Assembly: GCF_014522205.1 (NCBI RefSeq)
Contig: NZ_CP046884.1
Coordinates: forward strand, 2,553,998 to 2,617,997
Direction of reading: 5' to 3'
Source of the DNA: Corynebacterium poyangense
Lineage (GTDB): Bacteria; Actinomycetota; Actinomycetes; Mycobacteriales; Mycobacteriaceae
Length of the DNA stretch: 64,000 nucleotides
Shown: positions 1-64,000 of the stretch, one piece after another
Position numbering within the stretch: position 1 is the first letter of the stretch
Layout of the letters: each line of letters begins with the position of its first letter
Program-made: the position numbers and the translations under genes
The notes under the pieces: generated by a model
Told to the model about the DNA's origin: nothing
Seen by the model: the letters and a program-made list of their open reading frames with translations, nothing else
The model's database searches: none

Positions 1-1
1 G

Positions 2-37
2 GCTCGGCTCGAGGATTTCATCCGAAACGAGGCCTAA
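2..37 (+). CDS. 3' end of an upstream gene (partial)
   Basis: The frame starting at base 2 reads ARLEDFIRNEA and then stops at TAA (35-37), which looks like the charged C-terminal tail of a protein whose body lies left of the window. Only 11 codons are visible, so no product can be assigned and the frame itself may be accidental. Confidence 0.3.
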   Translation, partial: ARLEDFIRNEA

Positions 38-402
38 GAGGCAATCGCGTCTAGCGTGACTTCTGCTAACACGCGGGTTGGTTTGAGAGAGATGATCGAC
101 AACTCCCCCGGAGGGGTTCACCTCAACGGGCGAACATATAAGAAATCTCTTTAGAAACTGCCCGCGTTACAGGAGTATTCAAAAAAGAGGCTAATATCAC
201 AATTTATTAATTAATAAGCCGAAAATCTCCACCCTTTCTGAGTTCACCTCGCGATTCCTCGGATTTTTAGCAGTTCACAGGGGGTTTCCGAGATAGGTCT
301 TTCACAGCTAAGAATGGGCTATTCTCAGATTTCATACTTTGGTGCAGAAAACTACACAGTGGATAGATAATTTTCCGCAACTAGATGCTTTATCATGTCG
401 AT
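38..402. other. Intergenic region upstream of the MarR gene
   Basis: No convincing gene is visible here. The stretch is AT-rich around 180-220 and contains a perfect 14-bp palindrome at 204-217 (TTATTAATTAATAA), a plausible operator for the downstream MarR regulator. TATCAT at 391-396 lies 6 nt before the ATG at 403 and looks like a -10 element of a leaderless promoter. A short G/C inverted repeat near 107-120 could be part of a weak terminator for the upstream gene. Confidence 0.5.
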
Positions 403-939
403 ATGACTTCTGCTACCCCTGAGAACAAGGAAACGCCGGAAGAGCGCAAAAAGCGCGAAGCGCGTGAACAGTGGGCTCTAGAGATCTCTGAGCGCGTTCG
501 TCCGGCTATGACCAAACTGTACGTGATGTACTTCCGCTTGGCGTCCCAGTCTGAGCTCACCGGTCCGCAACTATCCATCATGACTCGGCTCCAAGACCAT
601 GGCCCGGCGCGAATCAGCCGGATTGCTGAGGAAGAGGGTATCCAAATGCCTACCGCTTCCAATGCTTTACACCAGCTAGAGGTTCGAGGGATGGTGCAAC
701 GCGTCCGGGATATCGATGACCGCCGCGGTGTCCGAGTTGATTTAACCCCCCTCGGTCATGAAGAACTAGTCCGCGTCGGCAAGGAGCGAGACAACTATTT
801 TGCTCAGATGCTCAGCACTCTCGACGAGGATCAACTCAAGCAAGCCGAAGCTTTTGTAGATGTGGTTCAAGCGTTGGCAGAGCGCTACAACTCAGATCTC
901 AATAAGCCGAAGTCCGCTGGACATGCAGATCAGTCCTAA
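403..939 (+). CDS. MarR-family transcriptional regulator
   Basis: The 178-residue protein is a winged-helix DNA-binding regulator of the MarR family. The central part shows the expected layout: a recognition region (ISRIAEEEGIQMPTASNALH), then the wing signature VRDIDDRRGVRVDLTPLG, flanked by dimerisation helices. The N-terminal 30 residues are highly charged. I chose ATG 403 over ATG 385 because TATCAT (391-396) sits 6 nt upstream, as in leaderless corynebacterial genes. The next gene encodes a universal stress protein, an arrangement that recalls MalR of C. glutamicum, a regulator linked to envelope stress; that equivalence is inferred. Autoregulation through the palindrome at 204-217 is possible. 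Confidence 0.85.
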   Translation: MTSATPENKETPEERKKREAREQWALEISERVRPAMTKLYVMYFRLASQSELTGPQLSIMTRLQDHGPARISRIAEEEGIQMPTASNALHQLEVRGMVQRVRDIDDRRGVRVDLTPLGHEELVRVGKERDNYFAQMLSTLDEDQLKQAEAFVDVVQALAERYNSDLNKPKSAGHADQS

Positions 940-1020
940 CTAGCAGCGGACTCAATTCCCTCATCACGCGCCCAACTGGGATAATGAAGCTGTCAGCTTC
1001 CACCAACCCCCGGTTGTACT

Positions 1021-2010
1021 ATGCCAAAGAAGAATTCCACCCCTGCCGCACAGCGCTCACCAGACCTACGGCCACTTCGTTTACTTGTTGCGTGGCATCC
1101 TCGTTCAGATAGTGCTGAAGCCATTGAATTTGCTGCCTGGTTAGGACGAAGCATCGCTATTAGGGTTCGGGTGGTCACTACTGTTCGACGCCCCTGGCCG
1201 TCCTCGTCGCTGAGCCGAATTGGTGGTAAATACCAGAAGTGGTTGAAGAAACAATCAAAGTCCTGCGCTCAACAGGTAAAAGAGGGGCTGATTGCGGCTG
1301 GTTTAGAACGCACGCAATGGGACAATAATTATTCAGTTCTATTAGAGGGGCCTTCAGAGACTTTCATTCTTGCTGAAGCGGCTAAAGACTTTGATGCGGA
1401 TGTGCTCATCTTGGGCTCTTCTGCGGCCGCTCCGAAAGGGCGATTCCTAGCCGGTTCTACAGCGGACGCGCTTCTTCATTCTTCCCCGACGGCTCTAGGA
1501 TTAGCTCCGCGTCGGCCAAAATTGTCGAAACGCGGAGTAACCAGAATCAACTTTGCGTATCTCAGTGCAGAAAGTGAACAGGATCATTCCGCGCTACGGT
1601 ATGCGGCCCAATCGGCTGATCGGTGGGAATTGCCCCTACGCCTACTGGCATTTTCCACCGATGGCCTCACCGATAGCGTCATCCATGATCAGCTTGATTT
1701 AGGCCAGGATCTCTCCGTGGAATGGCGAGAACACTCCCTGGCGATGCTCGATCGAGCGCGCGATTGGGTACTTGACCAATTCCCCGATCTTCACGTCGAA
1801 ACTGATTTTGCCTCCGGGGCCGGATGGTCTGGGGCGGTGGACGCCGTGAAATGGAAAAAAGGGGATCTACTATGTTTAGGCTCTCACCCGGTTGGTGCTC
1901 TCGAACGCGTTTTCTTAGGGTCCACCGCTTCTTCTTTTCTTCCCTATGCCCCGGTGCCGGTTCTGGTCTATCCCGTCCACAACCCCGCCCCCAAAGTATC
2001 TAAGGTTTAG
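1021..2010 (+). CDS. Tandem-domain universal stress protein
   Basis: This 329-residue cytoplasmic protein contains two Usp domains. The first ends around residue 160 with LILGSSAAAPKGRFLAGSTA and the second ends near the C-terminus with GSHPVGALERVFLGSTASS. Both resemble the G-x2-G-x9-G-S/T nucleotide-binding signature of ATP-binding Usp proteins, the second being the clearer match. Family members bind ATP and modulate survival under stress, but no enzymatic reaction is established. It lies 81 bp after the MarR gene on the same strand. A GATAAT hexamer at 980-985 could be a separate promoter, because no strong ribosome-binding site precedes the ATG. Confidence 0.85.
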   Translation: MPKKNSTPAAQRSPDLRPLRLLVAWHPRSDSAEAIEFAAWLGRSIAIRVRVVTTVRRPWPSSSLSRIGGKYQKWLKKQSKSCAQQVKEGLIAAGLERTQWDNNYSVLLEGPSETFILAEAAKDFDADVLILGSSAAAPKGRFLAGSTADALLHSSPTALGLAPRRPKLSKRGVTRINFAYLSAESEQDHSALRYAAQSADRWELPLRLLAFSTDGLTDSVIHDQLDLGQDLSVEWREHSLAMLDRARDWVLDQFPDLHVETDFASGAGWSGAVDAVKWKKGDLLCLGSHPVGALERVFLGSTASSFLPYAPVPVLVYPVHNPAPKVSKV

Positions 2011-2022
2011 GAGAATACCTTC

Positions 2023-2700
2023 ATGTCTAGTGTCGCCGTAGTTACTGGAGCTTCTGGCGGAGTCGGCGCAATTATCACCCAAGAACTCTTAGCTAAAGGC
2101 TGGGAAGTATATCCTCAATATCGACGTGAAGCTGCACGTCACGAGGTAGAAGAGCGGCTTTCTGGCGCACATTGGTGGCAAGCCGATTTCTTGCGCCCAC
2201 CTGCTGAGGCTCTCGCGAATCTGCCGGTACTAGATACTGTTGACGCTGTGATTCATTGTGCCGGTGTCTGTCCGCTGGGTGAGTTGTGGCAGGTTGATCA
2301 GGGTACGTGGCAGGAGACAATGCAGCTAAATGTCATTGCTCCAGCCTTATTAACTGGCCGGCTGATTGAGCAGTTGCGCGCTGCCCAGGGACATGTTATT
2401 TATCTCAATTCTGGGGCTGGGCAACATACCCGGCCGGAGTGGGGTTGCTATTCAGCTAGTAAATTTGCTGCCCGAGCGTGGTGTGATGGCCTTCGAGCTG
2501 AAGAAGAGAAACTCCGAGTGACCTCGATCTACCCTGGGAGAATCGCGACGCAGATGCAGCGGGAGGTGGTTGCTAGCTTGGGGGAAACATGGCAGCCGGA
2601 AAAATATCTGCGGCCAGAATCTGTGGCGGCGGCAGTTATTGCTGCCTTAGAAAGTACCCCGGATGCGCATCCGACGGAGATAACGCTGAGACCTCGCTAG
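2023..2700 (+). CDS. Short-chain dehydrogenase/reductase
   Basis: The 225-residue protein is a classical SDR oxidoreductase. It has the N-terminal cofactor motif GASGGVGA (residues 9-16), the structural HCAG motif near residue 78, a catalytic serine in YLNSGAG and the catalytic YSASK around residue 147. The substrate cannot be told from sequence. The gene starts 12 bp after the Usp stop with a good ribosome-binding site (AGGAGAAT), so it is probably co-transcribed with it. Several corynebacterial SDRs of this size are annotated only as SDR-family oxidoreductases. Confidence 0.88.
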   Translation: MSSVAVVTGASGGVGAIITQELLAKGWEVYPQYRREAARHEVEERLSGAHWWQADFLRPPAEALANLPVLDTVDAVIHCAGVCPLGELWQVDQGTWQETMQLNVIAPALLTGRLIEQLRAAQGHVIYLNSGAGQHTRPEWGCYSASKFAARAWCDGLRAEEEKLRVTSIYPGRIATQMQREVVASLGETWQPEKYLRPESVAAAVIAALESTPDAHPTEITLRPR

Positions 2701-2720
2701 GAAACAATTAGGCTGGAGTT

Positions 2721-3209
2721 ATGTCTCGCCCGCCTTATTCCGAACATCCTGAGAATGATCTCCACTCGGATGCGGACTATGCCAATCGCTATCGACCCGA
2801 ACCACATAGTTGGGAAGAACTGGCTAGCTCTCAGGATCCGCTGGCGCAGTTGGAAGAAAACCAACGGTCAACCCGCCAGGCTATTGCGTATGCGCTGGGT
2901 ATGCCCTTGCTTTTGGTCACCTTATCGCTAGCTAGCTTGGTGGCTAATAGAATCATCGGCGGACCTCTGTGTGATCCGGGTCCTCGAACCTGGATCTGTA
3001 CTGAGGCTTTCCGACTATGGTGGCCCATTGCCACCAGCTTCGGCGCATTCATCATTATCGTTGGCTGCGCCGTCATCATGGTCCACAAACTACGCACCTA
3101 CACCAGGTGGCGGCCGTGGATGGGTGCCTTTTGGTTTCTCGTCCCCATGGGCATGTTGTGGATGACCACCGTCTTACCCATCGCTATTCTGGGTCATCCC
3201 CTCAGCTAG
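2721..3209 (+). CDS. Small membrane protein with about three membrane segments
   Basis: The 162-residue protein has a polar, acidic N-terminal tail of about 50 residues and then three hydrophobic stretches at roughly residues 57-78, 96-119 and 134-158. I do not recognise a named family. TAGGCT (2709-2714) lies 6 nt before the ATG, and GGAGTT directly precedes it, so it could be expressed from its own leaderless promoter or from the SDR gene 20 bp upstream. It ends 28 bp before the convergent DUF1846 gene. Confidence 0.7.
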   Translation: MSRPPYSEHPENDLHSDADYANRYRPEPHSWEELASSQDPLAQLEENQRSTRQAIAYALGMPLLLVTLSLASLVANRIIGGPLCDPGPRTWICTEAFRLWWPIATSFGAFIIIVGCAVIMVHKLRTYTRWRPWMGAFWFLVPMGMLWMTTVLPIAILGHPLS

Positions 3210-3237
3210 GTTCTGCTCACCAATTTCCTGCCGCAAC

Positions 3238-4731
3238 TTAGCGTTTTCGGTACAGCTGTTTGCGCTGATATTCCGGTTCAGAGGTGACGAGGACCCCGAG
3301 ATTCCGGAAAATACTTTCATCAACTGGCCCCAAAATGGTAGTGGTGTGAACATCACAACCACGCAGCTCAACTAAGAAGTCAAGAGCCCGCCGGGCAGCC
3401 TCGGATTCAGCTGCAGATACTGATAAAGCGATCAGAACCTCATCAGTATGAAGCCGAGGATTATGTGAACCGAGGTGCTGAGTCTTCAGACTCTGAATTG
3501 GTCCAATAGCCTCGGGAGATAGGAGGTCTTGCCCCGGATCTATCCCCGCCAAGTGCTTAAGAGCATTCAGTACCATAGCCGCTGAGCAGCCTAGGAGGGC
3601 CGAGGTTTTCCCCGTCACAATGGTGCCGTCACCCAACTGGATGGCCGATGCCGGAGCCCCCGTGCGGCGCGCTAGGTCAAGAGCCGGGGTTACTACCGCC
3701 CGGTCATGCGTCGAAACTCCTGCCTTCCGCATCACCACCGCAGCGCGATGAGAACGACTATCATCGCTTTCGCTTCGGCGTTCTTCTACTAAAGCCTGGT
3801 AATAGCGACGAATAATTTCCTGGCGCGACGCTTCACAACAGATTGCATCATTACTCATGCAATACCCAGCCATATTCACCCCCATATCTGTCGGGGATCG
3901 ATAGGGTGAAGCGCCAGCTAACATATCCAGCATTTCCTTCAACAGGGGAAAAACCTCAACGTCACGGTTGTAGCTGGTGACCTGCTTACCATAGGCCTGA
4001 AGGTGGAAAGGATCGATGAGGTTAATGTCATCCAGATCAACAGTGGCTGCTTCATAGGCCAGATTAACCGGGTGTTCCAGGGGGAGATTCCAGATCGGGA
4101 AGGTCTCAAACTTGGCATATCCAGCTGGGATACCGCGCCGATACTCATGATAAATCTGGGATAGGCAGGTAGCTAACTTCCCAGACCCAGGACCGGGTGC
4201 AGTGACCACCACCAAATCACGACTGGTCCGCACAAACTCATTTCGGCCAAATCCCTCCTCGGAAACAATCAGCTCTGTGTTGGAGGGATAACCAGGAATC
4301 ACACGGTGCCGAGCCACCTCTAAACCAAGGCGCTGTAGTCGCTCCATAAAACTCAAGGCCATGTGGTTTTCCTCGTGCAGCTGAGTGAGGACCACATTGT
4401 CCACCAAGAATCCGCGTTCCCGGAAAGCATCGATGAGCCTGAGAACATCCTCTTCATAGGGGATACCGAGGTCTGCTCGAACTTTGTGGCGCTCTAAGTC
4501 CTTAGCATTAAGGCACACCAGGATTTCAGTTTCATCGCGGATTTCCTCAAGCATCGCAATCTTATTATCCGGGGTAAATCCAGGGAGCACCCGGGATGCG
4601 TGCATATCATCAAAAAGTTTTCCCCCCATTTCTAGATAGAGTTTCCCCCCGATCTGCTGGCGCCGCTGGTGAATGTGGTGAGACTGCAACTCAATATATT
4701 TTTGATGATCAAAACCAACTGGCCGCGCCAT
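3238..4731 (-). CDS. DUF1846 (UPF0371) family protein
   Basis: The 497-residue protein matches the length and style of the DUF1846 family throughout, starting with the conserved N-terminal [12 protein letters not shown] and including [17 protein letters not shown] (about residues 178-194), a P-loop-like glycine-rich segment. A structure-based link to nucleotide or CoA handling has been suggested for the family, but no reaction is firmly established. The upstream region has GAAAGGAAAG as ribosome-binding site. It is transcribed towards the small membrane protein gene and is probably monocistronic. Confidence 0.88.
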
Positions 4732-4809
4732 TACTGTGTACTTTCCTTTCTCCCTACCTCAGCAACAAATAAGCGAGGACATCATGCTGTTAATCCTCGC
4801 CTTCACCTA

Positions 4810-5133
4810 CTAATTCTTTGACGGACTGGACTCTAGCACCACCTCAAATTCCAGTAGTTCAGCTCCCGTTGCCGCTGGTTTTCGGGGTTCTTCTCCCTCT
4901 TGCTGAGCGTGGGCGGTGTGAGCGTCACCATCTCGCCACGCGGCAAAGCTTTCTTCATCCTTCCAACGGGTAACCACGAAATAGCGATCTTCCCCTTTGA
5001 CCGGACGCAGGAGTTCAAAACCCTCAAAACCTGCGGCATGGTCTACCGCATGTTGGCGAGCGGCGAAACGCTGTTCCACAAGATCCCGAGATTCTTCCGG
5101 TACGGTTAGGGCATTGATTTTTACGATACTCAT
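4810..5133 (-). CDS. mhuD: MhuD-like haem-degrading monooxygenase (ABM fold)
   Basis: The 107-residue protein belongs to the antibiotic-biosynthesis-monooxygenase/IsdG fold and closely follows mycobacterial MhuD, including VKINAL near the N-terminus, FELLRPVKGEDRYFVVTRW in the middle and LLEFEVVL at the end. Asn7, Trp66 and His75, the three residues used by MhuD for haem binding and ring opening, fall at exactly the same numbers. MhuD enzymes degrade haem to mycobilin and release iron without CO. The start at 5133 gives the MhuD-like N-terminus; an in-frame upstream ATG (5166) would add an unrelated 11-residue extension. It is divergent from the DNA glycosylase gene. Confidence 0.8.
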   Translation of the reverse strand: MSIVKINALTVPEESRDLVEQRFAARQHAVDHAAGFEGFELLRPVKGEDRYFVVTRWKDEESFAAWRDGDAHTAHAQQEGEEPRKPAATGAELLEFEVVLESSPSKN

Positions 5134-5184
5134 GCTTATCAGGGTACGCGCTGAGCACAACATCAACCGTTAGAAGCGATTTTC

Positions 5185-5190
5185 TACAAT
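5185..5190 (+). promoter_or_regulatory. -10 element of a leaderless promoter for nei
   Basis: TACAAT ends 7 nt before the ATG at 5198 and no ribosome-binding site lies between them. Transcription would start at or next to the start codon. No good -35 element is visible. Confidence 0.5.
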
Positions 5191-5197
5191 AGAACCC

Positions 5198-6022
5198 ATG
5201 CCAGAAGGCCATGTTATCCATCGCTTAGCCCACCAGCTTGAGGAGCATTTTCGCGAATACCCCGTTGAGGTTTCCAGCCCTCAGGGACGTTTTCATCAGG
5301 AGGCACAACAACTCAACGGCTCTTGTCTTCACCACGCCGAAGCAGTAGGTAAACACCTTTTCCTCCACTTTGATGCTCCAGTTTCTGCCCACATCGTTCA
5401 TATTCACCTGGGGTTAATTGGGAAATTCCGGATCGGGCCGTGGCATGAACTTCACGGTCAAGTTCGGCTCCGTCTGGTGGACCACTCCCATACCTGGGTT
5501 GCTGACCTTCATGGTCCGCAGTGGTGCCGATTAATTACGGAAGAGGAATATCATGGCGTCATTGCCAAGTTAGGCGAAGATCCCCTCCACCCTGGGGCTC
5601 AACCGGATCGAATTTGGCCCCCGCTTCACCGCTCTAGCCGCAGCATAGGGGCACTATTGATGGATCAAAAGTTCTTCGCCGGGGTAGGCAATATTTACCG
5701 GGCGGAAACCTTGTTCCGGTTGGGAATCCACCCAGATCTTCCCGGTAAACAGCTCAGCTATCAGCAATTCTTAGATTTATGGCATGACCTGGTTGTTTTG
5801 ATGTCCGATGGGGTACGCCAGGGTCGCATCGATACCGTTCGCCCAGAACATACTCCGGAAGCTATGAAAAGACCGCCGAGCAAAGACGACCACGGCGGTG
5901 AAGTGTATGTGTATCGACGTGCCGGGCAGCCATGTTGGGTCTGTGGCACGCCCATCCAACAGCGAGTGCTACAGGGGCGAAATCTCTTTTGGTGCCCTCA
6001 CTGCCAAGAACCTCCGCATTAG
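5198..6022 (+). CDS. Fpg/Nei-family DNA glycosylase/AP lyase
   Basis: The 274-residue protein begins MPEGHVIHRLA. After removal of Met1, Pro1 and Glu2 are the catalytic residues of Fpg/Nei base-excision enzymes, and PEGH is typical of the Nei2 branch. The helix-two-turn-helix segment MDQKFFAGVGNIYRAE lies around residues 155-170. The C-terminal zinc finger is present with CWVCG and CPHCQ. The enzyme removes oxidised pyrimidines or purines and nicks the AP site. It corresponds in neighbourhood to the gene called mutM2 in C. glutamicum. Its last 4 bases overlap the convergent transporter gene. Confidence 0.9.
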   Translation: MPEGHVIHRLAHQLEEHFREYPVEVSSPQGRFHQEAQQLNGSCLHHAEAVGKHLFLHFDAPVSAHIVHIHLGLIGKFRIGPWHELHGQVRLRLVDHSHTWVADLHGPQWCRLITEEEYHGVIAKLGEDPLHPGAQPDRIWPPLHRSSRSIGALLMDQKFFAGVGNIYRAETLFRLGIHPDLPGKQLSYQQFLDLWHDLVVLMSDGVRQGRIDTVRPEHTPEAMKRPPSKDDHGGEVYVYRRAGQPCWVCGTPIQQRVLQGRNLFWCPHCQEPPH

Positions 6023-7305
6023 TGCAAAGACTGCCGCTCTATCTTTGGATTCACCCGGGTAACCCCGTAGAGAGACAGCAAGGAAATCAGCAAGATATAG
6101 ATTCCGATGGCAATAGATGTGCCGGTGCTATTCAAAAGGATCTGGGCGATCATTGGCGCAAAGGCGCCACCGATGATCGAACCAATGGCGTAGCCAATGG
6201 ACACACCACTTAGCCGTACCGCCGCGGGGAACATTTCTGCATATAGAGCTGGCTGCGGGCCATAAGTAACACCCAGCAGTATCCCTAGAACCGTCACGGA
6301 GAACAGGAAAGGCCAGAAGCGAGCGGTGTCAATGAGCAGCCACATGGGGATAGCCCAGACCATCATGGCGATGTATCCAATAACGAAAGTACGAACCCGG
6401 CCTATGCCATCACAAATCCATCCTGCCCCTAGCGTGCCGAAAACCCAGGCGATAGAGCAGATGAAGGTGAGGAAGAGGACTTCACTGCGCGGCATCTGCA
6501 ATGTTTTGGTGCCGTAATTAGAGAAGAACGCAATAGCTAGATAGCCGGCCGCGTTACATCCCGCGAAAATCAAGGCTGCGATGAAGACTAGGCGCTTTGA
6601 ACTGCGCATGAGTTCGTTCAGCGGCGCAGAGGATTCCTGCTGAAGCTTTTGCAACTCCGAGAACACCGGGGATTCTTCGACCAAGGAGCGGATCCAGAAA
6701 CCGATGATGATGAGAACAACGGAGGAAAGGAAAGGAATCCGCCAGCCCCAGGCGTCGAACTGCTCCTGGGTGAGGACCGTTGAGAGAATCAACATGAAGA
6801 GGGTAGCCAATAACATGCCGACAGGAACGCCGATTTGGGGGAAGGCGCCAAAGTATCCGCGACGGTGGCGGGGGGCATGTTCGACGGCAAGCATGGCCGC
6901 GCCACCCCATTCGCCGCCGGCAGATAGACCCTGAAGGATGCGGAGACAGACCAATAAAATGGGGGCGGCCAGTCCAATGGAATGGTAGTTCGGTAGCAAG
7001 CCCATGAGCATGGTGGCTCCACCCATGCCCAAGAGGGTAAATACTAGAATAATTTTGCGACCGAAACGGTCACCAATGTGACCGGCAAGGATAGCGCCGA
7101 GCGGCCGGAAGAGGAAGCTAATGCCAATGGAGGCCCAGGAGACAACCTGCGCTAGGGCCGGAACGGAGTTGGCAGCGGGGTCAAAGTACTGGGTGGCAAA
7201 GATCATCCCAGCAGCCTGAGCGTAGATGAAGAAATCAAACCATTCGATAGTGGTGCCTACCATCGAACCAGCGAGGACTTTGCGATGTTCCCGGGTAATA
7301 CTCAT
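6019..7305 (-). CDS. MHS-family MFS transporter, probable phenylacetate uptake
   Basis: The 428-residue protein has about 12 hydrophobic segments and the metabolite:H+ symporter signatures: GTTIEWFDFFIYAQAAG at the start and GHIGDRFGRKIILVFTLL in the loop between segments 2 and 3. MHS members import small organic acids or betaines with protons. Its gene lies 27 bp downstream of paaK on the same strand and therefore probably forms a paaK-transporter operon under the operator at 8716-8737. Phenylacetate as substrate is inferred from this context only. Confidence 0.85.
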   Translation of the reverse strand: MSITREHRKVLAGSMVGTTIEWFDFFIYAQAAGMIFATQYFDPAANSVPALAQVVSWASIGISFLFRPLGAILAGHIGDRFGRKIILVFTLLGMGGATMLMGLLPNYHSIGLAAPILLVCLRILQGLSAGGEWGGAAMLAVEHAPRHRRGYFGAFPQIGVPVGMLLATLFMLILSTVLTQEQFDAWGWRIPFLSSVVLIIIGFWIRSLVEESPVFSELQKLQQESSAPLNELMRSSKRLVFIAALIFAGCNAAGYLAIAFFSNYGTKTLQMPRSEVLFLTFICSIAWVFGTLGAGWICDGIGRVRTFVIGYIAMMVWAIPMWLLIDTARFWPFLFSVTVLGILLGVTYGPQPALYAEMFPAAVRLSGVSIGYAIGSIIGGAFAPMIAQILLNSTGTSIAIGIYILLISLLSLYGVTRVNPKIERQSLH

Positions 7306-7332
7306 AGTCGGTGTCTTTTCTGCTCGGGAATA

Positions 7333-8646
7333 CTAATTCTTGGGGCGGTTATCAACGAGGCGTTTCGCTTTGCCGTCACCGAGATCTACCTCATCTTCGA
7401 TGGAAACCTGAACCGTCAAACCAATTCGGTTCTTGATGTGTGCTTTCAGCTGAGCTTCAGCGTCGGCCCGTTGGGATTCACTGACTCCAGGGGCAGCTTC
7501 CACGCGGAGGGTGAGTTGATCCATCCGGCCAGCACGGTCTAGGACGCATTGATAGCGCGGCCGAAGACGATTATCTTCCACAATGATTTCTTCAAACTGG
7601 CTGGGGAAGCAATTAACTCCACGCAGAATAATCATGTCATCATTGCGCGCACTGATTCGCTCCAGGCGTCGCATTGAGCGGGCGGTTCCTGGCAATAACC
7701 GAGTGATGTCATGGGTGCGGTAACGCACTACGGGGAAAGCTTCCTTGGTCAGCGTGGTAATAACTAGTTCTCCGAATTCACCGTCGGGTAGGGGTTTACC
7801 GGTTTGGGGATCCACAATTTCTGGATAGAAGTGGTCCTCCCACATGGTCAATCCGTCTTTAGTTTCAATGCATTCTTGAGCTACCCCTGGCCCCATGATT
7901 TCGGAGAGACCATAAATGTCGGTGGCGTCAATACCAAAGCCGGCTTCAAGTTCATGACGCATTCCTTCGGTCCACGGTTCGGAGCCAAAAATTCCCACTC
8001 TCAAGGAGCACTCTCGGGGGTCTTGACCTTCTGCGCGGATTCGATCCAATAGGTTCAGCATGTATGAAGGGGTGCCCATAATGGCATCGGGCTTGAAATC
8101 ATTGAGGATTTGAATTTGGCGTTCCGTCATACCGCCTGAGGTCGGGATTGCCGTGGCGCCGAGTTTTTCCACCCCATAGTGTGCTCCCAAGCCACCAGTG
8201 AATAAACCATACCCAAAGGTCACTTGAACTTTATCCCCAGGCCGAACCCCTCCTGCGCGCAGGGAACGGGCCATGAGATCTGACCATACTTCAATGTCGT
8301 TTCGGGTGTAGCCCACGACGGTGGGTAACCCTGTTGTTCCTGAGGAAGCATGGATTCGGGCAATGTGTTGTTCACCTACTGCGAACATCCCAAACGGATA
8401 TTCCGCTCGGAGATCATTTTTGTCAGTGAATGGGAAAAGCGCTAAGTCCGATAGCTCTTTGAAATCATCCGGGTGGACTCCGTGCTCAGTGAAAACCCTT
8501 CGGTAGTGGGGGACGTTGTAGTAGGCGTGGCGTAAGGAATTCATGGCGCGTTTTGTTTGCAGCGCCGTGATCTCATCACGGGAGGCAAACTCAATTCCGG
8601 TATCGGGACCATGTTCGGTGGATACTACCTCGAATTTTGTGAGCAT
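7333..8646 (-). CDS. paaK: Phenylacetate-CoA ligase
   Basis: The 437-residue enzyme activates phenylacetate with ATP and CoA, the entry step of the aerobic phenylacetyl-CoA pathway. The AMP-binding signature ASSGTTGLPTVVGYT is near residue 96, the family motif YGLSEIMGPGVAQEC near residue 239, and the C-terminal AMP-binding domain follows RISARNDDMIILRG. The length equals that of E. coli PaaK. ATG 8646 has AAAGGAG at a proper distance; a start at 8703 would add residues with no family match. It is expressed divergently from the rest of the pathway's main operon, under its own operator. Confidence 0.95.
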   Translation of the reverse strand: MLTKFEVVSTEHGPDTGIEFASRDEITALQTKRAMNSLRHAYYNVPHYRRVFTEHGVHPDDFKELSDLALFPFTDKNDLRAEYPFGMFAVGEQHIARIHASSGTTGLPTVVGYTRNDIEVWSDLMARSLRAGGVRPGDKVQVTFGYGLFTGGLGAHYGVEKLGATAIPTSGGMTERQIQILNDFKPDAIMGTPSYMLNLLDRIRAEGQDPRECSLRVGIFGSEPWTEGMRHELEAGFGIDATDIYGLSEIMGPGVAQECIETKDGLTMWEDHFYPEIVDPQTGKPLPDGEFGELVITTLTKEAFPVVRYRTHDITRLLPGTARSMRRLERISARNDDMIILRGVNCFPSQFEEIIVEDNRLRPRYQCVLDRAGRMDQLTLRVEAAPGVSESQRADAEAQLKAHIKNRIGLTVQVSIEDEVDLGDGKAKRLVDNRPKN

Positions 8647-8715
8647 GGCGGGCTCCTTTGCTGGGTGAGTTCTCAAGCGATCGCGGGTGGGTGGGTATGC
8701 CACTCATCCCCAAAA

Positions 8716-8737
8716 ACAAACCGACCCATCGGTCAGT
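8716..8737 (-). promoter_or_regulatory. PaaR-type operator upstream of paaK
   Basis: On the minus strand this 22-bp site begins ACTGACCGATGGGTCGGT, and the core AACCGACC-N4-GGTCAGTT (8719-8738) is an almost perfect inverted repeat. The same ACTGACCGA half occurs at 9486 and 17542 in front of the other paa transcription units. It resembles the PaaR operator known from C. glutamicum, as I recall the published motif. Confidence 0.75.
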
Positions 8738-8779
8738 TGTGAGTCACACTACATTGCTTCGGTGAGCCGCGCCACTACT

Positions 8780-9400
8780 TTAGAGCATATTTATGCCGTG
8801 GAAAGAAAGTTCTACGGTAATCTGCGCTAATTCTCGGGGACTGAGCCGACCCCCGGGCTGATACCACTCCGTCAAAGAGTTGACCATGCCAAAAATTAAG
8901 CGCGCCACGGTGTGAGCATCAAGGTCTGGGCGGACCTGGCCTTCGGCCTGAGCTTTCTTCACTAACTCCATGAGGTACTCAGTGAATTTCCGACGTCTCT
9001 CCAGCGCAGCGAGTTCCACCTCGGAATTTCCACGAAGCCGGAGCAAGAGGGTGACATAGGGAGTTTCTTCGCAAAGCGCCAGAGTGGTCCCGCGAATCAT
9101 TTTCTCCAGCTTTTCGCGACTACTCCCCCCGCAGCTTTCACACTGCTCAACAACAGATTGAAGCGTTTCTAAAGCACGATCTGTCGCTTCCTGAAGGATC
9201 TCTTCTTTGGAAGAAATGTGGTGATAAATGGCGGATTTACTTAAGCCGAGCCGACCCGCTAAAGCATTCATGCTCATCGCCTCATACCCCACCTCATTAA
9301 ATGCTTCTACAGCGGTGCGCACCACCGCTGCCCGATCATGCCCGGGGCGTCCACGTGAGTTTCCCGCTTTGCGAGTTTTTGCCGTCATGCTATCCATCAT
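8780..9400 (-). CDS. paaR: TetR-family repressor of the paa genes
   Basis: The 206-residue protein has a TetR N-terminal DNA-binding domain: helix-turn-helix segment MSMNALAGRLGLSKSAIYHH at about residues 41-60, preceded by AVEAFNEVGYEA, and a longer ligand-binding C-terminal domain. It lies between paaK and paaA, and three copies of one inverted-repeat operator flank the paa transcription units, so it is very probably PaaR. The C. glutamicum PaaR is relieved by phenylacetyl-CoA pathway ligands. Start codons at 9400, 9397 and 9388 are all possible and no clear ribosome-binding site decides between them. It is divergent from paaA and may be autoregulated through the 9486 operator. Confidence 0.85.
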   Translation of the reverse strand: MMDSMTAKTRKAGNSRGRPGHDRAAVVRTAVEAFNEVGYEAMSMNALAGRLGLSKSAIYHHISSKEEILQEATDRALETLQSVVEQCESCGGSSREKLEKMIRGTTLALCEETPYVTLLLRLRGNSEVELAALERRRKFTEYLMELVKKAQAEGQVRPDLDAHTVARLIFGMVNSLTEWYQPGGRLSPRELAQITVELSFHGINML

Positions 9401-9459
9401 GCCAAGAAGATTTATTCACTGAACAGCGGGCTCGTGGATACTTCCGGTCACAAAGGGAC

Positions 9460-9488
9460 TTGACGTGTGCCGTGTCACACCATAAACT
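9460..9488 (+). promoter_or_regulatory. paaA operon promoter
   Basis: TTGACG (9460-9465) and TAAACT (9483-9488) are separated by exactly 17 bp, a good housekeeping-type promoter. The TetR-type operator begins inside the -10 element, so bound repressor would block RNA polymerase. Confidence 0.6.
9464..9479 (+). promoter_or_regulatory. Possible GlxR (CRP-like) site upstream of paaA
   Basis: CGTGT-N6-TCACA matches 8 of the 10 defined bases of the GlxR consensus TGTGA-N6-TCACA and lies between the -35 and -10 elements. GlxR has been reported to control paa genes in C. glutamicum; binding here is inferred. Confidence 0.35.
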
Positions 9489-9507
9489 GACCGAACGATC
9501 AGTTATT
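9486..9507 (+). promoter_or_regulatory. PaaR-type operator at the paaA promoter
   Basis: The site starts ACTGACCGAACGATCAGT, an inverted repeat ACTGA/TCAGT that overlaps the -10 element TAAACT. It shares its first nine bases with the operators at 8716-8737 (minus strand) and 17542-17563. It sits in the 147-bp region between divergent paaR and paaA and could control both. Confidence 0.75.
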
Positions 9508-9547
9508 TATCTCTAGCTCACCTCCTAACTCACTTGAGGAGTAGTAA

Positions 9548-10558
9548 ATGACTCAGCAACCAGCCCCTCATTCTCAGGATCAACTCCACTTTGATCAGAT
9601 TATTGAAGAAGATTCACGGATCGAACCACGAGATTGGATGCCCGACGGCTACCGTCGCACCCTCACTCGACAGATTTCTCAACACGCCCACTCTGAGATC
9701 ATCGGTATGCAGCCGGAGGCTAATTGGATCAGCCGCGCGCCAAGCTTAAAGCGCAAAGCCATTTTGATGGCTAAAGTCCAAGATGAAGCAGGTCACGGCC
9801 TCTATCTTTACTCCGCTGCAGAAACTCTAGGCACCAGCCGAGATGAATTGGTAGAGCAATTACTCAGTGGACAAGCGAAGTATTCGTCGATCTTTAACTA
9901 CCCGGCACGCACATGGGCCGACATCGGAGCAATCGGTTGGTTGGTCGATGGTGCTGCCATCTGCAACCAAGTACCTCTATGCCGGTGCTCCTATGGTCCC
10001 TACGCCCGAGCCATGGTTCGGATCTGTAAGGAAGAATCCTTCCACCAACGCCAGGGCTGGGAAATTCTCTATGAACTTTCCCACGGCACCCCGGAGCAAA
10101 AACAGATGGCCCAAGAAGCAATTAACCGTTTCTATGGTCCCGCGCTGCAAATGTTTGGGCCTCCGGACGGAGACTCCCCCCATTCTCAGCAATCGATGGC
10201 GTGGAATATCAAGCGTTTTTCCAACGACGAGTTACGCCAACGTTTCGTCGACATGATTGTTCCCCAAGCCGAAGCCCTAGGACTTCACTTTGAAGATCCG
10301 GATCTGAAGTGGAACGAAGAACGTGGCCACTACGACTTCGGGGAATTGGATTGGGCGGAATTTCGCTCCGTCATTCAAGGGAACGGCCCCTGCAACTCGC
10401 AGCGGATGCAGCGGCGTCGTCAAGCACACGAAGACGGCGCGTGGGTTCGGGAAGCAGCTGCCGCCTACGCCCAAAAATGCGCCGACGCCGTGCAGGTGGA
10501 TTCACGCCCCGGCGCTTTGAACACCAGCATGGAAGAAAGGACTCCGGCACATGTCTAA
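9548..10558 (+). CDS. paaA: 1,2-phenylacetyl-CoA epoxidase, subunit PaaA
   Basis: The 336-residue protein is the catalytic di-iron subunit of the multicomponent phenylacetyl-CoA epoxidase, which converts phenylacetyl-CoA to the ring 1,2-epoxide. Carboxylate-bridge motifs are visible: [10 protein letters not shown] around residues 76-85 and [11 protein letters not shown] around residues 160-170. These supply the Glu and His iron ligands typical of bacterial multicomponent oxygenases. A strong ribosome-binding site (GAGGAG) precedes the ATG. It is the first gene of a tightly packed operon and overlaps paaB by 8 bp. Confidence 0.95.
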
Positions 10559-10841
10559 ACAGAATCAGTGGCCACTGTGGGAAGTTTTCGTACGCACCAG
10601 CCGCGGACTATCTCACGTCCACGCGGGTTCGCTCCACGCGCCCGACGCCACCATGGCGCTGCGCAACGCCCGCGATCTCTACACCCGCCGCAACGAGGGA
10701 AGCTCCGTGTGGGTGGTGCCTGCCGAAGCTATTACCTCCTCAGATCCGGACTCGAAGGGTGGGTTCTTTGAATCCGCCAAAGGAAAAAGTTTCCGCCACG
10801 CTACCTATTACACCAAGAGCGAAGGGGTGAAGCACCTGTGA
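10551..10841 (+). CDS. paaB: 1,2-phenylacetyl-CoA epoxidase, subunit PaaB
   Basis: The 96-residue protein has the characteristic start [20 protein letters not shown] and matches the PaaB length. PaaB is a small structural subunit that bridges PaaAC heterodimers and is needed for activity. Translation is coupled: the start lies inside the end of paaA and the stop overlaps the start of paaC. Confidence 0.95.
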
Positions 10842-11671
10842 GCATGACCGCTTCAGAGTCGGCTACCCGTCATTCCCAGGGAGAAGCCATCACCGCCGAA
10901 GAGATCCAAGAATCTGGGGTTCACGCTCCTGAGGACGTCGCCCGATACGCCCTCTCCCTCGGTGACGATGCGTTAATTTTGGCCCAGCGCCTGGGGTGGT
11001 GGATTTCCCGCGCCCCCGAAATGGAAGAAGATATTGCCTTAGCCAATATTGCTCTCGACACCCTCGGCCACGCCCGCTTCTTCCTCTCCTACGCTGGCAC
11101 TGCCTGGAACAAAACCGAAGATCAACTAGCATACTTCCGGAACGAGGAAGAGTTTTTATCTTCTCGGCTGGTAGAACAAGAAAACGGAGACTTCGGGCAG
11201 ACCATTGCCCGCCAACTTCTTTTTAGCCACTACGCCCTAGACCTCTACCAGGAGCTACAGAATTCTCAAGATAAAACGCTCAGCGCCATTGCGGCGAAAG
11301 CGCTCAAAGAAGTGGAATACCACGTTGATCACGCCCAACAGTGGGTCCTCCGGTTGGGGCTTGGTACCCAAGAATCACATCGCCGGATACAAGAAGGCAT
11401 CACCAATATGTGGCCCTATCTGGGAGAACTCTTTGAGGATCTGGACTTCCACCAAGACTTAGCCCGACGCAATATTGCGGTGCTGCCCTCCACCTTGAAG
11501 GAACCGGCTTTGTCCCGGATTACCGCAGTTCTCGAGGCTGCTGATTTAGCTGTTCCGGACATTCCCTTTGCCCGCAGCAACGCTCGGACCGGACGGTTCA
11601 GCGAACAACGTGGCTACATCCTCGCGGAAATGCAATCCTTTGCCCGCCAGCATCCTGATGCTACGTGGTGA
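10838..11671 (+). CDS. paaC: 1,2-phenylacetyl-CoA epoxidase, subunit PaaC
   Basis: The 277-residue protein is the structural ferritin-like partner of PaaA. The N-terminal third contains LSLGDDALILAQRLGWWISRAPEMEEDIALANIALD, and EVEYHVDHAQQWVLRLG lies around residues 167-183, both typical of PaaC. The start is GTG 10838, giving a 4-bp overlap with paaB; ATG 10844 is an alternative. PaaC pairs with PaaA but normally lacks a functional di-iron centre. Confidence 0.95.
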   Translation: MSMTASESATRHSQGEAITAEEIQESGVHAPEDVARYALSLGDDALILAQRLGWWISRAPEMEEDIALANIALDTLGHARFFLSYAGTAWNKTEDQLAYFRNEEEFLSSRLVEQENGDFGQTIARQLLFSHYALDLYQELQNSQDKTLSAIAAKALKEVEYHVDHAQQWVLRLGLGTQESHRRIQEGITNMWPYLGELFEDLDFHQDLARRNIAVLPSTLKEPALSRITAVLEAADLAVPDIPFARSNARTGRFSEQRGYILAEMQSFARQHPDATW

Positions 11672-12183
11672 TCACCATGCAGCGTCCTCAGGAACCTCAG
11701 CTCGCCGCGATCTGGGATGCCGCGGCCCGTGTCCCTGACCCGGAAATCCCCGTGATCTCCATTGCTGACCTCGGAATTCTCCGAGAAGTAGGGCAAAAAG
11801 CCGATGGCACCCCGGTCATTACTATTACCCCCACCTACTCCGGATGCCCGGCCATGGACACCATCGCCAACGACGTGGTCGCAGCCGTAGAACCCCTGGG
11901 TTTAGGTACACCCCACGTGGAGTTTTCCCTTTCTCCGGCGTGGAGTACGGACTGGATTAGCGAGGCTGGACGTCAGGCTTTGAAGGACTACGGGATTGCC
12001 CCGCCAGTTCGACGAACACGGACCCCCGGGGTGGTGCCCTTGACCATCACGATGCCTGTGGAATGCCCTCGGTGCGGATCGAGGAACACCACACTGTTAA
12101 CCCGCTTTGGGTCTACCTCCTGTAAGGCTTTATATACCTGCCGGGATTGTTTGGAACCCTTTGACTATTTCAAGGAACACTAA
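11665..12183 (+). CDS. paaD: Epoxidase maturation protein PaaD (DUF59)
   Basis: The 172-residue protein begins with a MIP18/DUF59 domain (RVPDPEIPVISIADLGILRE) containing the SGCPAMD cysteine around residue 56, and ends with a four-cysteine zinc-ribbon-like element, CPRCGS and CRDC. PaaD is thought to insert or mature the iron-sulfur cluster of the epoxidase reductase PaaE. GTG 11665, GTG 11668 and ATG 11677 are possible starts; all overlap or adjoin the paaC stop. Confidence 0.92.
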   Translation: MVITMQRPQEPQLAAIWDAAARVPDPEIPVISIADLGILREVGQKADGTPVITITPTYSGCPAMDTIANDVVAAVEPLGLGTPHVEFSLSPAWSTDWISEAGRQALKDYGIAPPVRRTRTPGVVPLTITMPVECPRCGSRNTTLLTRFGSTSCKALYTCRDCLEPFDYFKEH

Positions 12184-13355
12184 TGACTTCACCTAGCACA
12201 CCCGCCCGAAAAAAAGCCGCTTTTCATCCCCTGCGGGTCAATGATATTCGACGCCTGACCACGGATTCTTTAGAGGTGTCTTTTGAGGTACCCGAAGAAT
12301 TGGTGGCAGATTATAACTATTTGCCTGGGCAATATGTTGCGCTTCGCGCCACTATTGATGGTCAAGAGGTGCGGCGTTCTTACTCCATCTGCGACATGCC
12401 TAGTGGCGGAACCTTGAAAGTTGCTATTAAGAAGAATCGCGGTGGCTTATTTTCCACCTGGGCCCATGAGCATCTCAAGCCTGGGGAATTTATTGAGGTG
12501 ATGAATCCACAAGGAGCTTTTACCTCGCGCACCCACACTACGGCGCTTAATGATCCTGAAGCGCTCTTAGCTGAGGCAGAGGATAAAGCCGGAAGTGACG
12601 CGCCTCATATTGCAGCTATCGCCGCTGGTTCTGGAATTACCCCGATTATGGCTTTGACTCGGACTTTTCTTCATAAGGACCGAGAGGCAACAGTGGAACT
12701 GATCTACGCCAACCGTGGCGGAAGTGACGTCATGTTTGCCGAAGACATCGGGGATTTGAAGGATGCTTTCCCTACCCGGCTGGCAGTCCACCATGTACTC
12801 AGCCGAGAAAACCGGGTGAATCCGTTGTTTTCTGGTCGGATAGATGAGGAGCGTCTAAATACCTTCTTAGATCGGGTTATCCCGATGGATAGCGTCGATG
12901 AATGGTTCCTCTGCGGTCCCTTTGACTTAGTGCAGCTTTGCCGAGATACCCTAGCGGAACGCGGGGTAGCCCAGGACAAAATCCGTTATGAGCTTTTCAA
13001 TACCGGTGATCAATCCGCTGGTCCTGGGGTGGGCGCACAGGGCCGGCATATCGAAGCCGATCCCGAAGGAGATAATGTCACCATTTCCTTCAGCGTAGAT
13101 GGGTTAAGTGGCGAAGTGCTTTCTCCGCGTAGTGCTCATGAAACTATTTTGAACGCTGCTTTGAGGGTCCGCGATGATATTCCCTTTGCCTGTGCCGGAG
13201 GAGTATGCGGCACCTGCCGCGCCAAGGTCATTAAGGGCGAGTTCGAAATGGATGAAAACTACGCCCTAGAGCCCGATGAGATAGCCGCAGGTTATGTGTT
13301 GACCTGCCAAACTCGACCCACTTCGGATGAAATCCTCGTGGATTATGACGCCTAA
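12183..13355 (+). CDS. paaE: 1,2-phenylacetyl-CoA epoxidase reductase PaaE
   Basis: The 390-residue reductase passes electrons from NADPH through FAD and a [2Fe-2S] cluster to PaaA. FAD-binding RRSYSICD is near residue 60, the NAD(P)-binding start IAAGSGITPIMAL near residue 145, and the plant-type ferredoxin domain near the C-terminus carries CAGGVCGTC and the fourth cysteine in LTCQTRP. It is about 35 residues longer than E. coli PaaE, mainly in linkers. The ATG overlaps the paaD stop by one base (TAATG). Confidence 0.95.
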   Translation: MTSPSTPARKKAAFHPLRVNDIRRLTTDSLEVSFEVPEELVADYNYLPGQYVALRATIDGQEVRRSYSICDMPSGGTLKVAIKKNRGGLFSTWAHEHLKPGEFIEVMNPQGAFTSRTHTTALNDPEALLAEAEDKAGSDAPHIAAIAAGSGITPIMALTRTFLHKDREATVELIYANRGGSDVMFAEDIGDLKDAFPTRLAVHHVLSRENRVNPLFSGRIDEERLNTFLDRVIPMDSVDEWFLCGPFDLVQLCRDTLAERGVAQDKIRYELFNTGDQSAGPGVGAQGRHIEADPEGDNVTISFSVDGLSGEVLSPRSAHETILNAALRVRDDIPFACAGGVCGTCRAKVIKGEFEMDENYALEPDEIAAGYVLTCQTRPTSDEILVDYDA

Positions 13356-14196
13356 ACCCGATGTTGAAAGACCCGATCTCATGATTGACTATGTTGTTTC
13401 CCCCTCGCGGGTAGCCGAAATTGTGCTGAATAATCCGCGGAAATTAAATGCTCTTGATGAATCCGCTTTGCATCAATTCAACCAGGTATTAGACCAGGTA
13501 GAAGAAGATATTAGTAACGAAAAGATCGGGGCGGTGCTGCTTCGAGGTGAAGGCAAGGGCTTTTGCGCTGGCCGAGATATCTCTGGTTTAGATCCGGCTA
13601 CCGATGATGCCGAGGGTTATTTAAGCTCTATCGTCACTCCGTTGCTGCGTCGAATTGATAGCCTCGCGGTTCCCACATTCGCGGTGGTCCACGGTGTGTG
13701 CCTAGGGGTGGGGTTGGGCTTAGTAATTGCCTGCGACATCGCTTATGTGGCCGAAAATGCCCGCTTCGGGTCTCCCTTTGCCGCCTTAGGCGCAACCCTA
13801 GATTCCGGTGGACACTACCTCTTTGTGGAACGCCTAGGAGCCCACCGCGCTTTGGATCTTATTATCACCGGGGACCTCATCACCGGGGAGGAAGCGGTGC
13901 GTGCTGGACTTTTCTCCCGGGCGCTACCTGCCGAGGAACTTGTAGAGTTTAGCCGCAGCAAGGCAGAAAAAGCGGCTGCCGGAGCACCTTTGGCGGCTCA
14001 CGCTTCTCAGCTGTTAGTACGAGAGATTCGAGATCACCGGCGCGGTCTATGGGAAAGTATTGCGGAAGAAAACACCGCTCAAGGAGAGTTGTGTCGCTCT
14101 GCTGACTATGCCGAGGGATTTGCTGCTTTCCAAGAAAAGCGCCCACCTCGGTTTCAAGGGCATCGCCAATCGACTCAGAACGGGGAAACCCGATGA
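13345..14196 (+). CDS. paaG: Ring epoxide-oxepin isomerase PaaG (crotonase family)
   Basis: The 283-residue crotonase-fold enzyme isomerises ring-1,2-epoxyphenylacetyl-CoA to the oxepin and later shifts a double bond. The oxyanion-hole region GKGFCAGRDISGL and the segment VCLGVGLGLVIACDIAY are present, and the C-terminus CRSADYAEGFAAFQEKRPPRF closely parallels E. coli PaaG, as does the Asp in DSGGHYL. Starts at 13327, 13345 and 13381 are in frame; 13381 gives the best N-terminal fit to E. coli PaaG, while 13345 keeps the overlap typical of this operon. Confidence 0.88.
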   Translation: MTPKPDVERPDLMIDYVVSPSRVAEIVLNNPRKLNALDESALHQFNQVLDQVEEDISNEKIGAVLLRGEGKGFCAGRDISGLDPATDDAEGYLSSIVTPLLRRIDSLAVPTFAVVHGVCLGVGLGLVIACDIAYVAENARFGSPFAALGATLDSGGHYLFVERLGAHRALDLIITGDLITGEEAVRAGLFSRALPAEELVEFSRSKAEKAAAGAPLAAHASQLLVREIRDHRRGLWESIAEENTAQGELCRSADYAEGFAAFQEKRPPRFQGHRQSTQNGETR

Positions 14197-15395
14197 CTGA
14201 CGCTGTTTTGGTGTCGGGGCTTCGTACCCCGGTCGGTCGCTATGGTGGGGCGTTATCCTCAGTCCGCCCAGATAACCTCATGGCGCTTGTGATTCGCTCA
14301 GTCATTGAGGACGCAGGCATAGACCCTGCGCTTGTTGATGACGTCATCATTGGTAACGCCAACGGCGCAGGTGAAGAAAATCGCAATGTCGCACGCATGG
14401 CGTGGTTGCTCAATGATTATCCCGACACCGTTCCGGGGATCACCATTAATCGCCTGTGCGCCTCCGGCATGTCCGCTATTTCCTTAGCTTCTAGCATGAT
14501 CCGCGCCGGTGACGCTGAGATCGTGGTGGCCGGCGGGGTGGAATCTATGTCGCGGGCACCCTGGGTGATGGCTAAACCCACCGGCGCTTTTGCCAAACCA
14601 GGCGAAATAGCTGACACCTCCATCGGTTGGCGCTTTGTTAACCCTATTTTCCAAGCTCAGGAAAAAACCACTTTTTCGATGCCTGAAACCGCTGAAGAAG
14701 TAGCGAGGGTGTGCGGCATTAGCCGATCAGATGCTGATGCGTTTGCGGTTGAGTCTCAACGCCGTGCCCACGCTGCCATCGAGTCGGGTTATTTTGGGAA
14801 AGAGATTGTGCCGGTAGAGATAAGTGACCGTAAAGGAAAGAAAACTCTGGTCTCCGTGGATGAAGGTCCACGACCCGGCACCACTCTTGAGAAACTCGCC
14901 ACGCTGCGTCCGGTTGTGGCCGGCGGCGAGGTCGTTACCGCCGGGAATTCTTCCTCCTTGAATGATGGTGCTTCCGCAATCATTGTGGCAAGTGACAAAG
15001 CTGTGGAACGTTATGGTCTGCGACCACGGGCGCTCGTGGCGGGATCAGCGTGCGTCGGACTAAAACCAGAGGTGATGGGTCTAGGTCCTATCCCTGCGGT
15101 GCGCGCGTTGATGCAAAAAACCGGTTGGAAACTGGAGGACGTTGAGGCTCTGGAGCTTAATGAAGCTTTTGCCACTCAATCCCTTGCCTGTATCAGAGAA
15201 TTGGGCTTAGACCCGGCGCGAGTCAACGCGTGGGGTGGGGCTATTGCTTTGGGTCATCCTCTGGGATCTTCAGGGTCACGAATCACCATCACCTTATTGA
15301 ACCGGTTAGAAGAATCCCGGCAGCGCACCGGAGTTGCCACCATGTGTATCGGCGTGGGCCAAGGGGCAGCCATCGCTGTGGAAAGGATAGATTAA
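14193..15395 (+). CDS. paaJ: 3-oxoadipyl-CoA/3-oxo-dehydrosuberyl-CoA thiolase
   Basis: The 400-residue thiolase has the acylated cysteine in INRLCASGMSAI (about residue 89), NEAFATQ with the first histidine-loop partner, GGAIALGHPLGSSGSR around residues 347-362, and the second catalytic cysteine in TMCIGVGQG. In phenylacetate degradation it performs two thiolytic steps, releasing acetyl-CoA and finally succinyl-CoA. PcaF-type thiolases of the beta-ketoadipate pathway are closely related; the operon position supports PaaJ. It overlaps paaG by 4 bp. Confidence 0.92.
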   Translation: MTDAVLVSGLRTPVGRYGGALSSVRPDNLMALVIRSVIEDAGIDPALVDDVIIGNANGAGEENRNVARMAWLLNDYPDTVPGITINRLCASGMSAISLASSMIRAGDAEIVVAGGVESMSRAPWVMAKPTGAFAKPGEIADTSIGWRFVNPIFQAQEKTTFSMPETAEEVARVCGISRSDADAFAVESQRRAHAAIESGYFGKEIVPVEISDRKGKKTLVSVDEGPRPGTTLEKLATLRPVVAGGEVVTAGNSSSLNDGASAIIVASDKAVERYGLRPRALVAGSACVGLKPEVMGLGPIPAVRALMQKTGWKLEDVEALELNEAFATQSLACIRELGLDPARVNAWGGAIALGHPLGSSGSRITITLLNRLEESRQRTGVATMCIGVGQGAAIAVERID

Positions 15396-16174
15396 TGGCC
15401 CTAGAACAAGAATTTTCGACGCTTCGTTGCCACGATGACACTCATGCTCTTGTGGTCGAACTCAACCGTCCACAGGTCCGTAACGCCATCGATGAAGTCA
15501 TGGTGACGGAGCTTCACCAGGTCTGTGCGGAATTAGAAAACAACCCCCGGGTAATGATCATCACCGGAACCGAAGTTGACGTTTCTGGCAAAGGTAAACG
15601 CGGTATTTTTGCCTCTGGCGCAGATATTTCTCAGCTCCGAGAACGACGCCGCGACGATGCTTTACGCGGAGTAAACTCAACGATTTTCCACAGAATCAGT
15701 GCGTTGCCCATGCCGGTGATAGCCGCTATTGATGGCTATGCCCTCGGCGGTGGTTTGGAGTTAGCTTTAGCCGCTGACTTTCGGGTCGCCACCGACCGGG
15801 CAGTTTTTAGCCAACCCGAAGCTGGGCTCGGGATAGTAGCCGCCGCTGGAGCGCTGTGGCGGCTGAAAAAAGCGGTCGGTGAGCCCCTAGCGAAACAGAT
15901 GATTTTGGCGGGACGCACCCTCAATGCCCAGGAAGCCCTGGAGTATCAGTTAGTGGCGGGAATTTACCCCGCCCCAGAGTTAATGACAGCGGCCATGGAT
16001 TTAGCCGGACAGATTGCCGCGCTGGATCCCTTAGCCGTGCGCTTGAGTAAACAACTTTTTGCCATGCCTGATTCAGTTCACCCCGGAGTGGACAACATTG
16101 CACAAGCCATTTGCTTTGAATCAGCAGAAAAATTTGCCCGGATGGATGCGTTTTTAGAAAAGAGGCGGACATGA
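15395..16174 (+). CDS. paaF: 2,3-dehydroadipyl-CoA hydratase
   Basis: The 259-residue crotonase-fold hydratase adds water to 2,3-dehydroadipyl-CoA. It shows the oxyanion-hole segment GIFASGADISQL and AAIDGYALGGGLELALAADF with the following FSQPEAGLGIVAAAGALWRL, where the two catalytic glutamate positions lie. The ATG overlaps the paaJ stop by one base (TAATG), which settles the start; the same frame is open far upstream but without family similarity. Length agrees with E. coli PaaF. Confidence 0.92.
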   Translation: MALEQEFSTLRCHDDTHALVVELNRPQVRNAIDEVMVTELHQVCAELENNPRVMIITGTEVDVSGKGKRGIFASGADISQLRERRRDDALRGVNSTIFHRISALPMPVIAAIDGYALGGGLELALAADFRVATDRAVFSQPEAGLGIVAAAGALWRLKKAVGEPLAKQMILAGRTLNAQEALEYQLVAGIYPAPELMTAAMDLAGQIAALDPLAVRLSKQLFAMPDSVHPGVDNIAQAICFESAEKFARMDAFLEKRRT

Positions 16175-17019
16175 GCATTGATGCACTGCCGGCAAAAGTC
16201 GGAGTTTTAGGTGGCGGACGAATGGGCGGAGGAATAGCTCACGCCTTTCTCATTAAAGGCTGCCAGGTAACAGTGGTTGATGTCTCCGACAACGCTGCCG
16301 CTGCTGCCCGAGAGCGGATAGAACGAGACGTGGCCGGTTCTCTCAAACGTGGATTGGACATTTCCTATGATAGTTGTTTAGACAACTTAAAGGTTAGCTG
16401 CGATATGTCTAGTTTCCATAACTGTGACCTCATCATTGAAGCAGTACCCGAGGATTTACAGCTGAAGCAGGATTCTTTCCGGAAAATTTCAGCAGTAGCC
16501 CCGGAGGCCCTTCTCGCCACGAACACATCATCTCTTTCGGTGAGTGATCTGGCCCTCAACGCTGCGCGTCCAGAAAATGTTATTGGCCTGCATTTCTTTA
16601 ATCCGGTTCCAGCTTCAAAGTTGGTGGAAATTATTGTGACTCACAACACTCGGGAAGAGTTAGTGGCCGAAGCTCGAGACTGGGTCAAAGCGCTTGATAA
16701 AACCCCCGTGGTAGTCAAAGACGCCCCTGGTTTTGCCTCCTCGCGACTTGGGGTGGCCATAGCTCTTGAAGCCATGCGGATGGTGGAAGAAGGAGTAGCC
16801 AGCGCTGAAGATATTGATGCCGCTATGGTCCTAGGATACAAATTCCCCATTGGGCCACTAGCGCTTACGGACATCGTAGGGCTCGACGTCCGGCTGGGGA
16901 TTGCAGAATATCTCCAGGAAACCCTCGGAGAAAGATTTGCACCCCCGGCCATATTGCGTGACAAGGTAGAAAAAGACCAGTTAGGGCGCAAAACTGGGCA
17001 GGGTTTTTATAGCTATTAG
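16171..17019 (+). CDS. paaH: 3-hydroxyadipyl-CoA dehydrogenase
   Basis: The 282-residue NAD-dependent enzyme has the Rossmann motif GVLGGGRMGGGIAHAF (residues 11-26), the HFFNPVPASKLVEI segment containing the catalytic histidine near residue 138, and the C-terminal GPLALTDIVGLD of 3-hydroxyacyl-CoA dehydrogenases. It oxidises 3-hydroxyadipyl-CoA to 3-oxoadipyl-CoA. It is a single-domain protein, as long as short 3-hydroxybutyryl-CoA dehydrogenases. It overlaps paaF by 4 bp and is the last gene of the operon, ending 9 bp from the convergent paaI. Confidence 0.92.
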   Translation: MSIDALPAKVGVLGGGRMGGGIAHAFLIKGCQVTVVDVSDNAAAAARERIERDVAGSLKRGLDISYDSCLDNLKVSCDMSSFHNCDLIIEAVPEDLQLKQDSFRKISAVAPEALLATNTSSLSVSDLALNAARPENVIGLHFFNPVPASKLVEIIVTHNTREELVAEARDWVKALDKTPVVVKDAPGFASSRLGVAIALEAMRMVEEGVASAEDIDAAMVLGYKFPIGPLALTDIVGLDVRLGIAEYLQETLGERFAPPAILRDKVEKDQLGRKTGQGFYSY

Positions 17020-17028
17020 GGGTTGACC

Positions 17029-17472
17029 CTAGGCCTCTGATGGGGTGGAGGATCGTGGCTCTACTAGGGCGTTGGTGATCCGAGCGGTGCATAAGCGCCG
17101 ACCATGATCGTCGGCGATCACCACCTCATGGGAGCATAGGCGTTTGCCGAGGTGAAGGGCTGTGGCTGTGGCTATAACCTGGCCTTCGCGACCGGAAGAA
17201 TGGTGGGTTGCGTTGATGTCGACCCCCACTGCCACTTTGCCCAAGGTGGAAGCATGAATAACCGCAGCCCAACTGCCTACCGCCTCAGCCAAACACACCA
17301 TGGCGCCACCGTGAAGAAGCCCGAATGACTGCCTATTCCCGGAGACCGGCATAGAGGCCACTACTTTCTTGGCACTCTGGCTCAGAATCTCTACTCCCAT
17401 TTTCTTATCTAGTTCCCCTAACACAATCTGCCAGGGCACACCCGGGGTGGGGGAGGAGTCAGAATGAGACAT
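17029..17472 (-). CDS. paaI: Hotdog-fold acyl-CoA thioesterase
   Basis: The 147-residue protein has the PaaI-type hotdog signature LLHGGAMVCLAEAVGSWAA with the catalytic Asp/Glu position replaced in the family-typical way, followed by GVDINATHHSSGREGQV. PaaI thioesterases are believed to rescue CoA from dead-end intermediates when ring opening stalls. The ATG has AGGAG 9 nt upstream. It is convergent with paaH and divergent from paaZ. Confidence 0.85.
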   Translation of the reverse strand: MSHSDSSPTPGVPWQIVLGELDKKMGVEILSQSAKKVVASMPVSGNRQSFGLLHGGAMVCLAEAVGSWAAVIHASTLGKVAVGVDINATHHSSGREGQVIATATALHLGKRLCSHEVVIADDHGRRLCTARITNALVEPRSSTPSEA

Positions 17473-17513
17473 CAGGTCATTCTCCTAACAAGTATCTCTT
17501 ACCAACATTTTTT

Positions 17514-17529
17514 GGTGATATCCGTTACA
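17514..17529 (+). promoter_or_regulatory. Possible GlxR (CRP-like) site upstream of paaZ
   Basis: GGTGA-N6-TTACA matches 8 of the 10 defined bases of TGTGA-N6-TCACA and lies 13 bp before the TetR-type operator, the same pairing seen at the paaA promoter. Confidence 0.3.
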
Positions 17530-17541
17530 CTATAACCATAT

Positions 17542-17563
17542 ACTGACCGACCGTACGGGTGGT
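17542..17563 (+). promoter_or_regulatory. PaaR-type operator upstream of paaZ
   Basis: The 22-bp site reads ACTGACCGACCGTACGGG and continues to GGT; it shares its first nine bases with the other two operators. It lies in the 146-bp divergent region between paaI and paaZ. Confidence 0.72.
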
Positions 17564-17618
17564 TACTCCCGTCTCGACACTCCCTCACCCTCAGAGCACT
17601 TAAGGACATTTCTTTCCG

Positions 17619-19718
17619 ATGACTACACCCCACATTGCGCGCGCTATCCTTCACGATGATGAACCCACCGTACTTCCCAGTTACCTCAAAGATCAGTGGG
17701 TATGGCCACAAGAGGGCGGAAGAATTAGTGATATTAGTGATCCAGCCACTGGGGCAAGAATCGCCCGAGCTACCACTACTGGGCTGGATTCTCAGGGCGC
17801 GGTAGAGCACGGACGCCGTTGCGGCCACGAAAATTTAGCCAAGCTCAGCTTTCATGACCGCGCTCTTATTCTCAAGGATCTGGCGTTATACCTGCAAGAA
17901 CACAAAGAACAGCTGTACCAGATTTCCTATCACACCGGGGCAACCTCCCGAGATCACCTCATTGATGTTGATGGTGGGATTGGCACTCTCTTTGTGTTTT
18001 CCTCTAAAGGTCGCCGTGAAATGCCTAACTCTACCGTGATGATCGACGGCAGCGCCGAGCAATTATCGCGAGATGGAACCTTCCTCGGTGAGCACATCTA
18101 CACCCCAATCCCAGGCGTCGCAGTACAAATCAACGCTTTCAACTTCCCGGTTTGGGGGTTCCTGGAGAAATTTGCTCCCGCGTTTATTGCCGGGGTGCCC
18201 ACCATCCTTAAGCCTGCGACTCCTACTAGTTATGTGGCGGCTGCGTGCGTCGAACTTATGATAAATTCCGGGCTTCTTCCTGACGGTTCGCTCCAACTCA
18301 TCAGCGGTTCCGCTGGTGACCTGCTATCTCACCTGGATTATCGAGATCACGTAGCCTTTACCGGTTCCGCCGGAACCGCGGCAATGTTGCGTAAACAAGT
18401 AGCAGATGGTGTCCGGTTCAGCGCGGAAGCAGATTCTTTGAACGCAGCTATTCTGGGCGAGGGGGTCAGCGTCGAGGACCCTGAATTTGATGCCTATATT
18501 CGGACCCTCTTTGGGGAAATCAGTGCCAAAGCGGGTCAAAAGTGTACCGCTATCCGGCGCGCATTGGTGCCCGAATCCATGGTGGAGGCTGTGGTCTCTG
18601 CGCTATCACAGCGCATAAATGACAAAATCATCGTGGGAAATCCTCAGGATGATGCCACCACCATGGGGCCAGTGGTATCCCTGGAGCAAGCTGAGGATGT
18701 CAAAGCAGCAACGCAGCGGCTTATTGAGGCTGGTGGAGTCCTCAAACTTGGTGGTCCGAACGCTATTGATGGGGCCTTTGTTCCGCCCACTATCCTCAGC
18801 TTTGATGGTGATAACCGCTGGGCAGAAGCCGTGCATACGGTAGAAGCCTTTGGTCCAGTGGTATCAGTTGTGGCCTACCATGATCGACACGAAGCTATAG
18901 AATTGGCTGCTCGTGGTGGTGGATCCTTGGTGGCTACCGTGTGTACCCATGATGCTGAGGAAGCGGCGGCCTATGCTCAAGGGATTGCAGCCCACCACGG
19001 GCGCCTGCACTTCCTGGATCGAGACGATGCCCGAAGTACCACTGGACATGGATCACCCCTGCCTCATCTGATCCATGGTGGGCCAGGGCGCGCCGGTGGA
19101 GGGGAAGAACTTGGGGGAGTCCGCGGAATCAAACACTATATGCAGCGCAGCGCCATTCAAGGAACGCCAGACCACCTCACCGCTATTACTGGCCAGTGGC
19201 ATCGTGGAGCCCGCGTTAACAAAGTCACCCGTGCTGAAGTTGATGCTGGCACCGGTACGCACCCCTTCCGTAAATCCCTCGCTGAACTACGCATCGGGGA
19301 TCAATTTGCCTCGGACCTGCGGACCGTTGAGCTGAAGGATATTCTCGATTTTGCCCACACCACTGGTGATACGTTCTATGCGCATACCGATGAAGAAGCT
19401 GCGATGGCTAACCCCTTCTTCCCACGTCGCGTAGCTCACGGCTACCTGTTGGTGTCCTGGGCAGCCGGACTTTTCGTAGAACCTCAGCCCGGCCCGGTTC
19501 TAGCTAATTACGGGCTAGAGAATCTACGCTTTATTACCCCGGTAACCTACGGTGATGCCATAAGAGTGGAACTTACTGCTAAGCGCATTACGCCCCGAGT
19601 CACCGATGACTATGGCGAAGTTGCCTGGGATACGGTGCTTTATAACCAGAATGATGAGATAGTCGCACAGTATGACGTGCTGACGCTGGTAGAAAAAGAA
19701 CACCTCACCTATGGCTAA
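17619..19718 (+). CDS. paaZ: Bifunctional oxepin-CoA hydrolase/aldehyde dehydrogenase
   Basis: The 699-residue protein fuses an aldehyde dehydrogenase (about residues 1-525) and a MaoC-type enoyl-CoA hydratase (about 550-690). The hydratase half opens the oxepin ring and the dehydrogenase half oxidises the reactive semialdehyde. The catalytic Cys is in KAGQKCTAIRR and a probable general base Glu in SAEADSLN; the hydratase motif is FPRRVAHGYLLVSWAAG with the Asp in HTDEEAAM. E. coli PaaZ has the same order and similar length. A ribosome-binding site (AAGGAC) lies 12 nt upstream, and the operator at 17542 controls it separately from the main operon. Confidence 0.95.
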   Translation: MTTPHIARAILHDDEPTVLPSYLKDQWVWPQEGGRISDISDPATGARIARATTTGLDSQGAVEHGRRCGHENLAKLSFHDRALILKDLALYLQEHKEQLYQISYHTGATSRDHLIDVDGGIGTLFVFSSKGRREMPNSTVMIDGSAEQLSRDGTFLGEHIYTPIPGVAVQINAFNFPVWGFLEKFAPAFIAGVPTILKPATPTSYVAAACVELMINSGLLPDGSLQLISGSAGDLLSHLDYRDHVAFTGSAGTAAMLRKQVADGVRFSAEADSLNAAILGEGVSVEDPEFDAYIRTLFGEISAKAGQKCTAIRRALVPESMVEAVVSALSQRINDKIIVGNPQDDATTMGPVVSLEQAEDVKAATQRLIEAGGVLKLGGPNAIDGAFVPPTILSFDGDNRWAEAVHTVEAFGPVVSVVAYHDRHEAIELAARGGGSLVATVCTHDAEEAAAYAQGIAAHHGRLHFLDRDDARSTTGHGSPLPHLIHGGPGRAGGGEELGGVRGIKHYMQRSAIQGTPDHLTAITGQWHRGARVNKVTRAEVDAGTGTHPFRKSLAELRIGDQFASDLRTVELKDILDFAHTTGDTFYAHTDEEAAMANPFFPRRVAHGYLLVSWAAGLFVEPQPGPVLANYGLENLRFITPVTYGDAIRVELTAKRITPRVTDDYGEVAWDTVLYNQNDEIVAQYDVLTLVEKEHLTYG

Positions 19719-19722
19719 AAGG

Positions 19723-19756
19723 AAGGTTCGACGTCTCTTCGGCGTCGGATAACCTT
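19723..19756 (+). terminator. Hairpin after paaZ
   Basis: AAGGTT CGACG pairs with CGTCG and AACCTT around a 9-nt loop, with three unpaired bases in the right arm. A short T-rich stretch follows (GGACTTTTAG), so termination is plausible but not strong. Confidence 0.4.
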
Positions 19757-19816
19757 TCGTGGACTTTTAGCTTTGAGGTTGAGGATAGGCTAAGACCCGG
19801 AAGCGATAAAGACCAT

Positions 19817-20374
19817 TTAGCTGGGTGGGATAGGGCGGACGGGGAACTGGTCTGCCGGATAGAAGATTGGGGTTAATCCCACCGTGAGGAGGAAGGAACA
19901 CACCGCTAGAGCAATGATTCCGAGGGTGATCTTCTGGATGGTGGGGCTAGCGAATCTCTGGTGGAACAACGCTCCCAGTGCGGTGCCAACGGTGTTGAGA
20001 AGAAAATCATCGGTATCGGTGCGTCCGGCTCCAAGAATGAATTGACTAATTTCAATCGCGAGGCTGAAAGCCGCCCCCACCATAATGATTTTTCGTAGCG
20101 ACCATTGAATTCGGCAAGACAGCAAAAATCCCAGCGGTAGAAAGAGTAGGACGTTACCTACTAGGTCAAAAATTGGACTGAACCACGTGGTACTGGTCCA
20201 GATCTGTTCGAAGGGGATTAGTTCTAAGCTGCGGTGTTCTTGGTTCTCTGGGCGCCAGAGGTAGCCAATGCGATACCAGCGTTTACAAAGAGTGAGTGCC
20301 AGAATCACTCCCACGTAGGCTAAGAGCAGATAATTCACCCAGGCGTGGGAGACTCTACGGTTTGTGGTACTCAT
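19817..20374 (-). CDS. VanZ-family membrane protein
   Basis: The 185-residue protein has about four to five hydrophobic segments and VanZ-like features: N-terminal transmembrane segment, LIPFEQI, DLVGNVLLFLPLGFLLSC and the polar motif GRTDTDDFLLNTVGTALG. VanZ-like proteins are envelope proteins of mostly unknown role; some confer low-level teicoplanin resistance. ATG 20374 is preceded by TAAGGT 8 nt away, suggesting a leaderless transcript. The frame is open upstream to 20725, but that part is antisense to the NAD(P)HX repair gene and is not family-like. Confidence 0.75.
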   Translation of the reverse strand: MSTTNRRVSHAWVNYLLLAYVGVILALTLCKRWYRIGYLWRPENQEHRSLELIPFEQIWTSTTWFSPIFDLVGNVLLFLPLGFLLSCRIQWSLRKIIMVGAAFSLAIEISQFILGAGRTDTDDFLLNTVGTALGALFHQRFASPTIQKITLGIIALAVCSFLLTVGLTPIFYPADQFPVRPIPPS

Positions 20375-20437
20375 AGGGTCTAACCTTAGAGGTGGAAGGT
20401 CGCTTGCTGCACCTCGTATTGACCGCAAGGGAGAATA

Positions 20438-22090
20438 ATGCAACCCCAGCATCTTGCCGCACCACTGTTCCGGGTCGCCCACATCCGCGCAGCGGAGGCG
20501 CCTCTGCTCCAGGAGCAAACTCATCCCGATCAGCTCATGCGTTCGGCAGCACACGCCGTCGCGGAAACAGCCCAGATGATGCTGCGCCGGACCGACTGCA
20601 AGAACGTGTTGCTTCTGGTGGGATCCGGCGGCAATGGCGGCGATGCTCTCTATGCCGGAGTTGAGCTGCTCAGCGACGGGGTGGACGTCGCTGCTTATCT
20701 GCTCTACCCAGAAAAAACTTACCAATCAGCTTGGGAGGCTTTTTGTGCCGCTGGAGGTCGGGCAATAGATCAACATGAGCTGACGGCAAAGCCCTGGGGT
20801 TTGGTGATTGACGGGCTCTTAGGGATCGGTGCTCGGGGTGGTCTTCGTGCAGAAGCGCAGGATATTGTCGCGGCGGTATCCGAATCTGCAGCACCGGTGT
20901 TAGCGGTAGATATCCCTTCCGGTGTTGACGCCGACACCGGACACGCTGGTCAACTTCATCTTTCCGCTGACCTCACCGTGACGTTCGGCGGCCTGCGCTA
21001 CGCCCACGCGCTTTCTCCGACGTGTGGTTTAGTTCTTCTGGGGAATCCGCATCTTCCCGGCCAGCTCCAGCGAAGCATTCAAGCGGAATTAGCAACTGAC
21101 GCGCCATCTGACGCCGCTGTTCTCTACGCCTGGCGAACAGAAAACATACCCGATCTTAGTGAGCCTCGTCGTCGCGGAGCATCCCTTGAGCCTATTCCCC
21201 TTTATCCCCGTTTCCCCCGGCAAGAACCCAGCATCGACGACGATAAGTACAGCGGTGGGGTAGTGGGAATTGCGGCCGGGTCGGCGAAATATCGCGGTGC
21301 CGCTACTCTATGCACTGCCGGGGCGCTACGAGCTACTAGCTCGATGGTTCGCTATGCCGGAGACTGTTGGGAACGGGTCGTGGCGACTCATCCAGAGGTG
21401 GTAGCCACAGCGACACTAACTGACTGTGGCCGAGTTCAAACCTGGGTTTTTGGCCCTGGTAGAGGGCTAGATTCCACAGCCCGTGAGGAGCTTTCTTTCC
21501 TTCTTGCCCAGCCTGAACCCCTGATAATTGATGCCGATGGGATCAGTCTGCTTGCGCAAGATTCAGCTCTCCTTGGTGCGTTAAAAGACTCGACGTCAAC
21601 CGGCCGCACAATTATCCTCACCCCTCACGCCGGGGAGTTTTCTCGATTGGCTGCCGCCATTAACACTGGTTCAGGAGATAGTTCCATGCCGGACGTGGAA
21701 AACGATAGCTTGTTGTCTGTGCGTAGCCTGGCTGGCTACCTAGGGGCAACCATCCTCTTAAAGGGGCGAACCAGCATTATCAGTACCGAACAACAATCGT
21801 TGATCGTGAATTGCGGTAACTCCTGGGCAGCAACCCCTGGATCAGGAGACGTGTTGGCCGGTGTACTAGGCGCACTCGTGGCTCGTTATGAAGCGCGAAA
21901 TAAAAGATCCGACACCGATGTTTCACGTGAAACCTTGCTTGACGTAGTGGGTGAAGCTGTTATTCTCCACGCCAGAGCAGCAGCACTAGCCTCTGAAAAC
22001 ATATATGGACAAGCTCCAATCAGTGCTGTTCAGTTAGCTAAAGCGATACCCCTAGCGTGGACGAAAGAACTGAACAACCCGGAAAACTAA
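20438..22090 (+). CDS. nnr: Bifunctional NAD(P)H-hydrate epimerase/dehydratase
   Basis: The 550-residue protein repairs hydrated NAD(P)H. The N-terminal YjeF/NnrE epimerase domain shows LVGSGGNGGDALYAGVELL near residue 53 and DIPSGVDADTG near residue 157. The C-terminal ribokinase-like NnrD dehydratase domain shows ITPHAGEF-like LTPHAGEFSRL and NSWAATPGSGDVLAGVLGAL near residue 465. GGGAG precedes the ATG. A parS-like site (21919-21934) is embedded near the 3' end and is translated as DVSRET. Confidence 0.92.
   Translation: MQPQHLAAPLFRVAHIRAAEAPLLQEQTHPDQLMRSAAHAVAETAQMMLRRTDCKNVLLLVGSGGNGGDALYAGVELLSDGVDVAAYLLYPEKTYQSAWEAFCAAGGRAIDQHELTAKPWGLVIDGLLGIGARGGLRAEAQDIVAAVSESAAPVLAVDIPSGVDADTGHAGQLHLSADLTVTFGGLRYAHALSPTCGLVLLGNPHLPGQLQRSIQAELATDAPSDAAVLYAWRTENIPDLSEPRRRGASLEPIPLYPRFPRQEPSIDDDKYSGGVVGIAAGSAKYRGAATLCTAGALRATSSMVRYAGDCWERVVATHPEVVATATLTDCGRVQTWVFGPGRGLDSTAREELSFLLAQPEPLIIDADGISLLAQDSALLGALKDSTSTGRTIILTPHAGEFSRLAAAINTGSGDSSMPDVENDSLLSVRSLAGYLGATILLKGRTSIISTEQQSLIVNCGNSWAATPGSGDVLAGVLGALVARYEARNKRSDTDVSRETLLDVVGEAVILHARAAALASENIYGQAPISAVQLAKAIPLAWTKELNNPEN
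21919..21934. other. parS site (15/16)
   Basis: TGTTTCACGTGAAACC differs from the palindromic ParB-binding consensus TGTTTCACGTGAAACA only in the last base. It lies inside nnr and is the site farthest from the origin in this window, about 42 kb away. Confidence 0.85.
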
Positions 22091-22574
22091 CGCCTCGTAG
22101 AACTTAGATAAACACGACCAGAAATCGCTGTTCCACCTATGCGGTGGGCTTTCACTGTTGGCGGGATACTCTAGATGACACATCCTAAGTGGGGCGCGTT
22201 AGTGGGGGGTGCTGGGTTTCGGTGGGGGTGCTGGGGCGCGCGATAGGGGCGAAGAATCTTCGTCTCACCTCGCGATGGCAAAGAAGGCGATATACTTCCT
22301 AGTGGGAAACTACTTTTTTGGGTTTCAGGGTAGTCACTCAGACGTTTTGCGACGTCTTGGTGGTTTCAAACGCGCAGTTTAGGGCAGCTAAGCACGAACA
22401 AATCAGCGAGGCTGAGGCTGTCATCACACACCTGTTTTCCGGTGATCCACTACGTGCTAAGGAGCACCTGTTCATAAAAAAAATTTGCTGTCGCGGAACC
22501 TCAACTGCGGGACCGCAGTCTAACCGAGTACCTGCATCACAACTGCTTGAAAAACTCACAGAGGAGGACCTGAC
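22091..22574. other. Intergenic region with possible decayed small gene
   Basis: No secure gene is visible. TATACT (22291-22296) is a good -10 element and a palindrome CGAAGAATCTTCG lies at 22250-22262. From a TTG at 22318 a frame stays open into the next gene, but the run of eight A at 22476-22483 divides it into two plausible halves: with seven A the frame would end at 22571-22573, just before the lipoprotein start. The product would be a helix-rich protein of about 85 residues of unknown function. The region may be a leader, a frameshifted gene, or neither. Confidence 0.4.
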
Positions 22575-23195
22575 GTGGCCAGACGCTCAGCACCATCTGC
22601 TTTAGGAATGGTCCTGTCCAGCATGATGATCTTGCTTTTGCTGTCTGGCTGCAGCAATGACGTATCTAAGACACAACAAGAAGAAACGACGGTAACCGCA
22701 GCTTCCGGGATTGAATTTGATCCACACATGCCCTACGCGCCTGGAGAATTCAACGCGGAAGATCCCAACTTCACACTGCGGAATATATGCGAAGACTATA
22801 CCGACGACATGGCGGCAGAGCTGGAGTTAGGGAAGAGGCTTCCCAATGTAGAGGAACCCTCTTCCGAGCATGGATACCTCTGCCAGTTTGTCCCAAAAAC
22901 ACGAATGGAAAGCTTCGACGACCTGTTTCTGGTGAATGATTCTTTCGCTAAAGAACAAATAGAGAATAATCTTGTGATTTTTCAAGATCCTCATCAATCT
23001 CGCATTCCCGGGGTCTATTCATATCTACTTAGTCCTCATGACCAGTATCAATGCACTGCTGCCTATGCTAGTAACAGCGGAAGAGTTAATCTCACTTATT
23101 TCGATTTTGATTTGAGGGGACGTCCAGAAGCGCTTTGTAATAATGCAGTACAAACACTCGAAAAAATTATTATCAGGATCGGGGGATCCCTATGA
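22575..23195 (+). CDS. DUF3558-like lipoprotein
   Basis: The 206-residue protein begins with a lipoprotein signal peptide: basic MARRSAPSA, a hydrophobic core and the lipobox LLSGC with the lipidated cysteine near residue 27. The mature part follows the DUF3558 pattern, with one cysteine near ICEDYTDDM, one in GYLCQF, one in YQCTAAY and one in EALCNNAVQTLEKI. DUF3558 proteins are exported lipoproteins common in mycolic-acid bacteria, often near type VII secretion genes; their role is unknown. GTG 22575 has GAGGAGG at 7 nt. The stop overlaps the next start by 4 bp, indicating translational coupling. Confidence 0.75.
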   Translation: MARRSAPSALGMVLSSMMILLLLSGCSNDVSKTQQEETTVTAASGIEFDPHMPYAPGEFNAEDPNFTLRNICEDYTDDMAAELELGKRLPNVEEPSSEHGYLCQFVPKTRMESFDDLFLVNDSFAKEQIENNLVIFQDPHQSRIPGVYSYLLSPHDQYQCTAAYASNSGRVNLTYFDFDLRGRPEALCNNAVQTLEKIIIRIGGSL

Positions 23196-24784
23196 CAATC
23201 GAAATAAATTTCGGCTCAGTCTATAAAGAAGCTTTTTCCCTAGAGGATATTGCTGAAAAAACTGAAAGAACCATCCAATCGGCCGTACAACATGGTTTAT
23301 CACCAACATATTCACAAGTATCTGGGCTAGATCAGCTCGCTAATTCTCATTCGAATTCCTTAGTTGGGGGATCTAACTCCGCTGCAGTGGCACTTACTGA
23401 ATACGCAATCCAAATACGGTGGGCGGCCGATACTTTACATAAAAGCGTTCATGCTATCGAGTCTCAAGAATTGTTTAATTCTCAAGGATTATCGATCGCC
23501 AATCCTGATGGAACACCAATGGATCGGCATGTCTTATTCCAAGCACAACCGATGCCTACTATCGCTCCTTTTCATTTCCTTCCGCCGACTGTTTTACCCA
23601 CTCCGAAGTTAGAGTTACTGGCAGCCCAATTTCACACCACTAACCCTGCTCAAGTTCTGTCAGCATCCCAGGCATGGAGCAAGTTAAGCGCCAAAATAGA
23701 AGAAGTAGTGGCAAATCTCCATCAAGTTGCTAGTTCTCTGAACTCGCATAATCAAGGAGAGGTCATTGATAAGGCTTCAGCCAAAATTCTGGGTTTAGCT
23801 CAGTCGGGCCAAAATTTCGTGGTCAATGCAGGTGCAATGGCTGCTTCAGTTAGTCAATTGAATACCATCCATGCCACTGGTTTAAAGATTGTGCAGGGTA
23901 TGCAGGCTATCGTTGCAGCGAATTCGACCGATCCTGCTCGTGCGCAAATAATTGAGCAAGGTCTATTACAAGCTTTCCCGGGGATCTTCACGCCGGAAGT
24001 GCTGACAGGAGTGCCGGTAGTCAAACACCTCATGGAGCTTCCCCCTAGTACCGGCGGTGGTTCGGCTGAGGCCCGATTAGATCAAACAGTTGCTGAGCAC
24101 CTGCCTACAGGAGTTGGGCTTGCTCCCTCAGGGCAAATTGTGGACCACATGATTCGGGCGGTAGAGGATCAGACTGGTCTTAGGGTCAACTACCCTGACC
24201 ATGTTCCACACCCCGCAGCTGACTCGCTTAATGCAGTCGGAACACATTCGGCTCAGGCAGTTCCACAGAACTTACAGTCGATGGTGCCCCCTACCATTAC
24301 TGGAAATACGGGCGGTGTTTCAACTTCTTCACACACCAATGGAGCAACACATCTTCCTGGTTTTTCGAGCAGTATGATCCCTTCTAATTCAAGCTCCTCC
24401 ACAAATGCCGGCGGACTAAACCGTTTCGGTGGTCCAGGAAACAATCTACGCACCCCTAGTAGTTTTACCGGCGGGTCAGGTACAACTGGCTTCGGAGTAC
24501 CTGGTTCTGGAAACCAATCAGCTGGTAGTGGAGCTCTAAATAGTGGCAGCACATCGGCAACTTATCTAAACAACCAAGCAAGCACGGCGATGACCACCCG
24601 GGGACCTGGCGGGTTAGCTCATGCCACTCACGCGGGTACTTCCGGTAGTACTGCAACACATCGGAGACGTAAACCCGTTAAAACTGTCACCAGCGCAGTA
24701 GAGCGAGAGGGCAATTTATTAGAGCTCCTAGGTCCACGCCCAAAGATTGTGCCAAGGGTAATAGGTGATTGGGTAAGAGGATAA
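23192..24784 (+). CDS. Large low-complexity protein, possible type VII secretion substrate
   Basis: I do not recognise a named family with certainty. The 530-residue protein has no signal peptide. Residues about 1-115 and 145-240 are predicted helical, including WSKLSAKIEEVVANLHQVA and AGAMAASVSQLNTIHATG, which resemble the long helical hairpins of WXG100/PPE-type proteins. Residues about 360-490 are a low-complexity Ser/Gly/Thr/Asn-rich region. A compact basic C-terminus follows, RRRKPVKTVTSAV then EREGNLLELLGPRPKIV. The gene is coupled to an upstream DUF3558-type lipoprotein gene, a pairing that fits an ESX-like exported system. Base composition is more AT-rich than the neighbours, suggesting accessory DNA. 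Confidence 0.6.
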   Translation: MTIEINFGSVYKEAFSLEDIAEKTERTIQSAVQHGLSPTYSQVSGLDQLANSHSNSLVGGSNSAAVALTEYAIQIRWAADTLHKSVHAIESQELFNSQGLSIANPDGTPMDRHVLFQAQPMPTIAPFHFLPPTVLPTPKLELLAAQFHTTNPAQVLSASQAWSKLSAKIEEVVANLHQVASSLNSHNQGEVIDKASAKILGLAQSGQNFVVNAGAMAASVSQLNTIHATGLKIVQGMQAIVAANSTDPARAQIIEQGLLQAFPGIFTPEVLTGVPVVKHLMELPPSTGGGSAEARLDQTVAEHLPTGVGLAPSGQIVDHMIRAVEDQTGLRVNYPDHVPHPAADSLNAVGTHSAQAVPQNLQSMVPPTITGNTGGVSTSSHTNGATHLPGFSSSMIPSNSSSSTNAGGLNRFGGPGNNLRTPSSFTGGSGTTGFGVPGSGNQSAGSGALNSGSTSATYLNNQASTAMTTRGPGGLAHATHAGTSGSTATHRRRKPVKTVTSAVEREGNLLELLGPRPKIVPRVIGDWVRG

Positions 24785-24940
24785 CCTGGCAAAAACTAAC
24801 AGCCTTCTTCCAGGAAGAATCCTCACAACCTCCGCATCAACGTAAAAATACTCATTCACCAGCCCACTTAAGATAAATTACAGTGACGTAAATGGGGGTA
24901 AATAGCTACCAAAATATCGGTCTGCGTTTAGACTGCCTTC

Positions 24941-26245
24941 ATGAATTCCCCGACCGCGACTTCTCATCGCCTTACTGCTGCCGGGCGGCGAGCTCTTATT
25001 GCCGCCATCACCGGATCTCTTATTGAATGGTATGACTATGCACTGTACGGCGCCGCTGCCGCTGTAGTTATTGGCCCCTTATTCTTCAATGGCTCGCCTA
25101 TTGGCGCTCAACTAGCTTCCTTCGCTACTTTTGCCGTAGGTTTCCTTGCCCGTCCGCTAGGGGGAATAGTCATAGGGCATATTGGCGACCGCTATGGACG
25201 TCGCCCTGCCATGCTGATTGCCATTCTCATGATGGGATTCGCGACGGTAGCAATAGGTCTTCTTCCTACCACCGCTGTTCTCGGGTCTTTTGCACCTGCT
25301 CTCTTGGTGCTGTTTCGCCTCATCCAAGGCTTGGGCGCTGGCGCCGAACTAGCCGGAGCAATGACTATTGTCGCTGAATTTGCGCCTCCACATCGTCGGG
25401 GTTTGTTAACCTCCCTTGTTCTAGCTACTCCGCCCACAGGCATAGTGGTAGCCACTGGTGCTTTTCTTCTAGCTGCTTCTCAAGGTGATGAAATCCTCCT
25501 CGGTTGGGCGTGGCGAATCCCCTTCCTCATCTCAATCCTCCTTTTCGCATTGGCGGTGTTTATTCGCCATAAACTAGAAGAAACCCCTGAGTACGTAGCC
25601 GCGATGGCGCATCATGAAGAAAAGAAGAAAGATCATCTTCTCCCGCTCAATCGATTAATTTCTGTTCATCCCATAGAAGTACTCCTAGGTTTCCTTAGTG
25701 TCACCGGACATAATGCCTTGAATTACACCATGGCTGTGTATGCACTTTCCTTCATGACATCTCCTGACATCGGAATGTCACGATCCTCCGCCCTGACTGC
25801 GGTGATGGTGGGAACTCTGTTCGGGACTATCACCACCCCCGCAGGCGGTATCGCCGCTGATCGTCTTGGGGCTTCCAGAGTTCTCGCGCTAGGCTCTGGG
25901 CTCGGGGCACTTTTCGCTTTCCCACTGATGTTTGGCCTAGCTAGCGGATCCCTTGTCTGGGCAACGTTAGTGATTGCCCTAGGTTATGGCGTAATCATCG
26001 CCATGACTTCCGGGGCGCAAGGCGCGTTCCTCGCTAGTTTGTTCCCACCTGCGGAACGATATAGCGGTATAGCCTTGGCACGAGAACTCAATGGGGCAAT
26101 AGTCGCCGGCTTTACCCCCTTGATTCTGACCTGGGTCCGCACCCACTCAGGAAACGCTACCTTTGTCCCTGCATTAGCTATTGCATTGTGTTTGGCTACT
26201 TCTTGTCTCGCCGTTGTGGTAGGAGGCTCCCGGGCACGACATTAA
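24941..26245 (+). CDS. MHS-family MFS transporter, probable L-lactate permease
   Basis: The 434-residue protein has about 12 membrane segments and MHS signatures: GSLIEWYDYALYGAAAAVV near residue 25 and GHIGDRYGRRPAMLIAIL near residue 80, with PPHRRGLLTSLV later. The gene immediately precedes lldD, and in C. glutamicum the permease-lldD pair (cg3226-lldD) handles L-lactate, so lactate is the best guess. TAGACT (24929-24934) lies 6 nt before the ATG, suggesting a leaderless transcript. It is a paralogue-level relative of the transporter at 6019-7305 but not a recent duplicate. Confidence 0.82.
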   Translation: MNSPTATSHRLTAAGRRALIAAITGSLIEWYDYALYGAAAAVVIGPLFFNGSPIGAQLASFATFAVGFLARPLGGIVIGHIGDRYGRRPAMLIAILMMGFATVAIGLLPTTAVLGSFAPALLVLFRLIQGLGAGAELAGAMTIVAEFAPPHRRGLLTSLVLATPPTGIVVATGAFLLAASQGDEILLGWAWRIPFLISILLFALAVFIRHKLEETPEYVAAMAHHEEKKKDHLLPLNRLISVHPIEVLLGFLSVTGHNALNYTMAVYALSFMTSPDIGMSRSSALTAVMVGTLFGTITTPAGGIAADRLGASRVLALGSGLGALFAFPLMFGLASGSLVWATLVIALGYGVIIAMTSGAQGAFLASLFPPAERYSGIALARELNGAIVAGFTPLILTWVRTHSGNATFVPALAIALCLATSCLAVVVGGSRARH

Positions 26246-26288
26246 AACGAAATTAGGAATAGCGATTGTTTTCCATCTAGAAAGGTTT

Positions 26289-26304
26289 TGTTTCACGTGA
26301 AACG
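26289..26304. other. parS site (15/16) at the start of lldD
   Basis: TGTTTCACGTGAAACG differs from the consensus only in the last base. The central GTG (26297-26299) is the probable start codon of lldD, with GAAAGG just upstream. Confidence 0.85.
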
Positions 26305-27544
26305 TCAAATCCCTCAAATCTCAGAATTACTTCCACTCATGCACTTCGCTCGGCCTTCCCTCGACCGTCGGGCAGCGCGGCTAGCTCGCGCAGCAAGCGT
26401 AGAAGACCTCCGTGTGATCGCACGTCGCCGCACTCCCAAACCTGCCTTTGATTATGTGGATGGGGCAGCAGTCGACGAACGAACTGCAGACCGCACTAGA
26501 GAAGCCTTCCTCAACTGTGAACTTGTTCCTCGGGTACTGCAGGGCCACGGAGACGTCGATCTCAGCACCACTATCGCTGGTGGCCCTTCAGCACTTCCTT
26601 TTGGCATCGCACCCACCGGATTTACTCGTTTTATGCATGCGGAAGGAGAAGATGGTGGAGCCGCCGCAGCAGCTTCTCACGGTATTCCCTTTAGCCTTTC
26701 CACTATGGGTACACGGAGTATAGAAGAAGTTGCCCAGATCGCCGGGGCAGGGAGGAAATGGTTTCAGCTTTACCTCTGGCGCGACCGAGAAGCCTCCCAA
26801 GATTTGCTCCGCCGAGCTGCTGACAATGGTTTCGACACCCTCTTGGTAACCGTTGATACCCCGGTAGCAGGACAACGGCTCAGAGACGCCCGAAACGGGA
26901 TGACTATTCCCCCCAAACTCACCTTGTCCACCGTGGTTGACGCAGCTTGGCGTCCAGAATGGTGGTTCAATTTCCTTACTACTGAACCGCTTACCTTTGC
27001 GTCACTCAGTGATACCACGCATGAGCTACCAACCCTGATCAACTCCATGTTTGACCCCACCATCAATATGGATGATTTAGCCTGGATCAGGAAGAATTGG
27101 CAAGGAAAGCTTCTTGTAAAAGGCATCCTTACGCCAGCCGATGCCCTCATGGTGCTCGATGCCGGAGCAGACGGCATCGTGGTTTCCTCTCACGGCGGGC
27201 GTCAGCTCGACCGAGCTCCAATCCCACTTCAAGCGCTACCTGCTATTAGGGCAGCTGTCGGTAATGATGTTGACATTCTCTACGACTCTGGCGTGCGCTC
27301 CGGTAATGACGTGGCCATCGCTTTAGCCCTCGGCGCAGACTTCTGTCTGATCGGCAGAGCCTATCTTTACGGTTTGATGGCTGGTGGCCGGGAAGGAGTC
27401 GATAAAGTCATTGACCTTATTGCCAACGAACTGAGGATTAGTTTGCATCTTCTTGGGGTATCCGGAGTCCAGGAACTAAACCGTGATCATGTGCGGACCC
27501 CGTGGGATAAATCTGAAGAAGATCCCGCCACCTTCCAAGCGTAG
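26297..27544 (+). CDS. lldD: L-lactate dehydrogenase (quinone), FMN-dependent
   Basis: The 415-residue enzyme belongs to the FMN alpha-hydroxy-acid dehydrogenases, which oxidise L-lactate to pyruvate at the membrane. FDYVDGAA, PFGIAPTGF, WFQLYLWRDRE, the catalytic-histidine segment VVSSHGGRQLDRAP and FMN-binding YDSGVRSGNDVAIALALGAD are all visible. The N-terminus VKRQIP resembles C. glutamicum LldD. I prefer GTG 26297, which has GAAAGG 11 nt upstream; TTG 26288 would place the ribosome-binding site too close. The first codons are formed by a parS site. It starts about 50 bp after the permease gene. Confidence 0.9.
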   Translation: MKRQIPQISELLPLMHFARPSLDRRAARLARAASVEDLRVIARRRTPKPAFDYVDGAAVDERTADRTREAFLNCELVPRVLQGHGDVDLSTTIAGGPSALPFGIAPTGFTRFMHAEGEDGGAAAAASHGIPFSLSTMGTRSIEEVAQIAGAGRKWFQLYLWRDREASQDLLRRAADNGFDTLLVTVDTPVAGQRLRDARNGMTIPPKLTLSTVVDAAWRPEWWFNFLTTEPLTFASLSDTTHELPTLINSMFDPTINMDDLAWIRKNWQGKLLVKGILTPADALMVLDAGADGIVVSSHGGRQLDRAPIPLQALPAIRAAVGNDVDILYDSGVRSGNDVAIALALGADFCLIGRAYLYGLMAGGREGVDKVIDLIANELRISLHLLGVSGVQELNRDHVRTPWDKSEEDPATFQA

Positions 27545-27574
27545 GAAGCTCTCCACCCCCTTATTTAACCCCCT

Positions 27575-27587
27575 TGAACATTGTTCA
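27575..27587. promoter_or_regulatory. BioQ-type operator upstream of bioA
   Basis: TGAACATTGTTCA is a perfect inverted repeat of TGAAC/GTTCA around three bases. It closely matches the TGAAC-N3-GTTAC motif of the corynebacterial biotin regulator BioQ and lies just upstream of the -10-like TAGGGT (27599-27604) in front of the bioA GTG. Confidence 0.7.
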
Positions 27588-27610
27588 TCCTGCTTAGCTA
27601 GGGTAGAGGA

Positions 27611-28891
27611 GTGAGAACTGAGGATCTAACTCGCTTTGACGCCCAGCACGTCTGGCACCCGTATGGACCACTTCCTTCCGCTGTTCCAGCTTTACCCGTG
27701 GTTGCAACCGAAGGAAGTTACATCGAACTGGCTGATGGTAGGAAACTCATCGATGGAATGAGCTCCTGGTGGGCGGCAGCACATGGGCACTCCCACCCAA
27801 AGCTAGTCAAAGCTGCAACTACCCAAGCCACCACGATGAGCCATGTCATGTTTGGGGGACTTACTCACGAACCCGCAGTTAACCTCGCTCAAGACCTCGT
27901 CGCGCTTAGTGATGATCCTCTTGAATGTGTATTCTTTTCTGATTCCGGTTCCATCTCCGTGGAAGTAGCAATCAAAATGGCCTTGCAATATGCACGCGCC
28001 ACCGGTCACCCCGAACGTAACCGGATCATGACCTGGCGAGGTGGATACCACGGTGACACTCACTGGCCCATGAGTGTGTGTGATCCCGACGGCGGTATGC
28101 ACTCACTGTGGTCAGGTGCCCTCACCCCCCAGGTTTTTGCTCCTCGACCCCCAACACGAGGTTCTTCTGACCAAGACATCAGCGCCTATCTCAAGGAATT
28201 TGAATCTCATCTCCAAGACAACGTCGCTGCGGTCATCATTGAACCGGTAGTCCAAGGAGCCGGCGGGATGCGCTTCCATGATGAAGCACTAGTCCGAGGA
28301 GTAAAAGAGATCTGTCAACGCCACGAACGGCTATTCATAGCCGATGAAATCGCTACTGGTTTCGGTCGAGCCGGCTATTTATTTTGCACCAGCAACCCCG
28401 GCGCCGACGCCACTCCGGATATTCTCTGCGTGGGCAAGGCCTTAACCGGAGGTTTTTGCACCCTAGCCGCCACCATTACTACTCGAGAAATCGCGGAGAC
28501 TATCTCGCGTGAGCATGGCGGCATTATGCATGGGCCGACGTTTATGGCCAATCCCTTAGCGTGCGCTGTCGGACATGCGGCGATGGGCATCATCAAAACG
28601 GGGGAATGGAAAAAACAAGTCCCTCGGATCGAGACTCAGCTTCAGCAGGGGCTTTCTCCTCTTGCGTCCCATGAAAACGTTGCAGACGTTCGGGTGTTGG
28701 GAGCTATCGGAGTGGTGGAAATGAAAAAACCCGTGGATATGGTGTCCGCTACTGCAGCTGCCGTATCGGCGGGGGTGTGGCTACGTCCATTCGGGAAACT
28801 GGTCTACACCATGCCGATGTATCCCAGCACCGCCGAAGAGATAGAGAAGATTTCTCAGGCAATTACCGCTATCGTGGAGGCACAATCATGA
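27611..28891 (+). CDS. bioA: Adenosylmethionine-8-amino-7-oxononanoate aminotransferase
   Basis: The 426-residue PLP enzyme makes 7,8-diaminopelargonate in biotin synthesis. HVWHPYGP near the start, GMSSWWAAAHGHSHP, FFSDSGSISVEVAIKMALQ, IADEIATGFGRAGYLF and the PLP lysine in VGKALTGGF are typical BioA features. The start is GTG 27611, preceded by TAGGGT at 6 nt, so the mRNA is probably leaderless. It overlaps bioD by 4 bp. No bioB or bioF is present in this window. Confidence 0.95.
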   Translation: MRTEDLTRFDAQHVWHPYGPLPSAVPALPVVATEGSYIELADGRKLIDGMSSWWAAAHGHSHPKLVKAATTQATTMSHVMFGGLTHEPAVNLAQDLVALSDDPLECVFFSDSGSISVEVAIKMALQYARATGHPERNRIMTWRGGYHGDTHWPMSVCDPDGGMHSLWSGALTPQVFAPRPPTRGSSDQDISAYLKEFESHLQDNVAAVIIEPVVQGAGGMRFHDEALVRGVKEICQRHERLFIADEIATGFGRAGYLFCTSNPGADATPDILCVGKALTGGFCTLAATITTREIAETISREHGGIMHGPTFMANPLACAVGHAAMGIIKTGEWKKQVPRIETQLQQGLSPLASHENVADVRVLGAIGVVEMKKPVDMVSATAAAVSAGVWLRPFGKLVYTMPMYPSTAEEIEKISQAITAIVEAQS

Positions 28892-29577
28892 AAATTACCT
28901 TAGTCACCGGCACTAACACCGATGTCGGAAAAACCATTGCGACGGCAGCTCTGGTGGTGCGTTTGCAGGAGCAGGGTAAAAGCGTCGCGGTGATGAAACC
29001 AGCTCAAACCGGTGAACCGGAAGGGAGTGGAGACTTAGCTACCATCCACAAGCTAACTGGCCTTGACCATCTATATGAATGCGCTCGATTTCCAGAACCT
29101 TTAGCCCCTGATGTCTCAGCTCAGCGCGCTGGGGTTTCGCTGTTGGATTTTGATGATGTCGTAGAAAGAATTGTCGGATTAGAAGGCAAGTATGAGCATT
29201 TACTCATCGAGGGAGCAGGTGGCCTTTTGGTCCGCCTTGGTGCTCAACAACAACCTAAGCGACTATGGACCTTAGCTGACTTGGGGGCAGAACTGCATAG
29301 CCGAGGTTATGACACCGAGTTTCTCATCGTTACCAGCACCAACTTGGGCAGTTTAAATTCTGCTGAATTAACTGTCGAAGCTCTTCGACATCGGGATTTG
29401 CCCTGCGCTGGGCTTATTGCTGGTTCTCATCCGACCCACGCCGGTTTAGCTGAACAGCTCAATCTCACCGATCTTCCTCGTGTCACAGACCTACCCCTGC
29501 TAGCGGTAATACCGGAAGGCAGCGGCAAACTCTCCACTGCCGAATTCCGCCATGCTTCTCAGCAATGGTTTTCTTGA
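28888..29577 (+). CDS. bioD: Dethiobiotin synthase
   Basis: The 229-residue ATP-dependent carboxylase closes the ureido ring of dethiobiotin. The P-loop GTNTDVGKT is at residues 8-16, the substrate segment MKPAQTGEPEGSGD follows at about residue 36, and the second conserved loop EGAGGLLVRL lies near residue 110. ATG 28888 overlaps the bioA stop (ATGA), which settles the start although the frame is open to 28777. Confidence 0.95.
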   Translation: MKITLVTGTNTDVGKTIATAALVVRLQEQGKSVAVMKPAQTGEPEGSGDLATIHKLTGLDHLYECARFPEPLAPDVSAQRAGVSLLDFDDVVERIVGLEGKYEHLLIEGAGGLLVRLGAQQQPKRLWTLADLGAELHSRGYDTEFLIVTSTNLGSLNSAELTVEALRHRDLPCAGLIAGSHPTHAGLAEQLNLTDLPRVTDLPLLAVIPEGSGKLSTAEFRHASQQWFS

Positions 29578-29599
29578 CGGACGCGTTAAAATTCAAAGC

Positions 29600-29830
29600 A
29601 TGGATGAGGCCAATAACACCAGCAACTACAATGTCCGAATCATCGCGGCATTACTACTTTTGGTCGCTTTCGGGGGGCTTCCAACTATGGTGGACGGGCG
29701 TCCTTTATGGGCTGCTTTATTGGGTGCAGCCGGGGTGATCGTCGCCATTATTATGCTCGCACTGTCCCTGGGGACTATCTTGCGTAACCGCCGTCGTAAC
29801 CGGGTGAGGAAACTACACGACGACGCGTAG
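29600..29830 (+). CDS. Small membrane protein
   Basis: The 76-residue protein has two hydrophobic segments (about residues 12-29 and 34-58) and a basic C-terminal tail RNRRRNRVRKLHDD, consistent with both termini in the cytoplasm. I do not recognise the family. TAAAAT (29587-29592) lies 7 nt before ATG 29600, so this ATG is preferred over the upstream in-frame ATG at 29552, which lies inside bioD. Confidence 0.65.
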   Translation: MDEANNTSNYNVRIIAALLLLVAFGGLPTMVDGRPLWAALLGAAGVIVAIIMLALSLGTILRNRRRNRVRKLHDDA

Positions 29831-29840
29831 GGTAGGCTGC

Positions 29841-30809
29841 ATGCTTCATCATCATCCGGCTCATGACTCTTGTGAACCTAACCTCGCCCGCGATCTCGAA
29901 GTTATCGGCGAAATCCCACCGGCCTCACTTCGTGCTCATCACCATCATCACCAAGAAATTGAAGCTCCGCTATTAGTGCGCCCCGCCATTCACGCCACGA
30001 TGTTTCACGTGGAACCAGAAATTATTGCTCGGTCCCGACAAATTCCTGTGTTTGTGCTCTTAGGTGGACCCCTGCACCCTGGGGTCAAATATACTCGGCA
30101 GCTCTTGAGTACAGCAGCCATCGAAGCCGGAGGTAGCTGGGTTTTCGCCTGGATAGATGCGGATCAAGAACCCGAGGTCATCACACAGTTTCGCCCCGAA
30201 AACTTACCTCGTCTCTACGCCGTGGCCGACGGCACTGCCATTGGATCTACTCCGCTTGGTGAAAGCGATGAGATACTCGAATGGGTCCGCAATGCGGTTC
30301 ACCACGCCGCGGCTCGACTCCCAGGACTACCAGCGGAGGCGATACTGGAACGCCCCGATCATAATTCCGGGCACACAGATTATTCGGGAGATGACGTCGA
30401 ACTTCCGGCTACGGAACTCCAACGGGCAGCTATTGCTGTTGCCGAAGGGGACTTTGAGCAGGCCCTAGAAATCTATCAGGACTTAGAACATTCGACGCCC
30501 CCAGCGCAGCACGACGTCATACTCCGCGCTCAAGCAGCGGTGGGAGTTCTTCAGCGCGCACAGAAGTCTACGCCTGGGGCAGATCCCATTTCCGTAGCGA
30601 ATGCGCATCCTGAGGATGTGTCTTTAGCGCTGGCCGCTGCTGACGCAGAGATTATTTTAGACCAGCCCGAAGACGCGATTTGTCGGCTCAAGATTCTGGT
30701 GAAAGAGCCCGAAGCCCGAGCTCGATTAATTGAAGTTCTTCGCCTGCTCCCAGCCAATCATGAGTTAGTTGCCGCAACGCGCCAGGAAATTGCAGCAGCT
30801 ATTTTTTAA
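29841..30809 (+). CDS. Thioredoxin-fold/TPR protein, CnoX (YbbN)-like
   Basis: The 322-residue protein resembles co-chaperone YbbN/CnoX in layout: an extended N-terminus, a thioredoxin-like domain (about residues 65-160, with FAWIDADQEPEV and FRPENLPRLYAVADG), and C-terminal helical repeats, one reading IAVAEGDFEQALEIYQDLE. The CXXC active site is absent, so it is unlikely to be a reductase. The N-terminal part contains AHHHHHQ, a possible metal-binding patch. TAGGGT (29828-29833) lies 7 nt before the ATG. A parS-like variant encodes MFHVEP near residue 54. Confidence 0.7.
   Translation: MLHHHPAHDSCEPNLARDLEVIGEIPPASLRAHHHHHQEIEAPLLVRPAIHATMFHVEPEIIARSRQIPVFVLLGGPLHPGVKYTRQLLSTAAIEAGGSWVFAWIDADQEPEVITQFRPENLPRLYAVADGTAIGSTPLGESDEILEWVRNAVHHAAARLPGLPAEAILERPDHNSGHTDYSGDDVELPATELQRAAIAVAEGDFEQALEIYQDLEHSTPPAQHDVILRAQAAVGVLQRAQKSTPGADPISVANAHPEDVSLALAAADAEIILDQPEDAICRLKILVKEPEARARLIEVLRLLPANHELVAATRQEIAAAIF
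30001..30016. other. parS-like site (14/16)
   Basis: TGTTTCACGTGGAACC has two changes from the consensus, one next to the CACGTG core. It lies inside the thioredoxin-fold/TPR gene and may be a weaker ParB site. Confidence 0.55.
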
Positions 30810-30845
30810 ATTCCGCTACCACACGTGCGCATTGCGCCCACTAAC

Positions 30846-33718
30846 CTATTTCACAACCAGGTTAACCATCCGGCCGGGCACAACGATGTGCTTGACGATA
30901 TCCTTGCCGTTGACCGCAGCACTGACCTTTTCTTCAGCTACCGCCGCCGCAATAATCTCATCCTGGGACGCATCCGCAGCGACCATGATTCTGCCACGAA
31001 CTTTCCCATTGACCTGCACCGGAAGTTCAATTTCCGCATCATGCAACCATTTCTCATCAAAAGTGGGGAAAGGTTCATAGGTAATGGTGGCGTCATGCCC
31101 CAGACGACGCCACAACTCTTCAGCAATATGCGGTGCCACCGGGGAAACCATAATGATCAGCGGCATAATCGCTGCCACAGGGGTGTGCTGGGTATAGGTC
31201 TTTGTCAAATAATTGACGTAGCCGATGAGCTTTGCCACCACGGTGTTCATCCGCAGTTGCGCATAATCTTCCCGCACTCCAGCAATAGTGCGATGAAGCT
31301 GCCGCTGATCCTCCTCACTCAAAGGCAGATCTTGGGCTACAACTTCTCCGGTATTTTCATCAATGACTAAACGCCACAAACGCTGGAGGAAGCGTTGCGC
31401 ACCCACCATGTCTTTCGTGGCCCACGGCCGGGAGGTATCCAAGGGGCCCATAGACATCTCATAAACCCGGAGAGTGTCAGCCCCGTATTGAGCGCAGATC
31501 TCATCGGGAGAAATGGAATTCTTCAGGGACTTGCCCATCTTCCCATATTCTTGGAAGACTTCTTCTCCCTGCCACCAATACTTTCCGTCGCGTTCCTCTA
31601 CCTCAGCGGCTGGAACATACACACCACGAGCGTCTGTGTAGGCGTAGGCCTGAATATATCCCTGGTTATAGAGGCGCCGATAAGGTTCTGTAGAGGTGAG
31701 ATGTCCCAAGTCGTAGAGAACTTTGTGCCAGAAGCGGGAGTAGAGCAAGTGCAAAACTGCATGTTCTACACCACCAACATAAAGATCAACTCCGCCGGGA
31801 TCCTGTGGTCCGTGTAGATCAGGACGCGGTCCGGTCCAATAGCGCTCATTCTCAATATCGCAGAAAGCTTCATCATTAGCTGGATCAATATAACGCAACT
31901 GATACCAGGAAGATCCAGCCCACTGCGGCATAACATTGGTATCTCTGGTGTACTTGCGTGGGCCGTCACCTAGATCAAGCTCTACCTCCACCCAGTCTTT
32001 CACTTTCGCTAACGGGGGTTGAGGCTCACTGTCGGCATCCTCCGGATCAAAGGCCACCGGATTATAATCATCCACCTCAGGAAGCTCTACCGGCAACATA
32101 GATTGCGGCAAAGCGTGTGGAATTCCATCCTCGTCATAAACGATAGGGAAGGGTTCCCCCAGTAGCGCTGCCGAGCAAACAACCAATCCCTTAATTTATA
32201 TTGGATCTTTTCCCGCCCGGCTCCGGCTTCTTCAAGCCACGCAATGGTCTGGGAGATGGCCTCATCTTTCGCTAAACCATTGATGTCCAAGCCTGCGTCA
32301 TTAGCTGAATTCACCGCCTCGCCAGATTCAGTGAAAGCTTCCTCTGAGATATTTCCGCCAGCAACCACTTCCACAATTGGTAAACCAAAAACTGTGGCGA
32401 ATTCATAGTCTCGGACGTCATGGGCAGGCACCGCCATAATGGCGCCTGTTCCATATCCAGTCAGAACATAGTCAGCAATAAAAATCGGGATCTCTTGTCC
32501 ATTAACCGGATTAATTCCATAGGCCCCCAAGAAAACACCCGTTTTTTCCTTATTTTCCTGGCGCTCTAAATCCGATTTAGCAGCAATGGCCTCGCGGTAT
32601 GCTTGCACCGCTGCAGAGGGCGAGTCCTGTCCGAAAGTCCACCTCGGGTCAACACCGTCATAGTTTTGGGTGCCTCCCGCCACTAACTCATCAACAAGCT
32701 CATGCTCCGGAGCCAAAACCATATAGGTAGCACCGAATAGCGTATCCGGCCGAGTCGTAAATACCGTTAGGGTGTGGTTCTGCGCGGTGAAGTCCACCTC
32801 CGCACCTCTAGAACGCCCAATCCAATTTCGTTGCATGGATTTGACTTTTTCCGGCCAATCCAAATACTCAAGGTCATCAAGCAAACGATCAGAATATGCG
32901 GTAATCCGCATCATCCACTGAGAAAGGTTCTTTCGGAAAACCGGATAGTTGCCGCGCTCCGAGCGTCCATCCGCGGTCACTTCCTCGTTTGCCAGCACGG
33001 TGCCTAACCCTGGACACCAATTGACTAGGGACTTTGAACGATAAACCAACCGGAAGCTATCAATAACCTCTGCCTTGCTTAGGGCGTCTAAATCCTGGAA
33101 AGTACCGCGGTCGGCAAACTCCTCCGGAAGAGCAATCTCTCCGCTTTCCAAAAGTGGAATGAGCTCTGCGATCGGGCGCGCCTTTTGGGCATCCTGGTCA
33201 AACCAGGAGTTGAAGATCTGCAAGAAGATCCATTGGGTCCAGGTGTAATACTCCGGATCAGTAGTAGCTACTGAACGTCGTTCGTCGTGCCCCAAACCTA
33301 AGAGGCCTATTTGCCATTTCATATTGGCGATATTGGCCATGGTCGTGGTGCGCGGATGTGTACCCGTTTGGATAGCGTATTGTTCCGCCGGCAAACCAAA
33401 CGCGTCGAACCCCATGGTGTGCAGCACATTCTTACCCAACATGCGGTTGTAGCGAGCGTAGGCGTCAGTGGCGATATAACCAAGCGGGTGACCCACGTGT
33501 ACCCCTGAGCCAGAGGGGTAGGGGAACATATCTTGAACAAAAACCTTATCCGCCGGGAGCTTCTTCCCGTCCTTCGGAGCGAGTTTCCCTACTGGGTTGG
33601 GAGCATGAAAGGTGCCGTTCTCATGCCAATATTTCTGCCAACTACGTTCAATCTCATTCGCCAATTCCGGAGTGTACCGATGCCCGGTCTCCACGCTGCT
33701 ATCGCTCGCTTTCGTCAT
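30846..33718 (-). pseudogene. leuS: Leucyl-tRNA synthetase, interrupted by a single frameshift
   Basis: Two overlapping frames together give a full-length class I leucyl-tRNA synthetase of about 957 residues. The N-terminal frame (32087-33718) holds the HIGH-type motif HVGHPLGY, the editing domain with [13 protein letters not shown], and runs to [12 protein letters not shown]. The C-terminal frame (30846-32186) resumes with [12 protein letters not shown] and contains KMGKS and the anticodon-binding domain. The break coincides with a run of five C (five G on the coding strand) at 32156-32160; six would restore one frame. Because leuS is normally essential and single-copy, a sequencing or assembly error is the likeliest cause. 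TACACT lies 8 nt before the ATG, suggesting a leaderless mRNA. Confidence 0.9.
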
Positions 33719-33765
33719 GCCTAAATAGTGTAGTAGGCCAGCTCATCGCCACAACATCCAGCTAG

Positions 33766-33819
33766 AAAAACTCGCCGGTTTCACGTGAAACATCGTCATA
33801 TTTTCACGAACCGGCGAGT
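33766..33819 (-). terminator. Terminator after the symporter gene, with parS in the loop
   Basis: A perfect 11-bp stem joins 33809-33819 and 33770-33780, and on the minus strand it is followed by TTTTT (33766-33770). The 28-nt loop contains most of a parS site, which also forms part of the stem. It would end transcription of the symporter gene before leuS. Confidence 0.75.
33777..33792. other. parS site (15/16)
   Basis: GGTTTCACGTGAAACA differs from the consensus only in the first base. It is intergenic, between the symporter gene and leuS, and overlaps the terminator hairpin. Confidence 0.85.
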
Positions 33820-33846
33820 GCAAGAATTGAGTTGTAGTCCCGACGC

Positions 33847-35082
33847 CTACTTGGCGTTTTCTCGCTGAGGATTCTCTTCTACCTCCGCCTCCGAAGAGCC
33901 CGCTGTCGTTGGTAGCTGATCTTTCGCAAAGCGATTAACCAGCAACGCAATTGCTCCGTCGCCCGTCACATTGGCTGCCGTACCAAAAGAGTCAATAGCA
34001 ATATATGCAGCAATCATCAGGGCAACCTGGTCTGCGTCAAATCCCAACATGCTCTGCAATAGGCCGACAGCCGCCATAATTGCACCGCCCGGAACTCCCG
34101 GCGCGGCAATCATGGTGATACCCAGCATCAAAATAAATCCCACTGCTAAGGCAGGAGAGAGATGAGTGCCCGTCATATAGAGAATGGAATAGGCAAACAA
34201 CCCGATCTTCATCATCGACCCAGCGAGGTGAATGGTGGCACACAGCGGAATAACAAATCCAGCCACATTGGCTTCTACGCCGTTTTTCCGAGCACACTGA
34301 TACGTCACCGGAATCGTAGCTGCCGAAGAAGAAGTACCTAGAGCCGTGGCATAGGCCGGAAGCATATTCTTCAAAGCCCGGAAGGGATTTGTGCCAACAA
34401 CCGCCCCTGCTAAAAGATACTGGGCAATAACATAAAGGACTGTCATGACGGTGGCGAGGATAAGAACCTTCGCGAAGGTCACCAAAGTGTGGGTGAGGTT
34501 TCCGTTCATCCCTAATGTCAAGAACATGCCGTAGATGAACACCGGAAGAAGCGGAATAATGAAGGACTCAATAACCTTCATCACCACTCGCTGAAGGTCT
34601 TGCGCAGCCTCATACAAGGTATCGGACTTCACCACCGTCATCGCTAAACCTACGGCGAATGCCAAAAGCAGAGCAGACATCACCTCAAAAGGCGCCGGCA
34701 TCTCAACGGTGAAATAGGGCGAAATCGCTCCTTTTTCGATATCCACCGCAGCCACTAAATCTTGACCTTTCAAGAGGATGGGATAGAGCCACACCGAGAG
34801 GCCGTAGGCGATAAATCCAGAAATAATTGTAGAAATATAGGCGATACCGGTGGTGATTCCTAGCCACTTTCCAGCGCCGCGCCCGAGGCCAGCGATGGCG
34901 GGAGTAATTAAGGCAAAGATCAGAACAGGGACAAAAAAGTTCAAGAAATTGCCGAAAAGCCCGTTAAAAGTAGCGAAAATTCGGGCGAGCCATTCAGGGA
35001 AAAACAGGCTACACACAACGCCTAAGATTATTGCCACTAGCACCCGAAAGAGCAGGGAGGAGCTGAGTTGTTTGATACCCAT
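33847..35082 (-). CDS. Dicarboxylate/amino acid:cation symporter (DAACS family)
   Basis: The 411-residue membrane protein has multiple hydrophobic segments and the hallmark DAACS motifs: the serine-rich re-entrant loop LGTSSSAATIPVT near residue 242, GVPGGAIMAAVG near residue 338, and the second loop region with NVTGDGAIALLV near residue 380. Members import glutamate, aspartate, C4-dicarboxylates or serine/threonine with sodium or protons; the substrate cannot be settled here. AAGGAC lies about 5 nt before the ATG. A terminator follows the gene. Confidence 0.88.
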   Translation of the reverse strand: MGIKQLSSSLLFRVLVAIILGVVCSLFFPEWLARIFATFNGLFGNFLNFFVPVLIFALITPAIAGLGRGAGKWLGITTGIAYISTIISGFIAYGLSVWLYPILLKGQDLVAAVDIEKGAISPYFTVEMPAPFEVMSALLLAFAVGLAMTVVKSDTLYEAAQDLQRVVMKVIESFIIPLLPVFIYGMFLTLGMNGNLTHTLVTFAKVLILATVMTVLYVIAQYLLAGAVVGTNPFRALKNMLPAYATALGTSSSAATIPVTYQCARKNGVEANVAGFVIPLCATIHLAGSMMKIGLFAYSILYMTGTHLSPALAVGFILMLGITMIAAPGVPGGAIMAAVGLLQSMLGFDADQVALMIAAYIAIDSFGTAANVTGDGAIALLVNRFAKDQLPTTAGSSEAEVEENPQRENAK

Positions 35083-35189
35083 AACGTCCTTCTTTGTCAG
35101 AATAAGGAAGAGCAGAATAGTTAACTCGGAACATTACCGCACGTCACCCCGCTGTTTAACCTTTACCTCATCGATATAGGCTAGGAACC

Positions 35190-35636
35190 ATGAATTGGTT
35201 CCTCGGCATTCTCTTTCTCATCCTTGGCGTAGCCCAGGTGACTTTCGGTTTCCTCGCCTGGAAACGTAAGCTCCCCGGTAATAAATTCTTCGGCTTAAGG
35301 GTTCCTGAGGTCCGTAAATCCAAAGAAATCTGGGACTCCGCCCACGCCATTGCAGGACCCGTGTGGCTCTGCGGCGGTCTCACCCTCCTCTTCGCCTCCG
35401 TAATTGCTTTCCTTGCCTACGGCTGGCTCTGGTTGCTGACTGCGGCGACTGTTCTTATTGCCTTAGCTAGCCTTGGTTTAGGCGCCAATGTCGGTGCACG
35501 CACTGCCGTAGTGATGGATCAAGACATGGTCGACGAAGATTCATCATGTTGCTCTTCACCAGGTTCATCCGCCCCCGCATCCTCCCCTAAGGTTGACCTG
35601 GATGCTGTTCGCAAAGCCGCCCAGGCCCAGGACTAA
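35190..35636 (+). CDS. SdpI-family membrane protein
   Basis: The 148-residue protein has three hydrophobic segments (about residues 1-22, 55-75 and 77-97) and the SdpI-type stretch NKFFGLRVPEVRKSKEIWDSAHAIAG between the first two. SdpI proteins were described as immunity factors against the SdpC toxin in Bacillus, but most actinobacterial members have no known role. The C-terminus is a Ser/Cys-rich polar tail. TAGGCT (35177-35182) lies 7 nt before the ATG. Confidence 0.7.
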   Translation: MNWFLGILFLILGVAQVTFGFLAWKRKLPGNKFFGLRVPEVRKSKEIWDSAHAIAGPVWLCGGLTLLFASVIAFLAYGWLWLLTAATVLIALASLGLGANVGARTAVVMDQDMVDEDSSCCSSPGSSAPASSPKVDLDAVRKAAQAQD

Positions 35637-35646
35637 TTGCTCATGA

Positions 35647-35670
35647 GATGCGGTTTCATCTACCCGCATC
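35647..35670 (+). terminator. Hairpin after the SdpI-like gene
   Basis: GATGCGG (35647-35653) pairs perfectly with CCGCATC (35664-35670) over a 10-nt loop. It is followed by TACCCCC rather than a T run, so it may only weakly insulate the trp region. Confidence 0.35.
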
Positions 35671-35692
35671 TACCCCCAAACCCCGCTTCTTG

Positions 35693-35721
35693 TTGCACCA
35701 TCCTCCCCATCCCGGTAAGTT
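35693..35721 (+). promoter_or_regulatory. trp operon promoter
   Basis: TTGCAC (35693-35698) and TAAGTT (35716-35721) are 17 bp apart. The -10 ends 8 nt before the leader-peptide ATG at 35730, so the leader would be translated from the very 5' end of the mRNA. Confidence 0.55.
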
Positions 35722-35729
35722 TCCATACT

Positions 35730-35789
35730 ATGAACGACCTATTCCAAATCATGGACAACACATGTTTGTGGTGGTGGCGCGCATCATAG
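35730..35789 (+). CDS. trpL: trp operon leader peptide
   Basis: The 19-codon frame reads MNDLFQIMDNTCLWWWRAS and stops at TAG. Three consecutive Trp codons (35769-35777) form the sensing stretch of a transcription attenuator: a ribosome stalls there when charged tRNA-Trp is short. An internal ATG at 35751 would give a 12-residue version. The overlapping RNA segments downstream can fold into alternative hairpins, see the attenuator entry. Confidence 0.85.
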   Translation: MNDLFQIMDNTCLWWWRAS

Positions 35790-35875
35790 CGGGCCATATT
35801 TTCGTCGTTCCCACTCAGCTACACAGGCGTCAGGGTCCGCAAGCTTCTCCAGAAGCACACCGCGGGCCCTTTTTT
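35775..35875 (+). promoter_or_regulatory. trp attenuator (mutually exclusive hairpins)
   Basis: Segment 1 TGGCGCGC (35775-35782) can pair with segment 2 GCGGGCCA (35789-35796) with one mismatch. Segment 2 can instead pair with segment 3 GGTCCGC (35834-35840), the antiterminator. Segment 3, as GGGTCCGC (35833-35840), pairs with segment 4 GCGGGCCC (35862-35869), followed by six T (35870-35875), the terminator. A nested hairpin GCTTCT/AGAAGC lies inside the terminator stem. Stalling at the Trp codons would mask segment 1 and favour read-through. Confidence 0.85.
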
Positions 35876-35936
35876 GGTACCGGAAGGGCCCCAACCTCAC
35901 CGCCCTCAGCACTATAGAAAGGCTCACCTACCGGTA

Positions 35937-37544
35937 ATGACTCACCTCCATCAAGAAAAACCTCCAGCACTAGAGGTCATTCGACGCAGCATCCCTTATC
36001 AAGAAGAGGCTTCCGCATTATTCGAACGGCTCGGCGGGGTCTCGGCAACTGATTCGGTGTTATTGGAAAGCGCGGATATTACCACCCACTCCGGTATTAC
36101 CTCGGTCATGGTGTTATCCGCATCTCTACGGCTAAGTTGCTTCGGCCAAAAAGTCTATGTTCAAGCTCTAAGTCCGTCGGGCGCGGCCTTATTGGCTCAG
36201 CTCACGTCTCAGCTCCAGGACTATCAATGTGCCACTACCTTGCCGGACACTAGTGCGTTCCATTTCCCGATATCACATGCCGCCGATGAGCGAGAACGTC
36301 TCAAAGCAATCAGCACTATGGCACCACTCCGACAGCTTCAATTCCATTCCGGTATTCAAGACAGCAGCGGCACCATGCCATTTTTAGCCGGCGGATGGGC
36401 TTTCGACTATCTAGCTACTTTCGAGTCACTTCCCGAAGTAGCGGAATCTAGCAATACCTATCCGGATTACCAATACATCATGGCTGAGGTTCTTCTGGAG
36501 ATTAATCACCAGGAGCACACTGCACAGTTAACGGCGGTGGCCACGGCTGATGATCTTGATCGCATACAGGAACAACTGGACGCTATTGAAGAGATTTGTA
36601 GCACTGCTCCGGCTCCTCGGGAATGTTTCACGGGAAACATGAATCCATCCCCACTCCATGTCCATGCAAGTATTGCGGATGAGCCTTTCCGCTCCATCGT
36701 GGAAGATTTACAGCAGGAAATTGAGCGGGGAGAGGTCTATCAAATCCTTCCGGCCCGCAATTTCCACACGGATTGTCCTGACGCCTTCGCCGCCTATAAA
36801 GAACTGCGTCGAACTAATCCAAGTCCCTACATGTTCTATATTCGCGGCAGTTCTTCCTTAGAACAGCATCACCCCTACGAACTTTTTGGCGCCTCTCCGG
36901 AATCTAATCTTAAGTTCACCGCCGCAAACCGTGAGGTTCAGCTTTATCCCGTAGCTGGGACCCGCCCCCGCGGCCTCAACCCCGATGGCACAGTTAACCA
37001 TGAACTAGATATTCGCGCCGAATTGTATATGCGCACTGATGCCAAAGAGCTCGCCGAACACATCATGCTAGTAGACCTAGCTCGGAATGATTTAGCGAGA
37101 GTAGCCCTCCCAGCTACTCGAAAGGTAGCTGATTTACTTCACGTAGATCGGTATTCCCGGGTCATGCATCTAGTCTCCCGGGTAGTAGCAACGTTGGACC
37201 CAGAGTTCGACGCCCTGGATGCTTATCGCGCATGTATGAATATGGGGACGTTAACCGGCGCGCCCAAGTTACGGGCCGCAGAATTGATCCGATCAGTAGA
37301 AGGGCAGCGTCGTGGTAGTTATGGCGGTGCTGTGGGCTACCTCCGCGGCAATGGAGATATGGACAACTGTATTGTGATCCGGTCAGCCTATGTCCAGGAC
37401 GGAAAAGCGAATGTTCAAGCTGGTTGTGGGGTAGTCCGTGACTCTCGTCCCCAAGCTGAGGCCGATGAAACTTTGCACAAAGCTTACGCCGTTCTTCACG
37501 CCATAGCGCTGGCAACCGGCCGTCCATTAGAGGTGATCCGATGA
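35937..37544 (+). CDS. trpE: Anthranilate synthase component I
   Basis: The 535-residue subunit converts chorismate to anthranilate using ammonia supplied by TrpG. The chorismate-binding half shows ELFGASPESNLKF, LYPVAGTRPRG, HIMLVDLARNDLARV, YSRVMHLVSRV, MGTLTGAPKLRA and GSYGGAVGYL in the expected order. ATG 35937 is preceded by AAAGG about 15 nt away; a longer in-frame start at 35874 overlaps the terminator and is rejected. It overlaps trpG by 4 bp. A parS-like variant with a changed core is embedded at 36624-36639. Confidence 0.95.
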   Translation: MTHLHQEKPPALEVIRRSIPYQEEASALFERLGGVSATDSVLLESADITTHSGITSVMVLSASLRLSCFGQKVYVQALSPSGAALLAQLTSQLQDYQCATTLPDTSAFHFPISHAADERERLKAISTMAPLRQLQFHSGIQDSSGTMPFLAGGWAFDYLATFESLPEVAESSNTYPDYQYIMAEVLLEINHQEHTAQLTAVATADDLDRIQEQLDAIEEICSTAPAPRECFTGNMNPSPLHVHASIADEPFRSIVEDLQQEIERGEVYQILPARNFHTDCPDAFAAYKELRRTNPSPYMFYIRGSSSLEQHHPYELFGASPESNLKFTAANREVQLYPVAGTRPRGLNPDGTVNHELDIRAELYMRTDAKELAEHIMLVDLARNDLARVALPATRKVADLLHVDRYSRVMHLVSRVVATLDPEFDALDAYRACMNMGTLTGAPKLRAAELIRSVEGQRRGSYGGAVGYLRGNGDMDNCIVIRSAYVQDGKANVQAGCGVVRDSRPQAEADETLHKAYAVLHAIALATGRPLEVIR

Positions 37545-38215
37545 GTAACGCTCGCATTATTCTGATTGATAACCGCGATTCCTTCGTCTACAACTTGGTA
37601 GACGCCTTTGCTACAACGGGTCGCGAATGCACAGTTTTCCGCAATAACGTCGACCCTTCGACGGTCCTGGAACACCATCCCGACGTGATCTGTTTATCTC
37701 CAGGTCCTGGCCATCCCACCGAAGCGGGAAATCTCATGGCTATTCTCGATGCCGCCCTTCGGGCGTCGGGCCCCCATAATCAGGGAATACCTGTTCTGGG
37801 TATCTGCCTTGGTTTCCAGGCACTTTTGGAGCATTATGGCGGTCACGTCGCACCGTGCGGGGCAGTACATGGAATCGCTGAGAATATGACCCTCACCTCC
37901 GCAGGAAGCTCTCACCGCATTTTTGAGGGTCTCACCCTGGATCGGGATCCCGAGCACCCAGAAAAGCCTGGGCAGCTTGTCCCGGTAGCTCGCTATCACT
38001 CTTTAGGATGCACCAACCCTCCAGCCGGTTTAGAAAATCTAGCGACTATTGATACACCTCATGGTGCAGTCAGTATGGCTGCAGAAACGGTTCAACGCCA
38101 AGGGCCAGGTCATGCTCTGGGGCTTCAATTTCATCCCGAGAGTGTCTTGAGCCCCTCGGGGCCCCTGATCCTACAAAGAAGTATTGATTATCTCCTCCGC
38201 ACGCATCAGAGCTAA
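37541..38215 (+). CDS. trpG: Anthranilate synthase component II (glutamine amidotransferase)
   Basis: The 224-residue class I amidotransferase releases ammonia from glutamine for TrpE. The oxyanion strand LSPGPGHPTEAG is near residue 50, the nucleophile Cys is in GICLGFQALLEHYGG near residue 89, and the His-Glu pair is in LQFHPESVLSPSG near residue 195. The ATG overlaps the trpE stop (ATGA). Confidence 0.95.
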   Translation: MSNARIILIDNRDSFVYNLVDAFATTGRECTVFRNNVDPSTVLEHHPDVICLSPGPGHPTEAGNLMAILDAALRASGPHNQGIPVLGICLGFQALLEHYGGHVAPCGAVHGIAENMTLTSAGSSHRIFEGLTLDRDPEHPEKPGQLVPVARYHSLGCTNPPAGLENLATIDTPHGAVSMAAETVQRQGPGHALGLQFHPESVLSPSGPLILQRSIDYLLRTHQS

Positions 38216-38226
38216 GGATTCTTCCG

Positions 38227-39255
38227 ATGACGAACTCTTCCACAGTTGATGGCTTAATTGCTTACTTAGATAATCCGCACCCGACGGTCGAGGAAGCTGT
38301 TGATGTCTTTACCCCGCTCACGGTGGGGGAATACGACGATATCCACATTGCAGCTTTGCTCTGCACGATCCGAACTCGTGGTGAAACCTTTGCTGATCTA
38401 GCCGGGGCTGCGCAAGCTTTCCTCGCTGCTGGTCGAACCTTCCCGATCACCGGGAAGGGACTCCTAGATACAGCGGGTACCGGGGGAGACCATGCGAATC
38501 TCATTAATATCACCACCGGCGCTTCCCTCGTTGCCGCAGCGGGTGGATGCAAATTGGTGAAGGTGGGTAACCGTTCCGTGTCCTCACAGTCTGGTTCTGC
38601 CGATGTTCTCGAAGCAATGAACATTCCCCTAGATTTGGACCCGGATCGTGCTGTTCGTCAATTCAAGGCCTCTAATTTCACTTTCTTGTTTGCTCCGGCC
38701 TATAACCCCGCGGTAGCTCATGTCCAACCCGTTCGTCGAGCTCTGAAAATCCCCACGATCTTCAATACTCTTGGACCGGTATTGTCTCCTGCCCGACCGG
38801 AATTTCAAATCATGGGAGTAGCTAATCCCCAGACCGGGAGAATGATTACTGAGGTTTTCCGAGAATTAGGTCGCAGCCGCGCTTTGGTCATCCACGGGGC
38901 CGGCACCGATGAGCTTGCTGTCTGGGGAGATTCCCAAGTCTGGGAATTATCTCCTGACGGAGAAATCAAGGAATACCTGGTAACTCCGGATGATTTAGGG
39001 GTAAAACGTCATCATCTTTCCGATCTCAAAGGCGGCGACGCTCAACAAAACGCAGCCCACCTCTATGCAGCCTTTGATGGCACCGGACCAGAAGCGCATC
39101 GCGATGCTTTGGCCGTGAGCGCCGGAGCTATGTTCTATCTCAACTCTATGGTGGATGATTTTGCTTCTGGCACCGCCATGGCCCAGAAGCTTATGGCCGA
39201 TGGCACAGTCCGCGACTGGCTTCGTACCCACGAGGAGGCAAATTATGCAGAATAA
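38227..39255 (+). CDS. trpD: Anthranilate phosphoribosyltransferase
   Basis: The 342-residue enzyme joins anthranilate to phosphoribosyl pyrophosphate. The PRPP-binding loop DTAGTGGDHANLINIT is near residue 80, GNRSVSSQSGSADVLE near residue 114, and the anthranilate region HVQPVRRALKIPTIFNTLGP near residue 160. It follows trpG by 11 bp and overlaps trpCF by 11 bp. Confidence 0.95.
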   Translation: MTNSSTVDGLIAYLDNPHPTVEEAVDVFTPLTVGEYDDIHIAALLCTIRTRGETFADLAGAAQAFLAAGRTFPITGKGLLDTAGTGGDHANLINITTGASLVAAAGGCKLVKVGNRSVSSQSGSADVLEAMNIPLDLDPDRAVRQFKASNFTFLFAPAYNPAVAHVQPVRRALKIPTIFNTLGPVLSPARPEFQIMGVANPQTGRMITEVFRELGRSRALVIHGAGTDELAVWGDSQVWELSPDGEIKEYLVTPDDLGVKRHHLSDLKGGDAQQNAAHLYAAFDGTGPEAHRDALAVSAGAMFYLNSMVDDFASGTAMAQKLMADGTVRDWLRTHEEANYAE

Positions 39256-40702
39256 TATTCCCACTGTCTTAGAGGGGATCGTTTCTGCCCGACGCCGCCA
39301 TCTACCGGACATCCGTCAACGGATTAGTCATGTAGACCCGGCAGTATTGCCTCGTTCTCAGCGTTCGCTTTTTCACGCCCTTGGTGGCGGGGATCCTCAA
39401 GGGCGTATCAATCAGAACCGCTACATCATGGAATGCAAGTCTGCATCCCCCTCCCTGGGTTTAATCCGGAAAAATTATTCCCCAGGAGAAATTGCCCGGG
39501 TATATTCCCGCTACGCTTCTGCTATTTCGGTCCTGTGCGAACCAGAGAAGTTCGGTGGGGATTATGACCACCTCGCTACTGTTGCAGCGTCCACTCATCT
39601 TCCCGTGCTCTGTAAGGATTTCATCATTGATCCCGTGCAGCTTCACGCAGCACGTTATTTTGGGGCAGATGCTGTTTTGCTTATGCTCTCCGTCCTCGAA
39701 GATCAAGAGTATCGGGAATTAGCAGCCGAAGCTGACCGCTTAGGGCTTGATGTTCTCACCGAAGTAATCGACGAAGATGAAGTTTCACGTGGAACATCCT
39801 TAGGCGCCAAGATCTTTGGCGTCAATCACCGTAATCTGCACGATCTCAGCATCGACCTTAGCCGTTCATCGCGTTTGGCACGCCATATTCCTCCGGATGC
39901 CGTGCTGGTTTCGGAATCTGGGATTCAAGACCACCACACTATCCGGAAACTCGGTGGTCATTCTCATGCCTTCCTCGTGGGTTCCCAGTTAACGAGCCAG
40001 CCCGATATTGACCGAGCTGCTCGCTCCTTGGTCTTTGGCACCCATAAGGTCTGCGGGTTGCAAACACCCAGTGCGGCCCAAGTTGCCCGAGCCTGCGGAG
40101 CCATCTATGGTGGTCTCATTTTTGAACCAAGCTCTCCCCGCAATGTTTCACGTGAAACAGCCGAAAAAATTATAAGCGCCGAGCCTGGTTTGGAATATGT
40201 GGCGGTGTCTCGTCGAGAGTCCAGGTGGTCAGAACTCACATTCGACGGTATCTCGGTCCTGCAACTTCACACCCCACTTCATCGCTCAGTGGCTGAAGAA
40301 CTGGAATTCCTCAACCGCGTCCGGGAAGACGTCGGACCGCACATCCGACTGTGGAGAGCAATATCAATGACTGAACCCCATAGTGCAGACATTGCCCGAG
40401 AACTGTCTCGCTGCCAAGACATAGAACTGCTAGTTTTGGATTCCCAGCACGGGGGAAGTGGCCAAACCTTTAATTGGTCTTCTATTCCTCAGGAGATCCT
40501 GGCGAAATCACTTCTAGCTGGAGGTATCAACGAAGATAACCTCACCGCAGCTTTAGCCGTAGGATCTGCGGGTATCGACATAAACTCCGGCGTAGAGTAC
40601 CCCGTCTCTTCCGGCACGTGGGCACATCATAAAGACGCAGCTGCCCTCCACCGCATATTTAGCATTATTCACAATGATTTCGAGGCTAAAGATGACAACT
40701 AA
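39245..40702 (+). CDS. trpCF: Bifunctional indole-3-glycerol phosphate synthase/phosphoribosylanthranilate isomerase
   Basis: The 485-residue protein fuses TrpC (about residues 1-255) and TrpF (about 260-485). TrpC shows [50 protein letters not shown] and LVSESGIQ; TrpF shows [26 protein letters not shown] and [10 protein letters not shown]. Together they perform the isomerisation and ring-closing steps before tryptophan synthase. A strong GAGGAGG lies 6 nt before ATG 39245, settling the start although the frame is open to 39155. Two parS-like sites lie in this gene, one perfect. Confidence 0.95.
39781..39796. other. parS-like site (14/16)
   Basis: AGTTTCACGTGGAACA differs at the first base and at one base beside the core. 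It lies in the TrpC part of trpCF and is translated as EVSRGTS. Confidence 0.5.
40144..40159. other. parS site (perfect 16/16)
   Basis: TGTTTCACGTGAAACA, the perfect palindrome, lies in the TrpF part of trpCF at the domain junction and is translated as NVSRETA. Confidence 0.92.
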
Positions 40703-41978
40703 TTTCGATGAACAATCCGTTCTTCCCGCTGGTCCCGTACAGGAAGGAAAACTCACGCTACTTCCTGCTTACTTTGGAGAATTTGGAGGGCAATTTGTAC
40801 CGGAATCCTTGATTCCTGCCCTCGACCAGCTAGAGCAAGCGTTTGTAGACGCCACTCATGATCCAGAATTCCAGGCTGAATTTGCCCGCTATATGCGAGA
40901 TTATCTCGGGCGGCCTACACCCATTACAGAGTGTCAAAATCTTCCGGCGGCAGGTAAGGGGAAAGGTTATGCTCGGATTTTCCTCAAACGAGAAGACCTA
41001 GTTCACGGCGGTGCCCATAAAACTAATCAGGTCATTGGCCAAGCACTACTTGCCAAAAGAATGGGGAAAACCCGGATTATTGCGGAAACAGGTGCCGGCC
41101 AACATGGTACTGCCACGGCCTTAGCTTGCTCCTTGCTGGGGCTTGAATGCGTCATCTACATGGGTGCTGAAGATGTCGAGCGTCAGCAGCCAAATGTGTA
41201 CCGGATGGAACTCATGGGCGCGAAGGTCATTCCCGTAGACTCCGGGTCAGGAACTCTGAAGGATGCCGTCAATGAGGCTCTTCGAGATTGGACTGCTACC
41301 TTCCATGAGTCCCATTACCTCCTCGGTACGGCTGCTGGCCCTCATCCATTCCCCACCATTGTCCGGGAATTTCACCGCGTTATTTCGCGTGAAGCGCGGC
41401 GCCAAATGATAGAGAGAATCGGAGAATTGCCCGACGTCGTGGTGGCTTGCGTCGGCGGCGGCTCCAATGCCATCGGCATGTTTGCTGATTTCATTGAGGA
41501 TGACTCCGTGGAATTAGTAGGAACGGAACCCGGGGGCGAGGGGATGGATACTGGCCGCCACGGCGCTACCATCTCCAATGGTTCCATCGGCATTCTCCAC
41601 GGTGCTCGCAGCTATTTAATGCGGAATACCGATGGGCAAGTAGAGGAGTCTTATTCTATTTCAGCAGGCTTGGATTATCCGGGTGTTGGTCCACAACACG
41701 CATATCTCCATCAATCCGGCCGAGCAAAATATGTGGCCATCAGTGATGCGGAGGCCTTAGAAGCTTTCCAGCTTCTGTCCTTAAAGGAAGGAATAATTCC
41801 CGCCTTGGAGTCTAGCCACGCCTTAGCTTACGCGCTCAAACGGGCGCGATCTGCCGAAGAAGAATCGAAGAAGATCACGATTTTGGTTTCCTTATCTGGC
41901 CGCGGCGATAAAGATATCGCTCATGTGCGTCGGACCTTAGAGGACAACCCCGAACTCCGCATCAAGGAGGAACAATAA
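40692..41978 (+). CDS. trpB: Tryptophan synthase beta chain
   Basis: The 428-residue PLP enzyme condenses indole and serine. The PLP lysine is in GGAHKTNQV near residue 112, [15 protein letters not shown] follows, the phosphate-binding glycine loop is [12 protein letters not shown] near residue 259, and [12 protein letters not shown] near residue 329. The N-terminus [12 protein letters not shown] is typical. ATG 40692 lies inside the end of trpCF; the frame is open to 40674. Confidence 0.96.
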
Positions 41979-42815
41979 ATGTCACGTTATGACCAGCTCT
42001 TTTCTCATCTACACCGCAAGAATGAGGGCGCATTTGTTCCCTTCCTCATGCTGGGCGACCCAAACCCGGAGATATCAATGGAGATTGTCCGTGCCGTGGT
42101 CGAGGCCGGTGCGGATGCTCTTGAGCTCGGTGTTCCTTTTTCGGATCCCGTCGCTGATGGTCCGACGATTCAAAAGTCACACCTTCGTGCCCTGGATAGT
42201 GGGGTAGTAGTTGATGATGCTCTAGCTCAGATTCGACAGATCCGGGAGGAATTCCCCGAGTTGCCCTTGGGGATGTTGATCTACGGCAATGTTGCTTTTA
42301 CCCGCGGCATCGATAGGTTCTATGCAGAATTTGCGGATGCGGGCGCTGACTCAATTCTGCTTCCGGATATTCCGGTGCGGGAGGGTGAGCCCTTTGCCCA
42401 AGCGGCCATCGACGCAGGGATTGATCCTATTTTCATCGCTCCGGCTCAAGCCAGTGAATCTACCTTGGCGGGTGTTGCGGCTCTTTCTCGCGGCTACATT
42501 TATGCTATTTCTCGCGATGGAGTAACAGGTACCGAACGTGAATCCTCGACAACTGGTCTAGATCAGGTTGTCGAAAATATCCGACGTTTTCATGGGGCGC
42601 CTATTCTCTTGGGATTTGGCATCTCTGAGCCACAACATGTCCGTGATGCCATCAACGCTGGGGCACAAGGTGCTATCACTGGATCAGCAATCACTCGAAT
42701 ACTTGAAAAGCATTGTTCTGGCCACCATCCAGAACCCACACAGGTTGAGGATCTTTCGGGCTTATTGGAAGAGTTGCGGGAATATGTTCAGCGAATGAAG
42801 GCTGCCACTAAATAA
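41979..42815 (+). CDS. trpA: Tryptophan synthase alpha chain
   Basis: The 278-residue TIM-barrel subunit cleaves indole-3-glycerol phosphate. The catalytic Glu is in ALELGVPFSDPVADGP near residue 50 (E of LELG) and the second acidic residue in ADSILLPDIPVREGEPF; the phosphate loop GFGISEPQH lies near residue 211. The ATG directly follows the trpB stop. The gene ends at a 26-bp perfect palindrome. Confidence 0.96.
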   Translation: MSRYDQLFSHLHRKNEGAFVPFLMLGDPNPEISMEIVRAVVEAGADALELGVPFSDPVADGPTIQKSHLRALDSGVVVDDALAQIRQIREEFPELPLGMLIYGNVAFTRGIDRFYAEFADAGADSILLPDIPVREGEPFAQAAIDAGIDPIFIAPAQASESTLAGVAALSRGYIYAISRDGVTGTERESSTTGLDQVVENIRRFHGAPILLGFGISEPQHVRDAINAGAQGAITGSAITRILEKHCSGHHPEPTQVEDLSGLLEELREYVQRMKAATK

Positions 42816-42834
42816 CGTCAATTGACGTTATTTA
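42809..42834. terminator. 26-bp perfect palindrome at the end of trpA
   Basis: The sequence from 42809 to 42834 is its own reverse complement, centred on CAATTG, and includes the trpA stop codon. As RNA it would form an 11-bp stem with an AATT loop with A-rich left and T-rich right sides. It is a likely but GC-poor terminator. Confidence 0.5.
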
Positions 42835-42874
42835 GGCTCTCCCCCAGTATGGAGCTAATGCATCAAAAATGGTA

Positions 42875-42917
42875 ATTTCTTATTTATATTAAGAAATAAA
42901 GGGGTGATCCCTTTATT
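42875..42917 (+). terminator. Two overlapping hairpins downstream of trpA
   Basis: ATTTCTTA (42875-42882) pairs with TAAGAAAT (42890-42897), and AATAAAGGG (42895-42903) pairs with CCCTTTATT (42909-42917) around GTGAT. The two stems share three bases. They lie in an AT-rich intergenic spacer and probably help end the trp transcript. Confidence 0.4.
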
Positions 42918-42982
42918 CGCTTTCCATTTATGGGCTAAGCTATTTCTTCCTTGGCGCCTGATCACTTGGCATAATAGACAGT

Positions 42983-43372
42983 ATGACTCAGCAATCCTCA
43001 CCCAATTCGCAGCCTTGTTCTCGCAGATTATTCTTAGTTGGGACAGGCACCACCCTCGCTGGGGTTCTCTTAGCAGCCTGCGGGTCAGATAAGTCTCAAG
43101 AGCTCAAATCTAGTGATGTACCGGTCGGAAGTGCCGTGATCATTGGTGACCTCATTGTTGCGCAACCTGAACCAGGTCAATATCGGGCCTATTCGGCGAC
43201 GTGCCCCCATCAAGGAGCAAAAATTTCCCAGGTGGAGGGAAACACCGTGCAGTGCCTAGCGCACAACTCCAAGTTCAGCATTAAAGATGGATCTGTCGTC
43301 TCTGGCCCAAGCAAGAAACCATTAAGCGAAGCTACCATCTCGGTCCAGGGGGATAATCTTTCCGTCAGCTAA
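42983..43372 (+). CDS. Rieske [2Fe-2S] lipoprotein with Tat-type signal
   Basis: The 129-residue protein starts with a twin-arginine signal SRRLFLVGTG, a hydrophobic stretch and a lipobox ending LLAAC, so it is probably exported folded and lipidated. The mature part is a small Rieske domain: CPHQGAKI near residue 74 and CLAHNSKF near residue 93 supply two cysteines and two histidines for the cluster. The electron partner is unknown. CATAAT (42970-42975) lies 7 nt before the ATG, suggesting a leaderless mRNA. Confidence 0.85.
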   Translation: MTQQSSPNSQPCSRRLFLVGTGTTLAGVLLAACGSDKSQELKSSDVPVGSAVIIGDLIVAQPEPGQYRAYSATCPHQGAKISQVEGNTVQCLAHNSKFSIKDGSVVSGPSKKPLSEATISVQGDNLSVS

Positions 43373-43422
43373 CCCCGGGGGTTAACTGCCCCGAGATCTC
43401 TACTAGTTTTAGACTCAACACC

Positions 43423-44376
43423 ATGGTGTCAAAGCTTAAGAGAATTGATCCTCTCATTCTGCTCATCATCGGGGCAGTTATTCTGGCCATCATTCTTCCC
43501 GCCAGGGGACTATTCGCCAATATTTTCGCCCACGCCACCAGTTTGGGCATTGCGCTCCTTTTCTTCCTATATGGAGCCCGCTTATCCACGCGCGAAGCCC
43601 TGAACGGTTTAAAGCACTGGCGGCTTCACCTGATAATTCTGAGTTTTACCTTCATTTTCTTCCCGATCCTCGGGCTGCTCCTAAGACCTTTAGAGGCTCT
43701 GGTCGGCACGGATCTTTATCTAGGAATTCTTTTCCTCACCTTGGTGCCCTCTACCGTCCAATCCTCAGTAGCATTTACCTCAATTGCGCGCGGCAATGTC
43801 GCCGGGGCCATCGTCTCAGCATCAGCCTCTAACTTAGCCGGGGTATTCCTTACGCCGCTTCTTGTCATGCTGCTCATGTCTGCTGGCACCGGCATCCATA
43901 TTGATGGTTCCGTCTTCCTCGACATTGCACTTCAACTTCTCCTCCCCTTCATCCTGGGGCAGCTGCTCCGACGCTGGGTAAAGAATTTCGCTGCCAATAA
44001 AGCCACAAAGATCGTGGACCGAGGCTCCATCGCCATGGTGGTCTACTCCGCTTTTTCTTCCGGTGTCGTCGCCGGGATCTGGTCTACCATCTCACTAATA
44101 CAGCTTCTTTTCCTGGTGGTACTGTCCATCATCATCGTGGCCTTGATGCTCTATCTCACGAAGATCATTCCAGAAAAATTGGGTTTCTCCAGAGAAGACG
44201 TGATAGCTATAGAATTCTGCGGGACGAAAAAGTCCTTAGCTACCGGGTTGCCAATGGTTTCAGTTATTTTCGGCGGAACCACCTTAGGATTATTGATCCT
44301 CCCACTGATGATCTTTCACCAAGTTCAGCTCATGATGTGTTCCTGGCTCGCCGCTAAATACGCCAAGGCCAGCTAA
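43423..44376 (+). CDS. Bile acid:sodium symporter-like (SBF/YfeH) membrane protein
   Basis: The 317-residue protein has about nine to ten membrane segments. LFFLYGARLSTREALNGLKHW near residue 46, VPSTVQSSVAFTSIARGNVAGAI near residue 108 and AIEFCGTKKSLATGLPM near residue 262 are typical of the SBF-like group. Eukaryotic relatives transport bile acids; the bacterial substrate is unknown. TAGACT (43410-43415) lies 7 nt before the ATG, so transcription is probably leaderless and independent of the Rieske gene. Confidence 0.82.
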   Translation: MVSKLKRIDPLILLIIGAVILAIILPARGLFANIFAHATSLGIALLFFLYGARLSTREALNGLKHWRLHLIILSFTFIFFPILGLLLRPLEALVGTDLYLGILFLTLVPSTVQSSVAFTSIARGNVAGAIVSASASNLAGVFLTPLLVMLLMSAGTGIHIDGSVFLDIALQLLLPFILGQLLRRWVKNFAANKATKIVDRGSIAMVVYSAFSSGVVAGIWSTISLIQLLFLVVLSIIIVALMLYLTKIIPEKLGFSREDVIAIEFCGTKKSLATGLPMVSVIFGGTTLGLLILPLMIFHQVQLMMCSWLAAKYAKAS

Positions 44377-44466
44377 GCGGGCTAGCTAGGTGGCCGCCAG
44401 GGGAGCGTCGACCTTTAGAATTTGATGGGATACCTATAGCAACCGTGAATGACAAGTTGTAAAGGA

Positions 44467-44482
44467 TGTTTCACGTGAAACA
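44467..44482. other. parS site (perfect 16/16)
   Basis: TGTTTCACGTGAAACA overlaps the start of the next gene; its central GTG (44475-44477) is the probable start codon, 9 nt after AAAGG. Confidence 0.92.
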
Positions 44483-44786
44483 GTTATTGTATGTTCGGCT
44501 TGATTTTGAGGTTCCTGAGAGCGGGAAAGTCAGTCATGTTGCAGAACTAGAACCCATAGACCACGAACACTGCACTATGGTTCGCATTATCGAGCTCGAT
44601 CATGAGGGGGTTATCCGGGGAGCGGCTCATCAACATGGTTCTCGTGGAATGATGAATCTGCCTCAACAAGTGGTTCCGCACCCTGACACCTATGACCAAT
44701 TTCCAGATATTAGTTCTCAGGCTGTCAGTCCCGAAGAATTTCAGGTGCTGTGGCTAGAAGCCTGCTCGACGCTGGGTGAGTTTTAA
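44475..44786 (+). CDS. Small protein of unknown function
   Basis: I do not recognise this 103-residue protein. It is acidic and His-rich, with no signal peptide or membrane segment; the first half looks like beta strands (LLYVRLDFEVPESGKVSHVAELE) and the second contains HQHGSRGMMNLPQQVVPHP. GTG 44475 has AAAGG (44461-44465) at 9 nt; ATG 44466, three codons upstream, would have the ribosome-binding site directly adjacent. The first codons are formed by a perfect parS site. It is convergent with the mycoredoxin gene. Confidence 0.6.
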   Translation: MKQLLYVRLDFEVPESGKVSHVAELEPIDHEHCTMVRIIELDHEGVIRGAAHQHGSRGMMNLPQQVVPHPDTYDQFPDISSQAVSPEEFQVLWLEACSTLGEF

Positions 44787-44826
44787 CCCGACGCCCCGAG
44801 CAGGTTCAGCAGCACGTCCCTCGAAC

Positions 44827-44853
44827 AAAAAGAAAACCCCGACGTATGCGGGG
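44827..44853 (-). terminator. Rho-independent terminator of the mycoredoxin gene
   Basis: On the minus strand CCCCG pairs with CGGGG around a 7-nt loop and is followed by TTTTCTTTTT. It lies 17 bp past the mycoredoxin stop. Confidence 0.75.
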
Positions 44854-44870
44854 CGAGGGAGATGATAGTA

Positions 44871-45143
44871 CTAGGACTGAGAAAGCTCCTGATACTTCTT
44901 AGCGACATCAGCAGGATCCGGGTTCGTGGCCGTTGTTCCATCGGAATATAACACCGTCGGGACCACGCGATTGCCGTCATTGACAGACTTCACGAACTCA
45001 GCCAAATCCTCGTGCTTTTCCACATCCCAACCATCGAAGGGGATGTTGTTTTTTTGCAATTCACTAATTAAATTCGCGCAGTGTGGGCACCATGAAGTGG
45101 CATATATGGTCACATGCTCGGTGGTTTTCGGAGTCTCAGTCAT
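44871..45143 (-). CDS. mrx1: Mycoredoxin-like glutaredoxin-fold protein
   Basis: The 90-residue protein has the active site WCPHC near residue 18 and the cis-proline/ligand segment NRVVPTVLYSDGTTATNPDPADV, typical of actinobacterial mycoredoxin-1. Mycoredoxins reduce mycothiol-mixed disulfides. The second active-site position is His rather than the Tyr of CPYC enzymes, a change that can alter redox potential. Identification as Mrx1 rather than a paralogue is an inference from the sequence. Confidence 0.8.
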   Translation of the reverse strand: MTETPKTTEHVTIYATSWCPHCANLISELQKNNIPFDGWDVEKHEDLAEFVKSVNDGNRVVPTVLYSDGTTATNPDPADVAKKYQELSQS

Positions 45144-45299
45144 AAGCTCAATCAGCCTCCTCTACATAAACTTCCTCAACACAGTCGCGCCGGCTGAGCA
45201 CCACCACGGCTGTACCAGGAATAACTATTCTGTGCGTGCTCTACCTTACTTAGCCTGGAAGCGAGCTTCCACCTGGCCTATCCATCTCATTTCTCCGGA

Positions 45300-45416
45300 C
45301 TAACCAACAACCGGTAGTCCTTTATGACGCCCGATAATGATCTGGATACAACCCTTTTCATCCGCCTCATCCAGAGTTCTCTGAAGCATCTTCCATCGCC
45401 GAGGAGTGGGTTTCAC
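45300..45416 (-). CDS. Possible 38-residue small protein, parS-started
   Basis: The minus-strand frame starting at GTG 45416 (inside the parS site at 45409-45424) encodes 38 residues, beginning VKPTPRRWKMLQRTLDEADE and ending IGRHKGLPVVG. It starts 15 nt after the yqgE stop, and composition looks protein-like, with an amphipathic helix and a beta strand. No good ribosome-binding site is visible and the family is unknown; conservation would decide whether it is real. Confidence 0.35.
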   Translation of the reverse strand: MKPTPRRWKMLQRTLDEADEKGCIQIIIGRHKGLPVVG

Positions 45417-45424
45417 GTGAAACC
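45409..45424. other. parS site (14/16)
   Basis: GGTTTCACGTGAAACC keeps the 14-bp palindromic core with both outer bases changed. It lies 8 bp downstream of the yqgE stop codon. Confidence 0.8.
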
Positions 45425-45431
45425 AGGGCCA

Positions 45432-46037
45432 CTAACTATCGAGAAGGTTCGCCGGGAACGTAGAAAAAAGTGGTAAGGGCTGTGCTTGGCGACGCATAAC
45501 CTCGCCCCATAAATCTACCCGCCCAGGAGTGGTGACATCTGATGGCAGAGCCGGGGTGACGAACCAATCTCCGCGTTCGATTTCTTCTTGAAGTTGCCCA
45601 GGTGACCACGAACAATAGCCAGCAAACAGCCGCATCCCGGCTACCAAAGAGCGCAATTTCTGCGGCTCTGCGTTTAAATTGATGTGAACCAATCGGTTAG
45701 CTAACCGAGTTAACTCGGGGTGCTCGGCTATGGTGACCTCTGGAAGAGTTACTCCTAACCCTACGACGGCTTGCTGTTCCACCGGTCCGCCGACATAAAT
45801 GGCTTGGGGCGGGGCAATAAGTTCTACCCAATCAGGCATAACCTCGTGCACGGCTGTTTCGCTGCGCTCGCTAAGCGTTACCCCGAAAGAACCATAAACA
45901 TCGTGCTCGATGAGAATGACCACGGATCTAGCAAAATAAGGGGAGGCCATACCCGGTGCAGCTACAAGCAACATTCCTGGTTCCGGATCGGTGCGCTCTA
46001 AGCCATTAAATAACCGATCACTGAAAATATCGCTCAC
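45432..46037 (-). CDS. YqgE/AlgH family (UPF0301) protein
   Basis: The 201-residue protein shows the family motifs GMLLVAAPGMASPYFARSVVILIEHD near residue 20 and IYVGGPVEQQAVVGLG near residue 80, then LFAGYCSWSPGQLQEEI near residue 140. No biochemical function is established for the family. GTG 46037 has AAGGAGG at 5 nt, which settles the start; the frame is open to 46136 inside the preceding gene. It lies 40 bp downstream of the CCA-enzyme gene on the same strand. Confidence 0.85.
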   Translation of the reverse strand: MSDIFSDRLFNGLERTDPEPGMLLVAAPGMASPYFARSVVILIEHDVYGSFGVTLSERSETAVHEVMPDWVELIAPPQAIYVGGPVEQQAVVGLGVTLPEVTIAEHPELTRLANRLVHINLNAEPQKLRSLVAGMRLFAGYCSWSPGQLQEEIERGDWFVTPALPSDVTTPGRVDLWGEVMRRQAQPLPLFSTFPANLLDS

Positions 46038-46077
46038 AGTTGCCTCCTTAACCTCGTTCCTCTGAATGTATATCCTG

Positions 46078-47547
46078 CTATTTTCTTTGGTTTGCCCACC
46101 ACTGACGAAGCTCAGCAACAGCCTCGGCATGGTCAAGGGGACCTCGCTCCAGACGCAGATCTTTAAGAAAAGTCCACGCCTTGCCTACTTCTGGCCCAGG
46201 AGAGATGCCCAAAATGCTCATAATCTCATTCCCGTCTAAATCCGGACGAACCTTAGCCAAGTCCTCCCGTGCGGCAATATCAGCAATTCTTTCTTCTAGT
46301 TGATCATAAGTACGCTGGAGACGTCGAGCTTTGTTCTTATTTCTTGTGGTGCAATCAGCACGCACCAATTTATGTAACCGGGGAAGAAGCGGACCTGCGT
46401 CAGCCACGTAGCGGCGTACCGCAGAATCTGTCCACTGCCCATCGCCAAATCCGTGAAACCGCATATGCAGATAAATAAGCTGACTGACGTCGCCAATCAT
46501 CTGCTTGGAGTACTTTAATTTTCGCATCCGACGTCGCACCAGCTTGGCGCCTACCACCTCATGATGGTGGAAACTCACTTGACCATTCTCGCTAAAAGCA
46601 CGGGTCTCGGGTTTACCGCAGTCATGCATGAGCGCTGCCCACCGCAGAACCACATCCGGTTCTTCTTCTTGGTCTATCGCTTGACGGAGTACCTGCAATG
46701 AGTGAGCATAAACATCTTTGTGTTGACGATGCTCATCCTGAGTTAACTTCATCGCTGGAATTTCAGGATAAATATAATCCGCTAACCCGACGTTGACCAG
46801 GATATTTATTCCTACCCACGGAGCAGCACCCAGCATCAGCTTGTCTAGCTCGGTCCGGATTCTTTCCGCAGTGATGCGTTGAATTTCACTGGACATCCGG
46901 GTCATAGCGTCCTGCACCCGGGGAGTAAGCCCAAAACCTAGTTGACTCACAAATCGGGCTGCGCGCAACATCCGCAGCGGGTCATCATGGAAAGAGATTT
47001 CCGGGATATCTGGAGTATCGAGAACACGGTTGACTAAGTCTTTCAACCCTCCCAAAGGATCATGGAATTCGCCCTGAATACGCCCTTCTACCAGGTTCAG
47101 TTGAACTGCCATGGCATTGACCTTAAAATCCCGCCGAACCAAATCCCCTTCTAAGGTGTCACCAAATTGCACCTCGGGATTTCGGGTTTCACCATCATAA
47201 GAATCAGAGCGGAACGTAGTGATCTCTATCTGCTGGCCTTCATGTTCGGCCGAGACTGTGCCAAAGGCAATACCGGTGTCCCATACCACCGAACAATGTT
47301 TCTCCAAGATTTCTGCGACCACTGCCGGGCGTGCCGGAGTGGTGAAGTCAAGGTCACTACCTAATCGGCCCAAGAGGGCATCCCTCACTGACCCGCCTAC
47401 CAGGTAGAGCGGCAAACCCCGCTGAGAAAAATCAGCGATAATTGGCCCGAGGAGACTGTTCAGAGCCTGAACTGACTGCTCAGCTTTTGCCAATAAACTA
47501 AGCGATTGCAGCGGATCATGAGATGGGTTTTCGGCCGAAGAATTCAC
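46078..47547 (-). CDS. pcnA: CCA tRNA nucleotidyltransferase
   Basis: The 489-residue protein adds or repairs the 3' CCA of tRNAs. The nucleotidyltransferase signature LVGGSVRDALLGRLGSDLDFTT lies near residue 48, RRDFKVNAMAVQL near residue 123, the neck region DPLRMLRAARFVSQLGF near residue 172, and an HD phosphohydrolase motif LMHDCGKPE near residue 280. GTG 47547 is chosen because TAGACT lies 7 nt upstream; the frame is open to 47643. In mycobacteria pcnA lies divergent to mutT4, as here. Confidence 0.92.
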   Translation of the reverse strand: MNSSAENPSHDPLQSLSLLAKAEQSVQALNSLLGPIIADFSQRGLPLYLVGGSVRDALLGRLGSDLDFTTPARPAVVAEILEKHCSVVWDTGIAFGTVSAEHEGQQIEITTFRSDSYDGETRNPEVQFGDTLEGDLVRRDFKVNAMAVQLNLVEGRIQGEFHDPLGGLKDLVNRVLDTPDIPEISFHDDPLRMLRAARFVSQLGFGLTPRVQDAMTRMSSEIQRITAERIRTELDKLMLGAAPWVGINILVNVGLADYIYPEIPAMKLTQDEHRQHKDVYAHSLQVLRQAIDQEEEPDVVLRWAALMHDCGKPETRAFSENGQVSFHHHEVVGAKLVRRRMRKLKYSKQMIGDVSQLIYLHMRFHGFGDGQWTDSAVRRYVADAGPLLPRLHKLVRADCTTRNKNKARRLQRTYDQLEERIADIAAREDLAKVRPDLDGNEIMSILGISPGPEVGKAWTFLKDLRLERGPLDHAEAVAELRQWWANQRK

Positions 47548-47701
47548 GCGGCTGAGTCTACCTGGATACCATGTGCCGCCATGACCCCAGTCCTCAGCCT
47601 CGGGGAGCCCTGAGCTAGGGGAGGGGTTTTCGAGGCTTTCCATCCCCCGAATACCGAGCCGTTAATACCGAAATGTGTGGCTAGGGGATACGATCAGAGG
47701 A

Positions 47702-48619
47702 ATGAGTGAAAACCCTGGTGCGTCTGATAACACCGTCGCCGGCGCGGTCTCGCATTCCGCCCGACGGCGGCGACGTCGCTCTCGGCGACGCTCTTCAGGC
47801 AACCCGAGTTCCCCACAAAACTCTGCCGCCCAAAAGAAAAAGACGCAGAACTCCGGCGCTGAGTCGGCATCTTCTAGCTCTTCAGAGCGCGGGGAGCAGT
47901 CTGAGACAAGCCAGTCTAAAACTAATCGCCAATCATCGGCGCGACGCGGACGTCGAACTCAAAATCAACGCTCAAAGTCGGCTCAACGCTCGGGAGCTAA
48001 ATCTAAGACTCGGCAGCAGAAACAGCGTAAAACTCGTTCTGGCGCCTCCTCCTCGGGAACGGCGCGGCGCAAAAACCGGCGGCGGACGGCAACCCAGAAT
48101 TCTCAAGCAACGTCGAGTATGCCAACTCGTCATGAGACCTCAGCCGGTGGTTTGGTGCTTTCCGGTTTGGCTGAGGCTGTTTCTGGCTCACACGTTGATC
48201 TCTCAAGAATCTATGTTGCGCTGATAGGCCGCCTAGATCGGCGGCGGCGTTTACTGTGGTCCATGCCCAAAGGCCATGTAGAAAACGATGAAGAAGTCCG
48301 GTTAACCGCGGAACGAGAGGTGTGGGAAGAAACCGGAATCTACGGTGAAGTCATCGCCGAACTCGGCGTCATTGATTACTGGTTTGTCTCCGATGGGGTT
48401 CGGATCCACAAAACCGTCCACCACCATCTACTCCGCTATGTTGATGGAGATCTCAATGATGAGGATCCAGAGGTCACCGAAGTAGCGTGGATTCCGGTCA
48501 GTGAACTCATTGAGCATCTGGCGTATGCCGATGAACGCAAACTTGCCCGCACTGCGGTACGTCGACTGCCAGCCTTGGCGCGTCAAGAAAAGACGGAGGG
48601 GAGGGTTACTCCACGGTGA
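47702..48619 (+). CDS. NUDIX hydrolase with basic disordered N-terminus (MutT4-like)
   Basis: The 305-residue protein has an Arg/Ser/Gln-rich N-terminal region of about 140 residues (for example [16 protein letters not shown]) followed by a NUDIX domain. The NUDIX box reads [18 protein letters not shown] then EETGI, fitting GX5EX7REUXEEXGU. NUDIX enzymes cleave nucleoside diphosphate derivatives with a divalent metal. Position between pcnA and DUF6049-murJ matches mycobacterial mutT4 (Rv3908). TACGAT (47689-47694) lies 7 nt before the ATG, indicating a leaderless transcript. The basic tail might bind nucleic acid, an inference. Confidence 0.88.
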
Positions 48620-51336
48620 TGCCAATCCGTCGTTTCTGCGCTCTCCTCGGGATCAGTGCTCTTTCTGCTGCTTTCGGCACGTTATCCTTAGACCTAACAC
48701 TCACCGCTGCTCCAGCTCAGGCTCAAGGAGTAGCCGTCCCCTTGGATATCACTAACCCTTCAGTCGCAGTCCAGTGGGATAACCCAGCACTACGTAGTGA
48801 TGACCGTCAGTCCTTTGTCTCAATGGAGCTGGAAAGCCTGCCTCAAAGCCTTAGCAACCCCGGAGACGGCCTGAGGTTTCACGTGAAACTCCGCAATAAC
48901 GGAGAGGAACGGATAAGCAACATCAATGTCGTGCTACGTCGGGGAGAAGCCCAGCATTCAGCTGCCGAAATGCGTCGTATCATGGCCCTCAACGCAGGCG
49001 CCTATACCGCAGCGCACTACCAAGCACCGGTAGATTTTTCCCTCGAACCTGGAGAATCCCGAGAATTCTGGGTAGAAGCTCCCACCAACTCTGACCAACC
49101 TGGCTCTTTTCCCATCAAAGATCCCGGTATCTATCCCATTTTCTTTGGGCTCGACGGCACGACGAACCACACCGGGACGGTGCAATTAACGAGTCAGCGT
49201 TTTCTCCTCAGCGCTGGTCCGCTCGGGGGCACAAATACCAATCCAGGCCAGCCGAGCGCAGAGGAGACCCATGATGCAGAAGAATCAGCGACGTCCTCGG
49301 AGGTTTCGGGAACAGGGTTGAGTCTCGTCCTTCCGCTAAGTGCCTACGTTGACATCATTCCTGGAGAAACAGGTGAAGCCCCTGGGGATACCCCTTTGGT
49401 GCTTTATAGCGATGACCTAGCTGATCAACTAAGCGCTGGGGGGCGCCTGGGTGAGCTATTAAAAACCTATAAAACATATCTTCAAGGTGAGAATAATCCC
49501 ATCCGTTCCTCGGCCTGCTTAGCCATTGACCCAGCATTATTGGATGCGGTCCATCGGATGACGAAAGGCTACACGGTCGCAAATTCTCGACCTGCCATCG
49601 AAACCTCAGGGCAACGCCTTCGGGATAGCTGGAATTCCCACAATTCTCAGTCCGGTGAACATCCTGGTTCCGGTTCAGCAGCGGCTCAACAATGGCTTGA
49701 TGAATTAACCAGCCTCGCTAGCAATACCTGCGTTGTCTCCTTACCCTGGGCTAATACCGATCTCAACGCGGTAGCTGCCAGCAACAATCCTTGGCTTATG
49801 CGTGAAGCCCTAGGACGTGGACCTGAGCTCATCAGTTCTATCCTGAACACGTCGACCGTAGAAAACGTCGTTATCCCAGGGAATGGGTATATTACTCCCG
49901 CAACCGTTCGGAGTTTGGGCTGGGCTACTAGTGGTAGTGCGCAGTCGGTGACTGATTTCAGCACGAAGATTGAAAAAGATTTTGAAGCTGAGGCTCAACG
50001 CCGTGGAACCCAGAATTCTCAAGATTCAGAAACCAGCCTTAATGATGAGAATATGCCTTCCTCTGCGCCGCTGGCGCCTCCCGTGCCGAGCCTAGAAAAC
50101 GCAGTATCGGTGTTAGTAGCCGGAAATACGGTGTGGGATTCGAATCGAGTGGACAGGTTTACCCAACTAGCGCCGGGAATTCGTGCGGTGAGTTATCACG
50201 CTTCTTTGGCCGCCAGTTTAGGCGAAACAGGGGAGCACCCAGATACCCCCGCCTATGCCAATCCTGATGCCCGCTATGATGCCCGTCTTGACTCACCGGC
50301 GGCCCGTGATTCTATTGCGGCAGGTGCCCTAGCCATGTCTCTTACAGAGACGAGTAATCAATCGCAACAGCATTCTGGCCCGGTCCTCATGATGCCCCCA
50401 GCGGAGCTTAGCACCTCCACGGCGGAAAGCATCTTGCAAACTGCTGCGTCGCTTTATGCCTCGGGCCGGGCTGAGAGCCTGAGTCTGAGTGATTACCTAA
50501 CCCCAGATCCGCAACAGGCTGCGGCGTTGAACGCTACGCCTGAAGCAGCAGACAATGCTCCCCCCACCGCTGAGGTCGGCTCCCCATATCCAGATCCCGG
50601 CATTATTAGCGACACGGAAATTCTGCAGGCTAGCCGAGAAGCCGGATTTAGTGATGACCTCACCCGGTTGTTGAGTAATGACCCGACTATCGCATTAACC
50701 CGCTATGCTTTCACTGCTCCGCTACGTCAGGAAGTGCTCCGTACCCTAAGTGTCTGTGATCGTCATGCGGCTAGTACCTATCAAGCTGCGGTACAACGAA
50801 CGGGAGATCGGCTCAAAGAAAATCGGGAGCGGCTCCTTGCTTTAGGTCGTGCCGTCACCTTAATCCCCCCTGGCGGGGTTTATACCCGTACCTCTGATTC
50901 TTCACCCTTATTGGTGGTGGCAGAAAATCGTCTACCACTTCCGGTGGAAACTGTTGTTCAATATCGAGCCCCTAGCGGTGTTACTCTACAAACTCCCGGC
51001 TCGGTGAGAATCCCGGCGTCTGGTTCCATTACGGTGCAATTGACACCGAAGATCCCACCCGAGCATGATCGTACTCAGTTGCAATTGTGGTTATCGACCG
51101 GCGACGGCGCAGCAATTTCCTCTCCGGTGGATATCACAGTGCAAAACCGTGCCAATTTCTTTAGTACTTCTGGGCTGGCCCTGATTGTCCTCAGCGCTTT
51201 GGCGTTGATCCTGGTTTTCCGGGTTGGCCGGCATAGCAAACGGTTGAAACACCGCGGTGTGTCTCATCCAGCTGCTGCGCCTTTCCGTCCCCATTATCCC
51301 GATAATGAACAGAATGGTCCCCGTGAACCCTACTGA
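48616..51336 (+). CDS. DUF6049 exported envelope protein
   Basis: The 906-residue protein has an N-terminal signal peptide ending near APAQAQG (about residue 38), a long extracytoplasmic part and a C-terminal membrane anchor [16 protein letters not shown] followed by basic [12 protein letters not shown]. It corresponds in position and architecture to mycobacterial Rv3909, next to the lipid II flippase gene; the function is unknown. GTG 48616 or ATG 48619 are both possible; each overlaps the NUDIX stop. A parS site (48875-48890) is embedded and translated as RFHVKL. Confidence 0.85.
48875..48890. other. parS site (14/16)
   Basis: GGTTTCACGTGAAACT keeps the central 14 bp of the consensus and differs in both outer bases. 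It lies inside the DUF6049 gene. Confidence 0.8.
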
Positions 51337-54300
51337 TCCGGCTCATTCCGCCAGCCCTGCCGCTCGCGCCGGGCTGCGATCCCGCATCATCCCGCCTTCT
51401 CCGCCGGCCCCGGTGCCTGAACCCCGAAAGGCCCCTCAGGCCAAGAACACCGGAATTGGGTCCGACGACGACAAGTCCCTGCTTAACCGAGCCCCCGGAA
51501 ATACCGCAGTGGCCACTGCTGACTCACCGCACCGCTCATCACCGCAGGGAGACTCTGCCGCTGATTCTGAGCATCAGCCCAGCGATAGCGACGTGGTTCG
51601 TTCCACCGGTTCGATGGCTATTCCTACCTTACTGTCCCGAATCACTGGGTTTCTTCGAACAGTTCTTATCGGAACTAGTTTAGGTTCTGCGGTTGCTTCG
51701 GCTTTTAATACCGCTAATACTCTTCCTAATCTGATTACTGAAATTGTTTTAGGGGCGGTTCTTACTTCTCTGGTGGTTCCTGTTTTAGTTCGGGCAGAAA
51801 AAGAGGATCCGGATCGCGGCGCGGAATTTATCAGAAGGCTTTTCACTTTATCAATGTCGGTTTTGCTCTTTGTCACTTTAATTGTGACTCTCGGCGCACC
51901 GATTTTAGTCAGAACATATTTACGTGCTGATGGCGAAGTCAATATTATTCAATCAACATCCTTCGCTCTTTGGCTTCTTCCTCAAGTTTTCTTCTACGGG
52001 TTATTTTCCCTCTTTATGGCTATTCTTAACACCAAGGGAGTATTCCGCCCTGGAGCCTGGGCGCCGGTAGCCAATAATGTCGTCAGCATCGCGGTATTGC
52101 TGATCTATCAATTCCTCCCGGGGTCATTGGATCCAGGGGCACCTAGCGGTCTTTTTGATCCCCACGTGTTGCTTCTCGGCCTGGGAACAACCTTGGGTGT
52201 CATTGTGCAGTTCCTCATCATGCTGCCGCCCTTGCGTCGAGCCCAAATAGATTTACGCCCACTATGGGGCATTGATGAACGGCTAAAACAATTCGCCGGC
52301 ATGGGCCTGGCAATTATTGTCTATGTGGGTGTTTCCCAATTCGGTTTCGCCATCACCACCCGCATCGCTTCTGGCGCCGATGCCGCTGCACCATTTATTT
52401 ATTCTCAGCACTGGCTGCTTCTCCAGGTTCCTTATGGAATCATCGGCGTAACATTATTAACAGCAATTATGCCTCGGCTTTCTCGTTATGCCGCAGAAGG
52501 CGATGATCGCGGAGTAGTATCTGATTTAACCTTAGCTACTAAATTAACTTTTATCGCGCTCATTCCTGTTGTTATTTTCTTTACCGCCTTTGGCACTGAT
52601 ATATCTCAAACTCTCTTTGCCTTTCGCGATTTCACCATGCACGATGCCCAGCTTTTAGGCTGGACTCTAAGCTTTTCTGCATTCACCCTCATTCCTTATT
52701 CTCTGGTGCTATTACACCTCCGGGTCTTTTACGCCCGTGAGGAAGTATGGACACCCACCTTTATCATTGCTGGAATCACCGGGGCCAAAGTGGTCTTAAG
52801 CTATCTCGCCCCCCTCGTTGCCTCCTCGCCGGAACGAGTCGTCGTTCTTCTCGGCGCCGCCAATGGCTTTGGTTTCGTCGCCGGCGCCATCATTGGTGTT
52901 GTGCTGCTCAGACGTAAACTCGGGCAACTGCAGTCTCAAGATATTTTGCGTACGACGTTCTGGGCCGTGGGTGCGTCAGCCGCAGGCGTCGCTATCTCCT
53001 GGTTCCTCAACCTGTTTTTCACCCATCCGCTCTCCGGTTTCATGCACCACTTGGGTAAAATCGGCGCTTTCTTCCACCTCGGATTCATGGGCATCGTATT
53101 CCTCGTCGTCACCGGAGTTGTTCTTTCTTTCTCCCATTTACCTGAGGTCCAAAACCTGGGTTCAGCCCTCAGCCGTATTCCCGGTATGCGGAGCTTTATT
53201 CAACCCGACACTGATGCTCAAATCGATATCGCTGAACCCACCCAGCAGGAGTATTCAGCTCAAATCCAAGGCATTGACGCCTTTAACGCCTCCCCGGTGC
53301 CGCCGCCCATGTCTGCCGGTGTCGTCCGTGGGCCTCGCCTCGTTCCCGGCGCTCCAGTAGCTGATGGTCGATTCCGCCTCTTAGCGGATCACGGCTCAGT
53401 CACCGGCGCTCGTTTTTGGCAAGCCAAGGAATTAGCCACCGCCCGCACTGTAGCCCTCGTTTTTGTCGATACCTCCGGCGCTGCTCCCTTAGCTCCAGCA
53501 TCTCCAGCAGCAGCCGCCGGTGCCGCTAGCGAGGTAGCTCGACGCACCCGCAAACTCGCCCAGCTTCATCACCCCGGTATCGCCCCGAATATCGAGGTCC
53601 TGGCTTATCGCTCCGGTTGTCTCGTGGTCTCAGATTGGGTCCCCGGACGCTCACTGCGGGATCTTTCGGAAGCAGGCGGAGCTAATCCCCACGCTGCGGC
53701 GTTCGCTACCGCTAATCTTGCTGATGCTGCGGCAGCCGCGCACCAAGCCAAAACCCCCCTTGGCTTAGACAACCGCTCTCGGATTCGCATTAGTACCGAT
53801 GGGGTAGCAGTCCTAGCGTTCCCCGCGGTTCTCCCAGGCGCCACCTATGAGGCTGATTTTTCCGCCATCGCCTCTACTCTGACCGGTCTTGTTCAAGATA
53901 ATTCCGATGCCGCAGATGTGCTTGCGGTCCGGGATGAAGCCCGCCACGCTACCGCTGCTTTAGCACAAGAAGATCCGACGTCCGAGCGGGTTTCCATGGC
54001 AGAGCTTACCCAGAATCTACGCCAAGTAGGGTTGCAGAATCAGGTGGAGCATGATGAGCCTGCCGTCGAATCTCAGACCCCCGGAATCGTGTTGGAAGGC
54101 GAGGATAAAATCCCTCAGCCTGAGGCCCGGCCTGGTTTTGGTTCTAAGTCCTATGGCGGGCACACCTTGACGGTGGTGGGAGTCTTGGTGTTGCTCTTGG
54201 TCATCATTGTGGCTTCGATAACCGCATGGTTTGCCAGTTTATTAGTGGGTAATAACGATGGTGCTCCTATTAACCCGGAATCTTTCCAGAATTCCCAAAT

Positions 54301-54829
54301 GACAGCCTCCACTACGGTAGCTACCCAAAATGTCACCTTGGCGCAGGAATGGTGGCCAGCTCCCAGCGGGGGAACCGAGGCGATCATAGGCCATGATGTT
54401 CCGGACGTTATTGACGACAACCCAGCTACTGCCTGGACCAATCCGCGACTGCAAGGTAGCGACACCAATCAAGGTGTGGGGTTGTTATTGACCTTGGCCC
54501 ACCCCGTTGACCTTCGCAGTCTCTACATTGATACGCATAGCCAAAATGTCCAGGTTTCGGTGTATTCGGTACCTACCGGGCTTAATCTTGCCGAGTTTAA
54601 GGATCGAAATCAGGCTAAGCCTCTAAAGCGGGCCGTTCTTGAGGGAGCACCGGTGACCATCTCTATTCCTCAGGAAACTGACTCTCAAGCTGTACTCTTA
54701 TGGTTTAGCCCCCCAAGTGGGGTGGATATGTCCTTGCGGTCAACTTTAGGTCTGGACATTAAAGATGTGACTATCACAGGTGTAACTTTGGGTGCAAAAT
54801 CATCCACCACGGCGAATAATCTTCCTTAG
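51305..54829 (+). CDS. murJ: Lipid II flippase MurJ fused to pseudokinase-like and C-terminal exported domains
   Basis: The protein of about 1174 residues has a disordered Pro/Ala-rich N-terminus of about 85 residues and then the MurJ/MviN membrane core with about 14 segments (STGSMAIPTLLSRITGFLRT near residue 83). A cytoplasmic kinase-like domain follows (about 680-870; LADHGSVTGARFWQAKELATARTVALVFVD) that lacks an obvious HRD or DFG triad. One more membrane segment lies near residue 960 and a discoidin-like extracytoplasmic domain ends the protein. This is the layout of mycobacterial MviN (Rv3910). It flips lipid II for peptidoglycan synthesis. The start is uncertain: ATG 51305, ATG 51314 and GTG 51323 all overlap the previous gene. 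Confidence 0.9.
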   Translation: MNRMVPVNPTDPAHSASPAARAGLRSRIIPPSPPAPVPEPRKAPQAKNTGIGSDDDKSLLNRAPGNTAVATADSPHRSSPQGDSAADSEHQPSDSDVVRSTGSMAIPTLLSRITGFLRTVLIGTSLGSAVASAFNTANTLPNLITEIVLGAVLTSLVVPVLVRAEKEDPDRGAEFIRRLFTLSMSVLLFVTLIVTLGAPILVRTYLRADGEVNIIQSTSFALWLLPQVFFYGLFSLFMAILNTKGVFRPGAWAPVANNVVSIAVLLIYQFLPGSLDPGAPSGLFDPHVLLLGLGTTLGVIVQFLIMLPPLRRAQIDLRPLWGIDERLKQFAGMGLAIIVYVGVSQFGFAITTRIASGADAAAPFIYSQHWLLLQVPYGIIGVTLLTAIMPRLSRYAAEGDDRGVVSDLTLATKLTFIALIPVVIFFTAFGTDISQTLFAFRDFTMHDAQLLGWTLSFSAFTLIPYSLVLLHLRVFYAREEVWTPTFIIAGITGAKVVLSYLAPLVASSPERVVVLLGAANGFGFVAGAIIGVVLLRRKLGQLQSQDILRTTFWAVGASAAGVAISWFLNLFFTHPLSGFMHHLGKIGAFFHLGFMGIVFLVVTGVVLSFSHLPEVQNLGSALSRIPGMRSFIQPDTDAQIDIAEPTQQEYSAQIQGIDAFNASPVPPPMSAGVVRGPRLVPGAPVADGRFRLLADHGSVTGARFWQAKELATARTVALVFVDTSGAAPLAPASPAAAAGAASEVARRTRKLAQLHHPGIAPNIEVLAYRSGCLVVSDWVPGRSLRDLSEAGGANPHAAAFATANLADAAAAAHQAKTPLGLDNRSRIRISTDGVAVLAFPAVLPGATYEADFSAIASTLTGLVQDNSDAADVLAVRDEARHATAALAQEDPTSERVSMAELTQNLRQVGLQNQVEHDEPAVESQTPGIVLEGEDKIPQPEARPGFGSKSYGGHTLTVVGVLVLLLVIIVASITAWFASLLVGNNDGAPINPESFQNSQMTASTTVATQNVTLAQEWWPAPSGGTEAIIGHDVPDVIDDNPATAWTNPRLQGSDTNQGVGLLLTLAHPVDLRSLYIDTHSQNVQVSVYSVPTGLNLAEFKDRNQAKPLKRAVLEGAPVTISIPQETDSQAVLLWFSPPSGVDMSLRSTLGLDIKDVTITGVTLGAKSSTTANNLP

Positions 54830-54958
54830 AAACTATGCTCACGCTACCCTTAGGAACTTCTCAGAATGCCCAATAAATTGGGTGTCAGCCCTATCTCCCG
54901 GATCCTTAGTCTCTGACCAAGAACATGTGAATACATAACCGGAATCGGGGGAATAAAG

Positions 54959-55522
54959 ATGAGTAGTTATTCTCACAAGCCGGATGACTTTGAGCTTGTA
55001 CGGGCATATAACTCGGGGGATAGGGAAGCCTTTAAGCTCATCGTCAAACGGCATAATCAACGGCTCATGGCCGTGGCGCGACGCTACGCCCGCAATGAAC
55101 ATGATGCCAAAGATATTTTGCAAGAAGCGCTATTCAAAGCTAGCCGTCATCTCCACAATTTTCGTTTCGAAGCCGCAGTCAGCACCTGGTTACATCGCCT
55201 CGTTCTCAATAGCGGCCATGATTACGTCACCAATAGTCAGCGGCGGGAACTGAGCAATTTAGATGACACAGATGATCCGTCAAGGACTTTACCGGCAGCG
55301 TTAACCTATGATCCCTTCCGGCATCTCGATACCACCCTCACCCTCTTCGCCGCCATGAAGCAACTCCGGCCGGACCAGTGTTATGCTCTGCTGCTCGTCG
55401 ACCTCTATGGCCTAGATATCGCCAGTGCGGCGCGGATCGCCAAGGTAAGGCCAGGGACAATGAAATCTCGACGAGGACGAGCACGAGCACACCTCCGAGA
55501 AATTCTCGAAGGCAGTTGGTAG
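54959..55522 (+). CDS. sigM: ECF-family RNA polymerase sigma factor SigM
   Basis: The 187-residue sigma factor has region 2 (FKLIVKRHNQRLMAVARRYARNEHDAKDILQEALFKAS) and region 4 (LYGLDIASAARIAKVRPGTMKSRRGRARAHLREIL). In C. glutamicum SigM controls thioredoxin and iron-sulfur genes under disulfide stress, and trxB follows here. No anti-sigma gene (RsmA-type) lies between sigM and trxB, where mycobacteria have one. A cysteine in RPDQCYALLL at the start of region 4 is worth noting. GGGGGAA precedes the ATG. Confidence 0.88.
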   Translation: MSSYSHKPDDFELVRAYNSGDREAFKLIVKRHNQRLMAVARRYARNEHDAKDILQEALFKASRHLHNFRFEAAVSTWLHRLVLNSGHDYVTNSQRRELSNLDDTDDPSRTLPAALTYDPFRHLDTTLTLFAAMKQLRPDQCYALLLVDLYGLDIASAARIAKVRPGTMKSRRGRARAHLREILEGSW

Positions 55523-55555
55523 CTTCCCCTCTCTGAGCACACCTCAACCAAACAC

Positions 55556-55633
55556 AGCAACCTGGAATAGCGCATAATAGGCTAAGCGTTATAATCATCG
55601 CGTAAGCGATAAGATAAACCAGGTTGCTTTTTT
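55556..55633 (+). terminator. Branched RNA structure ending in a T run between sigM and trxB
   Basis: A perfect 10-bp stem joins AGCAACCTGG (55556-55565) and CCAGGTTGCT (55619-55628), followed by six T (55628-55633). The 53-nt interior holds two further hairpins: ATAGCGC with GCGTTAT (55567-55573 and 55586-55592, one G-U pair) and ATCGC with GCGAT around GTAA (55597-55610). It works as a terminator of sigM or could be an attenuator or small RNA; a perfect TATAAT at 55590-55595 lies inside it. Confidence 0.6.
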
Positions 55634-55691
55634 CTGCTTAACCCGCGCTCTCCGCGCATCCCGTACTCCACCCTCATCGAAAGGAACACCC

Positions 55692-56633
55692 ATGTCCGAG
55701 CCGCAACAGGTCCATGACGTCATCATCATCGGGTCTGGCCCAGCCGGATACACCGCCGCCATCTACGCCGCCCGGGCGGAACTAAAACCCCTCGTTTTTG
55801 AAGGCATTGAGTTTGGTGGCTCCCTCATGAACACCACTGAGGTGGAGAACTTCCCCGGTTTTCGAGAGGGGATCATGGGTCCAGAACTCATGGACCAGAT
55901 GCGCGCCCAAGCCGAGCGGTTTGGAGCAGATCTCCGAATGCAACTAGTAGACCAGGTAGAACTTGCCGGCGATCTTAAAAAAGTTGTTTCCGAAGAAGAG
56001 GAATTCTTCGCCCGCACGGTTATTCTGGCTACTGGCTCCGCCCCTCGCTACCTCGGAGTTCCCGGTGAACAAGAGCTCCTCGGCCGCGGAGTATCGTCCT
56101 GCGCTACCTGCGACGGATTTTTCTTCCGCGATCACGACATCGCCGTCGTCGGTGGTGGCGACTCAGCTATGGAAGAAGCCACTTTTCTCACGAAATTCGC
56201 CCGCAGCGTCACAATCATCCATCGCCGTGAGGAGTTCCGCGCCTCAGCCATCATGCTGGAACGCGCCCGCAGCAATGAGAAAATCCGCTTCATCACTCAC
56301 GCCACGGTGAACCAGGTTCTCGGTAACTCTACCGTCAGCGGCTTGGAGCTAAAAGACACTCGCACCGGAGAGCTTTCTCAGCTCGACGTCACCGCCATGT
56401 TCGTCGCCATCGGCCACGACCCACGCTCTGACTTTTTCCGAGATCAACTTAGCTGCAACCAGGCTGGCTATGTCATCGTCGACGAACCTTCCACCTGCAC
56501 CTCACTTCCTGGGGTATTCGCCTGCGGCGACTTGGTGGATTCTCATTATCAGCAAGCCATCACCGCTGCTGGTTCGGGATGCCGCGCAGCCATTGATGCA
56601 GAGCATTACTTAGCCAACCACCTCCACAACTAA
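55692..56633 (+). CDS. trxB: Thioredoxin reductase
   Basis: The 313-residue flavoprotein reduces thioredoxin with NADPH. The FAD motif [20 protein letters not shown] is at residues 12-31, the redox-active disulfide SCATCDG near residue 136, the NADPH motif [15 protein letters not shown] near residue 153, and the second FAD motif [15 protein letters not shown] near residue 275. AAAGGAA precedes the ATG. It forms an operon with the thioredoxin gene 36 bp downstream. Confidence 0.95.
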
Positions 56634-56669
56634 TCTCATTTTCCAGCACTATCCAAGGACTATCCACCC

Positions 56670-56993
56670 ATGAGCACTGTTCATACCTTTACCCAGAGCA
56701 ATTTCCGTTCCCAAGTCATTGATTCTGACCGGCCAGTTTTAGTTGACTTTTGGGCTGAATGGTGCGGCCCTTGCCGCAAAATGAATCCGGTGATTGAAAA
56801 GATCGCTGAAGAGATGGGGGATAAGGTTGTCGTCGGAAAAATTAACCTAGACCAAGAGCGTGCTTTGGGAGCGATGTATCAGATTATGTCCATCCCTTGC
56901 CTCATGGTTTTTAAAGACGGTGAGAAAGTTGAAGAAATGGTTGGAGTTAAACCAGCTTCACAGATTGTCGCTGCCCTAGAAAAGCACCTCTAA
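56670..56993 (+). CDS. trxA: Thioredoxin
   Basis: The 107-residue protein has the canonical active site WAEWCGPCRKMNPV near residue 32 and the cis-proline loop SIPCLMVFKDGEKVEEMVG. An additional cysteine precedes the last motif (IPCLM in place of IPTLM). The gene follows trxB in the order conserved in mycobacteria (trxC) and corynebacteria. The 36-bp spacer contains AAGGAC as a weak ribosome-binding site. Confidence 0.93.
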   Translation: MSTVHTFTQSNFRSQVIDSDRPVLVDFWAEWCGPCRKMNPVIEKIAEEMGDKVVVGKINLDQERALGAMYQIMSIPCLMVFKDGEKVEEMVGVKPASQIVAALEKHL

Positions 56994-57011
56994 CTGGTAT
57001 TATTTTTTATC

Positions 57012-57047
57012 AGCCGACGCCCCACGCAGAACGGAGTAAAGTCGGCT
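57012..57047 (+). terminator. Hairpin between thioredoxin and cwlM genes
   Basis: AGCCGAC (57012-57018) pairs with GTCGGCT (57041-57047) over a 22-nt loop. No T run follows, so it may be a processing or leader structure rather than a terminator. Confidence 0.35.
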
Positions 57048-57080
57048 TCACACTGATGCTTGGATGAGGGAAGGAGAACC

Positions 57081-58265
57081 GTGGCAGAGGTCCTCAGGGT
57101 TGGTGATCACAGTCCACGCATTGCCGAAGCTCGAATGACTTTGGCTCGTCTCGGACTTCTCTCCACCTTCGAAGGAGACATCGGATCTCAGCGTTCGGAT
57201 CGTTTCACCGATGCAGATATGTTCTTTGACGCTGATCTATCCGAAGTTCTTAAAGCCTTCCAGCAATCCCGCGGCATTATTCCCACGGGAGAGATTGAAG
57301 ACGCCACACTCCGCGAATTGCGCCATGCCAGTTACCGGCTAGGGGCTCGGGTCTTATCTTTTCAGGTGAACCACGAGCTCATTGGTGATGACGTCGGACA
57401 GCTCCAAACTCAGCTCCAAGAACTCGGCTTTTATTCTCACCGAGTAGACGGCCATTTTGGTCAGTTCACTCATGACGCTTTAGTCAATTACCAACACAAT
57501 TCCGGCCTGCGGGCAGATGGAATGTGCGGTCCAGAAACTATCCGTGCCCTCAGTCTTTTAGGCCGACGCATTACCGGTGGTTCCCCTCAAGCTATCCGTG
57601 AGCGAGAGCATGTTCGGGCCGCTGGACCGATGCTTGCCGGTAAGCGTGTAGTTATTGACCCTGCTCTCGGCGGGCGAAATAAAGGTCTTAAGGTACAGGG
57701 TCGATTTGGTGAGATCACCGAGGAAGAGATTCTCTGGGATCTTGCTACTCGCATTGAGGGCAGAATGATCGCCCTAGGAATCGAAACTATAATTTCTCGC
57801 CCCCGCATGGATGATCCTGACCATAAGTCCCGAGCTGAGATCGCCAATGCTTTTGATGCTGATTTAATGATCAGCTTGCAGTGTGACCGGTACCAGAATG
57901 AAAAAGCCTCTGGGGTTGCTACCTTCTATTTTGGCAGCGAGATCGGAAATAGTTCGCTGACCGGGGAGATGCTTTCGGGCTATATCCAGCGAGAAATCGT
58001 AGCTCGGACCAACATGGTTAATTGCGGCAACCATGCCCGGACTTGGGATATGTTGCGGCTGACCATGATGCCCACCGTAGAGGTAGTTACCGGATACCTC
58101 ACGAATCCCGACGATCTTGCCGTCTTAAGCAGCATCGAGGGCAGAGAAGCCATCGTTGAAGCTATCCTTATTGCCGTCAAGCGCTTATATCTGCTTGATC
58201 GAGGCGATGATCAACCCACCGGAACATACCGTTTCGATGAATTACTCAAAGCGGAAGGCATTTAA
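57081..58265 (+). CDS. cwlM: CwlM-type pseudo-amidase, regulator of peptidoglycan synthesis
   Basis: The 394-residue protein has two peptidoglycan-binding repeats (about residues 8-70 and 95-155; HFGQFTHDALVNYQHNSGLRADG) and an amidase_3 domain (about 185-375). Two of the three zinc-binding residues are gone: the usual GHGG histidine is Leu in IDPALGGRNKG and the usual SIHAN histidine is Gln in SLQCDR. In mycobacteria CwlM is such an inactive amidase that activates MurA. GTG 57081 has AAGGAG 5 nt upstream; the frame is open to TTG 57060. Confidence 0.9.
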   Translation: MAEVLRVGDHSPRIAEARMTLARLGLLSTFEGDIGSQRSDRFTDADMFFDADLSEVLKAFQQSRGIIPTGEIEDATLRELRHASYRLGARVLSFQVNHELIGDDVGQLQTQLQELGFYSHRVDGHFGQFTHDALVNYQHNSGLRADGMCGPETIRALSLLGRRITGGSPQAIREREHVRAAGPMLAGKRVVIDPALGGRNKGLKVQGRFGEITEEEILWDLATRIEGRMIALGIETIISRPRMDDPDHKSRAEIANAFDADLMISLQCDRYQNEKASGVATFYFGSEIGNSSLTGEMLSGYIQREIVARTNMVNCGNHARTWDMLRLTMMPTVEVVTGYLTNPDDLAVLSSIEGREAIVEAILIAVKRLYLLDRGDDQPTGTYRFDELLKAEGI

Positions 58266-58309
58266 CCTCCCAACCCCTCAACGCGCCACGCTGGAAGGCT
58301 GCCGGTTTG

Positions 58310-59479
58310 TTACTGGCTTTGCCCTAGCAACCCCATAATTCTTTCAAAATCCTCTTGGTCGCTAAATTCCACCGTCAACTTCCCTTTGCGCTTACCCATA
58401 CTGACAATCACCCGCGTATCTAGATCATCAGCCAAGCGCTCCGCTGCATGTTGCAAATACTCCGGCGGCGGCGTTTTTTCTCGTGGTTTTCGCTGCGCTA
58501 CCTTGTCTCCCCGATTCATCAACGTGACGGCTTCTTCAGTAGCCCGAACAGAAAGCCCTTCAGCGATAATTCGCTCCGCTAACTCATCTTGTAAGTCCAC
58601 CACTGGTTCGGCTTTAATCCCTAACAGAGCGCGAGCATGACCAGCGGATAACACCCCGGCGGCCACTTTTCGCTGAACCGCCACCGGCAACGACAACAGC
58701 CTAATCATATTGGTAACTACCGGCCGGGATCGGCCTAGTTTTTCGGCAAGCTCCGCCTGGGTGACCTGGAATTCCTCCAATAATTGTTGATAGGCGGCAG
58801 CCTCTTCTAAGGGATTAAGCTCAACGCGGTGAATATTCTCTAAAAGAGCATCCCGCAATAGCGTCGAATCTTCACTCTCACGGACAATAGCCGGAATCAT
58901 ACTCAACCCAGCTTTTGCACTCGCCCGCCACCGGCGTTCACCCATAATAAGCTCATAGCCCTCGCCCTCCGGGTGAGGCCGCACCACAATGGGTTGCAAC
59001 AACCCAAACTCACGGATCGAATGCACTAATTCAGCAAGCGCATCTTCCTCAAACACCGTCCGTGGCTGTTGCGGGTTAGGAACTATCTGCCCGATGGGAA
59101 TTTCCTGATAGTGCGCACCCACCTCGGCGCCTTCCGCCGGGGCTGGCACCCGCACCGGGACGTCTCTTCTGTCCCGTGGATTAAGTTTCCCACCGCCAAT
59201 AATCACATCTGCTGCCGCTCCTCCCAGTCCACGCGAATGACTGAGCTTTTCTGCCACACTCGGCGCGGTTTTCGCGTCTGCGTGTGCGTCCTCTGTCCTC
59301 GCACCATCCTGACCGGCAGAAGAGGACACAGGTTCTTCGTGAGGTGAGGTCGACGTCGGCCCTTGCGGACGATGTTCCTGTTCCCTGGGGTTGACCCGGT
59401 GTGTGGTTTCATCCGGCACCATCAATGCAGCTAATCCGCGGCCTAAGCCACCTCGCTGACGGCCTGATTTCTTTGCCAT
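58310..59479 (-). CDS. parB: Chromosome partitioning protein ParB
   Basis: The 389-residue protein binds parS and spreads as a CTP-dependent clamp. The basic N-terminus [11 protein letters not shown] (ParA interaction) is followed by [22 protein letters not shown], the CTP-binding motif [12 protein letters not shown] near residue 175, helix-turn-helix [26 protein letters not shown] near residue 240, and the C-terminal dimer domain. ATG 59479 has AAGGAG 11 nt upstream; GTG 59488 would leave only 2 nt. It is 62 bp downstream of parA. Confidence 0.93.
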
Positions 59480-59541
59480 GGTGTTCACTACTCCTTATAA
59501 AAATTCATGGAACTTAGCTTCTTCAGACTGTCAGGTGCTGC

Positions 59542-60456
59542 TTAGCGTTCCGTGTCATGTGCCGCTGCGGGACTTATCCCAATGGGTCCGCTTTCTGGAC
59601 CCGGGAGGTAATCGCCGCGTTGGGCAAGCTCTCGCGCCGCGTCCCGATAAGATTGTGCCCCTCGAGAAGACGGGTCATACTGCAAGACAGTTTGCCCAAA
59701 TCCTGGTGCCTCAGAAATCCGCACCGATCGCGGAATGAGGGTTTTTATTACCACATCGCCGAAGTGTCCGCGGACTTCTTCAGCAACTTGTTCTGCTAGA
59801 TTCGTTCGGCCGTCGTACATAGTCAGCAAAATCGCCGAGATGTGAAGATCTGTGTTGAGGTATTGCCGAATCATGCTGATGTTATTAAGAAGCTGACCCA
59901 CCCCCTCTAAGGCGTAGTATTCGCACTGAATCGGGATAATGACCTCATCGACCAGCGTCATCGCATTAATCGTTAATAACCCAAGAGAAGGTGGGCAATC
60001 AATTAACACATAATCAAATTGGTGTTTGTCCAAAAACTCGCCGCGCACTGCGTCATAGAGCCGGTATTCCCGACGCACCAAACTGACCAATTCAATTTCT
60101 GCACCCGCCAGGTCAATTGTTGCCGGAATGCAGTACAGGGAGTCAAAGTCCGGGGACTTTTGCATTGCTTCATCAGCCGTGGCGTCACCAATAAGCAACT
60201 CATAGGTAGAGGTAGTTCCTGCTCGGTGCTCGACGCCGAGAGCCGTAGAAGCATTACCTTGGGGATCAATATCTATAACCAGTACCTTTAAACCGGCCTC
60301 CGCTAATCCCGCTGCCAAGTTCACCGAGGAGGTCGTTTTCCCTACGCCACCCTTTTGATTCGCAATGGTGATAAGCCGAGGTCGCTCCGGTTTCGGAAGC
60401 CTGCCCTCATGGAGTGCACTCTCGCGCTGGGCACTCTTATCATTCTGCTCAGCCAT
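59542..60456 (-). CDS. parA: Chromosome partitioning ATPase ParA
   Basis: The 304-residue ATPase drives separation of origin regions. The deviant Walker A NQKGGVGKTTSSVNLAAGL, Walker A' LVIDIDPQGNASTALG and Walker B VLIDCPPSLGLLTINAM appear in order. The charged N-terminal 35 residues are outside the core. ATG 60456 is preceded by AAGGAGAGAGGG 12-24 nt upstream; TTG starts further upstream (60465 and 60516) cannot be excluded. Order rsmG-parA-parB is conserved in the phylum. Confidence 0.93.
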   Translation of the reverse strand: MAEQNDKSAQRESALHEGRLPKPERPRLITIANQKGGVGKTTSSVNLAAGLAEAGLKVLVIDIDPQGNASTALGVEHRAGTTSTYELLIGDATADEAMQKSPDFDSLYCIPATIDLAGAEIELVSLVRREYRLYDAVRGEFLDKHQFDYVLIDCPPSLGLLTINAMTLVDEVIIPIQCEYYALEGVGQLLNNISMIRQYLNTDLHISAILLTMYDGRTNLAEQVAEEVRGHFGDVVIKTLIPRSVRISEAPGFGQTVLQYDPSSRGAQSYRDAARELAQRGDYLPGPESGPIGISPAAAHDTER

Positions 60457-60536
60457 CGACGTCAAACGCCCTCTCTCCTTACCCGTTGGCTCCGGCGTGC
60501 CGGCCTCCCCCGGCAATGATTTCTACTGTAGTGCTT

Positions 60537-61199
60537 CTACCTGACTCGGGGGATCCTTACTAGCGTTGTAGCTTGAGACAGGTATTTCCCCCCAACCTGA
60601 ACCACTTCCGGAGCACCGCCACCAGCATTACGAATCGCTTTAGCGTCGCGCTCAATTTCTTCGGTGACGGAAGATCCTTTCATCGCCACCATCATTCCAC
60701 CGCGCCGAACCAAGGGTAAAGACCAACCGCATAATTTCCCCAAGGGCGCTACTGCCCGCGAAGTCACGATATCTGCACCGCTAGCTTTAAAGCGCACAGC
60801 TTTATCTTCTGCTCTTCCTCGGATCACCGAAACATTCTTTAACCCCAGTTCAGATACTATTTCCTGCAAATAGGTGGAACGTTTTAACAGGGGTTCAATC
60901 AACGTGATCTGCAACTGTGGTCGAGCTATAGCGAGCGGAATACCCGGTAACCCAGCGCCTGAACCGACATCAACCACAGAGGCCTTTTCCGGCATCGCTT
61001 CAGCAATAACGGCGCAATTAAGAATGTGGCGTTCCCACAGCCGCGGAACTTCACGAGGTCCAATAAAACCACGCTGAGCACCATCGCTAGCCAAAGAACG
61101 ATGATAAGCTACCGCCACGCTTAGGTGCGTTCCGAAAATCTCGCGCGCAACCTCGGGCGTCGGATCTAACTCAGGGTCGCTCAGTGGTTCTGGTTTCAC
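60537..61199 (-). CDS. rsmG: 16S rRNA (guanine-527-N7)-methyltransferase
   Basis: The 220-residue SAM-dependent enzyme methylates G527 of 16S rRNA; loss gives low-level streptomycin resistance. RLWERHILNCAVIAEAMP and the SAM-binding VVDVGSGAGLPGIPLAIARP are visible, then VTSRAVAPLGKLCGWSLPL. GTG 61199 lies inside a parS site and has AAAGG 9 nt upstream; ATG 61217 and GTG 61208 are in frame but poorly spaced from it. The jag gene found between rsmG and yidC in mycobacteria is missing. Confidence 0.92.
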   Translation of the reverse strand: MKPEPLSDPELDPTPEVAREIFGTHLSVAVAYHRSLASDGAQRGFIGPREVPRLWERHILNCAVIAEAMPEKASVVDVGSGAGLPGIPLAIARPQLQITLIEPLLKRSTYLQEIVSELGLKNVSVIRGRAEDKAVRFKASGADIVTSRAVAPLGKLCGWSLPLVRRGGMMVAMKGSSVTEEIERDAKAIRNAGGGAPEVVQVGGKYLSQATTLVRIPRVR

Positions 61200-61207
61200 G
61201 TGAAACA
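61192..61207. other. parS site (15/16) at the start of rsmG
   Basis: GGTTTCACGTGAAACA differs from the consensus only in the first base. Read on the minus strand it encodes FHVKP, and its GTG is the probable rsmG start. It is the parS site nearest to oriC in this window, about 2.5 kb away. Confidence 0.88.
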
Positions 61208-61267
61208 CCTTTCTCATGTGTCGGCTGACAACCTCTTCAGCCTAGACTACAAAGTCGCTGAGACACC

Positions 61268-61296
61268 AAAAACCCCATCCCGAAGTTGAGATGGGG
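61268..61296 (-). terminator. Rho-independent terminator of the rpmH-rnpA-yidD-yidC unit
   Basis: On the minus strand CCCCATC pairs with GATGGGG around a 10-nt loop and is followed by TTTTT (61268-61272). It lies 28 bp past the yidC stop and before rsmG. Confidence 0.82.
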
Positions 61297-61323
61297 TGAG
61301 AAACAAGCAAAAACCAGCGAGGT

Positions 61324-62286
61324 TTAGCGGTTCTTCTTTTTCTTCTTCTTGGGATTGTTCGGCTTCACACCAGGTTTAGGAGCCAACGTCCGCTTAGCCT
61401 CACGCTTTGCAGCTTCTTCGGCTTCTTCTTCAGCATCCATCTTGGCAAAAACCACTCGCTGCTGGAAGAAAGTCCAGATATTGTTTGCCACCATGTAGAA
61501 CAGCAACCCGATATGCCAAATAGCACCAGTGAATAAAATGGTTGCTGGCATAAACCACAGCATCATCTTATTCATCATCTGCATCTGCATGGCTGCTTGA
61601 TCATTAGCCGGAGCATTCGCTTTACCACTGGCGAGGCGTTCTTTTTGCCGGCTTAAGGACATCCGAGCGTTAAAATGCGTAGCCAAAGCAATGACGGCAA
61701 TAAGCGGCGCGGCCACCATAATGATCTTCGCACGAGTGAAGTCGGCATTAGGGAAAGCCGCATACATGTCTTGAGGCATGGAAATATAAGCCGAAATCGG
61801 CACCCCAAAGACCGTCGAATCTAGGAAGGACTGCACATCATTAACACCGAACACATAGTTCGGGGTGTGGTAATTCTGCTCTACGGTCAGTCCTAATCCA
61901 CCGGCTGAGGTGCCGGTGCGGTTAAAACTGCGAAGCACGTGGAACAGACCAATAAACATGGGGATTTGAGCCAGCATAGGCAAGCATCCCAAAAGCGGAT
62001 TCACGCCCATCTCCTTCTGGAGTTTGCGTGATTCCTCCATCATCTTCTGCTGGTCGTTCTTGTACTTCGCCCGAATTTCCTGCATCCGAGGCTGCATTTC
62101 CTGCATTTTCCGGCTGGACCGCATTTGGTTGACCATCGGTTTATAAAGCAGGATGCGCAGGGTAAAGGTCAGTAGCACAATTGCCAGGATCCAGGACACT
62201 CCAGAATCCTCACCGAAGGCATAACCTGCCACCTTGTGCCAAAACCACAGCACCGCTGAGATCGGGTAATAGATAAAATTGAGCAC
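61324..62286 (-). CDS. yidC: Membrane protein insertase YidC
   Basis: The 320-residue insertase has a first membrane segment near the N-terminus, the conserved cytoplasmic hairpin QMRSSRKMQEMQPRMQEI, LGCLPMLAQIPMFIGLFHVL near residue 98 and further segments up to about residue 285. A lysine-rich tail (NPKKKKKKNR) could contact ribosomes. GTG 62286 has AAGGAG 7 nt upstream. It is the short, actinobacterial form without the large periplasmic domain. Confidence 0.94.
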   Translation of the reverse strand: MLNFIYYPISAVLWFWHKVAGYAFGEDSGVSWILAIVLLTFTLRILLYKPMVNQMRSSRKMQEMQPRMQEIRAKYKNDQQKMMEESRKLQKEMGVNPLLGCLPMLAQIPMFIGLFHVLRSFNRTGTSAGGLGLTVEQNYHTPNYVFGVNDVQSFLDSTVFGVPISAYISMPQDMYAAFPNADFTRAKIIMVAAPLIAVIALATHFNARMSLSRQKERLASGKANAPANDQAAMQMQMMNKMMLWFMPATILFTGAIWHIGLLFYMVANNIWTFFQQRVVFAKMDAEEEAEEAAKREAKRTLAPKPGVKPNNPKKKKKKNR

Positions 62287-62326
62287 CTAAAAGCTCCTTG
62301 AACATGTGTGTACGCGGACAACCCCT

Positions 62327-62584
62327 TTAAGGCACAGGATCATATCCTCCAGGGTGCCACGGTCCGCACTTTACTATCCGAACCAGTGTCAACAATGTTC
62401 CCTTCAAAGCACCGTGACGTTTGAGCGCAATGAGGGAATATGCGCTACAGGTTGGTTCAAACCTACAGGTAGGTCCCATCTTAAGGGGTGATAGCCAGTT
62501 CTGGTAAAACCGGACTGCCCCCACTAACACTCGGGTCCATCCCCGCAATTCGGGTTCTTCAACATCATGTCCGTGCTGACACAT
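62327..62584 (-). CDS. yidD: Membrane protein insertion efficiency factor YidD
   Basis: The 85-residue protein has the family core VRFYQNWLSPLKMGPTCRFEPTCSAY and CGPWHPGGYDPVP at the end. YidD assists YidC-dependent insertion. It starts 4 bp after the rnpA stop and ends 40 bp before yidC, consistent with co-transcription. Confidence 0.94.
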   Translation of the reverse strand: MCQHGHDVEEPELRGWTRVLVGAVRFYQNWLSPLKMGPTCRFEPTCSAYSLIALKRHGALKGTLLTLVRIVKCGPWHPGGYDPVP

Positions 62585-62588
62585 CTTT

Positions 62589-62966
62589 TCACCTTGTTTC
62601 CTGTCGAGCCAAGGCTTTCTTCTGCGCTGTCATTAAACTTCGCTGCACATCTTTTGACAGTTGCAAAGAAGTGGCTTCAGCAGAGACAGGTAGGGCTCTA
62701 ATGACAACATCCGCACCGCGCGGCAATGCAGGTGCCAGGTCAGCACAAATATGACGTAACCGCCGGGAGGTACGATGACGAATCACCGCATTCCCGACGG
62801 CTTTAGAAACGATCAACCCGAAACGAGGTCCGTTTTCACAGGCAACCTCGTCTCTTGTCCGATCCCGAAAATGCACCACTACCGTCCGTGAACCAACCCG
62901 TTGCCCTCCTTTGATAGTTCTCGTGAACTGCGCTGGAGAGGTGAGCTTGTTTTCACGTGGAAGCAC
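62589..62966 (-). CDS. rnpA: Ribonuclease P protein component
   Basis: The 125-residue basic protein supports RNase P RNA in tRNA 5' maturation. The RNP-type motif appears as [16 protein letters not shown] near residue 57, and the N-terminus [20 protein letters not shown] is typical. The start is GTG 62966. It follows rpmH by 33 bp. Confidence 0.93.
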
Positions 62967-62999
62967 GCTACATGTCCCTCCGGGATCTTTGGACGAAAA

Positions 63000-63143
63000 C
63001 TACGCGGTTAGCTTGGCGCGCCCTTTACGGCGGCGAGCCGAAACGATAGCGCGCCCAGCACGGGTACGCATCCGAGTACGGAAGCCATGCACGCGAGCAC
63101 GGCGACGGTTATTGGGCTGATAGGTCCGCTTCCCCTTAGCCAC
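63000..63143 (-). CDS. rpmH: 50S ribosomal protein L34
   Basis: The 47-residue highly basic protein begins [20 protein letters not shown] and contains [21 protein letters not shown], the complete L34 sequence. It starts at GTG 63143, 7 nt after GAGGAGA, and ends at TAG 63000-63002. It is the first gene of the rpmH-rnpA-yidD-yidC unit and marks the conserved origin side. Confidence 0.96.
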
Positions 63144-63640
63144 GATATTTCTCCTCTTATAGCTCTATTAACAGCAGCTGTCGGACGCGGTGATGCGAAC
63201 ACATGCATCGCCCCGCCCACCGGGATTTACAGCCACCCACATGGTTTTTCGTTGAGATCCGCAAATCTAGTCTGAACTCACCTCAACCGAAGAAGCAGCA
63301 GATGTTGCTTCTCTAGCAGTGATGGCCCGGAACTTCCTACCAGATTGCTCTCACGCATGTCTTGGAACTGACATGACAGACGGGTCAAGCGTACGCGAAA
63401 GCCGGGTTAAGGAACAAATCGACACACCCTCAGACGACGGGGGTATTCAACAGTACCCCTGAAATTACAACTTTGTACTTTTAACCAGGTCAAGGACCCT
63501 ACACCCAGTAAATTTCGCCCTCAACTGCACAACCCTAGGCTGCCTCCACCCTCATTCTCCGTCCCACCGGGATTAAGCCCTACCGCCATCGCACTAACGG
63601 TTCGACACCACCAAGAGCACCCGAGTAACTATGAATAGTG
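63144..63640. other. Intergenic region upstream of rpmH
   Basis: No gene is apparent. This is the rpmH side of the long divergent spacer between rpmH and the dnaA gene expected just beyond base 64000; it must contain the rpmH promoter, but I cannot place it with confidence. No strong DnaA box is seen until 63675. Confidence 0.6.
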
Positions 63641-63674
63641 AGCTTTTTGTTCACACCTTGTGAAAGGTCGAACT

Positions 63675-63903
63675 TGTGGAAAACTCTCGACTAAAAGTTG
63701 AGACTTTTCCTCAAGTTTCCTAAAACGGCAGGTCACAGGCCAAGGAAACCTGAAAGAAGTTTTCCACAACCGATGCGCTAGGCTGTGGATAGTTTTCTCA
63801 CAGAGCCGTTTTCCACAGGTGTGGATAAACCTGTGGATCTCAAGGTCACACCGCCTAAGATCTTGTGGATGGCACCGTGTAAAACCGATCCGTTTCATCC
63901 ACA
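63675..63903. other. oriC-type DnaA box cluster
   Basis: At least eight DnaA-box-like 9-mers occur in 229 bp. On the plus strand: TTTTCCACA at 63760-63768 and 63809-63817, and TCATCCACA at 63895-63903. On the minus strand: TTTTCCACA at 63675-63683, CTATCCACA at 63784-63792, the perfect TTATCCACA at 63820-63828, AGATCCACA at 63832-63840 and CCATCCACA at 63864-63872. The position between rpmH and dnaA is the usual origin in this group. Confidence 0.88.
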
Positions 63904-64000
63904 CCTTCCGGACACCAACCCTGGGGGGTTGGAACGCTTTCCACCGGTATTCCGATGGTAAGTAGGAACCCGATACGCTGAACTGAGGAGAACATTGCCT
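63904..64000 (+). promoter_or_regulatory. dnaA upstream region (gene start just beyond the window)
   Basis: The last bases contain GAGGAGAAC at about 63984-63992, a strong ribosome-binding site with the start codon expected within a few bases after 64000. The assignment to dnaA is inferred from the DnaA boxes and the rpmH neighbour. Confidence 0.6.

Follow-up and report, generated by a model that had tools for sequence, protein, structure and literature searches.

The palindrome that recurs across a 64,000-nucleotide stretch of the Corynebacterium poyangense chromosome (the window) is almost certainly the chromosomal parS centromere cluster of Corynebacterium, served by the ParA and ParB proteins encoded beside it. 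The cluster would be of a relocated, corynebacterial type, lying around the trp operon with an anchor site inside trpCF, and rsmG has a further site at its start. This extends the reading of an initial annotation of the same DNA, which had proposed a wide parS cluster and which is supported by the excess of sites over shuffled sequence, by their clustering at oriC, and by the presence of ParA and ParB in the window.

Near-consensus parS sites are concentrated beside oriC

We scored parS sites by the number of mismatches to the 16-bp palindrome TGTTTCACGTGAAACA, reading the sites, their clustering, their conservation, and the surrounding genes directly from the DNA. The palindrome is present in many more copies than chance would give: 11 sites with at most three mismatches, vs 0.19 in shuffled sequence (sd 0.44, largest 2; 100 shuffles), in agreement with the earlier judgement that such recurrence is not random. 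Rescanning the window reproduced all 11 previously reported coordinates and sequences exactly, along with their classes: eight sites carry TTTCACGTGAAA, those at 40144 and 44467 match at 16 of 16 positions, those at 30001 and 39781 have GGAA on one side, and that at 36624 has the core CACGGG. An Rfam search of the window gave no matches, and a tRNA search found none.

The genome scanned is a single 2.62-Mb contig with dnaA at C1:109-1506, and distances to the left of dnaA assume that this contig is circular. Allowing up to three mismatches, we found 19 sites genome-wide, compared with 4 for a reversed-pattern control; the seven with exactly three mismatches all lie outside the window. At two or fewer mismatches, 12 sites remain, 11 of them in a 39.3-kb cluster (1.5% of the chromosome) that spans 2.9–42 kb to the left of dnaA on that assumption, with ten of these 11 lying 15–42 kb from dnaA, around trp. 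The genome-wide scan suggested by the initial annotation thus finds an uneven density, with all but one of the 12 best sites lying no more than 42 kb from dnaA. The accompanying statement that the sites lie on one side of oriC holds for these 11 and fails for the twelfth, a GGAA-type site (TGTTTCACGTGGAACA, C1:102097) located on the other arm, 102 kb to the right of dnaA.

Individual sites and their conservation

Starting from the left, the site TGTTTCACGTGAAACC (21919..21934) lies inside nnrD in the frame V-S-R-E-T; it is absent at the matching codon of the nearest relative, G219, which has a parS elsewhere in nnrD. At or before the start of an lldD-like FMN-dependent dehydrogenase gene lies TGTTTCACGTGAAACG (26289..26304); in G219 there is also a site, 46 bp from the lldD match. 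The GGAA variant TGTTTCACGTGGAACC (30001..30016), close to where a gene for a TPR_20 protein probably begins (M-F-H-V-E-P), has an identical 14-mer in G219. The site GGTTTCACGTGAAACA (33777..33792) occupies the gap between leuS and an SDF symporter gene and lacks a counterpart in G219, while genome G136 has sites in the same gap. Within trpE, the doubtful parS-like site TGTTTCACGGGAAACA (36624..36639) falls in a frame in which a canonical parS would read TGA; the surrounding stretch does not align with relatives, and no older site could be identified as its origin. Two sites lie in trpCF: the GGAA variant AGTTTCACGTGGAACA (39781..39796; E-V-S-R-G-T), whose codon position is shared by G219 and G100 (3 of 49 trpCF genes including the window's own, and 0 of 12 in another set), and the genus-wide anchor site, a 16/16 match (40144..40159; N-V-S-R-E-T). 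The second 16/16 match (44467..44482) is intergenic, downstream of a gene resembling a bile-acid-sodium symporter (named by appearance, without a family hit). Further right are GGTTTCACGTGAAACC (45409..45424), intergenic beside yqgE, with a copy beside yqgE in G219 that differs by one base; GGTTTCACGTGAAACT (48875..48890), in an unnamed 906-aa gene (hyp906; R-F-H-V-K-L), with an identical 14-mer in G219; and a second copy of GGTTTCACGTGAAACA (61192..61207), in the first codons of rsmG (M-R-K-V-F-H-V-K-P), which is the old-style site found across the order.

Eight of the 11 sites overlap an open reading frame, and those at 33777, 44467, and 45409 are intergenic. The sites had been described as lying mostly within genes, which is correct by this count and becomes softer on inspection, as the sites at 26289 and 30001 are at or near likely start codons and the trpE stretch is not alignable with relatives. 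Their being kept despite coding constraints stands for five of the seven comparable in-gene sites (rsmG, hyp906, both trpCF sites, and the TPR gene), at which the 14-bp cores are identical in G219, vs a background of 0.94% of coding 14-mers (283 of 30308, or 0.93%, without an out-of-frame murJ query row), and fails for the nnrD and trpE sites. No same-place counterparts were found in G219 for 33777, 44467, 36624, or the nnrD site, and two window sites have none at any ORF position of G219; judging from this comparison, some of these four may be young or dispensable. The earlier reading is thereby corrected in three respects: a twelfth site lies on the other arm, the nnrD and trpE sites are not kept, and the CACGGG site is doubtful.

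ParA, ParB, and SMC

As the initial annotation had stated, both partition proteins are encoded in the window. The parB gene (58310..59488, minus strand) matches TIGR00180 with 211 bits against a cut-off of 58, and its product aligns with the Caulobacter and Bacillus subtilis ParB structures. The adjacent parA (59542..60516, minus strand) shows ParA/MinD-type ATPase matches, the best being NF041546 at 2e-31, below its cut-off. Next to it, rsmG (gidB; 60537..61217, minus strand) exceeds the cut-off of TIGR00138 and has a parS in its first codons. SMC is encoded at C1:1595766-1599221. Specificity is set by four residues, reported as R, T, A, and G in ParB and as Q, K, K, and R in Noc (Jalal et al. 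2020, PMC7383237, available sections). The window's ParB has R, M, S, and G at these positions, two of the four being identical to Caulobacter, in a hand count on the Caulobacter ParB alignment that is weaker than a structure. By this count the two residues that read bases match the ParB type, and the genome encodes ParA together with a cognate ParB of parS specificity. Noc-binding sites of the TATTTCCCGGGAAATA type, served by a Noc with Q/K/K/R, were considered and rejected, as both the residues and the site sequence are wrong.

The trpCF anchor site appears to be selected at the DNA level

The fused trpCF gene (39155..40702, plus strand; probable start 39245) matches NF006945 with 530.7 bits against a cut-off of 380, and contains two parS sites, one of them at the conserved codons. 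Of 150 listed trpCF genes from Corynebacterium, 140 contain the exact 14-mer of the 40144 site at those codons; among the other ten, eight lack the site, one has the GGAA form, and one has a single-base change (CACATG). Across 30 genes picked by similarity alone, no 14-mer of trpCF is better conserved than the 14-bp anchor (rank 1 of 1258 windows), which has a pair identity of 1.0 compared with 0.59 at the next place and a median of 0.010. If codons were chosen freely, the expectation for G-T-T T-C-A C-G-T G-A-A would be about 8e-4 per gene.

The eight site-less genes encode other residues at this position (V-D-A-G-T, V-T-P-E-Q, and others). On the evidence of these sequences, therefore, the DNA site dictates the protein sequence at the anchor, and the enzyme does not need V-S-R-E-T. 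The invariant V-S-R-E-T of these TrpF domains is thus a caution against calling it an enzymatic motif. In the open-licence literature (titles and abstract starts), we found no earlier report beyond PMC7083940 of intragenic or positionally conserved corynebacterial parS, or of parS together with trpCF.

Alternative explanations

Regulator sites commonly have CACGTG as their core, and the palindromes could in principle be operators for a transcription regulator whose target genes happen to lie near oriC, as the sites at the gene starts at 26289 and 61192 might suggest. Most sites, however, are inside coding sequence or downstream of genes, the would-be targets are unrelated to one another, and the clustering at oriC occurs in a genome with its own matching ParB; the same sequence is moreover the ChIP-confirmed parS of Corynebacterium glutamicum (PMC7083940, available sections). 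We therefore regard a transcription factor regulon as extremely improbable and reject it. We give just as little credence to the proposal that the in-gene sites are held by selection on protein (N-V-S-R-E-T in TrpF, M-F-H-V-K-P in RsmG) and not on DNA. V-S-R-E-T is indeed invariant in 51 of 51 aligned site-bearing TrpCF proteins, but the third codon positions of the anchor are invariant as well, and other residues take its place in the eight genes without the site, so that purely protein-level conservation is rejected.

It is more conceivable, although still unlikely, that only the canonical sites of the parS cluster work and that the GGAA and CACGGG forms are decaying copies without function. 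In the available account of C. glutamicum, sites with at least three mismatches failed to recruit ParB (PMC7083940), and the CACGGG site, which is not conserved, carries C, as Noc sites do, at position 6 of the half-site (PMC7383237, available sections). Against this, the 14-bp sequences of both GGAA sites are unchanged in G219, and that of the trpCF one in G100 as well; G100 has only two pattern matches, one being a GGAA site; and the GGAA form is the parS at rsmG in 12 loci outside Corynebacterium (Nocardia, e.g., L016, L019, and L023). The GGAA sites are probably real, because they are conserved; the site at 36624 is probably weak or not a parS, because its altered base belongs to the pair that distinguishes ParB from Noc sites.

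The cluster appears to have moved once within Corynebacterium

All 121 sampled Corynebacterium genomes contain parS-type sites (2–22 each, median 6; 751 in total, compared with 12, by our reading, for the control). Their position was compared in hand-picked genomes (20 of 50 without trpCF and 20 of 176 with it), the class without trpCF being assigned by reading E-values. Outside Corynebacterium and in Corynebacterium without trpCF, the sites lie around rsmG–parA–parB; of 63 named loci outside the genus, 62 have a parS at the rsmG start or close to it. In the trpCF clade, the cluster lies around trp. The trpCF tree comprises all ten non-exact genes and only 51 of the 140 site-bearing ones. Support for placing one group without trpCF as sister is only 89% (SH-aLRT), and the trpCF context pattern occurs elsewhere, by chance, in two genomes without trpCF.

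The simplest reading of these sequences is one cluster move, on the branch where trpCF appears. We consider it likely that the centromere moved once in Corynebacterium, from rsmG–parA–parB to a new cluster 17–140 kb away, anchored by a parS that arose inside a gained, fused, proteobacterial-type trpCF. Of the old sites, none or only the one at the rsmG start, still present in the window, would have been left, the anchor would then have dictated five TrpF residues clade-wide, and the window would show the old and the new centromere together. Relocation of the cluster and acquisition of trpCF both resemble single events, and what joins them is a coincidence of branches, not a tested cause. Lateral transfer of trp operons was reportedly described by Xie et al. 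in 2004.

A bacterial centromere whose position is traceable across some 226 genomes, with an apparent single move and a main site whose retention within an enzyme gene comes at the price of a fixed protein sequence, opens to test the gain and turnover of centromere sites, and why one intragenic site stays while its neighbours come and go.

Predicted function and comparison with known systems

Our model takes ParB binding and spreading, SMC loading, and movement by ParA from the ParB family and from C. glutamicum. In it, some ten functional parS sites, distributed across roughly 40 kb of the left arm by oriC, would each serve as a ParB loading point, at which ParB dimers would load, close, and slide outwards, merging into one large ParB domain. 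SMC would be loaded within this domain and ParA would move it, so that the origin region is segregated first. According to the available sections of Bohm et al. (2020, PMC7083940), C. glutamicum ParB spreads 16 kb to each side; the largest spacing between neighbouring sites in the window is 12.3 kb, and therefore zones of that size would join. The same source reports that parS1, in trpCF, by itself gives near-normal growth, segregation, and arm alignment.

A wide, one-sided parS cluster is thus already known, from C. glutamicum, and the window extends the arrangement to another species; what is added here is the comparative part, namely the trpCF site at the same codons in most trpCF-bearing relatives and the apparent single move. 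In both species, about ten 16-bp parS sites lie within about 35–40 kb on one side of oriC (ten ChIP-confirmed within 35 kb in C. glutamicum), one of them in trpCF, together with ParB, ParA, and SMC (PMC7083940, available sections). The trpCF site is apparently at the same codons, as the solved C. glutamicum-type TrpCF (7etx) reads S-P-R-N-V-S-R-E-T. In contrast to C. glutamicum, where the cluster starts 73 kb from oriC and comprises ten identical sites, nine of them intergenic (PMC7083940, as far as available), the nearest site in the window is 2.9 kb from dnaA, six to eight of the 11 sites overlap genes, several variants occur among them, and rsmG contains one.

The Noc system shares with this one a related protein family and a 16-bp palindrome, and the CACGGG site has one base of a Noc-binding site; however, Noc is described as confined to Firmicutes (PMC7383237, available sections), and the window's ParB has ParB-type base-reading residues. 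Other Mycobacteriales have the same parS sequence, and the rsmG site of the window is offset from the rsmG start by 11 nt, as in 43 of 63 named non-Corynebacterium loci. Whereas their parS sites, as far as the 20-kb loci show, lie around rsmG–parA, those of the window are, with the exception of that one, gathered around trp.

A parS cluster beside oriC

The window (C1:2553998-2617997) is the final 64 kb of a single 2,617,997-base contig with dnaA at C1:109-1506, and would form the left flank of oriC provided that this contig is circular. All eleven parS sites proposed in the initial annotation were recovered there: 11 matches to TGTTTCACGTGAAACA with at most 3 mismatches, against 0.19 expected from shuffled sequence, spaced 0.36-4.4 kb apart save for a single 12.3-kb gap. 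A genome scan at up to 2 mismatches returned 12 sites, 11 of them in the window, 2.9 to 42.2 kb from dnaA, bearing out the expected clustering around oriC; the proposed confinement to one side stands for these 11 but not for the twelfth, on the right arm. This site (C1:102097-102112; 10097-10112 in fetched locus L200), of the GGAA form and 102 kb from dnaA, is the only good parS-like site beyond the cluster, inside short, broken-looking ORFs resembling an FAD oxidoreductase. With corrections, the parS cluster interpretation is supported, and such a cluster is of a kind already known.

ParB and ParA are, as anticipated, encoded in the window, with RsmG; SMC is encoded elsewhere in the genome. 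The nearest named relatives of this ParB are from Corynebacterium. According to Jalal et al. (PMC7383237), the specificity residues are R, T, A, G in ParB versus Q, K, K, R in the related Noc; base positions 1 and 6 are read by residues 173 and 201. Compared with these sets, the R, M, S, G of the window ParB at the places of Caulobacter residues 173, 179, 184, and 201 (phmmer alignment, counted by hand) indicate a parS-type specificity. In the trpE site (36624, CACGGG), one half carries at position 6 the base typical of Noc sites, and weak ParB binding would be expected there. A second CACGGG-type near-parS, TGTTTCACGGGAAACT, lies beside an SDF gene of another species (genome G006, locus L147, 10675).

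Sites within genes

The sites had also been described as lying mostly within genes and as kept despite coding constraints. Eight of the 11 overlap an ORF: two lie in trpCF and one each in nnrD, trpE, a TPR gene, an unnamed gene of 906 aa, an lldD-like gene, and rsmG, the last two at gene starts. Only two reading frames are open through a canonical parS, encoding V-S-R-E-T or F-H-V-K, the third giving TGA. The trpE site sits in this third frame, its changed base avoiding the stop; the GGAA form changes TGA to TGG, and the right-arm GGAA site lies in the TGG frame of an ORF (C-F-T-W-N). In the nearest relative, G219 (ParB 77%), five of seven in-gene cores are identical, including both GGAA sites, versus 306 of 32,477 coding 14-mers (0.94%); G219 lacks the sites in nnrD and trpE, and for these retention does not hold. 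In two Corynebacterium records, parS occurs inside parB itself (L150 18163, genome G093; L015 3268). Separately, the essential gene leuS (30846-33718, minus strand) is interrupted by a change of frame that leaves two ORFs overlapping at 32087-32186; the break there reflects either a genuine lesion or an error in the sequence.

A conserved site in trpCF

Sites matching GTTYCACGTGRAAC were present in 121 of 121 Corynebacterium genomes sampled (751 in total; median 6, range 2-22), with 11 or more in four, the window genome included. One genome, G031, has 22 parS-type sites over at least three contigs (C4, C7, C34), twice the next highest count save one of 12. When sites in cluster regions from 18 other genomes were placed on the window's genes, parS occupied the codons of window site 40144, the trpCF anchor, in 15 of the 16 having trpCF. 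Other sites vary by species, save for recurrent ones at the trpA end, the bass-yqgE gap, and the rsmG start. The second trpCF site (39781, GGAA) is also present in G100, a genome with a damaged main site in trpCF.

A protein search gave a relative in every one of 226 genomes; by our reading of E-values, 176 have fused TrpCF and 50 TrpC only. Among the 150 trpCF genes listed (the other 26 fused genomes lie outside this count), GTTTCACGTGAAAC stands at the anchor place in 140, 112 by coordinates plus context pattern and 28 by reading codons; of the remaining ten, G057 has the GGAA form, G100 has CACATG, and eight have none. The anchor 14-mer is the most conserved window in 61 aligned trpCF genes (rank 1 of 1230) and again in 30 genes chosen on similarity alone, where it ranks first of 1258 (30/30 identical; next place 0.59, median 0.010). 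The eight site-less genes encode other residues (A-V-D-A-G-T, S-V-T-P-E-Q, and similar), which suggests that the enzyme tolerates them, so that the DNA site would dictate the TrpCF residues at the anchor. On a TrpCF tree built without the anchor columns, site absence needs four changes, three of them forced.

An apparent move of the cluster

Outside Corynebacterium, parS lies at the rsmG start in 62 of 63 named loci (43 at the exact window offset, 19 within approximately 70 nt), most of them titled Mycobacterium, Nocardia, Gordonia, Rhodococcus, Williamsia, or related genera, with two titles that seem erroneous. Of records L057 and L058, one titled Kitasatospora arboriphila shares parS places with Williamsia muralis (L037) and one titled Chloroflexi looks mycobacterial; contamination or mislabelling is probable for both. 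By contrast, only two of 17 named Corynebacterium loci have parS at the rsmG start. Within the genus, hand-picked genomes were compared for sites no more than 5.5 kb from parB: all 20 lacking trpCF have 2-9 (mean 4.2), whereas of 20 with trpCF, 7 have one site each, at rsmG-start distance (mean 0.35). Where a single contig carries both genes (117 genomes), the trpCF-parB distance is 17-140 kb (median 22.9 kb) in 116, the lone exception spanning contig ends.

In a six-protein tree with eight outgroup genera, made by a quick method with SH-aLRT rather than bootstrap support, the 22 trpCF genomes form one clade nested among the others (SH-aLRT 100). Fused TrpCF exceeded the cut-off in 3 of 248 genomes of the order, all three from Corynebacterium, a genus with five genomes in the sample. 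The simplest history would be one cluster move on the branch where trpCF appears, the two events coinciding there. The window TrpE passes the cut-off of a proteobacterial model, which fits the lateral origin proposed for the corynebacterial trp genes. The window combines the trp-anchored cluster with one old-style site in rsmG. We found no earlier description of the trpCF positional conservation or the apparent move in open-licence literature at title and abstract level.

Comparison with C. glutamicum

PMC7083940 reports that the C. glutamicum oriC is flanked on one side by ten parS within 35 kb, all ChIP-positive, and that sites with at least 3 mismatches are ChIP-negative. There, ParB spreads up to 16 kb to each side and SMC is loaded; with parS1 alone, which lies in trpCF, cells grow, segregate their chromosomes, and align the arms almost normally. 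The window likewise has parS in trpCF, and by analogy we infer the same working in C. poyangense, in which ParB spreading out from the individual sites would merge into a single domain that extends from around trp to oriC.
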